This document shows, in pieces, positions 1-64,000 of a stretch of 64,000 bases of DNA. Source of the DNA: Gemmatimonadota bacterium (GTDB taxonomy: Bacteria; JAAXHH01); assembly GCA_009838645.1 (NCBI GenBank), contig VXRC01000004.1:62001-126000 (forward strand), written 5' to 3'. Made by a program: the position numbers and the translations under genes. The notes beneath the pieces are model-generated. The model saw nothing but the letters and a program-made list of their open reading frames with translations, was not told the origin of the DNA and did no database searches. Within the stretch, counting starts at the first letter, position 1; every line of letters begins with the position of its first letter.

Positions 1-293
1 GAGCCGAACCAGTCGGTGAGCGGCGGGGTCAGGAACAGCGCCACCACGGAGACCACGACGCCGGCCGTGGTGATGATCTTCCCGATCAGCAGGGTGGTGA
101 AAAGGCGTTCCTGGTTGTCCAGCCACCGGGTAACGCGGCTGGACTGTCCGCCCTCGTGGGCGGCCTTGAGTTCCTGGAGCGTGTTTTTAGGCAGGCTGGA
201 AAACGCGGATTCCGCTCCGGTCAGGAGCATGGCGTAGAGGGTGCACCCAATGAGGACAAGCCATTCGACCAATAGGGGAATGTCGTCATCCAC
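1..293 (-). CDS. CorC/HlyC-type (CNNM/DUF21) membrane protein, N-terminal part only
   Basis: The first 97 codons of a gene that runs off the left edge. The GTG start at 293-291 overlaps the ybeY stop codon by 8 nt, which suggests translational coupling. Residues 5-24 form a hydrophobic helix, followed by AESAFSSL (27-34) and then LDNQERLFTTLLIGK leading into a second membrane segment. This layout is typical of the DUF21/CNNM domain of HlyC/CorC family proteins, thought to act in divalent cation (Mg/Co) transport. The phoH-ybeY-corC order matches the ybeZYX operon of many bacteria. CBS and CorC_HlyC domains would lie outside the window and cannot be checked. Confidence 0.8.
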   Translation of the reverse strand, partial: MDDDIPLLVEWLVLIGCTLYAMLLTGAESAFSSLPKNTLQELKAAHEGGQSSRVTRWLDNQERLFTTLLIGKIITTAGVVVSVVALFLTPPLTDWFG

Positions 294-864
294 AACGTTT
301 TTCTCCTACTTGACCTTCCGGAATCCCGCGGTCAGCCTGGCCGGCCTGAGTGGCCTGGTCGGCCAGTACGGCCTGAGTGGCCTGGTTGGCCAGTACGGCC
401 TGAGTGGCCTGGTCGGCCAGTACGGCTTGGTCGGCCCGGGCAGCCGCATCCGCGGAATAGACCTGTTCCTTTTCCCGCATCACTTTGCGCTGCGAAGCGG
501 TGTGGTGGTCATATCCCAGCAGGTGCAGGCACCCATGGACCACGAGCCGGTGCAACTCGTCGTCCAGGGACACGTGATGACGGGCGGCCTGGTCCCGGGC
601 CCGGTCGACGGATACGTACACGTCGCCCAGGGTTTCTCCTTCGGATCCGGGATCGTCGTCCATTCCGAACGACAGCACGTCCGTCGCGCGATCCAGATGG
701 CGGTACTTGTGATTCAACTTCCGGATATAGGGGTCATCGACCAGTATCACGGTCACGGCCGCACGATCCCGGCCTTCGCCCCAGAGTACCCGGCAGACTG
801 CGGTCCACATCGCCTCGCGCGGGATGTCCGGCGCGGGCAGGACGGTCTCGATCTCGATATTCAA
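286..864 (-). CDS. ybeY: Endoribonuclease YbeY with a repeat-built C-terminal tail
   Basis: A 192-residue zinc-dependent single-strand endoribonuclease, known in the family to act in 16S rRNA 3'-end maturation and ribosome quality control. The zinc site HGCLHLLGYDH and the conserved DVLSF segment are present. The family normally ends about 150 residues in, shortly after the zinc motif. Here about 45 extra residues follow, built from a nine-residue repeat containing ADQATQA, which comes from the 27-bp DNA repeat at 343-423. The gene lies 18 nt downstream of phoH and overlaps the next gene, so all three are probably co-transcribed. The core function is secure; the role of the tail is unknown. 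Confidence 0.95.
   Translation of the reverse strand: MNIEIETVLPAPDIPREAMWTAVCRVLWGEGRDRAAVTVILVDDPYIRKLNHKYRHLDRATDVLSFGMDDDPGSEGETLGDVYVSVDRARDQAARHHVSLDDELHRLVVHGCLHLLGYDHHTASQRKVMREKEQVYSADAAARADQAVLADQATQAVLANQATQAVLADQATQAGQADRGIPEGQVGEKRCG
343..436. repeat. 27-bp tandem repeat (3 copies plus partial) inside ybeY
   Basis: Copies at 343-369, 370-396 and 397-423, then a partial copy. Each 27-bp unit is itself three related 9-mers (for example ggcctggtc). The copies differ at very few positions and keep the ybeY reading frame. Confidence 0.95.
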
Positions 865-882
865 GTGTCGTCGCGGGTGGAA

Positions 883-1848
883 TTACGGGTTTTCATGGCG
901 TTCATAGGCCTTGATGATGTCCTGGACGAGCCGGTGCCTGACCACGTCCGTCTCCGTCAGGTACACGAAGGAGATCCCGCGGATGTCCGCGAGCACTTCC
1001 TGCACGTGCACCAGTCCGGAAACCTTTTCCTCGGGCAAGTCGATCTGGGTGATGTCCCCCGTGATGATCGCCTTGGAGTTCGCGCCCAGGCGGGTCAGGA
1101 ACATCTTCATCTGCGCGGTCGTCGTGTTCTGGGCTTCGTCGAGTATGACGAAGGCGTTGTTCAGCGTACGGCCGCGCATGTACGCCATGGCGATGATTTC
1201 TATGGTCCCGTCTTCGATGAGCCGCCCGGCCTTGTGGTTCGGGATCATGTCGTGCAGCGCGTCGTAGAGCGGCTTCAGGTACGGGTCCACTTTTTCCCGC
1301 GGGTCGCCGGGCAGAAAGCCGAGACTCTCACCCGCTTCAACGGCCGGCCGCGCCAGCACGATCCGGTCGACTTCCCCGTGGCGGAGGGCCGAGATGGCCA
1401 TGGCGACGGCCAGGTAGGTCTTCCCCGTGCCCGCGGGGCCGATGGAGAAGACGATATCGCACTTGCGGACCTGGTCCACGTAATTCTGCTGATTGGGACT
1501 CCGTGCCTGGATCCGTTCCCGCCGGGAGAGCACGTCGATGGACTCGCCGTACCCCGATCCCTGGCCTTCGTCGCTTTTCGTCCCGGTGCGTGTCGCCCGG
1601 ATGATGTCGTCCACTTCCTTCGTGCGGCCCTGCTGGACGGACTTGATCATCTCGCGCAGCACACGGGTGATCTGCCTTACCTCTTCCGCCTTGCCCGTGA
1701 TCACGACCTCTTCGCCCCGGGCGGTGATTTTGGCGTCGAATTCGCTTTCGATGGCGCGCAGCCTGGAGTCAAACTGGCCGTAGAGCGCGAGGGGATCGAT
1801 GCCCTTGGCCGACAGGCGTTGCGTAACCGTGTTTTTCAATGATGGCAT
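883..1848 (-). CDS. phoH: PhoH family ATPase (PhoH/YbeZ)
   Basis: A 321-residue PhoH-type P-loop protein with a KH-like N-terminal region (about 1-80) and an NTPase domain. Walker A is GPAGTGKT (137-144), Walker B is VILDEAQN (234-241), and the family signature TGDITQIDLP follows. YbeZ proteins are RNA-related ATPases that work with YbeY, encoded directly downstream here. The chosen ATG lies about 85 nt after the transcription start predicted from the promoter at 1941-1969. No strong Shine-Dalgarno sequence is visible before this start, so a slightly different start cannot be excluded. Confidence 0.95.
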   Translation of the reverse strand: MPSLKNTVTQRLSAKGIDPLALYGQFDSRLRAIESEFDAKITARGEEVVITGKAEEVRQITRVLREMIKSVQQGRTKEVDDIIRATRTGTKSDEGQGSGYGESIDVLSRRERIQARSPNQQNYVDQVRKCDIVFSIGPAGTGKTYLAVAMAISALRHGEVDRIVLARPAVEAGESLGFLPGDPREKVDPYLKPLYDALHDMIPNHKAGRLIEDGTIEIIAMAYMRGRTLNNAFVILDEAQNTTTAQMKMFLTRLGANSKAIITGDITQIDLPEEKVSGLVHVQEVLADIRGISFVYLTETDVVRHRLVQDIIKAYERHENP

Positions 1849-1940
1849 ATATTGGAAGGTCGATGCTTGTACGGTGCGATTCGCCGGCCTGTTCCGATTG
1901 TCCGGTCAGGCCGCGCTTTCGCCACGTTTTCCGTAAGTAA

Positions 1941-1969
1941 AATCTAACGTTAAAGCCGGTTCGTGTCAA
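1941..1969 (-). promoter_or_regulatory. Sigma-70-type promoter for phoH-ybeY-corC
   Basis: Read on the minus strand: TTGACA (1969-1964), 17-bp spacer, TAGATT (1946-1941). The -35 box overlaps the stop codon of the DUF402 gene. Predicted transcription starts near 1933. Confidence 0.7.
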
Positions 1970-2478
1970 GCGTATTCCGAATGCGATTCGATGCCGAGGC
2001 GGTCGAGCAATGCGTCGAAGTCCTCCATGATCCGGTGTATGCCGCGCCGGACTTCCGCGGCGGAAGTTCTGATGCGATCCGCCGTCTGCCCGTCGATGAG
2101 CCCGTCGTCGCTGGCCTGTTGCAGTTCATCCTCGTCCAGCACCCGACAGCCGCCGTCCGGGTAGAACCAAAGGTCCAGCAACTGGTCGTCGTATTCCACG
2201 CGGTCCAGTCCGATCCGCACGCCGTCGCACAGGTGCACGTAATGCCCGACGAGGCGGCCGCCGGGTCCAATCATCTTCCAGAGGATGTACGGAAGCCCCT
2301 CCTCGTAGTACGCCAATGTCAGCGTGCCTGCGGGGATCCGGATGTCACCCTGGCTGTACGGCCGGTCGGACCGGTAGGAGATGACCATGCGGCTGCCGCC
2401 GCGGTGCAGCAGGCCGCACTGGAAGGACTGGTCGGGCTTGCCCGGGTTATGCTTGATTTCCGTAATGGTGGCGGCCAT
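1966..2478 (-). CDS. DUF402 domain protein
   Basis: A 170-residue protein with the DUF402 hallmark YDDQLLDLWFYPDGG followed by VLDEDEL, as in FomD-like and Staphylococcus Ntdp-type nucleoside di/triphosphatases. The acidic residues of this stretch bind divalent metal in characterised relatives. No signal peptide or membrane segment is seen. It starts 7 nt after the thioredoxin-like gene and is probably co-transcribed with it. Its stop codon overlaps the -35 box of the phoH promoter. Phosphatase activity is inferred from the family; the true substrate is unknown. Confidence 0.75.
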   Translation of the reverse strand: MAATITEIKHNPGKPDQSFQCGLLHRGGSRMVISYRSDRPYSQGDIRIPAGTLTLAYYEEGLPYILWKMIGPGGRLVGHYVHLCDGVRIGLDRVEYDDQLLDLWFYPDGGCRVLDEDELQQASDDGLIDGQTADRIRTSAAEVRRGIHRIMEDFDALLDRLGIESHSEYA

Positions 2479-2485
2479 GGAAGGG

Positions 2486-3013
2486 CTACGCGATCCGTTC
2501 GAGGACGTCGCGGATCTCCGTGACGAGTGGGCCGTTTCCGTTCTGCCGGTACCAGGACCGGATGCGCGGGTAGATGTCCTCCATGGGGATCCTGCCCTTG
2601 TTGTCCCGCATGATCGCCTGGCACGCCTCGGGACGCGGTCCCCACCTGGCCAGTTCGTTCCGGTCGGCGTCCATGAAGACCAGGTAGGGAATGGCCTTCG
2701 AGCCGTCGGTGAGATAGCGGTCCATGATGTCCAGGTTCTCGTCCCGGCGGAAGATGCGGTACGCGATGGCCGGGCTGCCCTCCAGCATGCGGATGATGGG
2801 CGGGAGGCTCTGTACCACGTCGCCGCACCAGTCCTCCGCGAGGATCAGCACCTTCACGGGTGTTTCGATGGCGGCGAAGAAACCGGCGTCCTCCCCTTCT
2901 AAAGTGAATTTGTCGTAATTATCATGGAATCGTTCGAGATTCTTCTCGCTGTTCCTCATGTAGTCGTCCCACAGGAATCCCGAGGCGAATCGTTCTTCGG
3001 AAACTACGGACAT
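2486..3013 (-). CDS. Thioredoxin-fold protein (Thioredoxin_9 type)
   Basis: A 175-residue cytosolic protein starting MSVVSEERF. The ATG at 3013 is preceded by CTGGAGACGCC; the open frame extends further upstream only into the repeat-rich gap. The segment LAEDWCGDVVQSLP aligns with the thioredoxin active-site helix, but only the first active-site Cys is kept (WCGDV), as in the Thioredoxin_9 family. A cis-Pro-type segment (AIPYLVFMD) follows. The family lacks a defined substrate and is often called general thioredoxin family protein. Next gene downstream is the DUF402 protein, 7 nt away. Confidence 0.75.
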   Translation of the reverse strand: MSVVSEERFASGFLWDDYMRNSEKNLERFHDNYDKFTLEGEDAGFFAAIETPVKVLILAEDWCGDVVQSLPPIIRMLEGSPAIAYRIFRRDENLDIMDRYLTDGSKAIPYLVFMDADRNELARWGPRPEACQAIMRDNKGRIPMEDIYPRIRSWYRQNGNGPLVTEIRDVLERIA

Positions 3014-3035
3014 GGCGTCTCCAGGCTGTTTCGAG

Positions 3036-3106
3036 GTTGACTTGGACGGGTTGACTTGGACGGGTTGGCTGGACCGGACCGGTTGACGGGACCGGACGGT
3101 CAGGCG
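3036..3106. repeat. Intergenic 14-bp and related tandem repeats
   Basis: Two exact 14-bp copies (gttgacttggacgg, 3036-3049 and 3050-3063) followed by degenerate copies with ggaccgg cores. They fill most of the gap between the nitroreductase and thioredoxin-like genes. Confidence 0.85.
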
Positions 3107-3666
3107 AACCACTCGGTCCGTTCGGCGGCGGGCACTCTTTTCTGGGCGGGGACCTGCGCGGGATAGCCGGTGTAGAGGAATCCGACGATCTCTTCTTCCC
3201 CGGCGTCGATCTTCAGCAGTTCCAGCGTATCCGGGTCCCGTATCAGCCCTCCCGTGCTCCACTGCATGCCGATGCCCTCTTCCCAGGCGGCCAGGGCGAT
3301 ATTGTGTATGGCGCAACAGGTTGCCGCGTAATCCTCCCGGGCGCGAAAGGCGTCCGCGTCTTTCTTGCAGACCACGCCGATGATCACGGGCTTGGACATG
3401 ATCTTGGCATAGCCCTTCTCCGTAGCCTTCCGCAGGATGCCGGAATCGTCCGACTTCGTCTTTTCCCGCTGGATCCTGCAGTAGATATTCGCCAGGGTCT
3501 CCTTGGTCTTCCCGGTGACGACCAGGAAGCGCCAGGGTTCCGTCAGCTTGTGGTTCGGCGCCCAGACGGCGGTTTCGAGCACGCGGGCGATCACTTCCCG
3601 GGGGACCGGTTCCGGCTTGAATTCGTAAATCGATCGTCTGTTACGGATCGTATCGAATACGGACAT
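3100..3666 (-). CDS. Nitroreductase family protein (FMN-dependent)
   Basis: A 188-residue protein of the NADH:FMN oxidoreductase/nitroreductase fold. It has the N-terminal RNRRSIYEFKPEPVP motif that contacts FMN phosphate, APNHKLTEPWRF, and the C-terminal VGFLYTGYPA segment. Length and the simple single-domain layout resemble the YdjA-type subgroup. It would reduce nitro or quinone-like compounds with NAD(P)H; the physiological substrate cannot be told from sequence. It is the first of three minus-strand genes (nitroreductase, thioredoxin-like, DUF402). The gap to the next gene holds tandem repeats. Confidence 0.88.
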   Translation of the reverse strand: MSVFDTIRNRRSIYEFKPEPVPREVIARVLETAVWAPNHKLTEPWRFLVVTGKTKETLANIYCRIQREKTKSDDSGILRKATEKGYAKIMSKPVIIGVVCKKDADAFRAREDYAATCCAIHNIALAAWEEGIGMQWSTGGLIRDPDTLELLKIDAGEEEIVGFLYTGYPAQVPAQKRVPAAERTEWFA

Positions 3667-3701
3667 GTGATTAGATGTCGACCGTTGCCTCTCGACGCAA
3701 G

Positions 3702-3953
3702 CTACTCACGGATGGACTCTTCCACCTGGATCGGCTCCACCTGGATCAGCTCGTCCTCACGCGATGCGCTGGTCAGCCTGGTCTGCCTGGTCTGCATGGT
3801 CTGCCCGGACAGCCCGGTCAGCACCGAGCCGCCGTGAGCGCAGCTTCCGCATCCCTTCCGGTCCCGGGAGGTGAACTGCCGGGTGAAGGTGCGCAAGACA
3901 AACGCGGCCGCGACGCCCACGATTATAGCGACGAACAGGGTTTGAATGTCCAT
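3702..3953 (-). CDS. FeoB-associated Cys-rich membrane protein
   Basis: An 83-residue small protein with one N-terminal membrane helix (about residues 5-22) and a GCGSC motif soon after it. This is the layout of the FeoB-associated Cys-rich family, which stands in for FeoC in many genomes. It follows feoB with an 88-nt gap, as expected. The C-terminal 40 residues are not conserved in type: they come from a 9-bp repeat (3769-3824) and a 15-bp repeat near 3723-3751. The Cys cluster may bind iron or sense redox; this is inferred from family and context. Confidence 0.75.
   Translation of the reverse strand: MDIQTLFVAIIVGVAAAFVLRTFTRQFTSRDRKGCGSCAHGGSVLTGLSGQTMQTRQTRLTSASREDELIQVEPIQVEESIRE
3723..3826. 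repeat. 9-bp and 15-bp tandem repeats in the FeoB-associated gene
   Basis: Forward-strand 9-mers such as ctggtctgc repeat across 3769-3824, next to a duplicated cacctggatc segment (3723-3751). Both stay in frame with the minus-strand gene. Confidence 0.85.
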
Positions 3954-3983
3954 GATAGCAAGATAATGGCGGACGGGTCAAAT

Positions 3984-4041
3984 GCCAAGCGGTCCGACGG
4001 CTGCCAGGTGGTCCGGCGACTGTCAGGCGGTCCGACGGCGG
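3984..4041. repeat. Degenerate ggtccg repeats between feoB and its Cys-rich partner
   Basis: Several copies of a gcggtccgacggc-like unit separated by related sequence fill most of the 88-nt gap. Confidence 0.7.
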
Positions 4042-6333
4042 TTATCCGTACCCCAGGAGCAATCCCCCCTGGTAGACGACCAGGGACCCCACGTAGGCCA
4101 GGGCCGTCATGTACAGGACCATGACGATGGGCCACTTCCAGCCGTTGGTCTCCCGTTTCACGATGGCTACCGTGGCCATGCACTGGCAGGCCAGCGCGAA
4201 AAACACCATGAGCGATACGGCGACCAGCGGCGTATAGACCCGTTCGCCCGTCGCGGGATCCACCTCGCTTCGCAGCGAGGACCTCAGATCGACCGAGGTC
4301 TCATCGGCCTCCTCCACGTTGTATATCGTGGCCATGGTGCTGACCAGCACTTCCCGGGCGACAAAGGAGGTGATCAGGCCGATGCCCACCTTCCAGTCGA
4401 ACCCGAGCGGCTCGATGGCCGGTTCGATCAGCTGGCCGAGCTGGCCGGCGTAGCTCTGCTGTATGCGTGCCCTGGACGACAGGTCGTCATATGCGTCGGG
4501 TTGCGGATAGGACGCCAGGAACCAGAGGACGACTGATATGGCGAGGATGATCTGGCCCGCCTCCGTCACGAAGACCCTGGCCCGTTCGAACATCTGCAGG
4601 AGCACCCACTTCAGGGAGGGCCGCCGGTAGGGCGGCAGTTCCATGACGAAACTCGTGGGAACGGCATCCCTCATGAAAAACCGCTTGAACACCAGTGCGG
4701 CGCCGATGGCGACGACGATCCCGAAAATGTACATGGAGAACAGCATAAGCCCCTGCAGCGTGAACACGCCCAGAATCGTCATGGACGGGAAGAACGCGCC
4801 GATCAACAGGATGTACACGGGCAGGCGGGCGCTGCAACTCATCAGCGGCGCGATCATGATGGTGATGAGACGGTCCTTCCAGTTCTTGATCGTTCGGGTC
4901 GCCATGATGCCGGGAATCGCACAGGCAAAGGACGAAAGCAGCGGCATGACCGAATGGCCGGACAGTCCCATGCTCTTCATGAACCGGTCCATGATGAAGG
5001 CGACGCGGGCCATGTAGCCCGTATCCTCGAGCAGGGCCAGGAAGAAGAAGAGGAAGAGGATCTGCGGGAGGAAGACCAGCACGGCGCCCACGCCGGCGAT
5101 GACGCCGTCCACCAGCAGGTCCCGCAGCATGCCGGCGGGCAGGAACTGGTAGACGAAGGCGCCCAGGGCGGCGATCCCGTCCTCGATGAGCGTCATGGGC
5201 GCTTCGGCCCAGGAGAATATGGACTGGAAGACCAGCGCGAACACGGCCAGGACGATGACCGGTCCGGCAATCCGGTGGGTGAATGCGCGGTCCAGCCGGA
5301 CGCTCAGGCTGTCCTGGACATCCCGGTCCTCCCGAACGACCCTGGAATAGAGATCGTCGATCTGGTCATACCGCAGGATGGTCTCCAGCATCCGCCAGGG
5401 AACCTGCAACTCGTCGAGCCTGCCCCGCGTCTGCTCCACGATGCGTTTCAGGTCTTCCTTGCAGGAGGGGTCCTGGCGGCCGACCATCCACGTCTGCAGC
5501 GCCTGGTCGCTCGAAGTCACGCGCAACGCTTCAGAGGTCTGCGCCACCTCGTTCAGGTTCGTATGTTCTCCGAACCACGCCGCCGCGGGTGCGAGCGCCT
5601 CGTCGAGCAAACCGCCCAGCAGCCGCCTCCGCGGAAACCGTTCGGCAAAGGAAACCCTGGGCGATGGCGGGGCCGGCCTGGTCGTATCGGTCGAATCGGC
5701 CTCGGCATCTTCGGTCGAACCGGCCGGCCGGGCAACTCCGGCCGACGTGTCCTCAGCCTCTCCGGCCGGCCGGGCATCCCGATCCACCGGACCGATCTGG
5801 TCGAACATCATCCGCCGCAGTTCGTCTATGCCCTGTTGGCGGGAAGCGACCACCGGAACGATCGGTACCTGCAACTGTTCGGACAGGGCGTCCAGGTCGA
5901 TGTGGACGCCGCTGCTGACGGCGTTGTCCATCATGTTCATGGCCACGGCGACGGGGATGCCGAGGTCGATGAGCTGGGTGACCAGGTAGAGGTTCCGGTT
6001 GAGGTTCGAGGCGTCCGCCACGACCACGATGAGGCGGATGTCCAGGTCCTCTTCCGCCTCCCCGATCAGCACCTCCCGTGCGATGGAATCGTCGAGGGAT
6101 TTCGGGGTAAGGCTGTACATCCCCGGCATGTCGTGCAGGCGAAGCGTAGCGCCGTCCGGCCCCGTCACGATGCCCGTCTTCTTCTCAACGGTCACGCCGG
6201 GATAGTTGCCCGTTTTCTGACGAAGCCCGGTCAACGAATTGAAAACGGACGTCTTGCCGGTGTTCGGGTTGCCGACGAGGAGCACGTCGATGACGGATCT
6301 GCGGGTTTCGGAAGTCCCGGTGGTTTCGGTCAT
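4042..6333 (-). CDS. feoB: Ferrous iron transport GTPase FeoB
   Basis: A 763-residue inner-membrane Fe(II) transporter. The G domain has G1 GNPNTGKT (21-28), G3 DMPG (68-71) and G4 NMMD (133-136). It is followed by a helical domain and a polytopic membrane region with conserved GYMARVAFIMDR and ACAIPGIMATR segments. Residues about 184-225, between the G domain and the rest, are a Pro/Ala/Asp-rich linker encoded by repetitive ggccggccggg-type DNA. The ATG at 6333 overlaps the stop of a 22-codon relic ORF (ATATGA), suggesting coupled translation from pepSY. The Cys-rich partner follows. Confidence 0.97.
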   Translation of the reverse strand: MTETTGTSETRRSVIDVLLVGNPNTGKTSVFNSLTGLRQKTGNYPGVTVEKKTGIVTGPDGATLRLHDMPGMYSLTPKSLDDSIAREVLIGEAEEDLDIRLIVVVADASNLNRNLYLVTQLIDLGIPVAVAMNMMDNAVSSGVHIDLDALSEQLQVPIVPVVASRQQGIDELRRMMFDQIGPVDRDARPAGEAEDTSAGVARPAGSTEDAEADSTDTTRPAPPSPRVSFAERFPRRRLLGGLLDEALAPAAAWFGEHTNLNEVAQTSEALRVTSSDQALQTWMVGRQDPSCKEDLKRIVEQTRGRLDELQVPWRMLETILRYDQIDDLYSRVVREDRDVQDSLSVRLDRAFTHRIAGPVIVLAVFALVFQSIFSWAEAPMTLIEDGIAALGAFVYQFLPAGMLRDLLVDGVIAGVGAVLVFLPQILFLFFFLALLEDTGYMARVAFIMDRFMKSMGLSGHSVMPLLSSFACAIPGIMATRTIKNWKDRLITIMIAPLMSCSARLPVYILLIGAFFPSMTILGVFTLQGLMLFSMYIFGIVVAIGAALVFKRFFMRDAVPTSFVMELPPYRRPSLKWVLLQMFERARVFVTEAGQIILAISVVLWFLASYPQPDAYDDLSSRARIQQSYAGQLGQLIEPAIEPLGFDWKVGIGLITSFVAREVLVSTMATIYNVEEADETSVDLRSSLRSEVDPATGERVYTPLVAVSLMVFFALACQCMATVAIVKRETNGWKWPIVMVLYMTALAYVGSLVVYQGGLLLGYG
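5655..5790. repeat. Repetitive linker DNA inside feoB
   Basis: Degenerate repeats with ggccggccgggca and ggtcgaa cores encode the low-complexity linker between the FeoB G domain and the helical and membrane parts. Confidence 0.7.
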
Positions 6334-6398
6334 ATGGAAAACCCGTGGTATTCCCTGTTGGCCCGGTCGACGATCTGAGGCTGGAATGCAAGCAGCAT
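6330..6398 (-). pseudogene. 22-codon PepSY-derived relic ORF bridging pepSY and feoB
   Basis: An ATG at 6398 overlaps the pepSY stop (TGATG), and a TGA at 6332-6330 overlaps the feoB ATG. The short product contains FQPQIVD and ANREY, the same words found near residues 34-50 of the PepSY protein just upstream (copy at about 7402-7462). It looks like the remnant of a duplicated pepSY 5' end. It may now serve as a coupling peptide for feoB translation; that role is inference. Confidence 0.7.
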
Positions 6399-7543
6399 CA
6401 CGTCTCGTGTTTCAGGGTGTCTCTATACCGCTGTAATCTTCTCCATGAAAGGGACAGCCCCGTCCAAACCATGATGACGGCACCGAAGGTCGCAAGGCCG
6501 GCGATCAGTTGACCCGGCCATCCGCCGGCCTCGCCCGTATGAATCCAGCGCAGCCACGTCCGGACCTGGCGGCCGAGGTTCTCGCCGGTAAACGGCACCC
6601 AGTCGATGACCCGGGCGTCCTGGGTCGATACGGTCAGCGTCGAACGCATCAGCGGTATGCGATTGTCCATTTCCGATATCGACAGCGTAGTCGTCTTCGA
6701 CCCATCCTTCGGCAGATTCAGCGTGATGTACGCCCACCCGGGTACCTGGGCGCGTGCGGCGTCTATGAAGGACCCGAGTGGCGCAATATGCGAGTCCGGC
6801 TGTTCGTCCTTCGGAATCGACGGATCCGTTTCGGTCGCCGATGACCGTGGCCCCGGCTCGGTACCGGTCAGCGTGTAGACCAGGTCTCCCGCCCACCGGT
6901 ATGAAATCACGACCCCGCTCAGCGTAATCAGGAACAGGGCGGGAAGGCACCAGAAGCCGACCGAACTGTGCCAGTTGAAATCACGGCTCCTGCCCTTGAT
7001 CCTGAAGTTCGGAAAAGCAATGGCCTTGAACGACTTTAAAGTCCACCTGCGAGGCCACCAAATATAGAACCCCGTGACGGTCAACAGGCAGAAGGCCAGG
7101 TTGCCGGCGCCCGTTACCGCACGGGCGACCGACCTGTTCTCGCCCTCCGCGCCGAACCAGCGGTGCCAATACATGATCTCCCGGAGGAAATCGCGTACGG
7201 CCTCGTTTCCCGGTCCCCGGACTTCGGCCGTAAAGGGATCGACATACACCGTCTTTGTACGTCCGAAGCGAACGACATAAGCCCTGTCCGGATCCGACCG
7301 GAGGGTAATGGACGTCGGTTCGGTGTCCGTTTCAACGCTTCTTACCGCCATCAGCAAGGCGTCAAGTTCCAAGCTCTGGGCGCCTGGGTAGGGAGGTTGG
7401 ACCGTGTTGTATTCCCTGTTCGCCCAGTCAACGATCTGAGGCTGGAAGGTGAGTAGCACGCCGGTCACGGACATCATCAGAATGACCGCGCCGGCGACGA
7501 CGCCCGACGAAAGATGCAGCCAGAACAGGCATTTCCGAAACAT
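6398..7543 (-). CDS. PepSY-domain membrane protein, iron-associated
   Basis: A 381-residue inner-membrane protein. The ATG at 7543 is chosen because ACCGGGGG precedes it and because MFRKCLFWLHLSSGVVAG opens a typical N-terminal membrane helix; the upstream extension to 7657 is not family-like. Further helices include the GFYIWWPR segment and a C-terminal pair. This is the PepSY-associated TM family, which includes reductases used in siderophore or ferric iron uptake. It sits between feoA and feoB, so a role as ferric reductase feeding Fe(II) to FeoB is reasonable inference. Confidence 0.88.
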   Translation of the reverse strand: MFRKCLFWLHLSSGVVAGAVILMMSVTGVLLTFQPQIVDWANREYNTVQPPYPGAQSLELDALLMAVRSVETDTEPTSITLRSDPDRAYVVRFGRTKTVYVDPFTAEVRGPGNEAVRDFLREIMYWHRWFGAEGENRSVARAVTGAGNLAFCLLTVTGFYIWWPRRWTLKSFKAIAFPNFRIKGRSRDFNWHSSVGFWCLPALFLITLSGVVISYRWAGDLVYTLTGTEPGPRSSATETDPSIPKDEQPDSHIAPLGSFIDAARAQVPGWAYITLNLPKDGSKTTTLSISEMDNRIPLMRSTLTVSTQDARVIDWVPFTGENLGRQVRTWLRWIHTGEAGGWPGQLIAGLATFGAVIMVWTGLSLSWRRLQRYRDTLKHET

Positions 7544-7570
7544 TGAACAACCCCCGGTATACCGTTGGAT

Positions 7571-7599
7571 TTGACAGTGGCAACCAGGGGGTGTATATT
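7571..7599 (+). promoter_or_regulatory. Near-consensus promoter for a candidate small RNA
   Basis: TTGACA (7571-7576), 17-bp spacer, TATATT (7594-7599), on the strand opposite the iron genes. No plus-strand gene follows. Initiation is predicted near 7606. Confidence 0.7.
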
Positions 7600-7605
7600 C
7601 CCTAA

Positions 7606-7703
7606 TAAGGCCGGGATCGGAAAGTACGCGCCATGTGTACGAATCCCCCTGGTCCAAGGACTATCGGGGAGAGCCAGCCAGCCGAACCGATAGTCCTTTT
7701 TTT
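7606..7703 (+). ncRNA. Candidate 98-nt small RNA, antisense to the feoA-pepSY gap
   Basis: It starts just after a near-consensus promoter and ends in a strong intrinsic terminator. A hairpin region is visible inside: GGGAT pairs with ATCCC around a GTAC/GTAC stem. The whole transcript is complementary to the intercistronic mRNA upstream of the pepSY start codon. A 9-bp inverted repeat (7583-7591 with 7645-7653) also allows a large stem on either strand, so a minus-strand structured leader of pepSY is the alternative reading. It does not resemble SRP RNA, 6S RNA or tmRNA that I recognise. Confidence 0.55.
7656..7703 (+). terminator. Intrinsic terminator of the candidate small RNA
   Basis: A 12-bp perfect stem, AAGGACTATCGG (7656-7667) with CCGATAGTCCTT (7687-7698), followed by a run of T. 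On the minus strand the hairpin is preceded, not followed, by the homopolymer run, so it should act only on plus-strand transcripts. Confidence 0.85.
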
Positions 7704-7717
7704 ATTTCCTTACCAGT

Positions 7718-7981
7718 TCAACCTCTTTCCACCATTACCGAACGTGCTTCAGCGCATCGAATGGACAGGTGATAGTTCCGAACGCGGATTTCAATCGGAT
7801 CGCCCATCGGAGCGCGCTTTATCAATACGACGGACGTCCCGGGAAGCAGACCCAGCTCCATCAGGTGTACTTCTTCTCCCGCCGTGCCCTTGATCTGCCG
7901 GATCGTCCCTTTTTCGCCCGGTTTCAATTCATCGAGGCAGATCGTCTGTGCTGCGGTACTGGTTTGGATTTCGGAATACAT
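7718..7981 (-). CDS. feoA: FeoA domain protein
   Basis: An 87-residue SH3-like protein with the FeoA signature: LDELKPGEKGTI, then GTAGEEVHLMELGLLPGT, and PIEIRVRNYHLSIR near the end. FeoA helps FeoB-dependent Fe(II) uptake, probably by contacting the FeoB cytoplasmic domain. The ATG at 7981 is preceded by CACGGGATAATCC. It lies 102 nt downstream of the DtxR-family regulator and 174 nt upstream of pepSY; the latter gap carries the candidate small RNA on the other strand. Confidence 0.93.
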   Translation of the reverse strand: MYSEIQTSTAAQTICLDELKPGEKGTIRQIKGTAGEEVHLMELGLLPGTSVVLIKRAPMGDPIEIRVRNYHLSIRCAEARSVMVERG

Positions 7982-8083
7982 GGATTATCCCGTGGAATAA
8001 GGTCAAAAGCCGTTACGAGCTCATGAACTGAACGGTGATTGAAGATAGATTGAGGTCCCCTTTCCTGATAAAGGCTGCATCCC

Positions 8084-8614
8084 TCACGCCGACTCCGATC
8101 GGATGACCAGGCATTCGCCCACTTCCTCGCATACTGCGCAGGTTTCGAAGTCGCAGATCGCCAGCACGTTGGCGTCCCAGTAGGACTTGAGGAACGCCTT
8201 GCCGTGAGGATCGTCCGAGAGGAGGAACTGCAGGAAGAGCAGCAGCCGTTCCCCCGTCTTCGTGCTGATCAGGTGTTCGATCTTGCACGCGTCGATTTCC
8301 GCCTGTTCCGCGTCGATATGCAGGACGCCCTTGAGAAAGGCGATGAGGATCTGGCGGTGCGACCATACCGACTGCGCCAGCCGGTTTCCCTCGTCCGACA
8401 GCAGTAGAAACCGGTTCCTGTCCTCTTCGAGGTATCCCTTCTCCCTGAGCGACTTGATCATGATCGACGCGCTGCCCGCCGTGATGTGCATTTCCCGGGC
8501 CACGTCCGAAACCCGGGCATATCCCTGTTCTTCGATCAATTGCTGAACCGTCATCAGGTAGTGTGCGCCGCTGTGCGTGATTTCGTTGTGCTCGAATTCT
8601 CTCCAGACATCCAT
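8084..8614 (-). CDS. DtxR/MntR-family metal-dependent regulator
   Basis: A 176-residue regulator. It has a winged-helix DNA-binding region (about 22-75, including TAGSASIMIKSLREKGYL), then a metal-binding and dimerisation region with DACKIEH (108-114), as in iron and manganese sensors. The start at 8614 is used because the promoter (-35 at 8719-8714) lies over the longer open frame. There is no C-terminal SH3 domain. Instead the end carries four Cys (154, 159, 162, 168), which is unusual for the family and may bind metal or an Fe-S cluster. It probably represses the downstream feo genes and itself. Confidence 0.88.
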   Translation of the reverse strand: MDVWREFEHNEITHSGAHYLMTVQQLIEEQGYARVSDVAREMHITAGSASIMIKSLREKGYLEEDRNRFLLLSDEGNRLAQSVWSHRQILIAFLKGVLHIDAEQAEIDACKIEHLISTKTGERLLLFLQFLLSDDPHGKAFLKSYWDANVLAICDFETCAVCEEVGECLVIRSESA

Positions 8615-8664
8615 AAGATCGTCCGATTCGTTATGGCAACCATCGTGTTGCCGGCGCAATAAAA

Positions 8665-8719
8665 AGTTTGGCTTATCAAATATGGCTTCGAATAATATAA
8701 CCTTTCGTGGGGCTGTCAA
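8665..8719 (-). promoter_or_regulatory. Promoter and possible operator of the DtxR-family gene
   Basis: Minus strand: TTGACA (8719-8714), 16-bp spacer, TATTAT (8697-8692). Just downstream is TTTGATAAGCCAAA, whose ends form a partial inverted repeat (TTTG/CAAA). It is placed where an autorepressor would bind, but the match to a known DtxR-family operator is not established. Confidence 0.55.
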
Positions 8720-8741
8720 GAAAAAAGAAGATAAACCTTAA

Positions 8742-8860
8742 GATTTTGTGGCCCTGCCTGGTCTCGCCTTATCGGTCCTGCCAAATCCCCCCGGTCCCGC
8801 CCGTCCGCGTCCTGTCCCGCCCGGTCTCGTACGCACGCGCACGCCCGGGCGCGTGTACCT
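8742..8860. repeat. Low-complexity intergenic stretch in the 8615-8951 gap
   Basis: The gap of about 340 bp between the regulator and the GlnE-like gene holds two promoters facing away from each other. Between them lie degenerate ggtcctgcc, cggtcccgc and acgcacgcgc repeats. No gene is seen here. Confidence 0.6.
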
Positions 8861-8875
8861 AAATATGTTCCATGG

Positions 8876-8904
8876 TTGTGTTTACCGAAGGTTGGATGTA
8901 TTAT
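8876..8904 (+). promoter_or_regulatory. Promoter candidate for the GlnE-like/tamB/tamA block
   Basis: TTGTGT (8876-8881), 17-bp spacer, TATTAT (8899-8904). Initiation near 8911 would leave a leader of about 40 nt before the ATG at 8952. Confidence 0.5.
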
Positions 8905-8951
8905 GTATGATAGGAGTTTTATGCCCTTGACAAAAACACCGGAACCTCGGC

Positions 8952-11258
8952 ATGACGAACACGATCCCTTTCACGGAACTTTCGGAGAAGCTCAAGGGCA
9001 CCGACCTGCCGGATACGCTCATCCGGGATCATCTCGACCGGATGGAGCCGGCCTACTTCGAGCGTTACGAGCCCGGAGTGGTCCGGCGCCATATCGAAAT
9101 GATCAACCGGCTGGGACCGGTCAACGCCGCGGAGATCGATGTAGAGTTCCTGGACGATGCCACGTGGCGGCTTACCGTCGTGGCTTTCGACAACCTGTCG
9201 GTAATCTCGATCCTTTCGGGCCTCCTGGCGTCTAATGGACTGAGCATACGGCGGGGAGACGTGTTCACCTACGCCGACGCGTCGCCGGCGGTTGATGGGC
9301 GCAAACGGTCCCTGCGGTCGAGACGGCGGCGCCGCGCAAGGCCGGGCACGCCGGCAGCGCCGCCGGACATCACCTCGGCGTCGCTGAGGACGCAGCGGAA
9401 AATCGTAGATGTCTTCCGCGTAGGCGCGTCGTCGGAGAAGCCTCCTGACTGGTCCGCCATTACGCGGGAAATCAAGGATGCCATGCACAGCCTGCGGATG
9501 AACAGCGCGGGAGCGCCGCAGCGAAGGATCAACGAGCGCGTCGTGGACTATCTCCGTCACGAGGAAGGCGCGGAGCGCTCCTCCATGTTCCCGGTGCGCG
9601 TGGCGATCGACAACGACACCGGGACCGGGGCGACCCGCCTCGATATCACGGGCCAGGACACCCCGGCGTTCCTGTATGCCCTTTCAACCGCCCTGGCGCT
9701 GCGCGACATCAACATACAAAGGATCGATATCGCGGCCGCCGGAGCCGAGGTGCAGGACACGCTCGAAGTGACCGACCGGCGAGGAGACAAGATTACCGAC
9801 CCGAGGAAACTCCATGAACTGCGGTTCGTGATCACCCTCATCAAGCAGTTTACCCATCTGCTGACCCGGGCGCCGAATCCCGCCCAGGCCCTGGAACACT
9901 TCAACCAGTTGATCGACCAGGTCCTGGCCAACGTACCACCCGGCCGGGCGATGGAGGAGATGTTCGACCAACTGGAGAAGCAGGAAGTGATCAGCGCGAT
10001 GGCAACACTCTTCGGCACGAGCGATTTCCTGTGGAAGGACTTTCTCAGGATGCAGTACAAGAACCTGTTCCCCGTGCTTCAGGACATCAAAGTGGTGGGT
10101 ATCGTAAGGTCGCGGGAACAGATGGAAGGCGAACTGGCCGCTCGGTTGTCGAAAGTCGGAAGTTACGCCCGCCGCAAGGAGTTGCTGAACCGGTACAAGG
10201 ACAAGGAGATGCTCCGGATCAGCATGCGCCAGATCCTGGAGAAGAAGCAGGACATCCATGCCTTTTCCCGCGAACTCACCACGCTGGCGGAGGTAGTCCT
10301 CGAGTCCGCGTACGACATCTGCGACCAGGAGCAGCGCCGGCAGTACGGCGAGCCCACGCTGCCCTCCGGCGAACCCTGCGTGTTCAGCATCTGCGCACTT
10401 GGAAAATGCGGCGGCCGGGAACTGGGTTGGGCCTCGGACATCGAACTGATGTTCGTCTACGCTGGACAAGGCAGTACGAGCGGCCCCCACGTCGTGTTGA
10501 ATTCGGAGTACTACGAACGGCTCGTGCGCATGATCTGCAGTACCATCGAATCCCGGAGAGAAGGCCTGTTCGAGATCGACCTCCGGCTCCGGCCCTACGG
10601 CGAAAAAGGCGCTCTGGCCTCCTCCCTGGAGAAGTTCAACGCGTATTTCAACGAAAAGGGCGGCGCCCTGCCCTACGAGCGCCATGCGCTGATCAAGCTG
10701 CGCGCCATAGGGGGCGATCCGGTTCTGGGTGGGGACGTCGAGGCCGCCCGCGACGCCTTCGTGTACCACGAAGCCCCGGTCGAAGGTCGGTCGTGGACCC
10801 ATCTTCGCGAGCGGCAGAACGACGAACTGGTCGAAACCGGCGCCATCAACGTCAAATACAGTTACGGCGGACTGATCGACATCGAGTACTTTGTGCAGGA
10901 CCTGCAGATCCTCTACGGCGCCCGGAACGACTCCGTTCGCGGACCGAACACACTGGAGGCCATGGAAGTCCTCAACCGGTCCGGATTCCTTTCAGACGAA
11001 GAGCGGGGCATGCTGGACCGGGCATACCGGTTCCTCGTCCGGCTGATCAACGCCCTTCGCATGGTACGCGGCAACGCCCGGGACCTCGTCCTTCCGGACT
11101 GGTCTTCACAGGAGTTTCTGTTCCTTGCCCGCCGCCTGGGATACGAGGAGGGAGACGGCGCGGGACCCGGCGAACGACTGCGACGGGACATTGAACGAAA
11201 CATGGAATGGGCGGCCAGGGCGCTGAGGACCCGTTTCGTCCACAAGCTGTTCGATTGA
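8952..11258 (+). CDS. ACT-ACT-GlnE-type nucleotidyltransferase fusion
   Basis: A 768-residue protein. Residues about 70-110 form one ACT domain and about 214-295 a second, very like the C-terminal ACT repeats of the uridylyltransferase GlnD. From about 300 it resembles glutamine synthetase adenylyltransferase (GlnE): ALGKCGGRELGWASDIEL (482-499) is the nucleotidyltransferase core, and DLRLRPYGEKGALASSLE follows. Classical GlnE is about 950 residues with two such catalytic halves; here there is one. It may modify glutamine synthetase or another target under amino-acid control. An in-frame TGA at 8928 limits the start. tamB follows after 25 nt. Confidence 0.8.
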   Translation: MTNTIPFTELSEKLKGTDLPDTLIRDHLDRMEPAYFERYEPGVVRRHIEMINRLGPVNAAEIDVEFLDDATWRLTVVAFDNLSVISILSGLLASNGLSIRRGDVFTYADASPAVDGRKRSLRSRRRRRARPGTPAAPPDITSASLRTQRKIVDVFRVGASSEKPPDWSAITREIKDAMHSLRMNSAGAPQRRINERVVDYLRHEEGAERSSMFPVRVAIDNDTGTGATRLDITGQDTPAFLYALSTALALRDINIQRIDIAAAGAEVQDTLEVTDRRGDKITDPRKLHELRFVITLIKQFTHLLTRAPNPAQALEHFNQLIDQVLANVPPGRAMEEMFDQLEKQEVISAMATLFGTSDFLWKDFLRMQYKNLFPVLQDIKVVGIVRSREQMEGELAARLSKVGSYARRKELLNRYKDKEMLRISMRQILEKKQDIHAFSRELTTLAEVVLESAYDICDQEQRRQYGEPTLPSGEPCVFSICALGKCGGRELGWASDIELMFVYAGQGSTSGPHVVLNSEYYERLVRMICSTIESRREGLFEIDLRLRPYGEKGALASSLEKFNAYFNEKGGALPYERHALIKLRAIGGDPVLGGDVEAARDAFVYHEAPVEGRSWTHLRERQNDELVETGAINVKYSYGGLIDIEYFVQDLQILYGARNDSVRGPNTLEAMEVLNRSGFLSDEERGMLDRAYRFLVRLINALRMVRGNARDLVLPDWSSQEFLFLARRLGYEEGDGAGPGERLRRDIERNMEWAARALRTRFVHKLFD

Positions 11259-11283
11259 ATTCTTCACATCTCGGTATGGCACG

Positions 11284-14200
11284 ATGAATCTACGGCTGAA
11301 CATATGGACCATGGGACTGGGCCTGACCGCCGCGTTGACGCTGGCAGCGAGCCTGGCTGTCCTCGTCCTGCTGGGAACCGGCTGGGGCAATGACCAGGTC
11401 CGCCGCGCCGTGGTGCGGACCGTCCAGGACCGGCTCAACGGACAGGTAACGATCGAACGCGTCGAAACCGGCTTGCGGACGCACCTGGCGATGCGGGGCG
11501 TATCCTTGCGCCTGGAGGACAGACATGGCGGCAGGGAGGTCGCGGGAGCGGACGAAATCAGAATAGACTTCAACGTCTGGGACGCCGCGGTGGGCGATGC
11601 GCCGTTCTACAGCGTCGGGATCGACGGATTCCGCATGGCCTATATCGAAGACGCCGCCGGCAGCGGGATGAATTCCCTGGATCTGCTGTTTGAAGGCCCG
11701 TCGCAGGACGTGGAAGCGTCGCAGGACGTGGAAGCGTCGCAGGACGTGGAAGCGGATGGGGGAACGTCCGGCCTGCCCTTCGATCTGCGCGACCTTCGGA
11801 TCCGGAACGGCACGTTCCGCTATTTCGATCCCAGGGATTCCACGGCGGTGAGCGCAGGGGAAGTCGGTTTCATCGGCTCCGTGCTCCGGCCGTTCACGGT
11901 GGAAGGCGCGATCGACGCGGGGCACGTGGCTTACCGTATTGCAGGTTATGAAGACGCGGCAACGAATATGCGCGCGGACGTGTACTTCGAAGGGGACGAC
12001 CTTACGGTTCACGACCTGACCATGGAATCCGCCCACGGCCCCCCGATCAGATACCACGTGACCGGCGAGATATCGACCGCGGACGAGAACCCGGCCACGC
12101 TGGATTTCGCCGCGAACGGACAAGTCGGCGCCATACTGCGGATCATCGGTTTCGAAAACACCATGCCGGGGATCTTCACCATGACCGGGTCGCTGCGCAA
12201 CAGCCTGTCCGATCCGGCCATCGAGGCCAGGTTCACGTCGCCGGTGGTACGATCGGATTACGGCGCGTTCAACCTGGCCGCGGTGGATATGGACTATGCG
12301 AGGAACGTGCTCACGGTCAACCGGTTCCGGGGCAGGCATGAGGCCGGATGGATATCGGGACGGGGCCTGCTCGATTTCAGCGGTGAATCTACCGGATACC
12401 GCCTGCAGCTGGAGTCACCCGGGATCGCGCTCCCCGCGTTGCCGACGGTCCTCGTCGGTACCGGGAGCGAACTTGAGGGCGAGGTGGAGTTGGCCTTCGA
12501 AATGGAAGGCGACGGCTTCGACGATGCGCCCCGCCGGGCCGATCTGAGCGCTTCTTCCGCCCTGGTGAGCATAAACGGCCTGCCGTTGCGGGAGGCAACG
12601 GCAACGGCCGCGTACCGGCGCGGACTGTTGCGGGCCGAGCTCCGGGAAGCTTCTTTCCGGGCCGTCACCGAAGGCCGCCTCGAGACGGACGGGAACATCC
12701 AGCTGACCGGTTCGGTCGACGTGCAAGACGTCGGCAGGCTGCCGCCGCCGCTGGAATACGCAAAGCTTCGCGGTACGGCTGACCTGGATCTCTACCTGCT
12801 GGGTTCGCTTCGGCGTCCGACCGTCCGGCTGGGTGGCTGGGTCAGCGGCCTGGCCTATGGCGATGTCCTCATCGGCGAAACGAAAGTCGAAGGTTTCCTG
12901 GACGAACGACGCAACCTGACGATTAATGCCGTGCTGGACAGGCTGGAGTTCCGGGCCAGGACGAACCTGGCCGGCGACCGGGCTGTTTCCGGATACTTCA
13001 ACGTGCATGACCTCAGGCTCGCGGACTACCTCCAAAGCGAATCCTGGTGGGGGCTGGATGCCATCCTTCACATGCGCGGCGAGATTACCGGCACCATACA
13101 ACAGCCCTCCGTAACCGGGAAGGGCACCGTCCGGAACCTGGCGATTCACAACGAAGACCTGGGCGATACCGATCTTGAAATGACGATCGACACGGACCGC
13201 CTGGCCTTCACCCTGACCCGGTCGCCGGGTCCCTCCGTATACGCGGAGGGATCTCTCGAATTGACCGGACAGTACCCCTACGATCTGCGGATCGATCTGC
13301 TGCAGACTTCGCTGTCTCCCCTCCTCTCCATACTCTCCAAGAGACCGATAGTAGGCGGTGCCGGCCGGTTCAGCGGGAACATCCATGCCGAAGGACTGGC
13401 CGGGTATCCGGACCTTTCCACGATAACGGTCTCCCTCGATTCACTGGACGTGATGATGAACGACCGGGAACTGCGTTCCGAGGCCCCCTCCACCGTGAAA
13501 CTGGAGAACCAGGTCATTACCGTGGACGATTTCAGGCTGACGGGTGACTACGGCCACGTAACCGTCAACGGTACGGCGAGTCTCGCCGCGGACGGACCGG
13601 TCGAAATTGAAACCGTACTGGAACGCGTGCAACTGGAGTTCTTCTCTCCTTTCCTGGTGTCGGTCGGCACGTTCAGCGGCGCCATGGACGGCGTGATCTC
13701 CCTGGGGGGCACTCCGGAGGATCCCAGGATCAACAGCCTGCTGACCGTTTCGAACGTAAATTACGAGATAGGAGGCAGGACCAACCTGCTGGGCACCGTG
13801 ACCGGCATGGTGGTATACAGGAACCGGTTACTCACGGTTCCTTCGCTTTCCGTGCAGACGCCGCTGGGATTGTCGGAGATCAACCTGACCTATCCCATCG
13901 ACCTGCGCTGGGGACCGGCGGACCAGCCGGATGCGGATCCGCCCGATGAAAGATACACGGCGTCCCTGGTTGTGGACAACCTGGCCGTGGCGCCGCTTAG
14001 GGAGTTCTTCGAGCTGGTTCCCGCCGACCTCGACGGTTACATCAGGGGCAGGATCGACGTGAACGGTTCGGTCCGTGACCGCAGGGACGTGGCGGGGGTC
14101 GTGGAGTTGGATTCGCTAAAACTGTTCGGTCTCCAGAACGAGTTGGTCAACACGAATCCCGTCAGGCTGCATTTCGACGGGGTCCACATCCATGTGGATT

Positions 14201-16020
14201 CCATGTCCGCCACGATTCGCCGCATCAACCAACCCGATGACGAGCGGGGCCGTCTTACGACGCGCGGACGCCTGGCGCACGTCAATGGCGGAACGGGTGC
14301 GGGCGTGTCCGACTTCACCATCCTGGGCGAGCAGATCAGGATGGACGCCTTGATGGCGCTGGCGAATCTCGACCTCCCCCTGGGCGGAAACGTGAATGCC
14401 CGGATCGAAGTCACCGGCCCGGCATCCGCCCGGGTCATAGACACCCGCGTTTCCATGGATCAACTGAGATACAACGAGGCCATCCTGGACAACCTGGCTG
14501 CCCACATCGTCTACAGCGGTGGGAAGATCGACATCCGGGATCTGCGTGTTCGCGAAGGCGACGATACCATCACTGCCCGCGGAATCTTACCCTTCGACCC
14601 GGGCCGTGCCGTCCGGAACGGCGATGCGGCCGGGTCGGAGGACATCGCGCTGATCGTGGAGGGAGACGACGTCGACCTGTCCTTCCTGAGCGGCATATCA
14701 TACGATCTGGAACGCATCGAGGGGATGGCGGACATCCGCCTGTCCATCGGTGGTACACCCGCCTCCCCCCGAACGGTCGGCCAGATCACCGTGCGGGACG
14801 CGGCGCTGCGGATCCGTGAGATCGAACCGATGTACCGGGCCGACGAACTCGCGTTCGACGTCGACGGAGGCGCCTTCACGCTGAAACCCGCGGCGTTCCG
14901 TGCCGGGGACGGCACCATCCGCGTTTCCGGCGACCTCTTGACGGATAACCTGTCCTTCGCTGAAATCGAAGCCCATGCCGATTTCAGCCAGGCGGACGTG
15001 GAGCGCCTCGGATCGGCCATGCTCACCATAGACGGATCGCTTGCCTGGACCGGCAACCGGGAATCTTCACGGATCTACAATGTTGACAACCCGCTTGTCG
15101 TGCGCGGCGTGGTCACACATCCGCTTAATCTGGGGGAACTGCTGCTCGACAACGCGATCATACGCCCGCAGGACGCGCCGGACCCGTTTCTGGAGAGCAT
15201 CGCGCTGGACGTCGCCGTGGACGTGACCGATCTCGCCGTCGAGAACAACATCGCCCAGTTGGAGGTCGAAGGCGGTGTGGCCTTCGGCAATACGGCGCAG
15301 CATCCCCTGTTAACCGGAAACGCCATTGCCAGGGAAGAGGGCTTCATCAGGTACCTGGGCACCGTCTTCGAACTGGATGCCGGCCGGATCGACCTGACCA
15401 GGCGCGTGCCGCTGGAGAGTTTCACCGCGTTGATCGAGTACCCGGTGGCGCAACTCGACCCGGTGCTCAATATTCAGGCCAGGGCCCCCCGCGTGCGCGA
15501 CATCTACGGCGCAGTCTACGAAGTGGAACTGCTCGCGTCCGGTCCGGTGTCGACGGTCAACCCCCAGTTGCGGGCGGTGCCGCACGACGACTCCAGTCCG
15601 GCCCACTGGGCTTCCGGGCCGCTGGCCGGTCCCGAGGTTATCTCCCTGCTGACCTTCGGCATGGCAGGACTCACTTCCCTGGGCACGCCCGACGCGATGG
15701 CCGGAATGGGTAGAAGGGCCATCCTGATGGCGACCGGCGCATCGGCGGAGCGGTTTTTGAAACTTGACGAAGTCCAGATCGAGGGCGACCTTTTCTCGGG
15801 CACCGGCGGTCAAGCCGGATCGCCCGCGCAGATTACCCTGAGCAAGCGCATCAACCGGCGCGCGCGAGTCAGCTATACCCGTCTGTTCGAATCTTCGGAG
15901 TACACGTTGCGGGTCGGTTACCAGTTGACGGATTTCCTGTTTATCGAGACCTTTTCCGAACAACTGGGCGAACATCCTCAGAATGGCATAGACCTCCGGG
16001 TTAAATTCCGATTTCGTTAA
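11284..16020 (+). CDS. tamB: TamB/DUF490 family translocation and assembly protein
   Basis: A 1578-residue protein with one N-terminal membrane helix (about 10-33), a very long beta-rich AsmA/TamB-like body, and the DUF490 C-terminal region ending in ITLSKRINRRARVSYTRLFE and a Phe/Arg terminus. TamB-like proteins span the periplasm, moving phospholipid or assisting outer-membrane protein insertion together with an Omp85 partner. The Omp85 gene follows directly. Residues 140-157 are a six-residue repeat (SQDVEA, three copies) from an 18-bp DNA repeat at 11701. The ATG has no strong ribosome site, so coupling to the upstream gene is possible. Confidence 0.92.
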   Translation: MNLRLNIWTMGLGLTAALTLAASLAVLVLLGTGWGNDQVRRAVVRTVQDRLNGQVTIERVETGLRTHLAMRGVSLRLEDRHGGREVAGADEIRIDFNVWDAAVGDAPFYSVGIDGFRMAYIEDAAGSGMNSLDLLFEGPSQDVEASQDVEASQDVEADGGTSGLPFDLRDLRIRNGTFRYFDPRDSTAVSAGEVGFIGSVLRPFTVEGAIDAGHVAYRIAGYEDAATNMRADVYFEGDDLTVHDLTMESAHGPPIRYHVTGEISTADENPATLDFAANGQVGAILRIIGFENTMPGIFTMTGSLRNSLSDPAIEARFTSPVVRSDYGAFNLAAVDMDYARNVLTVNRFRGRHEAGWISGRGLLDFSGESTGYRLQLESPGIALPALPTVLVGTGSELEGEVELAFEMEGDGFDDAPRRADLSASSALVSINGLPLREATATAAYRRGLLRAELREASFRAVTEGRLETDGNIQLTGSVDVQDVGRLPPPLEYAKLRGTADLDLYLLGSLRRPTVRLGGWVSGLAYGDVLIGETKVEGFLDERRNLTINAVLDRLEFRARTNLAGDRAVSGYFNVHDLRLADYLQSESWWGLDAILHMRGEITGTIQQPSVTGKGTVRNLAIHNEDLGDTDLEMTIDTDRLAFTLTRSPGPSVYAEGSLELTGQYPYDLRIDLLQTSLSPLLSILSKRPIVGGAGRFSGNIHAEGLAGYPDLSTITVSLDSLDVMMNDRELRSEAPSTVKLENQVITVDDFRLTGDYGHVTVNGTASLAADGPVEIETVLERVQLEFFSPFLVSVGTFSGAMDGVISLGGTPEDPRINSLLTVSNVNYEIGGRTNLLGTVTGMVVYRNRLLTVPSLSVQTPLGLSEINLTYPIDLRWGPADQPDADPPDERYTASLVVDNLAVAPLREFFELVPADLDGYIRGRIDVNGSVRDRRDVAGVVELDSLKLFGLQNELVNTNPVRLHFDGVHIHVDSMSATIRRINQPDDERGRLTTRGRLAHVNGGTGAGVSDFTILGEQIRMDALMALANLDLPLGGNVNARIEVTGPASARVIDTRVSMDQLRYNEAILDNLAAHIVYSGGKIDIRDLRVREGDDTITARGILPFDPGRAVRNGDAAGSEDIALIVEGDDVDLSFLSGISYDLERIEGMADIRLSIGGTPASPRTVGQITVRDAALRIREIEPMYRADELAFDVDGGAFTLKPAAFRAGDGTIRVSGDLLTDNLSFAEIEAHADFSQADVERLGSAMLTIDGSLAWTGNRESSRIYNVDNPLVVRGVVTHPLNLGELLLDNAIIRPQDAPDPFLESIALDVAVDVTDLAVENNIAQLEVEGGVAFGNTAQHPLLTGNAIAREEGFIRYLGTVFELDAGRIDLTRRVPLESFTALIEYPVAQLDPVLNIQARAPRVRDIYGAVYEVELLASGPVSTVNPQLRAVPHDDSSPAHWASGPLAGPEVISLLTFGMAGLTSLGTPDAMAGMGRRAILMATGASAERFLKLDEVQIEGDLFSGTGGQAGSPAQITLSKRINRRARVSYTRLFESSEYTLRVGYQLTDFLFIETFSEQLGEHPQNGIDLRVKFRFR
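11701..11754. repeat. 18-bp tandem repeat, three exact copies, in tamB
   Basis: tcgcaggacgtggaagcg occurs three times without mismatch, in frame, encoding three SQDVEA units. Confidence 0.97.
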
Positions 16021-16142
16021 CCCTGTACCCTTGCTTGAAGGAACGACAGGGCTCCAACGGTCGGGCGATCCAAATGGTAGAGGGTATGCGGTTTTCCTCG
16101 AAGTCATCCGCTTCCGCCCGGTGCGGGATCACGCCATACCGG

Positions 16143-17948
16143 ATGCGGTATCTCGTTGCGGTCTGGACCTTCCTGTTCCTGCAGGGTTTCGGCGCTGCAC
16201 CGGCCTATCCCCAACAGTCCCCCATCGTCGAGCGCATCGTAATCGAAGGCAATACGTCCATCGCCGATGATCGTATTCTCGACCTGATCGAGACCAGGAC
16301 GGACGGGATCCTGCGCAGCGGCCGGTTGAACGACGCCGTCTGGCGGACCGACCGGAACGCGGTCGAGAGTTTCTACGTCAACAGCGGGTTCCTGGAAGCC
16401 CGGGTCCGGGCCATACGTGAGCGGATCGACGGGGACCGGATCGGGCTCAGGATCGTGATCGACGAGGGCCCGCGATACACCGTGCGCGCGGTCAATCTGA
16501 CCGGCTTCGGATATCTGGCCGAGGACGAGGTCAGGCAGCGCCTGTCGACGCAGGAAGGCCAGGTATTCTACCGTCTGCTCACCGCGAACGACCGGCGCAA
16601 TATCCAGGGTCTCGCCGACCGCAGGGCATTGCTCGACATGACGGTCGACTACCAGGTCTTGCAGCATCCGGAAGACCAGACGGTAACTGTTAACTTCCTG
16701 GTTGCCGAGGGCCATCCGATCAGGGTGGGCGACATTCGGGTCCTGGGACTGCAGAAGACACGGCCGAACGTGGTGATCCGCGAACTGGAGATCGAGCCGG
16801 GAGAGCTGTACGACAACGCGAAGATCGCCTTGAGCCAGACCCGGCTATTCCAGACGGGGTTGTTCAGAAGCGTGCGCCTGTCACCCGTACGGAGCGACAC
16901 CTCCGCCAACGTGCGGGACCTGGAGGTGGAGGTTACCGAGTTGCCCGGGGGAGAAGTGAGCTTCGGCGCCGGGTTCGCCTCGGCCGAGCACTTCAGGGGC
17001 AGTTTCAGCGTCGCCTATCGAAACCTGCTGGGGCAGGGGATTACCATCGGTTCCAACGGTCAGGTCAGCTCGCTCTTCCAGCAGTTGGACACCGGGATCA
17101 CGCAGCCGTGGCTGTTCCGGACCCGGACGTCGGGCATCCTGCGGGCGTTTTTCCGCCGCGAGGACCGTACCAGCCATACGGAGCGAGAGGTCGGCATGTC
17201 CGTGGCGGCAAACCGCGAACTCTCCCGCACGTACCAGAGTCAGTTGATCTATACGCTGAAGAACATCGAGGTGTCTTCGCTCAGCGAGGAACTGGCCGAA
17301 TTGCTGCGAAGCGGTTCGGAACCGGACAGCCTCCGGTCCAGGCGCGAGGGCAGTCTGACCGGGGTCGTGACGTACGACACGCGGGACGATATCCTGAACC
17401 CGACGACGGGATTCTACGGCCAGTTCCAGACCGGCCTGGCCAGTCCGCTGCTCGGCAGTTCGACGCAGAACCGGAACTCGATACTGACGTTGATGGCCAT
17501 CGTGCGCACCTACCTGTCCATACCCAACGCGCCCGATTTTTCCACTTCCCTGGCGTTCAGCTACGTGCAGGCGCTGGGTGAGAACCGCGTGCCCCTCGAC
17601 CGGAAACTGTTTATCGGGGGCGACCGGTCGGTCCGTGGTTTCAGAATAAACCAGATCGGCCAGCCCGATGGCGGGCTGATTGCCATCAGTTCGCAGAACG
17701 AGGTTCGGGTTCCGCTTTCCTGGTTTACCCTGGCCGTGTTCGCGGACTGGGGCGGGGTAGGAAAGACGGTGGAGTCTTTCAGTTTCGGAGACCTCCTCCT
17801 GGGCTACGGAGCCGGAATCCGGGTTAACTCGCCGATCGGGCTGATACGGGGTGACGTGGGTTTTCACAATCAAAGCAAGATCGACCCTCCCAATTCGAGG
17901 AAATACGACCGGACTTTCTTCTACTTCGGTCTCGGACAGGCGTTCTGA
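16143..17948 (+). CDS. Omp85-family outer-membrane protein, TamA-like
   Basis: About 601 residues with the chosen start. A signal peptide (MRYLVAVWTFLFLQGFGA, cleavage near AYP) precedes POTRA-type repeats (IVERIVIEGNTSI and similar) and a C-terminal barrel with the Omp85 GGDRSVRGF motif and a terminal Phe. The length fits TamA (three POTRA) better than BamA (five, about 800). The neighbour tamB supports this. The open frame begins at a TTG at 16035, with ATGs at 16074, 16086 and 16143. None has a clear Shine-Dalgarno sequence; 16143 is preferred because it gives a compact signal peptide. Confidence 0.88.
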   Translation: MRYLVAVWTFLFLQGFGAAPAYPQQSPIVERIVIEGNTSIADDRILDLIETRTDGILRSGRLNDAVWRTDRNAVESFYVNSGFLEARVRAIRERIDGDRIGLRIVIDEGPRYTVRAVNLTGFGYLAEDEVRQRLSTQEGQVFYRLLTANDRRNIQGLADRRALLDMTVDYQVLQHPEDQTVTVNFLVAEGHPIRVGDIRVLGLQKTRPNVVIRELEIEPGELYDNAKIALSQTRLFQTGLFRSVRLSPVRSDTSANVRDLEVEVTELPGGEVSFGAGFASAEHFRGSFSVAYRNLLGQGITIGSNGQVSSLFQQLDTGITQPWLFRTRTSGILRAFFRREDRTSHTEREVGMSVAANRELSRTYQSQLIYTLKNIEVSSLSEELAELLRSGSEPDSLRSRREGSLTGVVTYDTRDDILNPTTGFYGQFQTGLASPLLGSSTQNRNSILTLMAIVRTYLSIPNAPDFSTSLAFSYVQALGENRVPLDRKLFIGGDRSVRGFRINQIGQPDGGLIAISSQNEVRVPLSWFTLAVFADWGGVGKTVESFSFGDLLLGYGAGIRVNSPIGLIRGDVGFHNQSKIDPPNSRKYDRTFFYFGLGQAF

Positions 17949-18029
17949 TTTTGACCCTGCGGCGCCTCTCCTCTATGTCTCCATACAACATCGCGAATTC
18001 CTTCGCGGATTCATGAAGGGTTGTGAGAA

Positions 18030-19649
18030 ATGTTCTCCAGGTCAAAAGTGCAGACCTTCACGTACTATAACGAGTTTGACCGCGCGGACCGATGGCGCGA
18101 CGACTTCGCCAAGCTCAAAGCCGGTGGATTTCAATTCGTCGTCTTCCGAGACGGATTCGATCTCAGAAACCAGTTGGCCTCGGAAGCCCAGACGGACCGG
18201 GTGAAAGAAATGATCGGCGCCGCGGCGGACGCGGGTATCCGGTCCATCCTGCACATCGGCAACCCAAAGGCGCTGTACCTGTTGCCTGACACACGGACGT
18301 GGCGGCTCGACTATGTGCGGCGCGTATCGGAAGTATTCGGGTCCTGCAAGGGATTGTACGCGCTGCAGCTGGAGGACGCGCCTACGGGAGGCAGCGAGTA
18401 CCCCGAGGACCGCTGGCAACAGGTGATGGAGTCCGTCGAAGGCCGCCTGTTGACGATGGAAATGACCGAAGACGGATACCGGCATGGGCGCAGGATCTGG
18501 CAGATGGAACAGTATGCGCTGTTTACGGCAGAGGTGGCCCAGGCCGTGAAGAAGGCGAGATCGAACCTGAAGACGACAGTGGGTTTCCATCTCGACGCAC
18601 TCCTGCCCTCTGAAACGCTGGTCCACTTTCAGCATACCGCCCGCGCGCTGGACTTCGTCATCATCGATCCGGGATCCCCACCGGTTCAGTCCGCGGCGGA
18701 TACGGCCCGACTGATCCGCTGGGCGGTGCGCGCGGCCGGGTCTTTGGCGGAAGGGGACGTCTGGATGGTCGTCGGTTCGCAGATGATGCGGGGCAGGCAC
18801 CAGGCCACGTTGCGGGAGCTGCGGGAATGGACGGGCGCGGCCAGTGCGCCGGAGGTATCGGCCGTAGGCTGGCATAACTGGGACGATACCGCCTGGTGGG
18901 ATGGCCGGGCTGTGCGAGGCAGGCCCCTGTCGGAATCGAACCCGGAGCAGTGGGCGGCGATTTGCGACCTGAGTCGATCGGTGACGGAGATGGAACGCGC
19001 GAATGCGCCGTCCACGGAGTACCGATGCCTGCTTTCGTATGATTCCTTCGCGAGCCGCGTGCCCGCGCTGGACGTATGGACACCTCATGGCATCCTCGAA
19101 GAGAGCACGGGGCGGGAGGTGGGGTACGCGTCCGATCACCAGGTATCGGACGGAGACAGACTTTCCGGGTGTGAATTGCTCTGCTGCACGCCCTGTCCAA
19201 CGGTCAAAGAAGCAGTCGTCGAACGGTTGATCCGCTACATGCGGGCAGGCGGATGGATCGTGGGTTCGGCCGACGACTTCAGCCTGGACGAGGGGATGCG
19301 TCACGGCGACGCGCGGGCACGCTTGTTCGGCATACGGGCGGAGTCCGTCCTCAACGATCCGGACCGGATTCTGCTGACCGCCGGCTGGCCCGACCTGCCC
19401 GAGGGCACCGCGCTCGACGCGCACCAATGGCGGGTCCGGCCGGCGGAAATCGACGACGACGTGCGCGTCATCGGACGGTGGGGCGACGGTTCGCCCGCGG
19501 TGATCCTCAAGCCGCACAGGGACGGCGGCGCCCTGTACATGGGCACCGAGCCGTACCGGTCGGCGGACAGAGACCGCGACGGCCACTGGCGAGGATTCCT
19601 GAAGGCCGTCCTGGACCGGGAAGTGCTCAGGCGCCTGTCACGGGCATAG
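18030..19649 (+). CDS. Glycoside-hydrolase-like barrel protein, function unassigned
   Basis: A 539-residue cytosolic protein with no signal peptide. Residues about 1-310 look like a sugar-hydrolase TIM barrel: FTYYNEFDRADRWRDDF, GIRSILHIGNPKAL, LYALQLEDAP and VGWHNWDDTAWW are spaced like barrel strand ends. Residues about 330-535 resemble the flavodoxin-like trimerisation domain that follows the barrel in family 42 beta-galactosidases. I cannot identify catalytic glutamates with confidence or name a substrate. It follows the tamA-like gene after 81 nt and converges on the hxlB gene. A GAAGGG sequence lies about 10 nt before the start. Confidence 0.6.
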   Translation: MFSRSKVQTFTYYNEFDRADRWRDDFAKLKAGGFQFVVFRDGFDLRNQLASEAQTDRVKEMIGAAADAGIRSILHIGNPKALYLLPDTRTWRLDYVRRVSEVFGSCKGLYALQLEDAPTGGSEYPEDRWQQVMESVEGRLLTMEMTEDGYRHGRRIWQMEQYALFTAEVAQAVKKARSNLKTTVGFHLDALLPSETLVHFQHTARALDFVIIDPGSPPVQSAADTARLIRWAVRAAGSLAEGDVWMVVGSQMMRGRHQATLRELREWTGAASAPEVSAVGWHNWDDTAWWDGRAVRGRPLSESNPEQWAAICDLSRSVTEMERANAPSTEYRCLLSYDSFASRVPALDVWTPHGILEESTGREVGYASDHQVSDGDRLSGCELLCCTPCPTVKEAVVERLIRYMRAGGWIVGSADDFSLDEGMRHGDARARLFGIRAESVLNDPDRILLTAGWPDLPEGTALDAHQWRVRPAEIDDDVRVIGRWGDGSPAVILKPHRDGGALYMGTEPYRSADRDRDGHWRGFLKAVLDREVLRRLSRA

Positions 19650-19693
19650 CCTCCGCGCCCGGGGTCCGCAGGCACGCACGGGAACTACCGCCC

Positions 19694-20284
19694 CTACTCC
19701 AGATTGGCGTGGCGTGCGAACATGCTCCGCCCGGTTTCGTCGAGCCGCGCCATGAGCAGCAAGACGCAGGCATCGAGCATCACCCCGAGGCTCTGTTCGA
19801 AGAGCGTGCCCATCGGCTGGTGCGACCGATGTTCCTTACTGCCGGTTGCTTTCGATAATTTCGGCGTGGGCGCGGGTATGACGACGACAACGTCCGCCAG
19901 CCGGGCGGCCGGAGAATCCGGGTCGGCGGTGGCCGCCGCAACGCGCGCGCCGGCCTCGGCGGCTTTCTCCGCATAGTGGACCAGGCGGTCCGTCACCCCG
20001 GATCCAGATCCGATCAGCAACAGATCGCCCTGCTGGATGGGCGGCGAGGTCGTATCACCCACCACGTGGACCGGCCGGCCGAGTTGCGCCAGCCGCATGG
20101 CGAAACTGCCCATGACCAGCCCGGAACGCCCCGCGCCGGCAACGAAAATCCGCTGGACCCCAGTGACTTCCCGTACCAGCGCTTCGACCTCATCGCATGA
20201 GATCCGATTCAGCGTCCGCCGGAGTTCGTCCAGGATGGACCGGGCGATCATATCGAATGGGGGAGAGGTCCTCTCGTTATCCAT
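19694..20284 (-). CDS. hxlB: 6-phospho-3-hexuloisomerase (SIS domain)
   Basis: A 196-residue SIS-domain sugar isomerase with IFVAGAGRSGLVMGSFAMRL and the downstream GDLLLIGSGSGVTDRLVHYA, both close to the HxlB/PHI family, and MGTLFEQSLGVMLDA near the end. It converts 3-hexulose-6-phosphate to fructose-6-phosphate in the ribulose monophosphate pathway. The start at 20284 overlaps the hxlA stop by 8 nt (ATGGATAA), a coupled arrangement typical for hxlAB. The longer frame to 20323 has no support. Confidence 0.87.
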   Translation of the reverse strand: MDNERTSPPFDMIARSILDELRRTLNRISCDEVEALVREVTGVQRIFVAGAGRSGLVMGSFAMRLAQLGRPVHVVGDTTSPPIQQGDLLLIGSGSGVTDRLVHYAEKAAEAGARVAAATADPDSPAARLADVVVVIPAPTPKLSKATGSKEHRSHQPMGTLFEQSLGVMLDACVLLLMARLDETGRSMFARHANLE

Positions 20285-21029
20285 CGGCTCGATGCACTTT
20301 CTCCATGACCTGCCGGACCGCACGGACCGCGCGGCCGGGATCGGTGTTTCCGGTGATGTAACCGCCGACGACCACGATGTCCGGGCCGTGCGGTATCAGC
20401 CGCTCGATCAAGGTGGGATCCAGACCGCCCGCGACGGCCAGCCCCGCCCGTTCGACCACTGCGCCGACCTGGCCGATGCCTTCCAGGGTCCGCGCTGAAT
20501 CGCCCGGTCCGCCCGGTCCGCCCGGTCCGCCCGGTTCTCCCGGTCCGCCCGGTCCGCTTGGTCCGCCCGGCCTGCTCGGTCCGCCTGGTCCGCCCTGCCC
20601 CCGGGCGTCGAAAGCCGTGTGCATACAGATGAAATCCAGCCCGGACCGATCCAGCCTGCGGGCCAGGGAGACCGCCTCGTCCACGTCGCGGGCGGTGATC
20701 AGGTCGGCCATGACCCGGCCGCCGGACCGCTTCGCCCGTTCGCCCGCTTCCCGAAGCGTGGCCGGGTGGGCCGTACCGAGCACGGTTACGATGTCCGCCC
20801 CCGCATCGAAGGCAAGGCCCGCTTCCACGGCGCCGGCATCCGCGATCTTGAGGTCCGCCAGGATTTTCTTGTCGGGATAGTCCCGACTGATCCCGGCGAT
20901 GATGTCGACCCCGTAACGGATCAGCAGGGGCGTTCCGAGCTCGATGATGTCCACGTCGCCGGCGGTCTCGTCCAACAGGCGGCGAACCGTATCCGCGTGC
21001 GGCGTGTCCAGGGCGAGTTGGAGCAGCAT
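20277..21029 (-). CDS. hxlA: 3-hexulose-6-phosphate synthase (OMPDC fold) with a collagen-like insert
   Basis: About 250 residues of the orotidine-5'-phosphate decarboxylase superfamily. The catalytic D-x-K-x-x-D motif is DLKIAD (59-64); MADLITA and VVVGGYITG bind phosphate in relatives. The family condenses formaldehyde with ribulose-5-phosphate (HPS) or decarboxylates 3-keto-gulonate-6-phosphate; the hxlB neighbour favours HPS. Residues about 145-177 are a Gly-Pro-Gly insertion after HTAFDARG, made by 9-bp repeats, in a loop where homologues have only a few residues. A GTG at 21044 is an alternative start. Confidence 0.85.
   Translation of the reverse strand: MLLQLALDTPHADTVRRLLDETAGDVDIIELGTPLLIRYGVDIIAGISRDYPDKKILADLKIADAGAVEAGLAFDAGADIVTVLGTAHPATLREAGERAKRSGGRVMADLITARDVDEAVSLARRLDRSGLDFICMHTAFDARGQGGPGGPSRPGGPSGPGGPGEPGGPGGPGGPGDSARTLEGIGQVGAVVERAGLAVAGGLDPTLIERLIPHGPDIVVVGGYITGNTDPGRAVRAVRQVMEKVHRADG
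20503..20597. repeat. 9-bp tandem repeat in hxlA
   Basis: About ten copies of the 9-mer cccggtccg and close variants. On the minus strand they encode Gly-Gly-Pro units; on the plus strand the same DNA reads as a spurious collagen-like Gly-Pro-Pro frame. Confidence 0.97.
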
Positions 21030-21081
21030 GATGGCCGTGTCCACTTAAGCAGCGGTGGGCAACGGGTCCGCTACGACCCGG

Positions 21082-21858
21082 TCAGTCCACACCGTCGCCG
21101 ATACATACCCGGAGCAGGTTCGGGTGTTCCGGGAGATCCTTCGTACCGGCGCCATAGCCGATCGTTCTCAATATCATCCTTGGCAGGACCCCGTGCCCGT
21201 CGGCCGTGGCCTTCAGAAAGGCGGCGCCGGTCGGGGTGACCAGTTCACCTTCGATCCCGGTGTGGTAAACCGGCATGTCGCGCATCAGTTCAAGCGCGCC
21301 GGGTGCGGGGACGGGCATGCGGCCGTGCGCGCAGTGGATGAAGCCCCGTCCCACCGGAAGCGCCGACGCGTACACCTGGTCTATGTCGAGCAGGGCCAGG
21401 CCTATGCAGGCGCCCACGACGTCGACAATCGCGTCCACCCCGCTGACTTCGTGCAGGTGTACTTCCTGTTTCGAGATGCCGTGCACCTTGCTTTCCGCCG
21501 TTGCCAGGTGATCGAACACCTCGATGGCCCGGTTTCTGACAGCCCCGTCGAGCGTGCTGCCTTCGATGATGGCGGTCAAATCGTCCAGGTGCCTCGCTTC
21601 CCCGTGGTCGTGGAAGGGTCCGGATTCGCCGGGACCTTCGATGATTTCACGGCCCTCCGCGGTCCGGACGAGGACGTCGATCTTGGTTCCCGCGATATGC
21701 TGCCGGGTCACTGTCTTCCGGGTGAGACGGAAACCGTCCAGGGGGAGTTTCTCCAGTTCGCTGTTCAACGTATCGAAATCCAGGCCGGCGTCCACCAGCG
21801 CGCCAATAATCATATCGCCGCTGATGCCGGAGAAGCAGTCGAAGTACGCTATGGCCAT
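21082..21858 (-). CDS. larC: LarC N-terminal-type protein (nickel-pincer cofactor family), C-terminal half absent
   Basis: A 258-residue protein matching the N-terminal half of LarC (DUF111): YFDCFSGISGDMIIGALVDAG, HDHGEARHLDD in the His-rich region, VHLHEVSGVDAIVDVVG, and GELVTPTGAA followed by IGYGAGTKD. Complete LarC, which inserts nickel into the pincer cofactor of lactate racemase-type enzymes, has about 150 more residues. In Lactobacillus these come by programmed frameshift (LarC1/LarC2). Here hxlA starts about 50 nt after the stop and no LarC2 frame is visible. It heads the larC-hxlA-hxlB cluster. Confidence 0.85.
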   Translation of the reverse strand: MAIAYFDCFSGISGDMIIGALVDAGLDFDTLNSELEKLPLDGFRLTRKTVTRQHIAGTKIDVLVRTAEGREIIEGPGESGPFHDHGEARHLDDLTAIIEGSTLDGAVRNRAIEVFDHLATAESKVHGISKQEVHLHEVSGVDAIVDVVGACIGLALLDIDQVYASALPVGRGFIHCAHGRMPVPAPGALELMRDMPVYHTGIEGELVTPTGAAFLKATADGHGVLPRMILRTIGYGAGTKDLPEHPNLLRVCIGDGVD

Positions 21859-21877
21859 TCATCCGCCCCATATATAA

Positions 21878-21911
21878 ATGACCGGACGATCACCGAGCAT
21901 CGTCCGGTCAT
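21878..21911 (-). terminator. Terminator after the globin-like gene
   Basis: Perfect 13-bp stem ATGACCGGACGAT with ATCGTCCGGTCAT, 8-nt loop, followed on the minus strand by a short AT-rich run. It lies between the globin-like gene and larC. Confidence 0.75.
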
Positions 21912-21938
21912 GAGAAATAACGGTAAAAGCGGGTCCGG

Positions 21939-22676
21939 CTAATTGCGGGGACCGCCGTCCGCTGCCGTGTCATTGGTTTCACCGGCAGCGGCGTCACTGC
22001 CGGCGTCCCCGGTGTCGCTGGTTTCGCTGACCTCGGCATCTCCGCCGGCGTTCCCGGCGTCGCTATCCGCTTCCACGGTTACGTCACCCTCGTCTTTTGC
22101 TTCGCTGTCCGCGGTCGCTTCCCCGCCGGCGTTCCCGGCCTCACTGTCCTGGCCGCTTCCCGCTTCCGTTTCCCCTTCGGTCATCCCCTCTTCGGTCATC
22201 CCCTCTTCGGCCATCTCCTCTTCGGTCAATTCGGCTTCTTTCAATTCCAGGGCGACCAACAGTTCATCCACGTCTTCCGGCCAGGCTTCGTTCAGCTCCA
22301 GCGCGATCGTCAGCTGATCGGCGACGGTCTCCATGGATGCTTCCTCGATGCCCATTTCCGCCAGGCTTTCCTTGAAACTGCTGCCTTCGTATTCGATCTC
22401 ACCGCCGGAGACGAAAGTGAACTGGGCCAGCAGGGTCTCCTTCCACGCATCCTGGTCGACCCCTTCGAGTTGGTTCTTCAACGGTTCCTCTTCCACGGCC
22501 GCGGCAACGAAGTCGTCGATCACGCCCATGATCATCTCTTCGCCTCCCAGACGGTCATACAGGGGGCCGTCCATCACCCATTCCATGTTCGGATCGTCAT
22601 GCTGGGCATGCAGGGGCACTGCGGTTCCGATCAGCAGCAACAGCGCGGAAAGCGCTGCGGTAGCCATTCGAGTCAT
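21939..22676 (-). CDS. Exported truncated-globin-like protein lacking the proximal His, acidic tail
   Basis: A 245-residue protein. The ATG at 22676 has AAGGAG 8 nt upstream and opens a signal peptide cleaved near PLHA|QHDD (24/25). Residues 37-125 follow the group-1 truncated haemoglobin pattern: GPLYDRLGGEEMI, then LEGVDQ, and YEGSSFKESLAEMGI. In active globins the last stretch carries the haem-ligating F8 His; here that position is Leu105. Residues about 150-245 are an Asp/Glu/Gly/Ala-rich tail with short repeats (EEGMT and others). Haem binding through F8 is therefore unlikely; the role is unknown. Confidence 0.75.
   Translation of the reverse strand: MTRMATAALSALLLLIGTAVPLHAQHDDPNMEWVMDGPLYDRLGGEEMIMGVIDDFVAAAVEEEPLKNQLEGVDQDAWKETLLAQFTFVSGGEIEYEGSSFKESLAEMGIEEASMETVADQLTIALELNEAWPEDVDELLVALELKEAELTEEEMAEEGMTEEGMTEGETEAGSGQDSEAGNAGGEATADSEAKDEGDVTVEADSDAGNAGGDAEVSETSDTGDAGSDAAAGETNDTAADGGPRN
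22185..22232. repeat. 15-bp repeats in the globin-like gene tail
   Basis: Copies of a ttcggtcatcccctc unit and close variants encode the EEGMT-type repeats. Confidence 0.8.
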
Positions 22677-22838
22677 TTTGGAAATCTCCTTGTCCCGGTT
22701 CGGGTCACGTTGTTTCGGTACAGACTCCATCTCTCGCCTTGTCTCGTCGTCTGCGTCAACAGGGTTATACAGGAAGATAGGGAAATCCGTTAAAAAAACA
22801 AATGATTCTCCACGGCCCGGCCGGACCCGGTGAAGCGC

Positions 22839-23669
22839 TTACAGCAGACAGGTGTCGATGACGTGGGCGACACCGTCGGCGTCATTGTCCGGCGCGACCA
22901 GGTCCGCCGCGCGCCGCACGGCGTCGGGCGCGTTTCCCATGGCCACGCCGAGGCCGGCGTATTCGATCATGTCCAGGTCATTGAAGTTATCGCCGATACC
23001 GATCATCCGATCCGCTCCGATTCCGTAGCGTTCGCCGAGGAAAGCGAGGGCCTTTGCCTTGGACACGCCGGCCGGTACGATTTCCATGCACCAGTAGTCG
23101 CCCACCAGGGTGCTGCGCGACAGTATGACACCGATTCGGTCGCCGTATTCCGCCAGCTCCGCCTTCAGTTCATGCATGGACGATCCCCTTCCGGCCACCG
23201 CGATCTGCGCCGGGTCCCGGTGCAACACCTGTTCCAGGCCGTCCACCTGAAAGGCCTTGTCCGCATTGGCCTCCAGGTAGCGTTCACGCCAGCCGTTCGC
23301 CGAACGGGGGTGTTCAAACCAGATATACCGGCTTTCCGGGACCGGTTCATAGACGAGGGGGTCGTGACCGCGCCGCCTGCAGAAATCGATCAGGTCGGCC
23401 GCCAGGCCCCCGGGCAGGTTGACCGCCCGGAGCAACGGACCGTCCAGGTGCTCGAGTATGAGCGCGCCGCTGTGGAACACCAGCGTCGTGGAGGGCGGCA
23501 CCTGCTCCGCCGCGGTCCGGCCGGAGTTCAGGCTTCTCCCGGTACAGAGCGCCACGCGCTTCCCGGCCGAGACGGCCCTTTGAAGCGCTTGTCGCGTTGC
23601 CGGGGAGACCTCGCGGCGCGACGTCAAAAGCGTGCCGTCGATGTCGATGGCGATCAGGTCGTAGGCCAT
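22839..23669 (-). CDS. Cof-type HAD phosphatase (copy 2)
   Basis: A 276-residue HAD hydrolase of the Cof subfamily. Motif I is AIDIDGTLLTS, motif II CTGRS, motif III a Lys in GVSKAKAL, and motif IV GIGDNFNDLDMIEYAG. A C2-type cap lies between motifs II and III. Such enzymes dephosphorylate sugar phosphates, FMN or similar small molecules; the substrate cannot be assigned. It lies 18 nt downstream of a clear paralogue with the same layout, so the pair arose by tandem duplication. Confidence 0.9.
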   Translation of the reverse strand: MAYDLIAIDIDGTLLTSRREVSPATRQALQRAVSAGKRVALCTGRSLNSGRTAAEQVPPSTTLVFHSGALILEHLDGPLLRAVNLPGGLAADLIDFCRRRGHDPLVYEPVPESRYIWFEHPRSANGWRERYLEANADKAFQVDGLEQVLHRDPAQIAVAGRGSSMHELKAELAEYGDRIGVILSRSTLVGDYWCMEIVPAGVSKAKALAFLGERYGIGADRMIGIGDNFNDLDMIEYAGLGVAMGNAPDAVRRAADLVAPDNDADGVAHVIDTCLL

Positions 23670-23687
23670 GCCCGCGGCTCTTTCCGG

Positions 23688-24515
23688 TCAGGGTATGAAG
23701 CGCTCGATGGCTCGGGCGACGCCCTCGTCGTCCACCGAAGCCGTGACATGATCCGCCCGGGCGCGGACTTCGGGCGGTCCATTGCCCATGGCCACGCCCA
23801 GGCCCGCGACGTCGAGCATTTCCAGGTCGTTCAGGTTGTCTCCCACGGCCATGACCTCGGAGAGACCGATCCCGAGAAGCCGGGCCAGTCTGCGCAACCC
23901 GTCGCCCTTGGACACGCCGGCGGGCATGACCGTGATGACGTGATAGCAAGGGTCCCACGGACTGATTTCGAAGACCACCTCAGCATCCGGAAGCTGCGCC
24001 CTTATGTGGGCTTCCCGTGACTTGACCCGTTCGTTGCGCTCGGCGACCGTGATGCAGGCAATGTCCTGGCGCAGAAACGCGCATACGTCTTCCACCCGGT
24101 GAACGCGGTCGGCGTTCTGCTTTGCATAATCTATAAACGCGTGGTTGTCCGGATCGAAGGAGTCATAGTAGAAGTACTGCACTTCGGGCAGGGGGCCGTA
24201 CACGATGGGATGAAACCCGATGCCGCGAAAGACCCGGACGGCTTCAATCGCAAGATGGTTCGGCAGGTTTCGCATATACCTGGCACGGCGACCGGGGGCG
24301 TCGTAAATCATGGCGCCGTTGTTCAGTACGTAGGGGGCGTTCAACGGCAGATGCCGCACGGCCTCCTCGGCGGAGGGCAGGCTTCGCCCGGTACACACCG
24401 TGGCGCGGACGCCGCGGCCGGCCGCGTAGCGTACGGCGTCGACCGTGGCATCGGACATTTCCCGCCTGCCGTCGAGCAGCGTGCCGTCGATGTCCAGGGC
24501 GAGGAGACGATACAT
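23688..24515 (-). CDS. Cof-type HAD phosphatase (copy 1)
   Basis: A 275-residue HAD hydrolase paralogous to the next gene. It has LALDIDGTLLDG, CTGRS, GVSKGDGL and AVGDNLNDLEMLDVAG, with a C2 cap that includes FYYDSFDPDNH. The ATG at 24515 lies only 13 nt after the T-run of the tRNA terminator at 24529-24557. The message must therefore arise by read-through of that terminator or from a promoter overlapping the tRNA genes. Substrate unknown; probably a phosphosugar or cofactor phosphate. Confidence 0.9.
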   Translation of the reverse strand: MYRLLALDIDGTLLDGRREMSDATVDAVRYAAGRGVRATVCTGRSLPSAEEAVRHLPLNAPYVLNNGAMIYDAPGRRARYMRNLPNHLAIEAVRVFRGIGFHPIVYGPLPEVQYFYYDSFDPDNHAFIDYAKQNADRVHRVEDVCAFLRQDIACITVAERNERVKSREAHIRAQLPDAEVVFEISPWDPCYHVITVMPAGVSKGDGLRRLARLLGIGLSEVMAVGDNLNDLEMLDVAGLGVAMGNGPPEVRARADHVTASVDDEGVARAIERFIP

Positions 24516-24528
24516 GACGGACCCAATT

Positions 24529-24557
24529 AAAAAACGGAGACTTCTGGAAAGCCTCCG
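24529..24557 (-). terminator. Intrinsic terminator of the tRNA-Met/tRNA-Val transcript
   Basis: Minus strand: CGGAGGCTT, 5-nt loop, AAGTCTCCG (9-bp stem with one G-U pair), then TTTTTT. Confidence 0.88.
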
Positions 24558-24584
24558 CTTTTCGACGTAAACCTTTACACCCGA

Positions 24585-24658
24585 TGGGCGCTAGTGGACT
24601 CGAACCACTGACCTCCACGATGTGAGCGTGGCACTCTAACCGGCTGAGCTAAGCGCCC
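24585..24658 (-). tRNA. tRNA-Val (anticodon CAC)
   Basis: A 74-nt cloverleaf: acceptor GGGCGCT/AGCGCCC with discriminator A, D-loop with AGCTCAG, anticodon stem CCACG/CGTGG around the loop CTCACAT, T-loop GGTTCGAGTCC. The 3' CCA is not encoded. It lies 6 nt after tRNA-Met on the same strand. Confidence 0.95.
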
Positions 24659-24664
24659 GGCAAA

Positions 24665-24738
24665 TGGGCCCGCCAGGACTCGAACCTGGGACCGTCCGAT
24701 TATGAGTCGGATGCTCTAACCAACTGAGCTACAGGCCC
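24665..24738 (-). tRNA. tRNA-Met (anticodon CAT, elongator type)
   Basis: A 74-nt cloverleaf: acceptor GGGCCTG with CGGGCCC (one T-G wobble) and discriminator A, anticodon stem CCGA-type around CTCATAA, T-loop GGTTCGAGTCC. The CAT anticodon could also mark a lysidine-modified tRNA-Ile2. The mismatch-free first acceptor pair excludes the initiator type. The 3' CCA is not encoded. Confidence 0.88.
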
Positions 24739-24825
24739 ATGGTAGACGCCCAGTCAGCATGCCGACAAGCGGGACCAATATAGGCGAACGGCGGGTCATC
24801 GTCAAGCAAAAGATGGGGCGGCATT

Positions 24826-26619
24826 TCAATCGCCGCGGGCCGACCGCAGCAGGACTTTTTCCTGTTGCTTGAGTTCCATGTAAGTGGCCATGGCGTCGTT
24901 CAATTCGCTGCTTCGCCCCCCCGTTTCCATCTGCTTGATCTGTTCCATCAGACGGGCCATACTTTCCTTGAGCCGTTTCTGCTTGATCCGGACGATATGG
25001 TCCCGGGCTCTTTGCTCCAGGTGAACGCCGGAGTCCGACGTGTTGATCAGTTCCGTGATCACCCGCACGGCCTCTTCGTCGTCGATGGTATCGATCAGGC
25101 TGGAAAGATCGTAGGAACGCTCGCCGCCCAGTCCGGCGAGACACTGTTCGACGATCCGGCGGTACAGGGGATACTTGAAGTCCTGCGGCTCCAGCTGGCC
25201 TTCGACGAGTTCGGCGATGGTCCGGTCGCTGAGCATGAGCTGGACCAGGTCCCGTTCCACCCGCTCGTCGCCGTCCCGCGCCGGCGCGGCGGGGGACGCC
25301 TGGCGATCACGCCCCACGGTGCCCGAACCGCCCGGTCCGCCCGGTCCGGTCGGACGCCGCAGTTCAGAGGCCAGCAGGCCCTGCAGCGCCGGAAACCGGC
25401 GTTCGGCTTCTTCCCGGTACATTTCCCTGTGGACCAGGTTCGCCGTCTTTCGGATCAGGCCGGCCAGCGTCCGGAATACCTCGTCCCGATCGCCCGCTGC
25501 CTGGAGATTGGCATGATAGCCCATGAAATCGGCCAGGGAATCGGCCTGCTCGACGAGTTTCATGAACCCGTCCGGCCCGTGTTCCCGCACGTAGGAGTCG
25601 GGGTCGTAATCCTCCGGCAACCGCACGATACGGGTCCAGAGCCCGCTTTCCACCAGGGGCTCGATGGCGCGCCAGGTCGCTCTCACCCCGGCCTGGTCCG
25701 AATCGTAGACGAGGTACGCCTGCTGCCCGTACCGCGCCAGGAGCCGGGCCTGTTCCCGCGTCAACGCCGTTCCGCACAGGGCGACCACCCCCTGAATCCC
25801 CTGTTCATGCAGGCCGAGCAGGTCCATGTATCCTTCCACGACCAGCGCCTGCCCCTGCCGCCGCAACGCATCCCGGGCCTGGTACAGCCCGTAGAGCACC
25901 TGGCTCTTCCGGTAGATGGGGGATTCGGGTGAATTGAGGTACTTGGGCTGGTCCTCGTCGGTAAGCGCTCTCCCGCCGAATCCGACCACGCGGCCGCTCG
26001 GCGCCTGAATGGGAAAGATGAGCCGTTTCCGGAAGGCATCGTAGGTACGCTGCTCACCCGTCTTGGCCAGTCCGGCCTTGACGAGCCAGTCCGCGCCGAT
26101 GCCCTTTTCCCGGGCGGCGCTGAGCAGGTCGTTCCAGGAATCGGGCGCGTAGCCGAGTCCGAAGGACTTTATCGTCTCTTCGGACAGCCCGCGCTGTTCT
26201 GCGTACCGCCGGACGACGGAATCCCGATCGCTGTTCAGCAGCCGGTCGTGGAAGAACAGGGCGGCGAACCGGGTCACCCGCGCCAGGCTTTCCGCCTCGC
26301 TTCCGGCCTCCCGTTCCCCCTGTGTATCGGGTATGGTGATATGAAGGCGGCGGGCAACATGGTGGACCGCTTCGACGAACGTGACGTTCTCGTGCTCCAT
26401 GAGGAAGGAGAACACGCTGCCGCCCTTCCCGCATCCGAAACAGTGGAACATCTGGCGTTCCTGGTTGACGCTGAAGGAAGGCGTCTTCTCGTCGTGAAAC
26501 GGACAGAGTCCCAGGTAGTTTTTACCCGATCTGCGCAGCGTGACATAGTCGGACACGACGTCCACGATGTCCGCCTGCGAACGGATCGAATCTACGAGCT
26601 CTTCCGGTATCCGCGCCAA
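24826..26619 (-). CDS. dnaG: DNA primase DnaG
   Basis: A 597-residue primase. The CHC2 zinc domain has CPFH (39-42) and CFGC (60-63). The TOPRIM catalytic core has EGYMD (262-266) and DSDQAG (306-311). A C-terminal helicase-interaction region follows. A short Gly-Pro-Gly segment near residue 435 comes from a 9-bp repeat (25329-25352) at the core/C-terminal junction. Unlike many genomes, rpoD does not follow; instead two tRNA genes lie downstream. The thioredoxin-like gene is 51 nt upstream. Confidence 0.97.
   Translation of the reverse strand: MARIPEELVDSIRSQADIVDVVSDYVTLRRSGKNYLGLCPFHDEKTPSFSVNQERQMFHCFGCGKGGSVFSFLMEHENVTFVEAVHHVARRLHITIPDTQGEREAGSEAESLARVTRFAALFFHDRLLNSDRDSVVRRYAEQRGLSEETIKSFGLGYAPDSWNDLLSAAREKGIGADWLVKAGLAKTGEQRTYDAFRKRLIFPIQAPSGRVVGFGGRALTDEDQPKYLNSPESPIYRKSQVLYGLYQARDALRRQGQALVVEGYMDLLGLHEQGIQGVVALCGTALTREQARLLARYGQQAYLVYDSDQAGVRATWRAIEPLVESGLWTRIVRLPEDYDPDSYVREHGPDGFMKLVEQADSLADFMGYHANLQAAGDRDEVFRTLAGLIRKTANLVHREMYREEAERRFPALQGLLASELRRPTGPGGPGGSGTVGRDRQASPAAPARDGDERVERDLVQLMLSDRTIAELVEGQLEPQDFKYPLYRRIVEQCLAGLGGERSYDLSSLIDTIDDEEAVRVITELINTSDSGVHLEQRARDHIVRIKQKRLKESMARLMEQIKQMETGGRSSELNDAMATYMELKQQEKVLLRSARGD
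25323..25352. repeat. 9-bp repeat in dnaG
   Basis: About three copies of a cccggtccg-type 9-mer, in frame, placed at an interdomain junction. Confidence 0.8.
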
Positions 26620-26670
26620 GGCGCTCTCCCCGCGTTTGCCGCCGGCCTGGGGCGGGCTTGTTCAGGGTCC

Positions 26671-27252
26671 TCACACCAGGTCGCACGCCTCGGGCGGCAT
26701 CCAGTGCGCGTCCTGGTTCTCCCACTTGACGTTGCACCCGATGGGGTTGGTGAGCGCCGTCCGCACGGGACGTCCCGCCGTCACGTCGTCGAGGGCCGCC
26801 TCCAGGTCGTTCACCGTGATGCCGTCCGCGTCCCGGGGACTGTCGACGCCGCGGCCGGTGTATACCAGGCTGCGGTCCCGGTCGAAGACGTAGAAGTGGG
26901 GGGTCCGGAGGGCGCCGTACGCCCGCGCGGTATCCTGGGACAGGTCGCGCAGGTAGACCCACGGGAAGCGATGGACGTTCATCCGTACGACCATTTGATC
27001 GAAGTCGTCGTCGGGATGGGTAACCTCGCTGTTGGAGTTGATCCCGACGAACCGGACTCCGCGGGACGCGAATTTCTCCGCGGAAACGCGCGTCACTTCG
27101 TCGGAACCGGTGACGTAGGGACAGTGGTTGCAGGTGAAGAACACCACCAGCGTATCGGCGGTCGAAAAATCGTCCAGGCTGTAGGTCCTTCCGTCCGTCG
27201 CCGGAAGCGAGAACCCCGGCGCGGATTCGCCCAGTTGCAGCGTAAAGGCCAT
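26671..27252 (-). CDS. Thioredoxin/AhpC-TSA-fold protein
   Basis: A 193-residue peroxiredoxin-like protein. AGGAGGG precedes the ATG closely. The active-site motif is [10 protein letters not shown] (a C-x-x-C in the position of the thioredoxin site), followed by VRFVGINSN and a cis-Pro region RTPHFYVFD. These features mark a well-spread family annotated as thioredoxin family protein or redoxin. No signal peptide is seen, so it probably acts in the cytoplasm as a thiol oxidoreductase; its partner is unknown. It lies between mutS2 and dnaG. Confidence 0.85.
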
Positions 27253-27296
27253 GTTCGTCCCTCCTGTCTCAAGAACATTAACTGAAATCGAAGACG

Positions 27297-27368
27297 GATC
27301 GTCCAGCCACCGCAGTCTGAACCGGCCACCGCGGCGACACCGCGGCGTGCACGTCCGGCCACCGCGGC
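27297..27368. repeat. Intergenic repeat between mutS2 and the thioredoxin-like gene
   Basis: Copies of ccggccaccgcggcg and variants make up most of the gap. Confidence 0.75.
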
Positions 27369-27386
27369 GTCAGCGTGCGAACGCGC

Positions 27387-29927
27387 TTAATCCTTCATCT
27401 CCACGATGGTCACCCCGGTCCCTCCGTCGCGCTGTTCGGCGAAATGGGAGGACTTGACCAGGGGATGTTGTTGCAGAAACTCCTGGATCGCGCTGCTCAG
27501 GGCCCCAGTACCCTTACCATGAAGTATACGGATTTCATTGAGGTCATCAAGGGCGGTCTGGTCGATATAGCGGTCCACGGCGTCGATGGCCTCCCTGGCG
27601 CGGAAGCCCCTCACGTCCAGTTCCGTCAGGGCAGCGCGGGGACGGTCCGTCCGCACTTCCACGCGGCCTGCCGGTTTTCCCTTTGACGGCGCGGGGTCGG
27701 GTCTGTGGAGACGGACCTCGGACCGCCGGGCTGTGATCTCCATCCTGCCGGTCCGGATGCGCAGCCGGTCTCCCTGGTCCTGGATCACGCTCCCCGCCTG
27801 TCCCAGCGACGCCACCCACACCTCGTCGCCCGCCGAGATGGCCTCCCCGGCGGGTTCCGCAGCGAGATCCCCGGCGCGTGCCGCGGCGGCGCCCAACGTG
27901 TCCGCGGCGCCCAACGTGTCCGCGGCGCCCAACGTGTCCGCGGCGCCCAACGTGTCCTCGTCGGCCTCCCCGGCGTCTCCATCAGCGCAAGAGGTACTTG
28001 AATCGATGGAATCGAGCAGGTGCTGAAGCTGCGCGCGCTGGTCTCCGACGGTCTTGCGCGATGCCTCGACGGCCGCAGCCGCGGCCTGTTCCCTGCGCAC
28101 CGCGGCCACCGCCTGGTCGATGGCCGCCTGGGCGTCTTTCATCAGCCGGTCCATCTTCTCCCGGCCGGCGGCGAGCGTGTCGCGTTCCTTTTGCCGGTAG
28201 GAAGCGATCTGGTCCTCGTAGTTCCGTTTCAGTCCATCCAGTTCGGCGCGCAGCCGGTCCGCCTGCTCCTGCGCGGCGACGAGCAGTTCGTGCTTCCGGT
28301 CCACTTCCATGATGACTTCGTCCAGGCGCTTTTCGGCGGTGCCCATGAACCGGGAAGCGCGCTCGAGCACGTCACCGGGCATGCCGAGCCGGCTGCCGAT
28401 TTCCAGCGCGTAGCTGGCGCCGGGGATGCCTTGCCTGAACTGGTAGGAGGGCGTCAGGGTGTCCACGTCGAAGATCATCGAACCGTTTTCTACTCCATCG
28501 GTCCGGGTGGCGAAAGCCTTGAGCGTATCGAAGTGGGTTGTGGCCGCGGTGACGGTCCCCCGCAGGGTCAGCGATTCCAGGATGGCCATGCCCATGGCCG
28601 ATCCCGCCGACGGATCCGTGCCGGCGCCCAGCTCGTCGAGGAGCACCAGGGTGCCATCGCCGGCCTCGTCCAGTATGGTCCGGATATGCACAAGGTGGGC
28701 CGAGAAGGTACTCAGGTTCGCCTCGATCGACTGCTCGTCCCCGATGTCCGCGAAGATAGTGTCGAACACGGAGATTTCGGTGTCGTCGTCCGCCGGTATG
28801 TGCAGTCCGGCCTGGGCCATCATGGTCAGGATGCCGATCGACTTCAGCGCGACCGTCTTGCCGCCCATGTTTGGACCGGTGATCACGAGCGTCTGCGCGC
28901 TCTCCCCGACCTCCAGGTTCAGCGGGACGACGGTTTCGCACTGGTCGGACAACTGAAGGATGGGGTGCCGGGCATTGCGCAGGACGATGCGTCCTTCGGT
29001 ATTCAGCCTGGGCGGCGCGGCCCGGAGGTCGATGGAAAGCACGGCAGCCGCGTGAAAGAAGTCGAGTTGGCCCAGCAGGCCGTACGAAACGGTTATGGCT
29101 TCCACCTGCTGGTGTACCTGGTCGGTCAGGGACAGCAGGATGCGCTCGATCTCGCGGCCTTCCGCCACGATCAGTTCCCGCAGCCGGTTGTTGAATTCGA
29201 CGACGCCGATAGGTTCTATGAATACCGTGGCGCCGCTGGCCGACTGGTCGTGGACCACGCCCTGCACCTGGCCTCGGTGGTCCATGCGTACCGGGACCAC
29301 GTACCGCCCGTCCCGCATGGTGATGACCGGCTCCTGCAGCGCCCTGGCACCGGCTTCCGACTGGATGAACCGCTGCAGCCAGTTTCGCGCGCGCTCACGC
29401 ATGGTCTGTTGGTCCGTGCGGATTCGCCGCAACCCTGGACTGGCGTGGTCGCGTATGTTGCCGTCGCCGTCGATGGCCTGCCCGATCGAGTTTTCGATCT
29501 CCTGGAAGTCTCCCAGTCCGGCCGTGAGCGACGCGACGTGGGGGGCCGTGGAACGGTTCCGCAACCGCTGGCCGAATGCCCGCATGCGCCGGCTTACCCG
29601 GAGGGTGTCGGCCACGTCGAGAAGGGCCTTGGGCTCTAGCCTTGCGCCGGCCACGCCCGCCTGTTCCAGGGCCGTGACGATGTCCTTTGTGCCCCGCAGG
29701 GGAACCGTTTCGGTCTGGTCCAGGAACCCGCGCATCTCGGTGACGGTCTGCAGGTTGTTCCGGATCACGACGACGTCTTTGGCCGGTTCCAGGGACATGG
29801 CCCGGCGGTGACCCGCCGCGGAGACCGTCCGCTCCGAACACATGGTCCTGACGGCGTCGAATTCCAGTACTTTCAGCGTGTGGGAAGGTATGCCGGATTT
29901 CATGTTCAGTCGTTCTCGAATCGTCAC
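27387..29927 (-). CDS. mutS2: Endonuclease MutS2
   Basis: An 846-residue MutS2 protein: MutS-like clamp and ATPase with Walker A GPNMGGKT (351-358), a coiled-coil stretch (about 520-640), and a C-terminal Smr nuclease domain with LDVRGF and HGKGTG. The family acts in suppression of recombination and ribosome rescue. Between coiled coil and Smr the DTLGAA unit occurs four times, from the 18-bp DNA repeat at 27889. The GTG at 29927 overlaps the cvpA stop (GTGA). An ATG at 29903, giving 838 residues, is the alternative start. Confidence 0.95.
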   Translation of the reverse strand: MTIRERLNMKSGIPSHTLKVLEFDAVRTMCSERTVSAAGHRRAMSLEPAKDVVVIRNNLQTVTEMRGFLDQTETVPLRGTKDIVTALEQAGVAGARLEPKALLDVADTLRVSRRMRAFGQRLRNRSTAPHVASLTAGLGDFQEIENSIGQAIDGDGNIRDHASPGLRRIRTDQQTMRERARNWLQRFIQSEAGARALQEPVITMRDGRYVVPVRMDHRGQVQGVVHDQSASGATVFIEPIGVVEFNNRLRELIVAEGREIERILLSLTDQVHQQVEAITVSYGLLGQLDFFHAAAVLSIDLRAAPPRLNTEGRIVLRNARHPILQLSDQCETVVPLNLEVGESAQTLVITGPNMGGKTVALKSIGILTMMAQAGLHIPADDDTEISVFDTIFADIGDEQSIEANLSTFSAHLVHIRTILDEAGDGTLVLLDELGAGTDPSAGSAMGMAILESLTLRGTVTAATTHFDTLKAFATRTDGVENGSMIFDVDTLTPSYQFRQGIPGASYALEIGSRLGMPGDVLERASRFMGTAEKRLDEVIMEVDRKHELLVAAQEQADRLRAELDGLKRNYEDQIASYRQKERDTLAAGREKMDRLMKDAQAAIDQAVAAVRREQAAAAAVEASRKTVGDQRAQLQHLLDSIDSSTSCADGDAGEADEDTLGAADTLGAADTLGAADTLGAAAARAGDLAAEPAGEAISAGDEVWVASLGQAGSVIQDQGDRLRIRTGRMEITARRSEVRLHRPDPAPSKGKPAGRVEVRTDRPRAALTELDVRGFRAREAIDAVDRYIDQTALDDLNEIRILHGKGTGALSSAIQEFLQQHPLVKSSHFAEQRDGGTGVTIVEMKD
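27889..27960. repeat. 18-bp tandem repeat, four copies, in mutS2
   Basis: gcgcccaacgtgtccgcg at 27889, 27907, 27925 and 27943; only the last copy has a mismatch. The unit stays in frame and lies in the linker before the Smr domain. Confidence 0.97.
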
Positions 29928-30460
29928 CGCCTGGTAAGCAGGTACCGTTCCAGTTTCTCCATGACAGGCGGGGAACCGGGCGCCACGCCGCCCATGACGG
30001 TATCGATGATCGCCGGTATGATGGACATGGCCTCCGGCGCCAGGGACGACCGCTCGAGCAGGGTCTTCGCCGTACCGGAGAACGGCATGAATGCATAAAG
30101 GATCAACAGCAGGCTCGCGATGACGCAGCCGCGCGCGCCGCCGAGCAGCAAGCCGGCCGCGCGGTCGAGCAGGGACTTCGAAGCGCCCCGTAGCGACCGG
30201 CCTGCCACGCCGGTCACGACGTTGACCAACGCGAGTGACAGGACCAGGCAGGCGAACAGGCTGAACCAGTGCAGCCAGCCGGTGGAAATGCCGGTCAAGC
30301 TGCTGAGTAAATCGGACACCAGGCCGAACTGGGTCAGGGAAATGACCACCGCCGCGACAACACCCGCCAGGTCGAGCAGGCTCCGTGCCAAACCCTTGCG
30401 AAAGCCTGTTGCCGCCTGGAAGAATACGAGGATCACGATGGCGATATCAATCCAGTTCAT
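29924..30460 (-). CDS. cvpA: CvpA family membrane protein
   Basis: A 178-residue inner-membrane protein with four hydrophobic segments. The ATG at 30460 opens MNWIDIAIVILVFFQAATGF, the usual CvpA N-terminus; the open frame upstream of it is not family-like. The motif GFRKGLARSLLDLAG is typical. CvpA was first linked to colicin V production and purF regulation; its biochemical role is unsettled. The cvpA-mutS2 pair, overlapping by 4 nt, is widely conserved. Confidence 0.9.
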   Translation of the reverse strand: MNWIDIAIVILVFFQAATGFRKGLARSLLDLAGVVAAVVISLTQFGLVSDLLSSLTGISTGWLHWFSLFACLVLSLALVNVVTGVAGRSLRGASKSLLDRAAGLLLGGARGCVIASLLLILYAFMPFSGTAKTLLERSSLAPEAMSIIPAIIDTVMGGVAPGSPPVMEKLERYLLTRR

Positions 30461-30476
30461 GGCATCAAAACACGGA

Positions 30477-30507
30477 AAGCCTCCCCGGGGATTCGGAGAG
30501 GCTTCGA
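30477..30507 (-). terminator. Weak terminator or attenuator before cvpA
   Basis: Minus strand: AAGCCTCTCC pairs with GGGGAGGCTT (one wobble pair), followed by TCCGTGTTTTG. It lies between yqeY and cvpA; the T-run is interrupted. Confidence 0.4.
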
Positions 30508-30542
30508 AATCAGGACCGCCGCTGACCGCGATTTTTAGGGAA

Positions 30543-31025
30543 TCATCCGGTCTGCATGGACTGCATGTCCTGCGTGGCCAGGCCGGCCAGGCATTCCCGC
30601 ACAATGTTGTTGACGAGCCTGCCGTCCGCCCGGCCTTTTACCCCGGGCATGACCGCGCCCATGACCCTGCCCAGGTCTCCCGGTCCCGCGGCGCCGGTCT
30701 GTTCGATGGCTTCCCGGACCACGGATCTGATCTCTTCCTCGGACAGCTGTTCCGGAAGATAGGACGCAAGGATCTCCAGTTCTTCTTCGGCCTGCGCGAC
30801 CAGGTCCTGTCGATCGCCCTTGACGGCGAATTCCAGCGCTTCTCTCCGGGACTTGATCAGGGAAGTAACCACCTCGACCGCTTCCTCGTCCACCAGTTCG
30901 CTCCCCTTGGCGATCTCCCGGTTCTTGATCTGCGCGCGTATCATGCGGACCAGTCCGAGGCGTACGGTCTCCCGGTTCCTGAGTGCCGACTTCATGTCAT
31001 CCGTCAAACGCTCTTTAAGCGCCAT
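30543..31025 (-). CDS. GatB/YqeY domain protein
   Basis: A 160-residue YqeY-type protein: MALKERLTDDMKSALRN, LGLVRMIRAQIKNREI, YLPEQLSEEEI and the C-terminal GRVMGAVMPGVKGRADG tail domain also found in GatB. Free-standing YqeY proteins are thought to bind tRNA or aid amidotransferase function, but the role is not proven. It lies 16 nt after rpsU, the standard rpsU-yqeY pair. Confidence 0.92.
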   Translation of the reverse strand: MALKERLTDDMKSALRNRETVRLGLVRMIRAQIKNREIAKGSELVDEEAVEVVTSLIKSRREALEFAVKGDRQDLVAQAEEELEILASYLPEQLSEEEIRSVVREAIEQTGAAGPGDLGRVMGAVMPGVKGRADGRLVNNIVRECLAGLATQDMQSMQTG

Positions 31026-31041
31026 GACCCGCTCCGGTCGA

Positions 31042-31239
31042 TCAGTATCTTTCCTGCTGGAGCCGCTTCTGATTCTTTCGTTTCGCCGCGTTCAGCTTGC
31101 GCTTGCGTTTCGCGCTTGGTTTCTCGAAATGCTGATGCTTGCGTATTTCAGACATGATGCCGACTTTCTCGCAAGTCTTGGTAAAACGACGCAGGGCCTT
31201 TTCGAACGGTTCTCCTTCCCTGACACGAATACCTGGCAT
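31042..31239 (-). CDS. rpsU: 30S ribosomal protein S21
   Basis: A 65-residue basic protein: [19 protein letters not shown], then the [18 protein letters not shown] tail. S21 sits near the anti-Shine-Dalgarno end of 16S rRNA and helps initiation. The ATG at 31239 follows AGGGGGTGTGAGG; a longer frame to 31257 is not needed. A promoter candidate lies at 31313-31341. Confidence 0.96.
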
Positions 31240-31312
31240 CCTCACACCCCCTCTCATGCCTCTCGAATCGGGTGAACCAAGTCTTACTCTCCGTCTCTAT
31301 TCAAGCCTACCT

Positions 31313-31341
31313 AATATGCCACGGGCCGGATGAAAAAGCAA
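31313..31341 (-). promoter_or_regulatory. Promoter candidate for rpsU-yqeY-cvpA-mutS2
   Basis: Minus strand: TTGCTT (31341-31336), 17-bp spacer, CATATT (31318-31313). Both boxes deviate from consensus. Confidence 0.4.
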
Positions 31342-31394
31342 GGAGATTAATTCGTTCGGTCCCGATACGCGCTCTTCGTCCCGTCCATCGCCGC

Positions 31395-31739
31395 TCAAGC
31401 GGCCAGTTCGGGCATTTTGCGTCCTCCGAGCAGGTGCATGTGGAGGTGGAAAACGGTCTGGCCTCCGTCCCGGCCGCAGTTGACGATCAGCCGGTATCCG
31501 CCCGCGTCGACGCCGGCTTCCCGGGCGATCCGGTTCGCCGCCGCCGTGAGCCTGCTCATGACCCCGGTTCCATCGCTGTCCAGATCGGCGACCGTTTCGA
31601 TATGCGCCCGCGGCACGACGAGGATATGTACCGGGGCGGCGGGGTTTATGTCCCGGAAGGCCACGACGTGCTCGTCTTCGTAGACGAATTCGGTGGGCAG
31701 CGATCCGGCGACGATCCGACAGAACAGACACTCGGACAT
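31395..31739 (-). CDS. HIT-family nucleotide-binding protein
   Basis: A 114-residue HIT protein of the HINT branch: MSECLFCRIVAGSLPTEFVY, NPAAPVHILVVPRAHI and the catalytic HLHMH (His triad) after GGQTVF. It would hydrolyse nucleoside phosphoramidates or AMP conjugates. GGAGG lies 8 nt before the ATG at 31739. The gap to rsmE upstream is occupied by 35-bp tandem repeats. Confidence 0.94.
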   Translation of the reverse strand: MSECLFCRIVAGSLPTEFVYEDEHVVAFRDINPAAPVHILVVPRAHIETVADLDSDGTGVMSRLTAAANRIAREAGVDAGGYRLIVNCGRDGGQTVFHLHMHLLGGRKMPELAA

Positions 31740-31808
31740 GTTATCGTCCTCCATTGCGCCCCGTACTTGACGTGGGGCGATGACTCCGGGCAACCGCGGT
31801 CACGGAGT

Positions 31809-31895
31809 GGTGACTCCCGATGGCCTCGCGCACAACACGGGGCGGTGACTCCCGATGGCCTCGCGCACAACACGGGGCGGTGACTTCGGGCGGAC
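31809..31895. repeat. 35-bp tandem repeat between rsmE and the HIT gene
   Basis: Two identical 35-bp copies (31809-31843 and 31844-31878) followed by a degraded third that opens with ggtgact. A diverged partial copy may lie upstream near 31775. No coding frame is preserved. Confidence 0.95.
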
Positions 31896-31899
31896 GTGG

Positions 31900-32643
31900 T
31901 TAAGGGGCGTCCAGCGCCGCCATGAGCAGGGCCAGTCCCGCGATGGCCGCCGTGTCGGACCTCAGACGCGAGCGTCCCAGGGAAACCGTCACCATGCCCG
32001 CCTCACGGGCCATGGCGATCTCTTCCCCGGCGAAACCGCCCTCGGGACCGATCATCAGCAGGACGCGCCTCGCCTTCGCGTCGAGGCCGGCCGCGAGGCC
32101 CGGGCGCCTTTCCCCTTCCTCTTCCCAGGCGATGAGGGCCAGGTCGTAGGATGACGCGGTCCCCACGACGTCCCCCATGGTCGTGACCGGTTCGATTCGG
32201 GGCAACCGGGCGCGCAGCGACTGCTTCATCGCGCTCAGGGCGATGCGCCGCCAGCGGTCCAGCCGCTGGCCGGCCGGTCCGCCGGCCGGTCTGCCGCCCG
32301 CCACCGTCCGGGCGCTGCGCATGGGAAGGATGGCGGAAACACCCAGTTCCGTAGCCTTCTCGACGACCGTGTCCAGCCGCGACCCCTTGAGCAGCGACGG
32401 CGCGAGCGTGACTTCGGGCGAATCCGTCTCGCGGTCTCTCCGGCGGTTCCGGATCTCGATTTCAATCTCCGGTTTCAAGCTTACGAGCACGCCGTCATAG
32501 ATCCAGCCTTCGCCGTCCACGAAATGCACGGCGTCCCCCGGTTTCTTCCGCAACGCGCGGGCGAGGTGATGCTGTTCGTCCTTGTCGGTAACGAAGGCCG
32601 AATTCCCCGTGATCCGTTCCGGGGGCACGTAGCTGAATTCCAT
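31900..32643 (-). CDS. rsmE: 16S rRNA m3U1498 methyltransferase RsmE
   Basis: A 247-residue SPOUT methyltransferase with an N-terminal PUA-like domain, KGSRLDTVVEKATELGV in the middle, and the knot signature LMIGPEGGFAGEEI plus LGRSRLRSDTAA. It methylates U1498 of 16S rRNA using AdoMet. The ATG at 32643 overlaps the prmA stop by one base (TGATG). The prmA-rsmE pair is common downstream of dnaJ. Confidence 0.95.
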   Translation of the reverse strand: MEFSYVPPERITGNSAFVTDKDEQHHLARALRKKPGDAVHFVDGEGWIYDGVLVSLKPEIEIEIRNRRRDRETDSPEVTLAPSLLKGSRLDTVVEKATELGVSAILPMRSARTVAGGRPAGGPAGQRLDRWRRIALSAMKQSLRARLPRIEPVTTMGDVVGTASSYDLALIAWEEEGERRPGLAAGLDAKARRVLLMIGPEGGFAGEEIAMAREAGMVTVSLGRSRLRSDTAAIAGLALLMAALDAP

Positions 32644-33557
32644 CAATTCCGCCGATCATGTCTCGCCGTCCGGCCCGTCACCGGGATCGCCGCGCCGGCC
32701 CACCAGACGCCCTGGGTCTCCCGCTCGATCAATGAAAAACCCCCGCTGGCCAGCGCGGCTTCGAATGGCCCGGCTTCCTCGATGAGCAGTCCGGACAGGA
32801 TCAGTTCGCTACTGGGGTGAAGGTGGGCTGCGAAACCGGGAAGCATGGCGGTCAGGCTGGCCGAGCTGATATTGGAGACCACGACCCGATAGCCGCCGCT
32901 CACCGCGGGATGATCCATGCGGCCGGCATGCAGGTCGACCCGGCCCGCCACCCCGTTCAGCCGGGCATTCTCCAGCGCGTTTCCGATGGTCTCGGGATCG
33001 ATATCAATACCCGTCGCCTGTGAAGCGCCCAGGAGGACCGCGGCGATGGAAAGCACGCCGGAACCCGATCCCACGTCAAGCACCCGGTCTCCCGGCCTGA
33101 TCCGCTTTTCCAGTTGCCGCAGGCACAGTTGCGTGGTTTCGTGGCCGCCCGTGCCGAACCCGGTGCCCGGGTTGATGCGCACCACGAGCGGTCGTTCGGA
33201 CCGGGGCACCTCGGACCAGGGCGGGGCGACCATGAGCCCTTCCGAGACCCGGACGGGCCCCACCTGCGCTTTCCATTTCCCGGACCAGTCGTCTTCGGAA
33301 ACCCTGCGCGTGGAGATCCGGCATGGACCTTCCGCCAGGCCCAGGTTTCGAAGATCCTCCCACAGGAGGGCGATCCGGTGGAGCTTCTCGTCCACTCCGG
33401 GCCGAACGGACCAGAAGCCCGTTACGCGATCGGATGCGCCGGTACTTCCGCCCCCGGATTGCTGGACCCCGCTGGACCCCAGTTCCCAGAACGCGTTGAC
33501 GATCGCTTCTTCGGTTTCGGGCGAGACCGCTATGGAGACTTCAACCCAGTGGCGCAT
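32643..33557 (-). CDS. prmA: Ribosomal protein L11 methyltransferase PrmA
   Basis: A 304-residue methyltransferase. The N-terminal substrate-binding domain (MRHWVEVSIAV) is followed by the PrmA signature INPGTGFGTGGHETTQLCL and the AdoMet motif LDVGSGSGVLSIAA, then VVSNISS (an NPPY-like position). It trimethylates L11. The start at 33557 excludes a long upstream frame that is only the shadow of dnaJ. dnaJ lies 50 nt upstream. Confidence 0.94.
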   Translation of the reverse strand: MRHWVEVSIAVSPETEEAIVNAFWELGSSGVQQSGGGSTGASDRVTGFWSVRPGVDEKLHRIALLWEDLRNLGLAEGPCRISTRRVSEDDWSGKWKAQVGPVRVSEGLMVAPPWSEVPRSERPLVVRINPGTGFGTGGHETTQLCLRQLEKRIRPGDRVLDVGSGSGVLSIAAVLLGASQATGIDIDPETIGNALENARLNGVAGRVDLHAGRMDHPAVSGGYRVVVSNISSASLTAMLPGFAAHLHPSSELILSGLLIEEAGPFEAALASGGFSLIERETQGVWWAGAAIPVTGRTARHDRRN

Positions 33558-33607
33558 AGGCGAGGATCGGGCGGACGCGGGTCGGAGTTCGAGTTTCCGC
33601 AGCGGCT

Positions 33608-34759
33608 TCAGTCGCCGAACAACTCGTCCCGGATCCGGTTGAGGAATCCCCGGTCGTTTTCCGGCGTCTTCCCGCTGTGAAGGCGGGACAACTCCTGGTA
33701 CAGTTCCTTTTCGCGGCCGGTGAGTTCCGTGGGCGTCCACACGATGACCTTTACGAGCTGGTCGCCCTGGCCGTACCCGTTGAGGTGGGGCATGCCCTTG
33801 CCCCGCAGCCGGAACACCTTGCCGAACTGGGTACCGGGGGGGATGGTGAGACGGACTTTGCCCGAGAGGGTCGGGACTTCGACCTGGTCGCCCAGAGCCG
33901 CCTGGCTGAAACTGAGCGGCATGACATAGATGACGTCGTCGTCCTGCCGTTCGAAGAACTCGTGGGGCTCCTGTTCGATGACCACGAGCACGTCGCCCGC
34001 CGGACCGCCGCGGATCCCCACGTGGCCCTGGCCCTGGAGGCGCATGTAGTTCCCGTCGCCGGCGCCGGTCGGGATATCCACTTTGAGCGTAACCGTCTTC
34101 ACCTGCCTGCCCTGCCCCTGGCACGCGCTGCAGGGCCGGTCTATGGTCTTCCCCTGCCCCTGGCAGCTCGGGCAGGTCGTCACGTTCATCACGACGCCGA
34201 ACAGGGAGTTCGCGCGCTGCTGCACCTGGCCCTGACCGTGGCAGGTTGGACAGGTCCGCACGCCGTCCCGGTCGGCGGCGCCGACGCCCTCGCAACTGTC
34301 GCAGGGCACGTAACGTTTGATGCGTATCGTCTTGCTGACGCCCTGGGCCAGTTCTTCCAGGGTCAGCTTGAGGTTCACCCGCAGATCCTCGCCGCGGTTG
34401 CTTGCCCTCCCACGGGTCCGCCCGCCGAAGAGGTCGCCGAATATGCCACCCCCGAACAGGTTCCCCAGGATGTCCTCGAAGTCACCGGCGTGGGAAAAGT
34501 CCGCCCATTGGAAGCCGCCCGATCCGAAGTCGCTGGCCACGCCCTGGTGGCCGAATCGGTCGTACCGCGTGCGCTTGTCCGGATCGCTGAGCACCTCGTA
34601 GGCTTCGGCGGCGGTCTTGAATTTCTCTTCCGCCGCCTTGTCGTCCGGGTTCCGGTCCGGATGATACTGCATGGCAAGCTTCCGGTACGCCTTCTTGATA
34701 TCGTCCTCGGATGCCGAACGCGCCACGCCCAGGGTATCGTAGTAGTCCTGTTTATTCAT
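33608..34759 (-). CDS. dnaJ: Chaperone DnaJ (type A)
   Basis: A 383-residue co-chaperone with a J domain (YYDTLGVAR, then YHPDRNPDD carrying the HPD that stimulates DnaK), a Gly/Phe-rich linker ([17 protein letters not shown]), four C-x-x-C-x-G-x-G zinc repeats from about residue 150 ([32 protein letters not shown]) and a substrate-binding C-terminus. It follows grpE by 2 nt. dnaK, normally between grpE and dnaJ, is missing here and must be encoded elsewhere. Confidence 0.97.
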
Positions 34760-34761
34760 CT

Positions 34762-35658
34762 TTAACTGGATCCCGATGTCTGGTTGCCGTCCTGGTTCTC
34801 CGTTTTCGCCTGGCCCGCCTGGTCCGCCTGGTCCACATGGTCCGCATGGTCCGGTGGTTTCTCCGGCGCGCGCGTCACGATGACCTTGGCCGCGCGCAGG
34901 ACCTTTTCATTAAGCGTGTAGCCCTTTTCTACCACGTTGATCACCGTTTCGGCCGGGTGTTCATCATTTTCTACGGCCATGACGGCTTCGTGCCGCGTGG
35001 GATCGAAGGGCGTTCCCTCCGCGGCGATCTCCTTCATCCCCGCCTTCTCCAGTTTCTCCAGGAATTGCTGCCGGATCATCTCGAAACCCTGGGCGAAGGA
35101 CCTGGTCTCGTCGGAGGTCTGCGGAGCCTGGAGGGCCCTTTCGATGTTGTCGAGGATGGGCAGCAGCTCGGTGATCAGCGATTCGCCCGCGTTCTTTACC
35201 AGCGCGGTGAACTCGCGGCCGGTCCGTTTCTTGTAGTTGTCGAACTCGGCGGCCAGACGGACCAGGCGGTCCTTGTAAAGCAGAACCTCCTCGGCCAGCC
35301 TGGCCTGTTCATCTTCCTCAGCATCGACCGCGGCCCCATCCGATGGCCCCCCGGAGTCCGCTTCGGCGCCGGACGCGGCGCCGGAAGTGGCCCCACCCGA
35401 CTGATCCTCCGCCCCGGCCGCTGGTCCGTTACTCGGTTCGGCGCTATGGTCCGCCCCGGCCGCCGGTCCATTTCCCGCCCCGGCGTCATGGTCCGGTCCG
35501 GCCGCGGAATCGGCCCCGGCCGCGGAATCGGCCCCGGCCGCGGAATCGGCCCCGGCCCCGGGGTCGCTATCCTCCTCCGTGGACCCGGTCACTTCGGCTG
35601 CGTCACCGGGCGACGCCGCAGACTCGAAAACGGCTTCCTCTTCCTTGCCCATAGTCAC
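34762..35658 (-). CDS. grpE: Nucleotide exchange factor GrpE with repeat-rich ends
   Basis: A 298-residue GrpE. The core (about 115-275) has the coiled coil and the family end LRAAKVIVT. About 115 N-terminal residues are Ala/Gly/Asp-rich, including three exact DSAAGA units from an 18-bp repeat, far longer than the usual acidic N-terminus. The last 30 residues contain [12 protein letters not shown], from 9-bp repeats. AGGAGG lies 6 nt before the GTG at 35658; ATG at 35652 is the alternative. GrpE releases ADP from DnaK. Confidence 0.94.
34806..34862. repeat. 9-bp repeat in the 3' end of grpE
   Basis: Copies of cctggtccg and catggtccg 9-mers in frame, encoding the Asp/Gln/Ala tail. Confidence 0.9.
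35502..35555. repeat. 18-bp tandem repeat, three exact copies, in grpE
   Basis: ccgcggaatcggccccgg at 35502, 35520 and 35538; related degenerate copies extend left to about 35420. Confidence 0.95.
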
Positions 35659-35699
35659 CTCAAACCTCCTGTCACTTCACCGAAACTCAATTCGGACGA

Positions 35700-35815
35700 C
35701 CTTTTTCGGTTCCGCCCGTTCCGCGAGTTCTGCCCGTTCGATCCGCTTTACCTGTTCTGCCGGTTCTGCAATGTCCGTTCGTTCTGCAATGTCTGCCAGG
35801 TAACGCCCGGACGCG
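35700..35815. repeat. Degenerate ttctgcccg repeats between hrcA and grpE
   Basis: The 234-bp gap is dominated by 9-mer-like units (cggttctgc, cgttctgca, ctgcccgtt). No gene is seen. Confidence 0.8.
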
Positions 35816-35837
35816 ACAGGCATATCAAAACGAAGCG

Positions 35838-35868
35838 GGCGTGATCGCTCACGTCCGCTGGTAATCCG
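35838..35868 (-). terminator. Possible terminator after hrcA
   Basis: Minus strand: AGCGGACGTGA pairs with TCACGCCCGCT (one mismatch), GCGA loop, then TCGTTTTG. The T-run is short, so it may only attenuate transcription into grpE. Confidence 0.4.
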
Positions 35869-35892
35869 GTTCGCTGCGAAAACCCCTGGGAC

Positions 35893-36924
35893 TCAAGCGA
35901 ATTTCGTATTCAGGTACCTCGCCGTGTAGCCGACGACGGACATCAACCGCGCGTAGGGCATGCGCGTAGGGCCGATCACCCCGATCACGCCCGTCATGTC
36001 GCCGATCCGGTAGGTCGAAGTCACCACGCTGCACGAGGTTACTTCGCGTTGCCCGTTCTCGCGCCCGATGGTGACGGCGATCCGGTTGTCGTGATGGCGC
36101 TCGCTCAGCCAGTGCGCCACCGTCCGCTTGTGTTCGAGAAACTGCAGCAGCGACGAAAGCTTCGTGTAGTCCGTCACGAACTCCGGCTGCGACACGATAT
36201 AGGTCGTGCCGCCGATATGGGTTTTCTCGTTTTCCTCGAAATCGAAGAGAAATTCGCTGTACTGGATGAACAACTGCACGATCTTCCGCCTGGACTGCGG
36301 CGCGTCTTCCAGGCGTTCGTCGAGCTGGCCCCGGATCTCCCTGAGGGAACAGCCGGACAGCCGCTCGTTCAGGAACCAACTCGCGCTGTCGAGCCGGTCT
36401 TTGGGGATATCGGCATCGAGTTCGGCGACGATGCTCCTGACCAGTCCGGAAGCGAGGGTCAGCACCAGCATCACCTTGCGGCGGGCGACCGGGATCAACT
36501 CCACCCGTTCGAGCCTGCCGTCGTACAGTTTCGGCGCCAGCGCCACGCCGACTTCCCGGCATACGAGGCCCAGAATCTGCGCGGTGTGGCTCAGCAGCTC
36601 CTGCACGCTGAGCCAGTCGTTCTCCAGTTCGAGATGGATCCGCTCCCGGTCCCGCTTGTTGATGGGCCGCATGCGGAGGAGGGCGTCCACGTAATACCGG
36701 TAACCCTTGTCCGTCGGCACCCCTCCTGCGGAGGGATGGGGCCGGGAGATGTAGCCCGCATCCTCGAGGTTCACCATGGTATTGCGCACCGTCGCCGGGC
36801 TGACGTCGAGCGGACCCTGGCTGGCGATCGAACGGGAACCGACGGGCTGGCCCGTGGACACGTGGTGTTCCACCAGGTTCCGCAGTATATCCTTGTCCCG
36901 GTCTGTTTGAAGGGTGTATGCCAT
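35893..36924 (-). CDS. hrcA: Heat-inducible transcription repressor HrcA
   Basis: A 343-residue repressor with an N-terminal winged helix (DKDILRNLVEHHVSTGQPVGS, then SPATVRNTMVNLEDAGYI) and the HrcA sensor domain ending in IGVIGPTRMPYARLMSVV. The ATG at 36924 follows GCAGGATCGAA. It heads hrcA-grpE-dnaJ-prmA-rsmE. Despite this, no CIRCE inverted repeat (TTAGCACTC/GAGTGCTAA) is visible between its promoter and start. Confidence 0.95.
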   Translation of the reverse strand: MAYTLQTDRDKDILRNLVEHHVSTGQPVGSRSIASQGPLDVSPATVRNTMVNLEDAGYISRPHPSAGGVPTDKGYRYYVDALLRMRPINKRDRERIHLELENDWLSVQELLSHTAQILGLVCREVGVALAPKLYDGRLERVELIPVARRKVMLVLTLASGLVRSIVAELDADIPKDRLDSASWFLNERLSGCSLREIRGQLDERLEDAPQSRRKIVQLFIQYSEFLFDFEENEKTHIGGTTYIVSQPEFVTDYTKLSSLLQFLEHKRTVAHWLSERHHDNRIAVTIGRENGQREVTSCSVVTSTYRIGDMTGVIGVIGPTRMPYARLMSVVGYTARYLNTKFA

Positions 36925-37010
36925 TTCGATCCTGCAGTCAGCATGGTCTGAAAGGAGGACGGTCAAGGGCCGGGTCCGGAAGCGGCGAAGCCCGAAAAAA
37001 ACTGATTCTT

Positions 37011-37039
37011 TATTTACGAATCGCACCGGTCGATGTCAA
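37011..37039 (-). promoter_or_regulatory. Promoter of hrcA
   Basis: Minus strand: TTGACA (37039-37034), 17-bp spacer, TAAATA (37016-37011). Initiation near 37004 leaves a leader of about 80 nt. Confidence 0.7.
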
Positions 37040-37093
37040 GCGAAAAGCTGGGCGCAACGGACGCCTTTCCCCCGGGCACGCAATGACTTTTAC

Positions 37094-37123
37094 TTGACTG
37101 CGGGAGGGCGCCTCGGCTATATT
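37094..37123 (+). promoter_or_regulatory. Promoter of the CDP-alcohol phosphatidyltransferase gene
   Basis: TTGACT (37094-37099), 18-bp spacer, TATATT (37118-37123), back-to-back with the hrcA promoter. Confidence 0.6.
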
Positions 37124-37259
37124 CCCGCAACATGTTTCCAGCCATGTAAACCTTCGCCGGGTTCCGTCCGTCGACCCGGTTGCGCGGTGTACCGTGAGGC
37201 GGGTAAGACGGAGCGGGAAGCAGGCGGGAACGCGCTGCGGCCCGATGCGGGAGTTTGCC

Positions 37260-37859
37260 ATGCTGAGTTCGAAAGTGAAGACATGGTACGTGAACATGCT
37301 GGGCCCCTTCGTCCGTACGTCCGTGCGATTCGGGATACATCCCAACGCGCTGACCATGATCGGCTTCGGGATCACCCTGGTCTCGGCCTGTCTCTTCGGA
37401 CTCGGCGCTTTCAGATGGGCGGGCCTGGTCATGTTCATCGGCGGCAGCTGCGACGTGCTGGACGGGCATCTCGCCCGGGAGACGGGCACCCGAAGCACCT
37501 TCGGGGCGCTCCTCGATTCCACGCTGGACCGCTACGCTGAGATCGCCGTATTCATCGGCATCATCGCCTTCTATCTCTTCAACGCGGCAGACAGCGCGTT
37601 GAACGCCTACTGGGTGCTGGCGTCCGTGATGGCGATCAGCGGCTCCCTGATGGTCAGTTATGTACGCGCCCGCGCGGAGGGACTCGGCCAGGAATGCACC
37701 GTGGGACTCATGCAGCGGCCTGAACGGATCGTTTGTCTCGGTCTGGGCGCGCTGCTCGGGGAAACGTACCTGCCCGTCGCACTGGTCCTGATTGCCGTGG
37801 TGTCGAACTTCACGGCCATAACCCGCCTGTTCCACATACGCAGGTCATCGAAGGATTAA
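37260..37859 (+). CDS. CDP-alcohol phosphatidyltransferase family membrane protein
   Basis: A 199-residue integral membrane enzyme. The class motif D-x2-D-G-x2-A-R-x8-G-x3-D-x3-D is complete (CDVLDGHLAR, then GALLDSTLD). Several membrane helices surround it. It would transfer a CDP-activated lipid onto an alcohol such as inositol phosphate or glycerol phosphate. The short form and motif spacing recall the inositol-phosphate/archaetidyl type more than PgsA, but the acceptor cannot be settled. GGGAG lies 7 nt before the ATG at 37260; earlier ATGs have no site. Confidence 0.87.
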   Translation: MLSSKVKTWYVNMLGPFVRTSVRFGIHPNALTMIGFGITLVSACLFGLGAFRWAGLVMFIGGSCDVLDGHLARETGTRSTFGALLDSTLDRYAEIAVFIGIIAFYLFNAADSALNAYWVLASVMAISGSLMVSYVRARAEGLGQECTVGLMQRPERIVCLGLGALLGETYLPVALVLIAVVSNFTAITRLFHIRRSSKD

Positions 37860-37978
37860 AGAAGGTTCCGGGATCCGGGAGATCCCCGGTGCGCGGGAAA
37901 ACGGGAAGGCGGACCGTCCTTCGTTGACGCGGTTCCCAAAGCGAAGCGCGACGGCCTTACGTCACAGGAGTTGGGTTC

Positions 37979-39661
37979 ATGTGGGCTAAAAACAGGAAAA
38001 TCACCCTGGCCTTGCTGGTGGTCATCGGTCTGCTGGGTACCGTATGGGTCATCAGGCACGACCGGGCGCAGGCGGTCGGCGATCAGCAGTACGACCTGAA
38101 ACTGCTGCAGCAGGTCGTGGACCGCATCCGCGCCAAGTACGTGGACGACCTGAACGAAGGAGAAGCGATCGACGCAGCCATTCGCGGCATGCTCGGCACG
38201 CTCGATCCCTACACGGAGTTCCTGGCGAAAAAGCAGAGCGACGAGATGAAAATGATGCAGATTCAGGGGAAGTACGGTGGATTGGGCATCAGGATCCAGA
38301 AGCAGGAGAACGCCCTGGTCGTCGTCGCGCTGTTTGACGACACGCCGGCCTTCGACGTCGGCCTGCAGACCGGCGACCGCATCGTGCGGATCGAGGAATC
38401 GTCCACGGCCGACATCGACGTGTCGCAGGCGGCGGACCTCCTCCGGGGAAGTCCCGGGACTTCCGTGAAGATTTCGGTCAGCAGGGAAGGCGAGGACGCG
38501 TTCATCGACTTCACGGTGACGCGGGCCATCATCACCATACCCGTGGTTCCTTACGTGGGCATGCTGGAAGGCGATACCGGCTACATCAAGCTGAACCAGT
38601 TTACCGAAGACGCCTCTATTCAGGTGGAACAGGCGTTGAAACAGCTACAGGCGCAGGGCGCCGGCGGGTATCTGTTGGATCTGCGGGGCAACCCGGGGGG
38701 CTTGCTGGAGCAGGCCGTGGACGTTGCCGGGAAGTTCCTGCCGGAGGACCGTCTCATTGTGTACACCATGGGCAGGCCCGGTTCGGATCAGCGGTCGTAT
38801 CACGCGCCGGAATCCTACACGCTGGAGGACGCGCCGCTGGTGGTGCTCGTCGACCGGTTCAGCGCCAGCGCGTCCGAGATCGTCGCCGGGGCGATCCAGG
38901 ATTGGGACCGCGGCGTCGTGGCCGGCCAGCCGACCTTCGGCAAGGCTTCGGTGCAGCAGATATTCCCCATGAATCAGGGGACGGCCCTGAAGATCACGAC
39001 GGCGAGGTACTACACGCCGAGCGGCAGGCTCATACAGAAGACCGGGGAGCGCACGGGAGAAAGCGTCGCGTCGGATTCCTCGCCGGGTGAAACGGACGGG
39101 TCCGACAGGACGTCGTACGAGACGAGAATCGGACGGACCGTTTACGGCGGCGGCGGCATCGCGCCGGACGTGGAGATCGAGGTCCCGGCATACCCCAACC
39201 TGATCCGCGCCCTGAACAACCAGAGCATGTTCATCAAGTTCGCCATCCACTACGTGTCGAACAACCCCGAAGCGGACCCGTCGACTTTCGACGTCACGGA
39301 CGAGATGATCAACGCCTTTCGCCGGTTCGTCGAGACGCGGTCCTTCACCTACGCCTCCGTGGCGGAACAGTCGCTCGACGAACTGGAAGAGATCGTCCGG
39401 GACCGCGCGCCGGCCGACGACGTGATGGAATCGCTCGCCGACCTGCGGGGCAAACTGAACCGTCAGCGCGAGCTGGAGTACTCCAGGCACCGGGACCTGC
39501 TCGTTGCCCGCATCGGTACGGAGATCAGCGCGAAACTCTGGGGTACCGCGGGCCGTTATGCCTTCGCCGCCAGGCACGACCCCCTGATCAGGGCGTCCCT
39601 GGAGATCCTGAATGACGAACGGGAATACCGGAAGCTGCTCGGTAACGATCCCGCGGAATAG
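37979..39661 (+). CDS. ctpA: C-terminal processing peptidase (S41, CtpA-like)
   Basis: A 560-residue periplasmic serine protease anchored by one N-terminal helix (8-25). A PDZ domain (about 95-185) binds substrate C-termini. The catalytic region has LDLRGNPGGLL (234-244), SASASE (295-300) with the nucleophile Ser, and Lys322 in TFGKAS. About 180 C-terminal residues after the catalytic domain form a helical region. AGGAG lies upstream of the ATG. It precedes tRNA-Leu. Confidence 0.94.
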   Translation: MWAKNRKITLALLVVIGLLGTVWVIRHDRAQAVGDQQYDLKLLQQVVDRIRAKYVDDLNEGEAIDAAIRGMLGTLDPYTEFLAKKQSDEMKMMQIQGKYGGLGIRIQKQENALVVVALFDDTPAFDVGLQTGDRIVRIEESSTADIDVSQAADLLRGSPGTSVKISVSREGEDAFIDFTVTRAIITIPVVPYVGMLEGDTGYIKLNQFTEDASIQVEQALKQLQAQGAGGYLLDLRGNPGGLLEQAVDVAGKFLPEDRLIVYTMGRPGSDQRSYHAPESYTLEDAPLVVLVDRFSASASEIVAGAIQDWDRGVVAGQPTFGKASVQQIFPMNQGTALKITTARYYTPSGRLIQKTGERTGESVASDSSPGETDGSDRTSYETRIGRTVYGGGGIAPDVEIEVPAYPNLIRALNNQSMFIKFAIHYVSNNPEADPSTFDVTDEMINAFRRFVETRSFTYASVAEQSLDELEEIVRDRAPADDVMESLADLRGKLNRQRELEYSRHRDLLVARIGTEISAKLWGTAGRYAFAARHDPLIRASLEILNDEREYRKLLGNDPAE

Positions 39662-39713
39662 AAGCGGCGGCAAGCCGCCGGCAGAGACCCGGGCACCTAA
39701 GTACGCGGGCTTC

Positions 39714-39795
39714 GCGAGGGTGGCGGAACTGGTATACGTGCTGGATTTAGGATCCAGTGGGGCAACCCATGGGGGTTCGACTCCCCCCCCTCGCA
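39714..39795 (+). tRNA. tRNA-Leu (anticodon TAG)
   Basis: An 82-nt class II tRNA: acceptor GCGAGGG/CCCTCGC with discriminator A, anticodon stem CTGGA/TCCAG around TTTAGGA, a variable arm (TGGGGCAACCCA), and T-loop GGTTCGACTCC. The 3' CCA is not encoded. Confidence 0.95.
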
Positions 39796-39917
39796 TCTTG
39801 CCCGGGGTTTTGTCACAGGCCCCGGATCCCGGGCGCTTTTCCGTTGACACATCACCCCCTCCACGGTTAATTACGACGGCTTGACGAACAGCGGCCGCAA
39901 CGCTTAGGGTGCGCGGC

Positions 39918-39990
39918 CGGTCTAAGCGGCGCCGGCCGGTCAGCCCGGTCGGCCCGGTTCAGATCGGTCCGGTCCGGACAGGCAGGCAAG
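39918..39990. repeat. GGTC-rich repeats upstream of tig
   Basis: Degenerate copies of cggtcggcc and cggtccgg-type units fill the region just before the tig ribosome-binding site. Confidence 0.8.
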
Positions 39991-40016
39991 CGAGCGAGGC
40001 GAAGGGAGCGATTGGC

Positions 40017-41264
40017 TTGAACTACACGGTTTCCGAACCCAAACCCTGGAAACGCGTCCTGGAGATCGAAGTGCCCTCCGACGCGATTCAGTCCGAACTG
40101 AACGAGGCCTACGCGCGTTACAGTAGAGAGGTGCGCCTTCCCGGGTTCCGCCGGGGCAAGGTTCCCTTGAGCGTGCTCAAGGCGCAACTCGGCAATGAAA
40201 TCCGCGCGGAAGTGCTGGAAAAGAAGATCCCGGAATATCTGAACAGCGCACACGAGCGCGCGGAGATCAAGCCCATCAGCCAACCCGTGATCGAAGAGAT
40301 CGACTTCGACGAGGGGCAGGACCTGAAACTTCGGGCCAGCGTGGAAGTCAAGCCCGCCATCGAACTGAAACAGTATAAGGAACTGCGGGTGACCCGGCGG
40401 ACCGTGAATGTGACGGACGAGGAGGTGGACCAGCGGCTCGAGAGGCTGCGGGAACGCTATGCCAGCGTGGTTCGGATCGACGGGGAAGCGGAGAAGGACC
40501 ACTTCATCCGTGCCGATATTCAGCACGCCGATGCCAGCGGGGTGCCGATCATCGGTCGCAAGGAAGAGAACCAGTTCTTCCAGGTCGGTTCGGGACGGCT
40601 GGGCGAGGGGTTCGATAACCAACTGGCCGGCGTCCGGGCCGACGAGGACCGGACCGTGAAGACCACGCTGCCCTCCGACTACCCCGACGAAAACCTGGCG
40701 GGCCAGGAGGCCTGTTTCATCGTGCGCGTCCACGAAGTGCTGGAAAGGCAGTTGCCGGAAGCGGACGACGATTTCGCCGTGGACATCGGCATGGAGAGCC
40801 TGGACGCCCTGAAGCAGTCTGTCCGCGAGGAAATCGAACGGGAACCGGACCTGGAGCTGCGCAGGGACCTGGTCACGCAGGTCGTGGACGCCCACGACTT
40901 CGAAGTCCCCGAGTCCATGATGACGGCCTTTCTCGACCAGGTCGTAACCGACGCGCGCCGGTCGACGCGGGGCCGGGACGAAGTCGACGAGAACGCCCTT
41001 CGCCAGGAGTACCGCCCAGTGGCGAACAGCCAGATCATGCGCCACCTCATTCTGGACGCCATCGCGGAACAGGAAGGGCTGGAGGTGGACCAGGAGGAGC
41101 TGGACGAGCGGCTGGAGGCCGTCGCGGCAAGGGGACAGGCCTCGATCGACCAGGTCCGCAGGCTCTTCCGTGAGAACGGAAGGCTGGACCGCATCGAAGC
41201 GGATCTGAGGGAAGAGAAAGTCGTTGAATTCCTCGTGCAGCACGCCGACATACAAACGGAGTAG
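40017..41264 (+). CDS. tig: Trigger factor
   Basis: A 415-residue ribosome-bound chaperone and prolyl isomerase. The start is a TTG at 40017: GAAGGGAG lies 9 nt upstream and the product then begins NYTVSEPKPWKRVLEIEVP, the family N-terminus. The ribosome-docking signature is GFRRGKVPL. An FKBP-like domain (about 155-240) and a helical C-terminus follow. The stop codon lies inside a duplicated 21-bp segment. It leads tig-clpP-clpX-lon. Confidence 0.94.
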   Translation: MNYTVSEPKPWKRVLEIEVPSDAIQSELNEAYARYSREVRLPGFRRGKVPLSVLKAQLGNEIRAEVLEKKIPEYLNSAHERAEIKPISQPVIEEIDFDEGQDLKLRASVEVKPAIELKQYKELRVTRRTVNVTDEEVDQRLERLRERYASVVRIDGEAEKDHFIRADIQHADASGVPIIGRKEENQFFQVGSGRLGEGFDNQLAGVRADEDRTVKTTLPSDYPDENLAGQEACFIVRVHEVLERQLPEADDDFAVDIGMESLDALKQSVREEIEREPDLELRRDLVTQVVDAHDFEVPESMMTAFLDQVVTDARRSTRGRDEVDENALRQEYRPVANSQIMRHLILDAIAEQEGLEVDQEELDERLEAVAARGQASIDQVRRLFRENGRLDRIEADLREEKVVEFLVQHADIQTE

Positions 41265-41285
41265 GCCGACATACAAACGGAGTAG
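41244..41285. repeat. 21-bp tandem duplication containing the tig stop codon
   Basis: Two identical 21-bp copies (41244-41264, 41265-41285), each ending in TAG, in the same frame. The second copy is a silent spare end just before the clpP ribosome-binding site. Confidence 0.97.
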
Positions 41286-41297
41286 AAGGAGCGCATC

Positions 41298-41921
41298 ATG
41301 TTAGTGCCGATGGTGATTGAACAGACGGGCCGCGGGGAACGGGCCTACGACATCTACTCTCTGCTGCTGAAGAACCGCATCGTCTTCATCGGCATGCCGA
41401 TCGACGACACCATCGCGAACCTGGTGATCGCCCAGTTGCTCTACCTCCAGTACGAAGACGCCGAAAAGGACATCAAGCTGTACATCAACAGTCCCGGCGG
41501 CAGCATCACCGCGGGACTCGCCATTTACGACACCATGCAGTTCATCCAGCCCGACGTGGAGACCTACTGCCTGGGCATGGCCGCGAGCATGGGCGCCTTC
41601 CTCCTCACGGCGGGCGGGACCGGCAAACGTTATGCCCTGCCCTATTCGCGCATTCTGATCCACCAGCCTTCCATCCCCCACATGGCCGGCACGGCCAAGG
41701 ACATCGAGATCCAGGCCGAGGAAATGCTGCGCATGAAGCGTACCATGAACGAGATCATGGCCCACCATACCGGACAGTCGGTGGACAAGATCGAAGCGGA
41801 TACGGACCGGGACTTCTGGATGTCGCCGGAACAGGCCGTGGAGTACGGTTTGGTGGACCACGTGGTCGAAACCGCCGCTTCCAAGGCCATCGCCGAGTCG
41901 CTGAACGGCAAAATCGCCTAG
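41298..41921 (+). CDS. clpP: ATP-dependent Clp protease proteolytic subunit
   Basis: A 207-residue ClpP. The catalytic triad is Ser97 (GMAASMGAF), His122 (LIHQPS) and Asp172 (TDRDFW). The N-terminus [21 protein letters not shown] is the standard form. GAAGGAG precedes the ATG at 41298. It forms the tetradecameric chamber fed by ClpX, encoded 9 nt downstream. Confidence 0.98.
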
Positions 41922-41930
41922 GATCGGACC

Positions 41931-43187
41931 ATGAAGAAACGATCGACACCGCGGGACCTGCGCTGCTCCTTCTGCAACCGGAACGCCGACGAGGTGGAAC
42001 GCCTCATCACGGGTCCGAACGTGTACATCTGCAACGAGTGCATCCTGATGTGCAACGGGATCCTCGAGGAGGAGATGAGCCGCAGCACCCTGTCGACGGT
42101 CGAGCATCTTCCGCTGCCTACGGAGATCAAGGAAGCGCTCGACGAATACGTCATCGGCCAGGAACAGGCCAAGAAGGTGCTTTCCGTGGCCGTGTACAAC
42201 CACTACAAGCGGATACAGCACGGGGCCGCCCAGACCGGCCAGGACGACGTGGAGCTCGAGAAGAGCAACATCATGCTGATCGGTCCCACCGGCACCGGCA
42301 AGACGCTCCTGGCCCAGACCCTGGCGAAGATGCTCCACGTGCCGTTCTGCATCGCGGACGCCACGGTGCTCACGGAGGCCGGATACGTGGGCGAAGACGT
42401 GGAGAGCGTCCTGGTCCGCCTGCTCCAGGCCGCGGATTACGACGTGCCGAAAGCGGAAAGCGGCATCGTCTATATCGACGAGGTCGACAAGGTGGCGCGC
42501 AAGTCGGCAAACCCCTCCATCACCCGCGACGTGTCGGGAGAAGGGGTGCAGCAGTCCCTGCTCAAGATGCTGGAAGGAACCATCGCCAACGTACCTCCAA
42601 AGGGCGGCCGGAAACACCCCGAACAGAACTTTGTCCAGATCAACACGCGGAACATCCTCTTCATCTGCGGCGGCGCTTTCGACGATCTCGACCAGATCAT
42701 CGAACGGCGGACCGCGGAAGGGACCATCGGATTCGGCGGCGTGTCGAGGAATTCCGCGGGCCGCAATACGAGTGAACTCCTCGCCCGGGTCGAACCGGAT
42801 GACCTGCTGCAGTACGGCCTCATCCCGGAGATCATCGGCCGGCTGCCGGTGATCGCCACGCTGGGCGAACTGGACGCCGACGCCCTCATGGAAATCCTCC
42901 TCAAGCCCAAAAACGCCCTCGTGAAGCAGTACCAGCGGCTGCTCGAAATGGAAGACGTCAAGCTGACCTTCACGGACGAGTCGCTTCAGGCGGTTGTGAA
43001 CGAGGCAATGGACAAGAAGACAGGCGCGCGTTCGCTGCGGTCCATCCTCGAGGAAGTGATGCTGGACGTGATGTTCAACGCGCCGACGCAGGAAGACCTG
43101 AGTGAAGTGATCGTCACCGGGGAGACCGTCACGGAGAAATCGCCGCCCGTCTACGTTCAGGGTAAGGAAAGCAAGCAAAGCGCCTGA
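41931..43187 (+). CDS. clpX: Clp protease ATP-binding subunit ClpX
   Basis: A 418-residue AAA+ unfoldase. The zinc-binding domain has Cys12, Cys15, Cys34 and Cys37. Walker A is GPTGTGKT (118-125) and Walker B is IVYIDEVDK. The RKHPEQNF stretch and the sensor and C-terminal domains are intact. It delivers substrates to ClpP. Confidence 0.98.
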
Positions 43188-43217
43188 TCCCCCACCCCGC
43201 GGCATCAACAGTTTCCC

Positions 43218-45635
43218 ATGATTACCCTGAAACGCAACGAACCCATCACATTCGACGACAAGCTGCCGCTCATCCCCCTCCGTGAAGTGGTCGTGTTCCC
43301 CTACATGGAATACCCCCTCATCATTGCGCGGGACGCTTCCATCAAGGCCCTGGAGCACGGGGTCAACAACGACCGGCTGCTCTTCCTGACCGCCCAGCGG
43401 AACCCGGATATCGAGCAGCCCGCGAAAGAGGACGTGCACCGGACCGGCATCGTAGCCCGCATCCTGCAGGTGGTGAAACTGCCTAACGGCCTGATCCGTG
43501 TGCTCGTCGAAGGGATCGTCCGCGCGCGGATCGTCCGGTTCCTGTCCACGGACCCCTACATGCGGGTGAAGATCACCCTGGTCGAGGAGACCGGAGACAC
43601 CGAGGCGGAGGTGCAGGCGAGACTGCGGACCGTGTTGGACCAGTTCACGGAGTACATCAAGCTGAACCAGCAGGCGCCCGACGAGATCCTGCTGTCCCTG
43701 CAGAACATGGACGACGCCCAGCGCCTGGTGGATACGATGTCGGCCTTCATCCAGCAGAGCCCCCAGGTCAAGCAACGGCTCATCGAGGCGCCGTCGATCA
43801 TCGAGCAGCTCGACGAACTGGCGGCCCTTCTGGCCACGGAACTGGAGATCCTGGAGATCAAGAACCAGCTCGACGGGGAAGTCCGGGACCGCATCACCAA
43901 GTCGCAGCGGGAGTTCTTTCTCCAGGAACAGATGCGCGTGATCAAGCAGGAACTGGGCGAGTTGGAGGACCTGCCGGAGAACCTGGGCGGCCTGGCCCAG
44001 CAGATCGCGGACGCGAAGATGCCTAAAGAGGCCCACGAAAAGGCCATGAACGAGCTGGACAAGCTCCAGCAGATGCACCCGACTTCACCCGAAGCGACGG
44101 TGATCCGGAACTACCTGGAATGGCTCGTCGAGGTCCCGTGGAGGAAACGCACGCGGGACAGCCGGGACATCGGCCGGGTGGCGTCCGTGCTCGACGCCGA
44201 TCACTACGGGCTGGAAAAACCCAAGGAACACATCCTCGAGTACCTGTCGGTCATCCAGTTGACGCGGCACCTGAAGGGACCGATCCTGTGCCTGGTCGGC
44301 CCGCCCGGCGTGGGCAAGACGTCCCTCGGCCGTTCGGTCGCGCGCGCCATGGGCCGCAAGTTCGTCCGCATGTCCCTCGGCGGCGTGCACGACGAGGCCG
44401 AGATCAGGGGGCACCGCCGGACCTACATCGGTTCCATGCCCGGACGCATCATCCAGGCGATGCGCCGCGCCAAGTCCGTCAATCCCGTCATCCTGCTCGA
44501 CGAGGTGGACAAGCTCGGCCGGGACGTGCGCGGCGACCCCGCGTCGGCCCTGCTCGAGGTGCTGGATCCCGAACAGAACAATGCCTTCAACGATCACTAT
44601 CTTGAGGTGGACTACGACCTGTCCCGGGTACTGTTCATCACGACGGCCAACACCACCGAGACCATCCCTCCGGCACTGAACGACCGCATGGAGATCCTCG
44701 AGTTGCCCGGTTATCTCGAAACGCAGAAACTGGCCATCGCGAAGGAGTTCCTCGTGCCGAAGCAGATCAAGGCCCACGGACTGACGAAGGAACGCGTCAC
44801 CTTCAGGAAGGACGCCCTGCTGGCCGTCATCCGGGCATACACCCGCGAGGCCGGCGTCCGGGGGCTGGAACGCCACATCGCCGCGGTCTGCCGCAAGTTG
44901 GCCCGCAAGGTGGTGGAAGGAAAGTCCGGCAAGCGGATGCAGGTGACGCGCAACCAGCTTTCAGGCTATCTCGGCGTTCCGCGCTACCTGGATTCCGAAG
45001 TGGTGAAACAGGACTCGGTGGGGATCGCCACGGGGCTCGCGTGGACGCAGTCGGGCGGCGACATCCTCACCATCGAGGTCAGTGTCCTGAACCGCCGCGG
45101 CGCCGGGAGACTGACGCTGACCGGCCAGTTGGGGGAAGTGATGCAGGAGTCGGCCCACGCAGCGCTCACCTACGCCCGGTCCAGGGCGGCCTCGCTGGGA
45201 CTCGAGCCGGATTTCTACAAGAACGTCGAGATCCACGTGCACATGCCTGAAGGCGCCATCCCCAAGGACGGACCTTCCGCCGGCATCACGATCGCGACGG
45301 CGCTCTGTTCGGCGCTGACCGGCGTGCCGGTCCGGTGCGACATCGCCATGACGGGCGAGATCACGCTCCGGGGGAACGTCCTGCCCATCGGCGGACTGAA
45401 CGAGAAGCTGATCGCCGCGCTCCGGGCCGGCATCAAGGAAGTGGCGATTCCGCTCCGCAACCGGAAGGACCTGGTGGACGTGCCGCCGGAGGTGAAAGAC
45501 GGGATCGAAATCATCCCGGTATCGACCATGGACGAAGTCCTCAAACGGACCATGGGCATGACGGTCGTGGAATCCCGCGTGCCCGCCCTGCTCCCCGCCC
45601 AGTCTGTCGCCCAACCGTCCATTAAGCCGGTATAG
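43218..45635 (+). CDS. lon: ATP-dependent protease Lon
   Basis: An 805-residue LonA protease. It has the N-terminal substrate domain ([15 protein letters not shown]), a coiled coil, an AAA+ module with Walker A GPPGVGKT (361-368) and VILLDEVDK, and a C-terminal Ser-Lys protease domain ([17 protein letters not shown] with the nucleophile in DGPSAG). Complete and ordinary. It closes the tig-clpP-clpX-lon protein-quality block; GGTC-type repeats follow in the gap to tsaE. Confidence 0.98.
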
Positions 45636-45707
45636 CGGTCATCGGGCCGCCTGGTCAGCCTGGCCACCCTCACTTCGACCCGGCCCTGGCCAGCCCGGCC
45701 GCCGTGA

Positions 45708-46244
45708 TCAACGGGCCGCTGCCTCCAGATCGGCTACCAAGTCGCCACCGCCCGCGATCTCCAGCGTTCTCCGCGTTCCTGGTCCGATTTCGATATGGAC
45801 CGTTACCGCGTCGGACGGCATGATCTCCGGGAACTTGTCTCCCCATTCGACCAGGCAGACGCACGCGTCCAGGTATTCGTCTAAGCCGAGGTCCAGCACC
45901 GACTCCGGGTCGTCCAGGCGGTAGAGATCGAAGTGGGCCACGAGTACCCGTCCAAGCTGACCAAGCTGGCCAGGCTGACCAGGCTGACCGGGCTGACCGT
46001 AGTATTCGTTCACGAGGGTGAAGGTGGGACTCGTGACCGGTTCCGCGACGCCGAGGCCCGCGCAGATCCCCTGGATGAAACAGGTCTTACCCGCGCCCAG
46101 GTCGCCGGAAACGCGCACCGTGTCCCCCGGCGCCAGCCACGCCGCCAGCCGTTTCCCGACCCGCGCGGTCTGCCCGGGGCCGTCCGTGTCGAAACTGCGC
46201 CGTACGGGCCGGGCCTGCGCGTCCGCATGTATCGAAGCGTTCAA
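45708..46244 (-). CDS. tsaE: tRNA t6A modification ATPase TsaE
   Basis: A 178-residue TsaE. Walker A is GDLGAGKT (47-54). [11 protein letters not shown] (72-82) and HFDLYRL (104-110) are the family's switch and Walker B regions. Between them residues 83-98 are Gly-Gln-Pro repeats from 9-bp DNA repeats, in a loop that is shorter in homologues. The start is a TTG at 46244 overlapping the serS stop (TTGA), with AAGGAA upstream. It works with TsaB and TsaD in t6A37 formation. Confidence 0.9.
45953..46000. repeat. 9-bp repeat in tsaE
   Basis: About five copies of caggctgac-type 9-mers in frame, encoding Gly-Gln-Pro/Leu units. Related sequence lies at 45645-45705 beyond the gene. Confidence 0.93.
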
Positions 46245-47509
46245 CCGATTTCCTTCAATCCGCCCATGTAGGGGATCAGCACCTCCGGGATGCGGATGCT
46301 GCCGCGCCCGGTCTGGTAGTGCTCGAGCACCGCGATCAGGGTCCGCGCCATGCCCATGCCCGATCCGTTCAGGGTATGCACGAACTGGCTCTTCCCGGCC
46401 TTGTCCCGGTACCGGATCCCGCTTCTCCGCGCCTGGAAATCCTCGAAATTGCTGCAGGAAGAGACCTCCAGCCACCGTTCCACCCCGGGCGCCCAGGCTT
46501 CCAGGTCATAGCACTTGGCCGCCGCGAAACTCAAGTCGCCCGTGCTCAGCGAAACCACGCGGTACGGGATGTTCAGCAGTTGCAGCACTTCCTCCGCGTC
46601 CTTCACCAGCGTCTCCAGCTCATCGTAGGAAGTCTCGGGACGGACGAATTTGACCATCTCTACCTTGTCGAACTGGTGCACCCGGATCAGGCCGCGGGTC
46701 TCCCGCCCGTAGGAACCGGCCTCGCGGCGGAAGCAGGGGCTGTAGGCCGTGTAGTAGATCGGCAGGTCGTCCTCGGAAAGGATTTCGTCGCGGTGCATGT
46801 TGGTCACCGGGACCTCCGCCGTGGGGATGAGGAACAGGTCGTCCAGGTCGGTCCGGTACATGTCCTCTTCCATCTTCGGCAGTTGGCCCGTGCCGAACAT
46901 GCTCTGGCGGTTCACGATGAAGGGCGGAATGACTTCCGTGTACCCGTGCTTCTGGATGTGGAGGTCGAGCATGAACTGGATCAGCGCGCGCTGCAGCCGC
47001 GCGCCCTCGCCCTTGAAGAGGACGAAGTGGCTGCCCGATATCTTGCCCGCCCTTTGAAAGTCGATGATGTCGAGCGCTTCTCCCAGGTCCCAGTGGGCCT
47101 TGCGTTCGAATTCCGCCTCGGGCGTGGACCCCCAGCGGCGGACCTCCACGTTGGCGTTTTCGTCGGCGCCGACCGGCACCGAGGGATGGGGTATGTTGGG
47201 CAGGCGCTCGAGCAGGGACTGCAGGCTGTCCTGGAGGCCGGCCAGGTCGGTGTCGATACCCTTGATGCGCGCGGACACCTCCCGCATCTCCTCGATCCGG
47301 GCGGAAGCGTCTTCGCCGTCGCGTTTCATCGAGGCGATTTCGTCGGACACGGTGTTCCGCCGCTGCTTGAGCGATTCGCTCGACTGCAGCAGTTCCCGCC
47401 GCCGGGCATCCAGGTCGAGGAACCCGTCGACGTCGACCCGCTCGTTCTTGTTCGCCGCCGCCTGCTTTACCACGTCGGGGTTATTCCTGACGAATCGCTG
47501 GTCTAACAT
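46241..47509 (-). CDS. serS: Seryl-tRNA synthetase
   Basis: A 422-residue class II synthetase: long N-terminal coiled-coil arm (about 30-105) that holds tRNA-Ser, motif 2 around PCFRREAGSYGRETRGLIRVHQF, written here only in part as CFRREAGSYGRE, and motif 3 NGSGMGMARTLIAVLE. GGAGAG precedes the ATG. No structured leader was recognised. It overlaps tsaE by 4 nt. Confidence 0.97.
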   Translation of the reverse strand: MLDQRFVRNNPDVVKQAAANKNERVDVDGFLDLDARRRELLQSSESLKQRRNTVSDEIASMKRDGEDASARIEEMREVSARIKGIDTDLAGLQDSLQSLLERLPNIPHPSVPVGADENANVEVRRWGSTPEAEFERKAHWDLGEALDIIDFQRAGKISGSHFVLFKGEGARLQRALIQFMLDLHIQKHGYTEVIPPFIVNRQSMFGTGQLPKMEEDMYRTDLDDLFLIPTAEVPVTNMHRDEILSEDDLPIYYTAYSPCFRREAGSYGRETRGLIRVHQFDKVEMVKFVRPETSYDELETLVKDAEEVLQLLNIPYRVVSLSTGDLSFAAAKCYDLEAWAPGVERWLEVSSCSNFEDFQARRSGIRYRDKAGKSQFVHTLNGSGMGMARTLIAVLEHYQTGRGSIRIPEVLIPYMGGLKEIG

Positions 47510-47664
47510 GATCTCTCCGTGTCCGTGTGCCTGTCGGGTGGGCTGCTGCCCGGGTTTCCATGGTTGTCCTGCCGCGATAAACCACGGTAAAATAGGAAGA
47601 GGTCTCCGCGCCCGGCAAGCAGAAACGAAGCGGCGGCGCCGACCCGCTCCCGTCTGATCATTAC

Positions 47665-47705
47665 GGACGAACCGCCGGACGAACCGGACGAACCGGACGA
47701 ACCGC
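47665..47705. repeat. ccggacgaa 9-bp repeat between serS and the TIGR02757 gene
   Basis: Four contiguous or near-contiguous copies of gaaccggac/gaaccgccg 9-mers in non-coding DNA. Confidence 0.93.
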
Positions 47706-47726
47706 CGGCCGCGCCGCCCGACTCGT

Positions 47727-48536
47727 TCAACGGTTCCTGTACTCCAGCATGCCCCAGTGGCAAAGGGCGAAGTCGTATTTGACCGGGTCTTCCGGGTCGA
47801 ATCTTCTCAATGCCCGCGTGACCTCCTCGGCCATCTTCCAGTCTGCCTGCTTCCGGGACGTCAGGTCCAGCCGCCTGGAAATCCGCGCCACGTGGGTGTC
47901 TATCGGCATCACCAGGCGGGCGGGAAGTATACACGGCCAGAGGCCCAGGTCCGGGGCTTCCCTCCGGACCATCCACCGGACGTAGAGGTTCATCCGCTTA
48001 CAGGCACTTCCCGAAATCGGGGAGGGCAACAGGTAGCGGATCCCCGTTTTCGTCCTTAGGCGTTCCCCGGAATCGACCTCCCGCGCGAAACCGAGCAGCG
48101 TATCGGTGAAATGGGAAAGCGCGGGACCCGTGTGGGTATCCGACGGGCGGTGGCCCGCGGCGAACAGCGCGCCGAGGGAGCCGTACCGCCGCAGGGCCTT
48201 CCCCATGACCGCGACCAGCGTAGACAGGTCCCGTCCCCGCGTCCAGCGGTATACGAATCCATCGAATCGACCGCCGTCCCGCCCGGGGACGAATTCCGTG
48301 ACGAAGTCACAGGGCGCGTCTCCCATCCTCCGCAACGCCTCGCCGGCCGCTGCCGTGATCGTTTCGGCCCGGCCGTAAGCCAGCGAAGCCGCGACCAGGC
48401 CGGCGATCTCCTGGTCTTCCGGACGTTCGAAGCGTCTTACCACTTCGAGCGGATCGGGCGAAATCATGGAGAGATCGAAGGAACCGTACAGTGCTTCCAG
48501 CCGGTTTCCGATGGCGGTCCAGTCGACACGCGGCAT
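47727..48536 (-). CDS. TIGR02757/DUF2400 family protein
   Basis: A 269-residue helical protein with the TIGR02757 features: GLVAASLAYGRAE, KRMNLYVRWMVRR, and LVMPIDTHVARISRRL, a helix-hairpin-helix DNA-glycosylase-like fold resembling endonuclease III. No Fe-S Cys cluster is seen. Biological role unknown. The ATG at 48536 opens a plausible N-terminus (MPRVDWTAIGNRLEALYG); the frame extending to 49001 is a shadow of holA. Confidence 0.8.
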   Translation of the reverse strand: MPRVDWTAIGNRLEALYGSFDLSMISPDPLEVVRRFERPEDQEIAGLVAASLAYGRAETITAAAGEALRRMGDAPCDFVTEFVPGRDGGRFDGFVYRWTRGRDLSTLVAVMGKALRRYGSLGALFAAGHRPSDTHTGPALSHFTDTLLGFAREVDSGERLRTKTGIRYLLPSPISGSACKRMNLYVRWMVRREAPDLGLWPCILPARLVMPIDTHVARISRRLDLTSRKQADWKMAEEVTRALRRFDPEDPVKYDFALCHWGMLEYRNR

Positions 48537-48603
48537 GGCGAAACGTCCGTGTTGCGGGCCAGGTTTTAAAGCCGGGGTCCGGTTAAGGGATGGCGTATGC
48601 GGC

Positions 48604-48633
48604 TTGACTTGAATATAATTGACTTGAATATAT
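48604..48633 (+). promoter_or_regulatory. holA promoter region with a 15-bp tandem duplication
   Basis: The unit ttgacttgaatata is repeated (48604 and 48619; last bases differ). It supplies TTGACT boxes, a perfect TATAAT (48614-48619) and a second TATATC (48629-48634), so two overlapping promoter arrangements are possible. Confidence 0.5.
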
Positions 48634-48659
48634 CCGTATGTCGCGATTCCCGTAACCCG

Positions 48660-48716
48660 ATTCGTGCCGGTTCCGCACCGGTCCTGCACTGGGCCTGCAC
48701 CGGTCCTGCCAGGGAC
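48660..48716. repeat. ccggtcctgc repeats upstream of holA
   Basis: Degenerate 9- to 10-mers (ccggttccg, ccggtcctg) in the leader before the holA start. Confidence 0.8.
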
Positions 48717-48744
48717 GGCCGCGGTCCGGCGGCGAGGCGCCTGC

Positions 48745-49755
48745 ATGAACCCCGAGCAGTTGATACAGCAGATAGACCGTGGCCGGACTGAAGCGGTGTA
48801 CTTTTTCTCCGGCGACGAGGCGTACCGGAAGGAAGAAGCCGTGGATACGCTGGTCGCCCGGGTCGTCGAGCCGGGGACGGAGGCGTTCTGCATGGACGTG
48901 CTTCGCGGCGACGAAAGCGATGCCGCGGCGATATTGACCGCCGCCTCCCTCGTGCCCATGATGACCGACCGTCGGTTGGTCGTCGTCAGGGATTTCCACA
49001 AGTTGCCGCAGAAGGACCGGGAAGCCGTGGCGGACTACGCGGAGCGGCCCGTACCGAGCACGGTCCTGGTGCTCGAGGCGCCCCGGGTGAACCTGAAGAC
49101 CAGGCTGTACGAACGGCTGGCGAAGTCGGCGGTCTCGGTGGTGTTCTACCCGCTGTTTCCGGAGAGGATTCCTGCCTGGCTACAGCAGCAGGCGAAGCGT
49201 TACGGAAAGCGGCTGACCCCGGAGGCCGCGCACCAGATGCAGGCCATCGTGGGGACGGACCTGGGGGAACTGGCCGGAGAGGTGGAGAAACTGGCCGTGT
49301 TCGTCGGCGGCCGGGATACGATAGCGGCCGGCGACGTGGAGAGTACGCTCGGCCCCGTCCGCGCGGGGACGGTATTCGACATCGCCGAAGCCGTCGGCGA
49401 GAAGGACCTGGTCCGGGCGCTGGTGGCCTACGAGCGCGCGATTGACGGCGGCGATGCGCCCCAGGCCATCGTGGCGCTCTTCGTCCGCCACCTGGTGATC
49501 CTCTGGAAGATCAGGTTCCTTAAAAAGGACCGCCGGACGGATGACGACATCAAGAAGAAGCTGAGGCTGGGATGGGGGTTCAACCGGTTCTACAACCGCT
49601 ATGCCGCGCAGTCCAGGCTGCTGACGGGACGGGATTTGCTCAGCGGGTTCGAAGCGCTCTACGAAGCCGATACGGCCCTGAAGTCCAGCGCGTTGCCGGC
49701 CGAACTCGTCATGCGGCGGCTGTTGTATACGTTGTGTACCGGGCACGCGGCATAG
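48745..49755 (+). CDS. holA: DNA polymerase III subunit delta
   Basis: A 336-residue HolA: VYFFSGDEAYRKEEAVDTL at the start, LVVVRDFHKLP, then the lid region EVEKLAVFVG and the C-terminal collar helices (IVALFVRHLVILWKIR). It opens the beta clamp during clamp loading. GAGGCG lies 7 nt before the ATG at 48745, chosen over the longer frame. Confidence 0.93.
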   Translation: MNPEQLIQQIDRGRTEAVYFFSGDEAYRKEEAVDTLVARVVEPGTEAFCMDVLRGDESDAAAILTAASLVPMMTDRRLVVVRDFHKLPQKDREAVADYAERPVPSTVLVLEAPRVNLKTRLYERLAKSAVSVVFYPLFPERIPAWLQQQAKRYGKRLTPEAAHQMQAIVGTDLGELAGEVEKLAVFVGGRDTIAAGDVESTLGPVRAGTVFDIAEAVGEKDLVRALVAYERAIDGGDAPQAIVALFVRHLVILWKIRFLKKDRRTDDDIKKKLRLGWGFNRFYNRYAAQSRLLTGRDLLSGFEALYEADTALKSSALPAELVMRRLLYTLCTGHAA

Positions 49756-49786
49756 CGGCAAAGACACGGAGGGCTGGCCAGGCGCC

Positions 49787-50764
49787 ATGGGCGCCGCGAT
49801 TGTGAAATCGACCGAAGGCATCGTAATCAGGGAACACCGGGGCGTGTTCGACGTGGAGACCCGGCACGGGATCTTCGCCTGCGCGTTGCGCAGCAGGATG
49901 AAGAAGGCGCTGATCTATCCGGAACGGGACAACCAGCATCATTCCGTCGAGCAGGTCGGCCGTATCGACGCCGTGAATCCCGTGGCCATCGGAGATCGCG
50001 TGCGGGTCGTGGAGGACCAGGGCGAGACCGGGGCCATAGAGGAAGTGCTTCCGCGCCGTTCCAAACTCTCCCGACTCGCCCCCGGCAAGCGGCGCGTCGA
50101 ACAGATCATGATCGCCAACGCCGATCATCTCGTCGCCGTCTTCTCGGTGCGGGACCCGAGTCCGAACCTGCAGCTGCTGGACCGCCTGCTCGTGGCTGCG
50201 GAGGCCGGCAACCTCGCCCCGGTCATCTGCCTGAACAAGATCGATCTGTCGAGGGACGAGGACCCGGACTTCGCGGCGATCTACGAACGGTGCGGATTCC
50301 GCGTCATCCCGGCCAGCGCCGTGACGCGAGAGGGGGTCGACCTGCTGAAGGCCACGCTGCGGAACCGGGTATCCGCGATCGCGGGCCCATCCGGCGCGGG
50401 AAAGACCTCCCTGCTGAACGCCATGCAACCCGGCCTCGGTCTGCGGGTCCGCGAGGTGAACCGGACGACGGGCCGCGGCCGGCACACCACCACCTATCTC
50501 GCCGCGCACCGGCTCGATGCGGGGGGCCTGGTGATCGACTCTCCGGGGATCCGGGAATTCAGCCTGTGGGACGTCTCGCCGCGCGAGCTTCCGGAGTTGT
50601 TCCCCGACATGCGCGGCCATCTTGCGGGCTGCAGGTTCCACGACTGCACGCACGTCCACGAACCGGACTGTACCCTGAGGGCCGCCCTGTCGGCGGGCGT
50701 CGTGTCCCGGGAGCGGTACGACAGCTACGTCGCGTTGCGTAAAGAACTGGATGAGGGGCGGTAG
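49787..50764 (+). CDS. rsgA: Ribosome small-subunit maturation GTPase RsgA
   Basis: A 325-residue circularly permuted GTPase. The order G4 (LNKIDL), then G1 (GPSGAGKTS) and G3 (DSPG) is the family hallmark. An N-terminal OB-fold and a C-terminal zinc knuckle (CRFHDCTHVHEPDC) flank it. It helps 30S assembly by checking the decoding region. It follows holA by 31 nt and converges with the next gene. Confidence 0.95.
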   Translation: MGAAIVKSTEGIVIREHRGVFDVETRHGIFACALRSRMKKALIYPERDNQHHSVEQVGRIDAVNPVAIGDRVRVVEDQGETGAIEEVLPRRSKLSRLAPGKRRVEQIMIANADHLVAVFSVRDPSPNLQLLDRLLVAAEAGNLAPVICLNKIDLSRDEDPDFAAIYERCGFRVIPASAVTREGVDLLKATLRNRVSAIAGPSGAGKTSLLNAMQPGLGLRVREVNRTTGRGRHTTTYLAAHRLDAGGLVIDSPGIREFSLWDVSPRELPELFPDMRGHLAGCRFHDCTHVHEPDCTLRAALSAGVVSRERYDSYVALRKELDEGR

Positions 50765-50771
50765 GTGTAAA

Positions 50772-51242
50772 TCAGAATCCGATGCCCCGGTCCGGGTCCG
50801 CGCTAATCCCGGAGAAGGTGATCAACTCGTCCAGGGACAGTTCCATTTCCCGGCCCGAGACGAGACGCTTCGATCGGATGACGACGTTCAGGTGGTTGGG
50901 CAGGTGCGTCTCGTCGAACCCCGTTATCGTCCCGATCTCTTCCTCACGGACGGAGACCGCGTCCCCGCGCAGCAGCAGCCCCGCTTCCGAAACTTCCGCG
51001 AAGCCGATGTAGGCGGCCCGGTCCACCTTCGAACCCGGTCCGGCGTCTTCTTCGTCGGTGCAGATGAGTTCCAGGACATCTCCCCGCCGCACCGCCCGGG
51101 AAAGCTGGGGGATCAGGCTCAGGCCCCGGTCCTTAGCGGTCAGGTCCAGCACGGCGAAAAGGCGCGCCGACAGTTCCGTCTTGCTCGAATAGTGTGCCCG
51201 GTTGACCTTGCCTTCCACGTGAGGATCCCTGGACTCCGCCAT
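50772..51242 (-). CDS. Conserved hypothetical protein (DUF6917-like)
   Basis: A 156-residue soluble protein without signal peptide or membrane segment. Recognisable stretches are RGLSLIPQLSRAVRRGDVLEL, AAYIGFAEVSEAGLLLRGD (partly) and GFDETHLPNHLN. These recall a small family I know as DUF6917, without a defined function; the assignment is from memory and tentative. AAGGA lies 6 nt before the ATG. It is the last gene of thrC-dacB-(this). Confidence 0.55.
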   Translation of the reverse strand: MAESRDPHVEGKVNRAHYSSKTELSARLFAVLDLTAKDRGLSLIPQLSRAVRRGDVLELICTDEEDAGPGSKVDRAAYIGFAEVSEAGLLLRGDAVSVREEEIGTITGFDETHLPNHLNVVIRSKRLVSGREMELSLDELITFSGISADPDRGIGF

Positions 51243-51287
51243 ATCAGGTCCTTCCCGAATAGTGAACCACGCAGCGTTTCACGCGGG

Positions 51288-52861
51288 TCACTTGCGACTG
51301 AATCCGGCCAGCAGGACGCCGATTGCATCCTGTGCCCGGCGCGCCGTCGACGCCGGGCCGACGAAGTTGTTTATCATGATCGAGAAGACCAGGGGCTCGC
51401 CGTCCAGGGTATGGACGTAGCCGCTCAGGCAGCTCACACCGGTCAGGGTGCCGGTCTTCGCCCTGAGATTGCCCATGGCCGCCGTGTCTTTCATCCGGTT
51501 TGCCAGGGTCCCGTCCTCCCCGGCGACGGGCAGCGCCTCCCGGAAGTCGGCGCCGATCAAGGGATCGTGGTACGCCGCCGTAAGCAGCGCCGCGACCTGG
51601 TCGGGCGATACGTAGTTGTACCACGAGAGTCCGGAACCGTCCGCGAACCGGTAGGCGTCGGGGTCCAGGCCGATGTAGTCTGCCAGGACCTGTCGCAGGG
51701 CGGCCAGCCCGTCGGCGGACGAGCCCGGTTCGCCCGTCGTGTGGCGTCCCATGGTCTTGATGAGCAATTCCGCCGTCAGGTTGTGGCTGTACTTGAGCAG
51801 GCGGACCAGGGCTCCGGTCACCGGCGGTGAACGGTAGGTCGCCACCGTCCGGGCGCGGGTCGGCGTGACGCCCCTTCGGACCGTTCCGGTCACGCGTACG
51901 CCGCTGGCCTGCAGCTTGTCCCGGAACAGTTTCCCCGCGTACAGACCGGGCGCTTCGACGGAGCGGAAGTACTCTCGTTCGCCCGCGTCCATGGCGACCC
52001 GGCCGGTTATGGTGATCCGGTTGGACCGCGACGGCCAGTCCCGCTCGATCCTGATCGGTTCGGCGGTAGAGGTATCCCCCGCCGCCGCCGTCAGGGCCTC
52101 CACGATAAAGGTAACGGACGTCGTCGGCGGATCGACCCGGACCGTTACGGGCGCGCCGACGGCGGCCCCGGGCGAAATGCCGATCTTCACGCTGTTTCCG
52201 TTTACCGATAGCGCGTTCAGGGAGGCGGAGTAACTGTACTGTACGTCGTCCCACATCCACCCCTCACCGTAGGGCACCTCGTCCAGGTAGGCGTCGTCGA
52301 CGACGATGTCGCCCGCGATGACCCGTGCGCCGTACGACCCTGATACGAGGTCGGCTACGACACCGGCGAGGCTGTCCAGGTGCGCCGATTCCAGCATGGG
52401 GTCTCCGCGACCGAGTAGGTACAGCGACGTGTGAAGCGTGTCGCTTCCGGCATAGGCGTCACCATCGGCGAAGACGCTCGTCAGGTAGCGGTAGCCGGGG
52501 CCCATGGTCCGCAGGACGCCCATGGCGGTGAACAGCTTGGTATTGGACGCGGGATGGAACAGTCCGCTGGAGTGCCGTGCGAAGAGTACCTGGCCCGTGA
52601 CCGGCGACACGACCTTCACGCCCACGGTCATGGGCGCCAGTTCCGGGTGATCCAGGATCCGGCTTATGTCCTCCGCCAGGCGCCGTTCCGCTCCGGAAGG
52701 CCCCCCGCGGAATTGCAGGGGACCGCCGCAGGCGAGCACGAACAGGACCAGGACGAGTAGCAGGACGCCGGCCGCGGGAGCGGACGGCGCTTTCATGGCG
52801 GCGGCGGTGTGAAAGACGTCCGTGCTGGGAAAGACGTCCGCGCCGAGCGTCGGTTTCGCGC

Positions 52862-52865
<4 letters not shown>
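51288..52865 (-). CDS. dacB: D-alanyl-D-alanine carboxypeptidase/endopeptidase (PBP4, S13)
   Basis: A 525-residue penicillin-binding protein of class C. SxxK is SNTK in [13 protein letters not shown], SxN is SHN in [13 protein letters not shown], and the KTG box is AKTGTLTG. It trims peptidoglycan peptides in the periplasm. The signal ends VLFVLACGG, which reads as a lipobox with Cys47, so it may be a lipoprotein. The ATG at 52865 overlaps the thrC stop (ATGA); an ATG at 52796 would give a shorter, more usual signal peptide. An 18-bp duplication (52811-52846) lies between the two starts. Confidence 0.9.
52811..52846. repeat. 18-bp near-duplicate at the 5' end of dacB
   Basis: Two copies of a gaaagacgtccg-containing 18-bp unit, encoding DVF twice before the signal sequence. 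Confidence 0.8.
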
Positions 52866-54187
<1,322 letters not shown>

Positions 54188-54246
54188 GGAGAACCTGCTT
54201 TTTGTACCCGGCCATGCCGATTTTTGAATAATAATGAAATAAAATG

Positions 54247-54275
54247 TTGACTATGATTGGGACCGGATATATACT
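54247..54275 (+). promoter_or_regulatory. Sigma-70-like promoter, distal
   Basis: TTGACT (54247-54252), 17-bp spacer, TATACT (54270-54275). It points to the receptor gene but leaves a leader of about 600 nt. Confidence 0.5.
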
Positions 54276-54592
54276 TATTACTCGCTGAATGGAGCACTAC
54301 CAAACACAGCCGAACCATTACCAGCGCAACACCTTATGCGGGGCCGTGTACAAAGTCAAGGAAGATTTGGCGGCGTCTGCGGGGGTTGTGATGAGTACGA
54401 TAGCGTAATGGATTCGGGCCGTGTTGTGCAATTCGTTTCAGCCCATATCGAAGGATGAAATTTATTTCGTGTTACGTGTCATCCGGAACGGCCCCATACA
54501 GGTGGCGAATTACGACCCATGGGCTTGTTTCTCCTAGAGTCCCAAGGGGTTTCGGATATGGATTCGTGTGCGCCGGCGGGCGGTTCGAAATC

Positions 54593-54608
54593 TGGCACGT
54601 TGTTTGCA
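54593..54608 (+). promoter_or_regulatory. Sigma-54 (-24/-12) promoter
   Basis: TGGCACG, four bases, TTGCA: an exact match to the RpoN consensus with GG and GC at the required spacing. Initiation is expected near 54619, giving a leader of about 270 nt for the TonB-dependent receptor gene. No enhancer-binding activator gene lies in the window. Confidence 0.65.
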
Positions 54609-54887
54609 TTTGATAGGTACACGGATCACTGACATTCAAAATCGATGTTTCGTCGCGTGTTCATGCCCTTGCACGCGGCCGTCATGTATGTCGTTTCATA
54701 TCACTTTGAAGGTATTCAGATAACTTGTTTGTATACGATTGCCCCAATACCATCGCTGGAGGGAGGTGAGTGTCGAAAGAAGTGCAGTTGGAATCTGAAG
54801 TCGAGTCTGCAACATTACGATACAGTCAGCAGGCCGGGGCAAGCTGACAATAATCAGAAGGGCTCTGTTAAACGAGGAGTGAATTAG

Positions 54888-57800
54888 ATGTCTATAACAA
54901 TTTCACGAGCTTTGCGCTTCGCATTCGCTTTCGCGTTAGTGCTCAGCATCTCGACGGAAGCACAGGCGCAGATTTCGCTGGGTAAGATTTCCGGTGTCGT
55001 GGTCGACGGTGCGACGCGGGAACCGCTGCCCGCGGCCAGTGTCCGCGTCGAGGGCACGGTTCTGGGTGCAATGGCGAATGACATGGGCGAATACTTCATT
55101 CTGAACGTACCGCCCGGTTCCTACACCCTGGTGGTGAATGTCATCGGTTATGTCCCGGTGCGTGCCATAGGTACGCAGGTGGATGCCGATATCACCACGA
55201 CGCTCAACTTCGAACTGGAGTCCACGATTCTCGAATCCGCCGAGGCGGTCGAGGTCGTGGCGACCCGGGACCTGGTCGAGAAGAGTCTGACCTCCACCCG
55301 GACCATCGTGCAGGCCGAAGAAATCCAGGCGCTGCCGGTGGTGAATATCGCCGAAGTGGTTTTGACCACCGCGGGCAGCTTCGCCGGAAACCTCCGCGGC
55401 GGCCGCGCCCAGGATCAGCAGACCACGATCGACGGTGCCACGGTGACAGGGCAGCGGTTAAACACAGCACAGGCGTTTACGATCAACCCCTACATGATCC
55501 AGGAACTTCAGGTCAAGACGGGTACGTTCAACGCCGAATACGTGAACGCGCTGGCCGGCATCACCACGGTGGTGACCCGCGAAGGCGGTTCCAGTTATAA
55601 CGGTAACTTCGAGTACCGCACGCTAGGTCAGAAAGGCCTCAACTGGGCCAAACCGCCTGATCTCGATATCGTCGACGCCTACCGGGCCGGTACCTGGTCG
55701 GAGCAGGATCTGCGCGATATCATCCAGGGCGCGATCGACAAGACGAACGCCTTCAACAGCGATCCCGCCCGCGCGGACGATGGTCTCAGGATGCAGGATC
55801 CTTTCGACGTGCTGGACATGACCGGTGCGCCGGAAAGCTGGTCCGCCATCTACAAGCGCGACACCTATTACTGGGATTACGATCGGGTCATTCCCGAACC
55901 CGAAGCCATCCTCTGGTCTTATCTGTCGGATGGCCTGCCGGAAGCCCAGGCGAATAGCGGTGTCGCGGTGAATCGCGATGCGCCGGTGGACCGGTCCTTC
56001 CACCCGGACAAGTACAACCAGTTCGCCCGGAACAACCGGACGGAGAAGCGCCCGGTCCAGATCGACTTCGGCATGGGCGGTCCGCTGGGCAGCAAGCTGA
56101 ACTGGTTCGCTTCAGGGCGTTTTAACGAGAGTTGGGGCCGTAACCCCAATGACTACTCCCGCCTGATGAACACCTTCGTGAAGATGACCTACCGGCCACG
56201 GACCAGCATGAAACTGTCCATGTCCGGACTCATGGAAGACGAGGGTTTCTTCAGCAGGAAGGGTCAGCGGAGTACGCCTTACGGATGGAAGTACAATTCG
56301 GATGGCCGCAACCAGAACTACAACGGCCGGTTTCACGTGAATTTGGCGTATACCCATACGCTCAGTCCGCGGACCTTCTACGAGATCCGTTTCAGCCACT
56401 TGCGCGAGTACAACGAACGCTACAATCCCAAGTACGGCAAGGAGCCCCTGCCGGCGCTTACTTCCGCGTTCATCAACTCCGTGGGTTACTCGGCACTCGA
56501 GGAAGGCGCCGGTACGCAGGTGCCCTACATCCTGTACGGCGACGAGGCCTACTCTGCGATCGATTTCGGCAACTACATCAGTCGCCGGCCTTTCAAGACG
56601 GACCTCAACTTCGCCATCACCAGCCAGGTGAACTCGAACCACCAGTTCAAGGGCGGTTTCGGCGTGACGATGAACGACTATGAAGAGAGCACGAGAGGCC
56701 CCGCCCGGGGTAACGCCGTGTCGCTCTTCAACGACCTCAATCTGGACCCGACCGCCAGCACGCTGCCCCTCGCCGGCCGGCAGGCGCACGTCTATCCGGT
56801 CGAGTACTTCGCGTACATGCAGGACCGGATCGAGTACGGAAGTCTCGTGGTGAACGCGGGGTTGCGGCTGGACATCTTCGACGCCAATGCCAACGCGATC
56901 AATCCGTACCGTCCGCGTTCTGGTCCCGGTCCGGAGCATGATGATCCGGAATACCGCACGTTGGAGCCGTCGATGAAGACGGGTCTTGCGCCGCGCCTGG
57001 GTATCTCCCATCCGATCACGGATCGCGCCGCGTTGCACTATTCGTACGGTATCTTCAACCAACGTCCGCGGCTGGAGGCCCTGTACACGGGCCTGGTTCA
57101 GACCTCGCCGTTCGAGCGGAACCACGGTAATCCGGACCTGCCGTTCCAGAAGTCCACGAATTACGAGATGGGTCTGCAGGCGGAGATCTATCCCGGTTAC
57201 TACGTGGACGTCACGGGTTATTTCCGGGATGTAAACAACCAGCCGCTTACCTGGCTCTTCGCACCGGACGTAGCTTTCATCGGCGGTTCGCAACGCGAGG
57301 TCTCCATCCTCCTTCCGACGTTCGCCCAGGACGCGCGCGGACTCGAGGTATCGGTACGGCGCCAGATGGCCAACCGGTTCTCGGTACGTGCCAACTACAC
57401 CCTGGCCTTCACGTCGGATCTGACCACGCCGCAAACCGTCCGCGAACGCGGCGGTGAGACGGTACTCGTTTTCTCCGACTTCGTGGATGGCACGCCGACG
57501 CCGGATACTTACATCCGCGAGTTCAACCAATTCGATCGACGTCATCGTCTCGTCGCGAACCTCCTGCTCGAGCTGCCCTACGGCATCAGCGCTTCTTTGC
57601 TGACCAAGGCGCAGAGCGGTAACCAGTACCGCACGTCGAGCGACCAGGCGATCGATCCGCTCGGATTGCTTGCCGCTGCGCAGCGTTCGCCCTGGACCTG
57701 GACCACCGACCTGTACGCCCAGAAGAACTTCGATCTCGGCAACGTGCGGCTCGGCGTGTTCACCCAGGTCAACAACCTCTTAGACCGGGCGAACATCTAT

Positions 57801-57950
57801 GCCATCACCGGTGGCTCCGACAACGCGAACGGTGACCGCTGGCAACGTCGCGGCGATCCCGTGGGTCTCGTAGGCGGTCCTTTGGGTGGCATCGGTACGC
57901 AGGGTAACGGACCACGCGATATCTGGATAGGTCTCAACTTAGCATGGTAA
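54888..57950 (+). CDS. TonB-dependent outer-membrane receptor with carboxypeptidase-like domain
   Basis: A 1020-residue protein. The signal peptide ends near AQA|QIS (27). Residues about 33-115 form a carboxypeptidase regulatory-like domain (KISGVVVDGATREPLPAASVRV, in part), then a plug (about 130-240, with RTIVQAEEIQALPV and NAEYVNALAGITTVVTREG), then a large beta barrel. This is the layout of SusC-like and iron-uptake receptors in the FCB group. The ligand is unknown. GAGGAG precedes the ATG. The next two genes encode a secreted protein and a PorV-like protein. Confidence 0.93.
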   Translation: MSITISRALRFAFAFALVLSISTEAQAQISLGKISGVVVDGATREPLPAASVRVEGTVLGAMANDMGEYFILNVPPGSYTLVVNVIGYVPVRAIGTQVDADITTTLNFELESTILESAEAVEVVATRDLVEKSLTSTRTIVQAEEIQALPVVNIAEVVLTTAGSFAGNLRGGRAQDQQTTIDGATVTGQRLNTAQAFTINPYMIQELQVKTGTFNAEYVNALAGITTVVTREGGSSYNGNFEYRTLGQKGLNWAKPPDLDIVDAYRAGTWSEQDLRDIIQGAIDKTNAFNSDPARADDGLRMQDPFDVLDMTGAPESWSAIYKRDTYYWDYDRVIPEPEAILWSYLSDGLPEAQANSGVAVNRDAPVDRSFHPDKYNQFARNNRTEKRPVQIDFGMGGPLGSKLNWFASGRFNESWGRNPNDYSRLMNTFVKMTYRPRTSMKLSMSGLMEDEGFFSRKGQRSTPYGWKYNSDGRNQNYNGRFHVNLAYTHTLSPRTFYEIRFSHLREYNERYNPKYGKEPLPALTSAFINSVGYSALEEGAGTQVPYILYGDEAYSAIDFGNYISRRPFKTDLNFAITSQVNSNHQFKGGFGVTMNDYEESTRGPARGNAVSLFNDLNLDPTASTLPLAGRQAHVYPVEYFAYMQDRIEYGSLVVNAGLRLDIFDANANAINPYRPRSGPGPEHDDPEYRTLEPSMKTGLAPRLGISHPITDRAALHYSYGIFNQRPRLEALYTGLVQTSPFERNHGNPDLPFQKSTNYEMGLQAEIYPGYYVDVTGYFRDVNNQPLTWLFAPDVAFIGGSQREVSILLPTFAQDARGLEVSVRRQMANRFSVRANYTLAFTSDLTTPQTVRERGGETVLVFSDFVDGTPTPDTYIREFNQFDRRHRLVANLLLELPYGISASLLTKAQSGNQYRTSSDQAIDPLGLLAAAQRSPWTWTTDLYAQKNFDLGNVRLGVFTQVNNLLDRANIYAITGGSDNANGDRWQRRGDPVGLVGGPLGGIGTQGNGPRDIWIGLNLAW

Positions 57951-58039
57951 ATCCAAAGCGGGGAGGCGCGCATTTACCGCGCGTCTTCTCGCAACGTTGG
58001 CGGCGTTCGCGGAACGTTGCCGGCATAAGGAGGTTCATT

Positions 58040-61000
58040 TTGAAGAAATGGCGTCGATACGTAACAGCCGGAGCGTTGGTGCTTTCTTCGGCGGCAATCC
58101 TTGGGACAGCTACATATCTCACGGCTTTGCCGGACGCCCCGGCAAACTCTGCGACGGCTCAGTTGGTTCCGATACCTCACGAGCTCGGCGTGGATGAAAG
58201 GCAGCCTGCCTATATCGGTGGTCAGACTTACATGGCCGTCATGAATTCGGAACTGACCGATACCTACACCGGTTGGGGTTGGCGTGGGTCCGGTCGTTCC
58301 ATGAGTCCGACGATGGGCTATCCTTCGTACACCTTCCCGGCGGGCGGGCTGGACGCGCCGCTATGGGCGTCGGCCTTCGGCATCACGGCCTATCTGCCTG
58401 ACGCCGTGGCCGGTATGCCTGCAAGCCGCGCCGAAGGTGCATTCGTCGGTACGAACAACGTGTACCGGGCTCCGCCTCACCAGCGTGAGAATCCACCCGC
58501 GGGCTTCTGGTCCGATCAGGGCGGTTCGCAAAGTCCCGGTTTTGGTGGCGGCACTGTGGGCCCCGGTGGATACCGCGAGCCGTTTATCACGGAAGCCACC
58601 TTCAATACGAACGCCGGTATTCGGATCCTGCGTCAGTCGTACAGCTTCAGCTACGGCTACGGCCATACGAATGACTTCATCCTGCTGCGTCATGTGTTGA
58701 ACACGCACGGCGATGTGGATGTGAATACCGATAACAGTCCGGAATTAAACGGAGCCACGGTCAAGAACTTCTTGATCATCTTCAACTACGACTTCGATAT
58801 TCCATGGACGAACAATCCCCTCCTGACGGGCGGGGCGATCGGCGGTGGTACCGGTGGCGACGACAAGCAGCCGCCCGCCATGTTCAGCCGCGTGATGCCT
58901 CTCGCCGTACCGGAAGGGCTGATCAACTCGGGCCGCTACAACCAGGCGCCTTACAGCGACCGGTTCTATTCGGGCCTGGTCACCATGTTCGACGAGGACA
59001 GTCCTGGACATCCGGGTATCGATTCCTACGTGTGGAATACGACCAACGGTAACTTCAATCCGTTGCACGTGGGCGAAGCATCCCTGATGATTCTCGAAGG
59101 TTCCGGCGACGATGATCCGCTTGGTGACACGAACAACGTCGCGGCGCTGGATATCTACGACGCGCCGTCCGTCGGCCTGTTCAATACCCACGAATGGTGG
59201 ATCGCCGACTTGAGAGGCGTGTTCGGCTGGTACGAGGGTTCGCTTACCAAGTACCTCGAGGGCAAGAAGGTCAACGTTCCGGGCGGAAGCAGTGCGCCGC
59301 ATCCGGATCTCTTCACCAGCGGTTCGCCACTCGGCAGAACGACCGATATCAGCACCTGGACCGCCAAGACCCAGCCGGGTGGATCGGCCGAGGGCATGGG
59401 CCTGATGTGGGGTGACCCGCGTAACCTGACCCAGCCTGGCAATCCCGGAGTGGCTCAGGGTGTGCAGTCAGGTCAGTACGACAGTTTTACACTCTTCGAT
59501 CTCGACGGCGTGTTCAGGGGCATCGTGCCCGATCCGTACAACGGAAGCGACACGAAGGAAGAGACCTCGGGCGCCGGTTGCATCCGGAACGCCCTGGGCT
59601 GGGGCCCCTACACCAAGGCGCCCGGCGAAGACCTGACCATCTGGCATGTTGACCTCATCGGCGCCGGCAAGGATGGCGCTTATGACGTATATCTCCGCGC
59701 TATGGACGTCTGGATGCAGCGGAAGTACAACATGGCGAATAATACGTACTACTGGGACGGCTCCAATGACCGTACCATCCCCATGTACAACGCCGATGGT
59801 TCCGTAATGCGGGACGGCGACGGCGCGGTCATGTCGCAGACCATCAACTTCGGTCGCGGCACAGCCAGCGGCGCGCTGTTCCACCCGCCTCCGCCTCCTA
59901 CCCTGTCGGTCTTCCCGACCGCCAACGGTACGATCGCGCTGGCGTGGGCGAACAATGCGGAAACGGCTATCGATCCGGGTCGGGGTACCGCGGACTTCGC
60001 GAAGTACCGCGTGTACCGCGCTTCCGGTTTCATCGATCAGTTCCCGACCGCTACAGTAGCCCATGATGTCGGTTACAACAGTACGGTGATTCCGCCGAAT
60101 CTCGGTCTGAGCGACGGCGCCGCACCGGTCACGGACGTAACCGATCCGACGAGTGCCGCGGTGAAGCAGGGCCATCCCTACGCCCGGTTCATCCATGAAG
60201 GACTGACCCTCGGCGCCGATTACAACATCGGCCGGGTATACGACTTCGTGGCCGACGACCTGGTGAAGCGCTTCGCGGCGCCGAACTTCTCCGGTCCGTA
60301 TGTCCAGATCGCTGAATTTGGCGGCGGCGGTGGCAATCAGACCAACAGTCTGAGTCCGCCGGAATCCGTTTCCTATCCGAACCCGTATCCGGCTGGCAAC
60401 AGGCTGCCTGGTTTCGAGGATGATTTCATCGAAACCAAGCCCAGTTCGGCACAGATCGTCGAAGCGAACAATGCTCTGGGCGCTACGACGGCCATCGCCA
60501 CCAGCTTCTCGGATCGCTATCCGGATGCCATCGGATCCGGCGATGCGCAGATTACCAGTGTCGGCGGTATTCCCACCGATCCTCGGCTGGTCGGCAAGAG
60601 CGGTTATATGTTCGAGGATCGTTCCGTGCTGATAGGTTTCAGTTACTGGTACTACGTAGCCTCGGTGGATAGCGAAAGCGCGCAACAGCACGATTTCGAC
60701 AACTACGTGGCCGATCAGGGTTCTACGCAGCGCGTGATCACCCGTACGATCAACGGACTCGAGAGTTTCTACACGATGAACGCGAACGGTACGGACGGAC
60801 GCTGGCACGGCCAGTATCCGTACCGGGGTTTGACGGTGGGACCGCAGGTACCGGGACAGGACGTTATCCCGACTACCGTGATCCGTAACGAGGTGGTGGG
60901 CGGTGTGGCCGAATTCGAAGATCTGATTACGGTCGCGCCCAACCCCTTCGTCTTCCAGGCCCAGTGGGATCTGGCAACGAAGTCTCAGACCGTCAAGTTC

Positions 61001-61231
61001 TTCAACGCTCCGGTACCGTCCCGCATCACGATCTTCGATGCGGCCGGCCTGCTGGTGAAGCAGTTCTCCGTGCCGGGTGAACAGACCACGACGATCGGCG
61101 GTGTGACGGACTGGGATCTGAAGAATGATTCCAACGTACCGGTTGCCAGCGGTCTGTATATCATCGTGGTGGAAGCCGAGATCGGTGGCGTGGACTACGC
61201 GAAAACACTGAAACTCTACGTCCGGCGGTAA
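58040..61231 (+). CDS. Large secreted protein with a type IX-like C-terminal sorting tail
   Basis: A 1063-residue protein read from a TTG at 58040, which has AAGGAGG 6 nt upstream; the frame back to 57944 overlaps the receptor gene. A signal sequence (KKWRRYVTAGALVLSSAAILG) leads in. The body is Gly/Asn/Tyr-rich. A fibronectin III-like part follows a PPPPPT hinge near residue 620. The last 90 residues (VAPNPFVFQ, then ITIFDAAGLLVKQF and VASGLYIIVVE) match FlgD-like/Por secretion tails used for type IX export. I do not recognise the central domain. Possibly a surface partner of the upstream receptor. Confidence 0.8.
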   Translation: MKKWRRYVTAGALVLSSAAILGTATYLTALPDAPANSATAQLVPIPHELGVDERQPAYIGGQTYMAVMNSELTDTYTGWGWRGSGRSMSPTMGYPSYTFPAGGLDAPLWASAFGITAYLPDAVAGMPASRAEGAFVGTNNVYRAPPHQRENPPAGFWSDQGGSQSPGFGGGTVGPGGYREPFITEATFNTNAGIRILRQSYSFSYGYGHTNDFILLRHVLNTHGDVDVNTDNSPELNGATVKNFLIIFNYDFDIPWTNNPLLTGGAIGGGTGGDDKQPPAMFSRVMPLAVPEGLINSGRYNQAPYSDRFYSGLVTMFDEDSPGHPGIDSYVWNTTNGNFNPLHVGEASLMILEGSGDDDPLGDTNNVAALDIYDAPSVGLFNTHEWWIADLRGVFGWYEGSLTKYLEGKKVNVPGGSSAPHPDLFTSGSPLGRTTDISTWTAKTQPGGSAEGMGLMWGDPRNLTQPGNPGVAQGVQSGQYDSFTLFDLDGVFRGIVPDPYNGSDTKEETSGAGCIRNALGWGPYTKAPGEDLTIWHVDLIGAGKDGAYDVYLRAMDVWMQRKYNMANNTYYWDGSNDRTIPMYNADGSVMRDGDGAVMSQTINFGRGTASGALFHPPPPPTLSVFPTANGTIALAWANNAETAIDPGRGTADFAKYRVYRASGFIDQFPTATVAHDVGYNSTVIPPNLGLSDGAAPVTDVTDPTSAAVKQGHPYARFIHEGLTLGADYNIGRVYDFVADDLVKRFAAPNFSGPYVQIAEFGGGGGNQTNSLSPPESVSYPNPYPAGNRLPGFEDDFIETKPSSAQIVEANNALGATTAIATSFSDRYPDAIGSGDAQITSVGGIPTDPRLVGKSGYMFEDRSVLIGFSYWYYVASVDSESAQQHDFDNYVADQGSTQRVITRTINGLESFYTMNANGTDGRWHGQYPYRGLTVGPQVPGQDVIPTTVIRNEVVGGVAEFEDLITVAPNPFVFQAQWDLATKSQTVKFFNAPVPSRITIFDAAGLLVKQFSVPGEQTTTIGGVTDWDLKNDSNVPVASGLYIIVVEAEIGGVDYAKTLKLYVRR

Positions 61232-61305
61232 TCTTCGGTTACGTCCTGCGCCATGGGCCATGACCGGCCATGGCGCGGGTCGGTCCGATTCAGGGAGGTT
61301 TTCTA

Positions 61306-62289
61306 ATGAAAGTATTGTTTCGCTGGGGCGTGGTCACCGGACTGCTGTTGGCACTGTCAGCACCGGTTCATGCTCAGGTTTCCAAGGGTGGAACCGCCGC
61401 GACGAAGTTTCTGACGCTGGATGCTAGCGCCCGTGTCGCGGGTGTTGGATCCTCCGCCACATCCTATACGGATCTGGGCGCGTTCTCGGCACTGACGAAC
61501 CAGGCTACCATGGTGTTCGTAGAGGGCAGGGGCGCGGTCGGCGTTTCCTATGCACCGTATTTCGCGGAAATGACCGTGTTCAGCGCAGGTCTCGTTTGGA
61601 ATCTCGGCGATAACGGGGCGGTGGGTGTGAGTGTGCATTCGATGCTTTCGGGCGACATACCCTATACCACCTCTGGAGATCCAACGGGTCAATTCGCCAA
61701 CCAGGGCCAGAACTTCAACGTGACGGACCTGGCCATCGGTCCGAGCTATGCGCGTCGTCTGACGGATTCCTTCGCGGTCGGTGGATCGCTGAAGTACGTT
61801 TCGGAAGGCACGAGCGGCGCCGGAGACGATGACCGTACCAGTACGGCGGTTGCGGTCGACGTGGGCACCATCTATACGACGGATTTCCGTAATTTCCGTA
61901 TTGGCGCCTCGTTCCAGAACTTCGGTCCGGACATGCAATTTATCGAAGAGTCGAGCGCTCGCGACCAGTTGCCCACGACGTTCCGTATCGGTTTTGCCAT
62001 TGAACCGTACGAACTGCCGGTGGGAAGCTTAATGACCAGCGCCGAACTCTGGAAGCTCCGCGAGTTCGATTCCGTGCTCAATCTCGGTATCGAGTGGTGG
62101 GTGAACGACTACATCGCGGGCCGGGTAGGCTGGAAAGCCGGATACAGCGGCGGCCAGGATGAAGGCGTTTCCGCTGGCGCCGGTCTCCGGTTCAGCCAGG
62201 GTGAATTGAGTCTCAACGTTGATTACGCGTATACGCAGTATGAACTGCTGGACGATCTGCATCGCGTGTCCGTCGGCGTAGGCTTCTAA
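61306..62289 (+). CDS. PorV/PorQ (UPF0164) family outer-membrane protein
   Basis: A 327-residue barrel protein. The signal peptide ends VHA|QVSKGG (23/24). KGGTAATKFLTLDASARVAGVGSS (in part) is the PorV/UPF0164 N-terminal signature, and the C-terminus ends VSVGVGF with a terminal Phe. PorV in Bacteroidota carries type IX substrates from the translocon to the attachment complex. GGGAGG lies 6 nt before the ATG at 61306. It follows a protein with a type IX-like tail, a matching context. Confidence 0.88.
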   Translation: MKVLFRWGVVTGLLLALSAPVHAQVSKGGTAATKFLTLDASARVAGVGSSATSYTDLGAFSALTNQATMVFVEGRGAVGVSYAPYFAEMTVFSAGLVWNLGDNGAVGVSVHSMLSGDIPYTTSGDPTGQFANQGQNFNVTDLAIGPSYARRLTDSFAVGGSLKYVSEGTSGAGDDDRTSTAVAVDVGTIYTTDFRNFRIGASFQNFGPDMQFIEESSARDQLPTTFRIGFAIEPYELPVGSLMTSAELWKLREFDSVLNLGIEWWVNDYIAGRVGWKAGYSGGQDEGVSAGAGLRFSQGELSLNVDYAYTQYELLDDLHRVSVGVGF

Positions 62290-62342
62290 ACATCAAGCCG
62301 GGAAGTACCGATGGATGTAAGCATTATCGTTTGAAGCACCAG

Positions 62343-62380
62343 GAGAATCCCTCAGTCCGTTCGATGAGGGATTCTCTTAT
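62343..62380 (+). terminator. Terminator after the PorV-like gene
   Basis: Perfect 12-bp stem GAGAATCCCTCA/TGAGGGATTCTC with a 10-nt loop, followed by TTATGTT. The T-run is short, so read-through into the cytochrome gene is possible. Confidence 0.7.
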
Positions 62381-62404
62381 GTTGTGAGAGAATCGGGGAA
62401 TTCA

Positions 62405-64000
62405 ATGAAGTTGAATGGACTGGCCGGATACAGGCAACTGGTGAGGGTATTCGTGATCGGATGCATCGCGGCCGCCGGAGCGATGATCGGTCTGGAAGCC
62501 AGGGCCCAGGCCCTGCAGTTGAGCGGCATCGTCATCGATGGGAAAGATCCCATACCGGATGTCCGCGTGCGGGAACACGGGAAGCCGGATTTCGTGCTTA
62601 CCGATTCCGAGGGAAGGTTTACCCTGAACATCATTGAAGAACCCGTGCAGCATTACGCGGTAACGGCAGGCAAGGAAGGCTGGTTGAACGGCGGGGTCAT
62701 GATAGATCCCAAAACATCATATACGACGATCGTATTGCAAAAAGTACCCGAAGAGAAAGACGACGCCTATAATTTCATCACCCCCCACAAATCGCTGGTC
62801 GATCTTCGCGAGGATCCGGAAGAGTTGGAACGACTGCGCACGCAATCCCACACGGGCTTCGAAGAGGGGTGCAACCTCTGCCATTTCGAACCGACCTGTT
62901 ACCTCTGCCATCGAGATCTCTACGATCAGTGGAATACTTCCCAGCACGCGAAAGGCGTGACCAATCCGTGGACGTTGAACCTGTACGACGGTACGGACGC
63001 GGACGGGAATGAAAACGTGGGACCTGGTTTCCGGCTGGATTTTCCCGACGAAGCCGGAGAGTGCGCCGATTGCCACGCTCCGTCGGCCGCCGTGCAAGCG
63101 CCGGGTCATACCGACCTGAAGGTCGTGTACAACCGTTCGCTGGCCTATCCGACCGTTCAGGACTACAAGACGCTCGAACGCATGGAGTACGAAAAAATGG
63201 CCGGTTCGGTCGACGCTGCGGGGATACATTGCGATTTCTGCCACAAGATTCAGCACGTGGAGGTCAATGACCATGCGGGCGTGAACGGATCGATCACTCT
63301 GAACCTGGTGGCTATGGAAGAGGAAAGGCAGGCCCGGCTCATCAAGGGGAAGTTCCCGCCGATCTTCGTCTACGGACCCTATGACGACGTCATCAACTTC
63401 ACCCCCTTGCCGGGTTCAACCAACACCTCGCCCATGGTGGCGAGCTACAATCCGCAATACACGAGCAGCGACTACTGCTCCGCCTGCCACCAGCACAAGA
63501 ACAAGCACGGCCTTCCATTCATGGATACGTACCGGGAATGGAAGGAGAGTCCCTATTCCGCCATGGGCATCGAGTGCCAGGACTGCCACATGGAGCCCGA
63601 TTCCGATGGTTTCACCTTTGGTTCTTTCGTGAACGGCGACGCGGAGAAGTTCTGGACACCCATCGGATACCGGGATCCGACCACCGTTAAGACGCACGGG
63701 TTCCCCGGGGCCACGGAAGAACTCCTGCCGAACGCCGCCACCCTGGCCATCGACGCCGTTGTTGCAGGCGGCCTGCTGACGGTGACCGTGGACGTGCGCA
63801 ACGTCAATACCGGCCATCACATCCCGTCGGGAATCACCATCAGGAACATGCTGTTGCTCGTCACCCCCGTACTGGCGAGTGGCGATACCCTGCGTTACGT
63901 GGGGGACCAGCGCGTACCGACCTACGGCGGCGAAGGCGACCTGGCCGAAGGAAACTACGCGGGCTACCCGGGCAAGGGATTCGCCCTGGTCTTCGGTGAC
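62405..64000 (+). CDS. Exported multiheme cytochrome c, partial
   Basis: 532 codons without a stop, running off the right edge. GGGGAA precedes the ATG at 62405. A signal peptide (cleavage near ARA|QA, 34) leads to a carboxypeptidase regulatory-like domain (about 38-112), then six C-x-x-C-H haem motifs: CNLCH (156), CYLCH (165), CADCH (220), CDFCH (276), CSACH (358) and CQDCH (391). Extra His residues could be sixth ligands. It resembles large extracytoplasmic cytochromes used in electron transfer. It lies just after the PorV terminator, on the same strand as the surface cassette. Confidence 0.92.
   Translation, partial: MKLNGLAGYRQLVRVFVIGCIAAAGAMIGLEARAQALQLSGIVIDGKDPIPDVRVREHGKPDFVLTDSEGRFTLNIIEEPVQHYAVTAGKEGWLNGGVMIDPKTSYTTIVLQKVPEEKDDAYNFITPHKSLVDLREDPEELERLRTQSHTGFEEGCNLCHFEPTCYLCHRDLYDQWNTSQHAKGVTNPWTLNLYDGTDADGNENVGPGFRLDFPDEAGECADCHAPSAAVQAPGHTDLKVVYNRSLAYPTVQDYKTLERMEYEKMAGSVDAAGIHCDFCHKIQHVEVNDHAGVNGSITLNLVAMEEERQARLIKGKFPPIFVYGPYDDVINFTPLPGSTNTSPMVASYNPQYTSSDYCSACHQHKNKHGLPFMDTYREWKESPYSAMGIECQDCHMEPDSDGFTFGSFVNGDAEKFWTPIGYRDPTTVKTHGFPGATEELLPNAATLAIDAVVAGGLLTVTVDVRNVNTGHHIPSGITIRNMLLLVTPVLASGDTLRYVGDQRVPTYGGEGDLAEGNYAGYPGKGFALVFGD

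Follow-up and report, generated by a model that had tools for sequence, protein, structure and literature searches.

Short tandem arrays in the window and their host genes

The window, that is, the whole stretch of DNA that was analysed (64,000 nt), carries many short tandem arrays within and between genes, as the original prediction had proposed. A strict count, limited to exact-match runs of 12 or more at lags 4–60 and with one lag assigned to each array, gave 22 exact arrays: 13 coding, eight intergenic and one at a gene edge. Units whose length is a multiple of 9 bp (9n) are found in 10 of the 22, eight of them coding and two intergenic, and the remaining units measure 14, 15, 21, 22, 33, 35, 38 or 42 bp. 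The expectation that units are mostly multiples of 9 is therefore borne out in part: it fails for the window as a whole, while coding arrays and coding indels favour 9n. TRF reported 68 rows at a score of at least 30 and 27 at a score of at least 50, with a 9n period in 15 of these 27. Shuffled windows contained 0–0.3 runs per lag, while the real window had three at lag 9 and eight at lag 18; head-to-tail copies of the kind found in minisatellites and satellites thus far exceed those of shuffled sequence. With 22.2 coding arrays per 100 kb, the window may be richer in arrays than a second contig of its genome, which has 12.3 (P 0.08), and is therefore not a fair sample of the genome.

The host genes are those originally named: Pfam identifies YbeY, TamB, an OMPdecase/HUMPS protein (previously called hxlA), DnaG, GrpE and TsaE, while FeoB and MutS2 are confirmed by NCBIfam. 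The C-terminal tail of YbeY (approximately residues 146–174 of 192) contains a 27-bp (3 × 9) array (342..426, minus strand; TRF, Pfam, relatives), which is 27 bp shorter in two of the four relatives read, next to nothing being left between the flanks in the other two. A small protein with a weak FeoB_associated match (Pfam, below cut-off) has a 15-bp array (3721..3747, minus strand), 15 and 30 bp longer in two relatives, and a degenerate 9-bp array (3769..3823, minus strand; TRF, relatives). FeoB itself carries a 42-bp duplication after its G-domain match, at residues 186–204 (5720..5776, minus strand; NCBIfam, relatives), and a TamB-type protein an 18-bp array close to the N terminus (11699..11754, plus strand; Pfam, relatives). 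Arrays of 9 bp encoding Gly-Pro-Gly lie past the OMPdecase/HUMPS match (20501..20595, minus strand; TRF, Pfam, relatives) and after the Toprim domain of DnaG, at residues 424–431 (25328..25348, minus strand; Pfam, relatives); at the latter site the units differ from species to species. A protein without a Pfam match has a 15-bp array (22175..22228, minus strand), 15 bp shorter in three relatives. In MutS2 an 18-bp array separates the ATPase core from the Smr-type match (27886..27957, minus strand; NCBIfam, relatives), and two far-clade species have 9-bp arrays of their own at this site. GrpE is repetitive at both ends, with a 9-bp array of the Asp-Gln-Ala type in the C-terminal tail (34807..34853, minus strand; about 3 to 17 units across the near clade) and 42-bp and 18-bp arrays in the N-terminal tail (35408..35557, minus strand; Pfam, relatives). 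TsaE has a 9-bp array within the domain span (45952..45998, minus strand; lengths of 14, 23, 32, 50 and 59 bp among relatives), and the N terminus of an S13 peptidase an 18-bp duplication (52811..52840, minus strand; Pfam), 18 bp shorter in two relatives. An exact 21-bp duplication at the 3′ end of gene 40017–41264 (41244..41285, plus strand; relatives) is found only in G000 and G005 among the 11 genomes read, the other nine having a single copy.

Between genes, 14-bp and 18-bp arrays, the latter detected by TRF only, lie upstream of the minus-strand gene 2486–3013 (3035..3097), and a 19-bp array separates feoB from the small gene (3983..4039; a ladder of 25, 44, 63, 82 and 101 bp). Others are a 35-bp array (31809..31885; TRF, relatives), degenerate 9-bp and 18-bp arrays (35707..35793; TRF, relatives), a 9-bp array with the unit CCGGACGAA (47664..47708; relatives), and 15-bp and 22-bp arrays (48604..48709; relatives). 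Two further intergenic loci of the original prediction, 8742 and 39918, are weak: TRF lists nothing for the first, and for the second it finds 2.6 copies, at 39936. A 42-bp "repeat" at 34110 was not counted as a slippage product: it falls within the CXXCXGXG region of DnaJ, and the stretch keeps a length of 68 bp in each of the 10 relatives that yielded it.

Copy-number differences and reading frame

The site-by-site comparison with relatives covered 27 arrays, of which six were manual additions from the TRF list; some of the sites were not found in some of the genomes. Congener orthologues differ by whole units of 9, 15, 18, 19, 21 or 22 bp, and many array sites have few or no copies in distant congeners. 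For instance, in all eight relatives read at the 19-bp array of 3983..4039 the length difference is zero or a multiple of 19, all six near relatives differ by multiples of 9 at the DnaG array of 25328, and nine of 10 do so at the TsaE array of 45952, the tenth being unplaceable. Close relatives thus differ in unit steps, as minisatellites subject to slipped-strand mispairing do. These whole-unit differences, together with the few or absent copies in distant species, point to birth and turnover by slippage.

Frame was assessed in a primary set composed of the window, 13 other stretches of its genome and 20 stretches of G006, with arrays lying 10–90% inside genes (18 in this set) excluded from both classes. 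Units divisible by three (3n) make up 79 of 81 coding arrays vs 21 of 59 intergenic ones; the frameshifts of phase-variable contingency loci are therefore not seen here. These counts and the congener ladders support the claim that repeats are actively generated and then filtered for frame, "always" in frame becoming 79 of 81. No single constant unit size, such as that of constant-size satellites, was found, 9n units accounting for 42/81 coding and 15/59 intergenic arrays. Outside the window, 34 of 66 coding 3n arrays are 9n (P 0.002). Among indels, the 9n fraction is 34/71 in coding and 7/60 in intergenic DNA; on the tree built for this count, three of the species pairs compared have a short internal branch in common.

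Intergenic arrays have unit-length peaks at 14 and 18; their units are mostly of 8–22 bp and diverse in sequence, a pattern that duplication would leave if no master element were involved. Their 9n fraction exceeds the 1-in-9 expectation (15/59, P 0.002), nine of the 15 being of lag 18, with lag 14 equally common; frame selection cannot account for that excess. The extra match at two-copy arrays was examined by a microhomology test on non-orthologous sets, the near set retaining 23 of 35 such arrays. It is at most 2 bp in 12/23 arrays of the near clade, 7/9 of the far set and 6/12 of the sister set and, being short in the far and sister sets too, is nothing special to the genus. Some arrays may thus have arisen otherwise than by classic slippage between repeats already present.

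The best explanation, which we regard as probable, is that these are short minisatellites produced by tandem duplication, slippage and selection on frame and fold. Arrays would start as tandem duplications, mostly of about 8–22 bp, and slipped-strand mispairing at replication would then lengthen and shorten them; from sequence comparison we infer slippage as the physical step. Selection would purge out-of-frame changes and changes in folded cores, leaving arrays in intergenic DNA and, within proteins, in linkers, tails and loops. As part of this general process, the genus, and above all its near clade, has a 9-bp sub-class with many units of the CGGACC type.

Array density and repair genes

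The genus has 68 coding arrays in 584,540 bp and the sister genera have 11 in 363,667 bp (P 2e-6), a sharp difference (3.8 times the sister density) with which GC is partly confounded, the sister genera having a lower GC (0.57 and 0.52). Intergenic abundance does not set the genus apart, since the sister genus G013 has 106.7 intergenic arrays per 100 kb, above the non-window stretches of the genus. In total density the excess of the genus is modest, with 20.0–21.5 arrays per 100 kb vs 15.6 in unrelated high-GC stretches, an uneven control of 18 loci and 314 kb with 0 to 11 arrays each; some small unrelated samples lie above the genus in coding density (G038, 24.7; G050, 49.4). One of the 13 C49 stretches was moved by 10 kb to include a CCGGTC hit, the others being evenly spaced, and L022–L028, chosen near motif hits, were excluded from every array and density count.

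SbcCD and RecG have roles in repeat stability. One alternative holds that, once the genus had lost SbcCD (a hairpin nuclease) and RecG (a fork helicase), slipped intermediates survived more often and repeats accumulated as a result. A profile search found neither SbcC nor SbcD in any of 12 genus genomes, while in all four outgroup genomes SbcC gives full-profile matches (262–336 bits) and SbcD is over cut-off; these SbcC matches nevertheless fall below the curated cut-off of 478.5 bits, which only one of 14 control genomes exceeds, and weak matches (at most 41 bits) occur in 7/12 genomes of the genus; in several genomes the scoring passed over a few first-look candidates. Intact RecG is over cut-off in 0/12 genus genomes vs 3/4 outgroups, and in G011 it is spread over two adjoining frames. 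Since MutS1, RecJ and XseA were found in 12/12 genus genomes, the absences do not reflect general incompleteness. Against this explanation, the far clade is without the same genes and yet has fewer coding arrays per 100 kb than the near clade, both in spaced stretches (7.0 vs 11–12) and in window-orthologous ones (10.4 vs 20.3). Moreover, a single lineage amounts to a single event, seven families were tested, so that one clade difference could be chance, and no literature support was identified for 9-bp repeats responding to SbcCD or RecG. We consider this explanation unlikely, and a link between the absences and the repeat load is a lead only.

Two other repair-based candidates were dropped. 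Loss of mismatch repair does not fit the matches to MutS1 in 16/16 genomes (over cut-off in 14; divided between contig ends in G000 and incomplete in G005), with RecJ in 16/16 and XseA in 15/16, and duplications by NHEJ fill-in do not fit the finding of Ku in none of the 16.

The 9-bp sub-class

Near-clade stretches have 16 exact lag-9 arrays in 660 kb, and sister and unrelated stretches, 1,279 kb in all, have none (P 3e-8). The far clade has fewer than the near clade, in a comparison whose far-clade count may be slightly lowered by the choice of stretches, which were taken from contigs named in earlier hit lists, where no triple-CCGGTC hit occurs. Nonetheless, in 202,688 bp of window-orthologous far-clade stretches there are five coding arrays of lag 9, so that lag 9 marks the genus and not the near clade alone. 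Only the 9n class has a common short core. Of the GGTC/GGTT core originally described, GGTC (GACC on the coding strand) stands, as a feature of this class (outside the window, 21/34 coding 9n arrays vs 1/34 other coding arrays), and GGTT is not enriched. Many lag-9 arrays have CGGACC-type units, and 9-bp units often encode Gly-Pro-Gly or Asp-Gln-Ala.

These features have suggested an expander acting on DNA, whereby CGGACC-type 9-bp units slip by 9 whatever they encode, in genes or between them. The absence of lag-9 arrays from the sister and unrelated stretches searched agrees with this, as does the presence of GACC in all three codon phases of coding 9n arrays (12, 5 and 8). So does the occurrence of CGGAC or CCGGA, among arrays outside the window with runs of at least 11, in 3/3 intergenic (0.4 expected) and 10/16 coding lag-9 arrays (2.9 expected), a count that omits two gene-edge arrays, one with and one without the motif. 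However, intergenic indels have no 9n excess (7/60, as above), and at a looser threshold intergenic lag 9 is no commoner than lags 8 and 10 (four arrays each). The units also fold no better than shuffled units (13 lag-9 coding units, mean z about 0.1, with 2/13 below −1 on a strand), and hairpin-stabilised, CAG-like slippage of GGACC units was dropped on this ground. A DNA-level bias for CGGACC-type 9-bp units is possible, being supported in part and finding no echo in intergenic indels; such an expander as the general explanation seems to us quite unlikely. We read the 9-bp class mainly as tripeptide tolerance in coding loops combined with good seeding by a GC-rich unit. More doubtful still is a combined history, in which the stem lineage lost SbcCD and RecG and a DNA-level, sequence-dependent expander of CGGACC-type 9-bp units (such as CGGACCGGG) was then acquired, which would still be remodelling, at the level of species, the linkers of such essential proteins as primase, GrpE, TsaE and YbeY.

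Of the three options originally left open, polymerase slippage fits the data and an uptake or recombination signal does not: a Chi-like, uptake or segregation signal spread by selection would suit the many 9n arrays with a common core, but is very improbable because that core is missing from 33/34 non-9n arrays and barely in excess in the genome (arrays included, CGGACC 1.09, GGACCG 1.15, GACCAG 1.03 and CCGGAC 0.99 times expected), where no 9-mer with at least 20 occurrences exceeds z 3.3. Equally improbable is an assembly artefact, for although the titled relatives are all metagenome bins and the studied genome resembles one, most arrays are shorter than about 100 bp, are found again, longer or shorter by whole units, at corresponding sites of relatives that were assembled separately, and keep the frame when coding. 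Transposon footprints with 9-bp target duplications, which were also considered, would not yield units of 14, 15, 19 or 21 bp.

Relation to known systems

The PGRS-type glycine-rich repeats of mycobacteria, with units of about 9 bp, are known from a single protein family. The arrays described here share with them a GC-rich 9-bp coding unit and Gly-rich tripeptides, and differ in being scattered over unrelated housekeeping genes. The palindromic elements of Rickettsia are dispersed palindromes inserted in frame at tolerant sites of essential proteins; such sites are likewise occupied in the genus, by local tandem duplications without a common element. The same element at different sites, as expected of mobile insertions, was not found, since units vary by site and at some sites by species.

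The original statement that no named system of this kind exists was too strong, as two reports (PMC8161180, PMC6749651) describe bacterial tandem repeats that are specific to a taxon and favour certain unit sizes. According to these, constant-size satellites occur in Bacillus, Paenibacillus and other prokaryotes, and the Bacillus units favour 52 or 20–21 nt. Taxon-specific abundance, favoured unit sizes, variable sequence and 3n units in genes are common to these satellites and the genus, whose favoured units are instead 9 and 18 bp in genes and 14 and 18 bp between them, and whose arrays are very short, several lying within housekeeping proteins. Burkholderia mallei/pseudomallei also has short GC-rich satellites at many places; unlike the genus arrays, their units are of 12, 14 and 16 nt and derive from microsatellites of 6–8 nt (PMC6749651). 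No paper on such repeats in this genus was recognised among the matches listed, and we know of no previous description.

Significance

If slippage and tolerance act alone, the arrays would be a well-resolved case of a familiar process. If an expander did follow the loss of SbcCD and RecG, they would constitute a natural bacterial analogue of the repeat-expansion disorders. The genus offers a testable link between the loss of genome-maintenance genes and repeat load, and with its 12 congeners one can trace, site by site, how in-frame repeats arise, grow and disappear in the linkers of essential proteins.

Array Density and Host Genes

Short tandem repeats (arrays) have proliferated within the genes of this genus, and the phenomenon is real and genus-level. 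Arrays were counted strictly, as exact-match runs of at least 12 at a single lag (the repeat offset in bp) of 4–60, with one lag counted per array. The window holds 22 of them (34.4 per 100 kb), and its second-order Markov shuffles give 0–0.3 runs per lag; TRF returned 68 rows with a score of at least 30. The assembly of the window's genome (G000) comprises 50 contigs and 3.81 Mb. Its nearest MutS2 matches are metagenome bins whose titles read Gemmatimonadetes or Candidatus Latescibacterota (77–94% identity in the best segment), and, going by isolate names, a sponge origin is likely. The comparison set consisted of 11 more species of the genus, divided into a near and a far clade, two other genera of the family (the sister genera G012 and G013) and two further genomes of the order (G014 and G015). 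Three anchor genes lie on a single contig, with their order kept, in 8 of the 11 congeners.

With coding and intergenic sequence separated by iterated gene calls, coding arrays per 100 kb number 22.2 in the window, 12.3 in another G000 contig (13 stretches), 11.2 in the near-clade species G006 (20 spaced stretches) and 7.0 in the far clade (20 stretches of G004, G008, and G011), versus 3.7 in G012 and 2.3 in G013. The near clade differs from the sister genera (P = 2e-6), as does the far clade (P = 0.03), and near differs from far (P = 0.03); stretches orthologous to the window give densities of 20.3 for the near clade (six species) and 10.4 for the far clade (five species). Intergenic densities are more variable (per 100 kb, the genus has 77, 63, and 47 away from the window region, and the sister genera have 30 and 107), so the intergenic load of the genus is not exceptional. 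Total arrays show a modest gap, with 20.0–21.5 per 100 kb in the genus versus 15.6 in unrelated stretches of GC at least 0.58, where density is uneven (0–11 arrays per locus); for units that are multiples of 9 bp (9n), the values are 8.0–8.1 versus 2.5.

The host genes named in the original prediction proved right by protein-family matches. According to positions obtained by arithmetic, the arrays lie in the C-terminal tail of YbeY, in the N- and C-terminal tails alike of GrpE, past Toprim in DnaG, in the MutS2 segment that separates the ATPase core from the Smr-type match, past the G-domain match of FeoB, and within the domain span of TsaE. A 42-bp repeat of DnaJ is located in the CXXCXGXG region and has the same length in 10/10 relatives read. 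Separately, the single protein of the ORF at 8952–11258 matches first the C-terminal part of GlnD-type uridylyltransferases, then the N-terminal part of GlnE-type adenylyltransferases.

Reading Frame and the 9-bp Unit

In a primary set formed by the window, contig C49 of G000 and contig C1 of G006, units are multiples of 3 bp in 79/81 coding versus 21/59 intergenic arrays. Among coding arrays outside the window, 34/66 are 9n (P = 0.002 against a one-third expectation), as are 34/71 of the coding indels of 6–40 bp in multiples of 3 from three species pairs (P = 0.008), whereas intergenic indels of 7–40 bp show no 9n excess (7/60, P = 0.57). Intergenic 9n arrays do occur (15/59, P = 0.002), but nine of those 15 have lag 18, and lag 14 is equally frequent. 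At a looser threshold, intergenic lags of 8, 9, and 10 bp number 4 each, lag 14 numbers 12 and lag 18 numbers 13, and the coding lags 9, 12, 15, 18, and 21 number 32, 20, 24, 35, and 28, respectively. The 9-bp preference is therefore mainly coding and greater at the stricter threshold. The proposed predominance of 9-bp multiples is partly borne out: 9n is favoured among coding arrays and indels, but makes up 10/22 arrays in the window and is not favoured among intergenic indels. In near-clade intergenic DNA the commonest unit lengths are 14 and 18 bp, with varied sequences, and in G013 the peak lies elsewhere, at 7 bp (5/30) and 8 bp (11/30).

The sharpest distinction comes from exact lag-9 arrays, which characterize the genus as a whole and not the near clade alone. 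Near-clade stretches contain 16 in 660 kb, against none in 409 kb of the sister genera and none in 870 kb of unrelated stretches; compared with the 314 kb of unrelated high-GC sequence alone, the chance is about 0.002 by our own arithmetic. In the far clade there are five coding cases in window-orthologous stretches and one in 400 kb of other stretches. A triple CCGGTC at 9-bp spacing is found in 12/12 genus genomes and 0/47 others; its reversed-letter control is also frequent in the genus (9/12, versus 4/47 others), which means that the excess does not depend on this particular word.

The suggested GGTC core applies to the 9n class, as GACC on the coding strand, and not to other coding arrays. 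Outside the window, coding-strand GACC is present in 7/11 lag-9 arrays (2.1 expected) and 14/23 longer 9n arrays (6.8 expected), versus 1/34 of the other coding arrays (9.8 expected); coding-strand GGTC shows no excess (0/11, 8/23, and 8/34, respectively). With the window included, GACC falls in codon phases 0, 1, and 2 in 12, 5, and 8 arrays, and no single amino-acid pair can therefore account for the core. Glycine recurs at every third residue in 13/42 coding 9n arrays. All three intergenic lag-9 arrays outside the window with runs of at least 11 hold CGGAC or CCGGA (0.4 expected). Genome-wide, the core words are barely enriched (up to 1.15 times), and folding is no better for array units than for shuffled ones.

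Birth and Turnover of Arrays

For 27 window arrays, the stretch between the flanks was read in the 11 congeners, some sites not being located in some genomes. At site 3989, relatives measure 25, 44, 63, 82, and 101 bp, and 8/8 differ from the window by multiples of 19 (0 included); at site 45952 they measure 14, 23, 32, 50, and 59 bp, with multiples of 9 in 9/10 and the tenth unplaceable. The DnaG site (25328) is off by multiples of 9 in 6/6 near relatives, with different unit sequences, and lacks the array in both far relatives read. The GrpE site (34807) ranges from about 3 to 17 units in the near clade, its differences being multiples of 9 in 4/6 and of 3 in 6/6 cases, and two far species carry their own 9-bp arrays at the MutS2 site. 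An exact 21-bp duplication at a gene 3′ end (41244–41285) is found in G000 and its congener G005, and as a single copy in the 9 other relatives read. The arrays thus arise and turn over locally and do not come from the insertion of an element. Two-copy arrays of the near clade have an extra match of 0–2 bp in 12/23 and of 4–12 bp in 11/23 (sister genera are similar, with 0–2 bp in 6/12), so births are both homology-poor and homology-rich. Slippage probably creates the repeats, and those within genes are filtered for frame. A 15-bp TTGACTTGAATATAA duplication at 48604–48632 lies between two divergently oriented genes, where copy number could change promoter spacing.

Repair Genes and Relation to Known Repeats

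Seven repair families were searched in the 12 genus genomes and in four outgroup genomes (G012–G015). MutS1, RecJ, and XseA matched in 12/12 genus genomes, and Ku in 0/16 genomes. SbcC gave full-length matches, under the curated cut-off, in 4/4 outgroups, but in the genus weak matches only, in 7/12 genomes (a few candidates being unscored in several genomes); SbcD was above cut-off in 4/4 outgroups, with a single weak match in the genus (1/12), and RecG in 3/4 outgroups and 0/12 genus genomes. These absences are consistent with a decay, across the genus, of the functions that process hairpins and forks. Nonetheless, the far clade shares the loss yet has fewer arrays, so repair loss could not be the sole cause. 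RecG of the far-clade species G011 (G011:C108:656–2564) is read across two neighbouring frames, as a disrupted gene or an assembly error would be, and in the congener G007 a weak SbcD-like match next to a weak SbcC-like one (G007:C39:90805–92198) is perhaps a different nuclease-ATPase pair.

Two publications (PMC8161180, PMC6749651) already describe tandem repeats of bacteria that are specific to a taxon and favour certain unit sizes. The genus arrays share this taxon-specificity and differ in unit size and in their reach into housekeeping proteins. As probably slippage-born, frame-filtered repeats with a distinct 9-bp sub-class, they are a new member of that described kind, and their main interest is that a DNA-level bias, linked to repair loss, may lie behind the sub-class.
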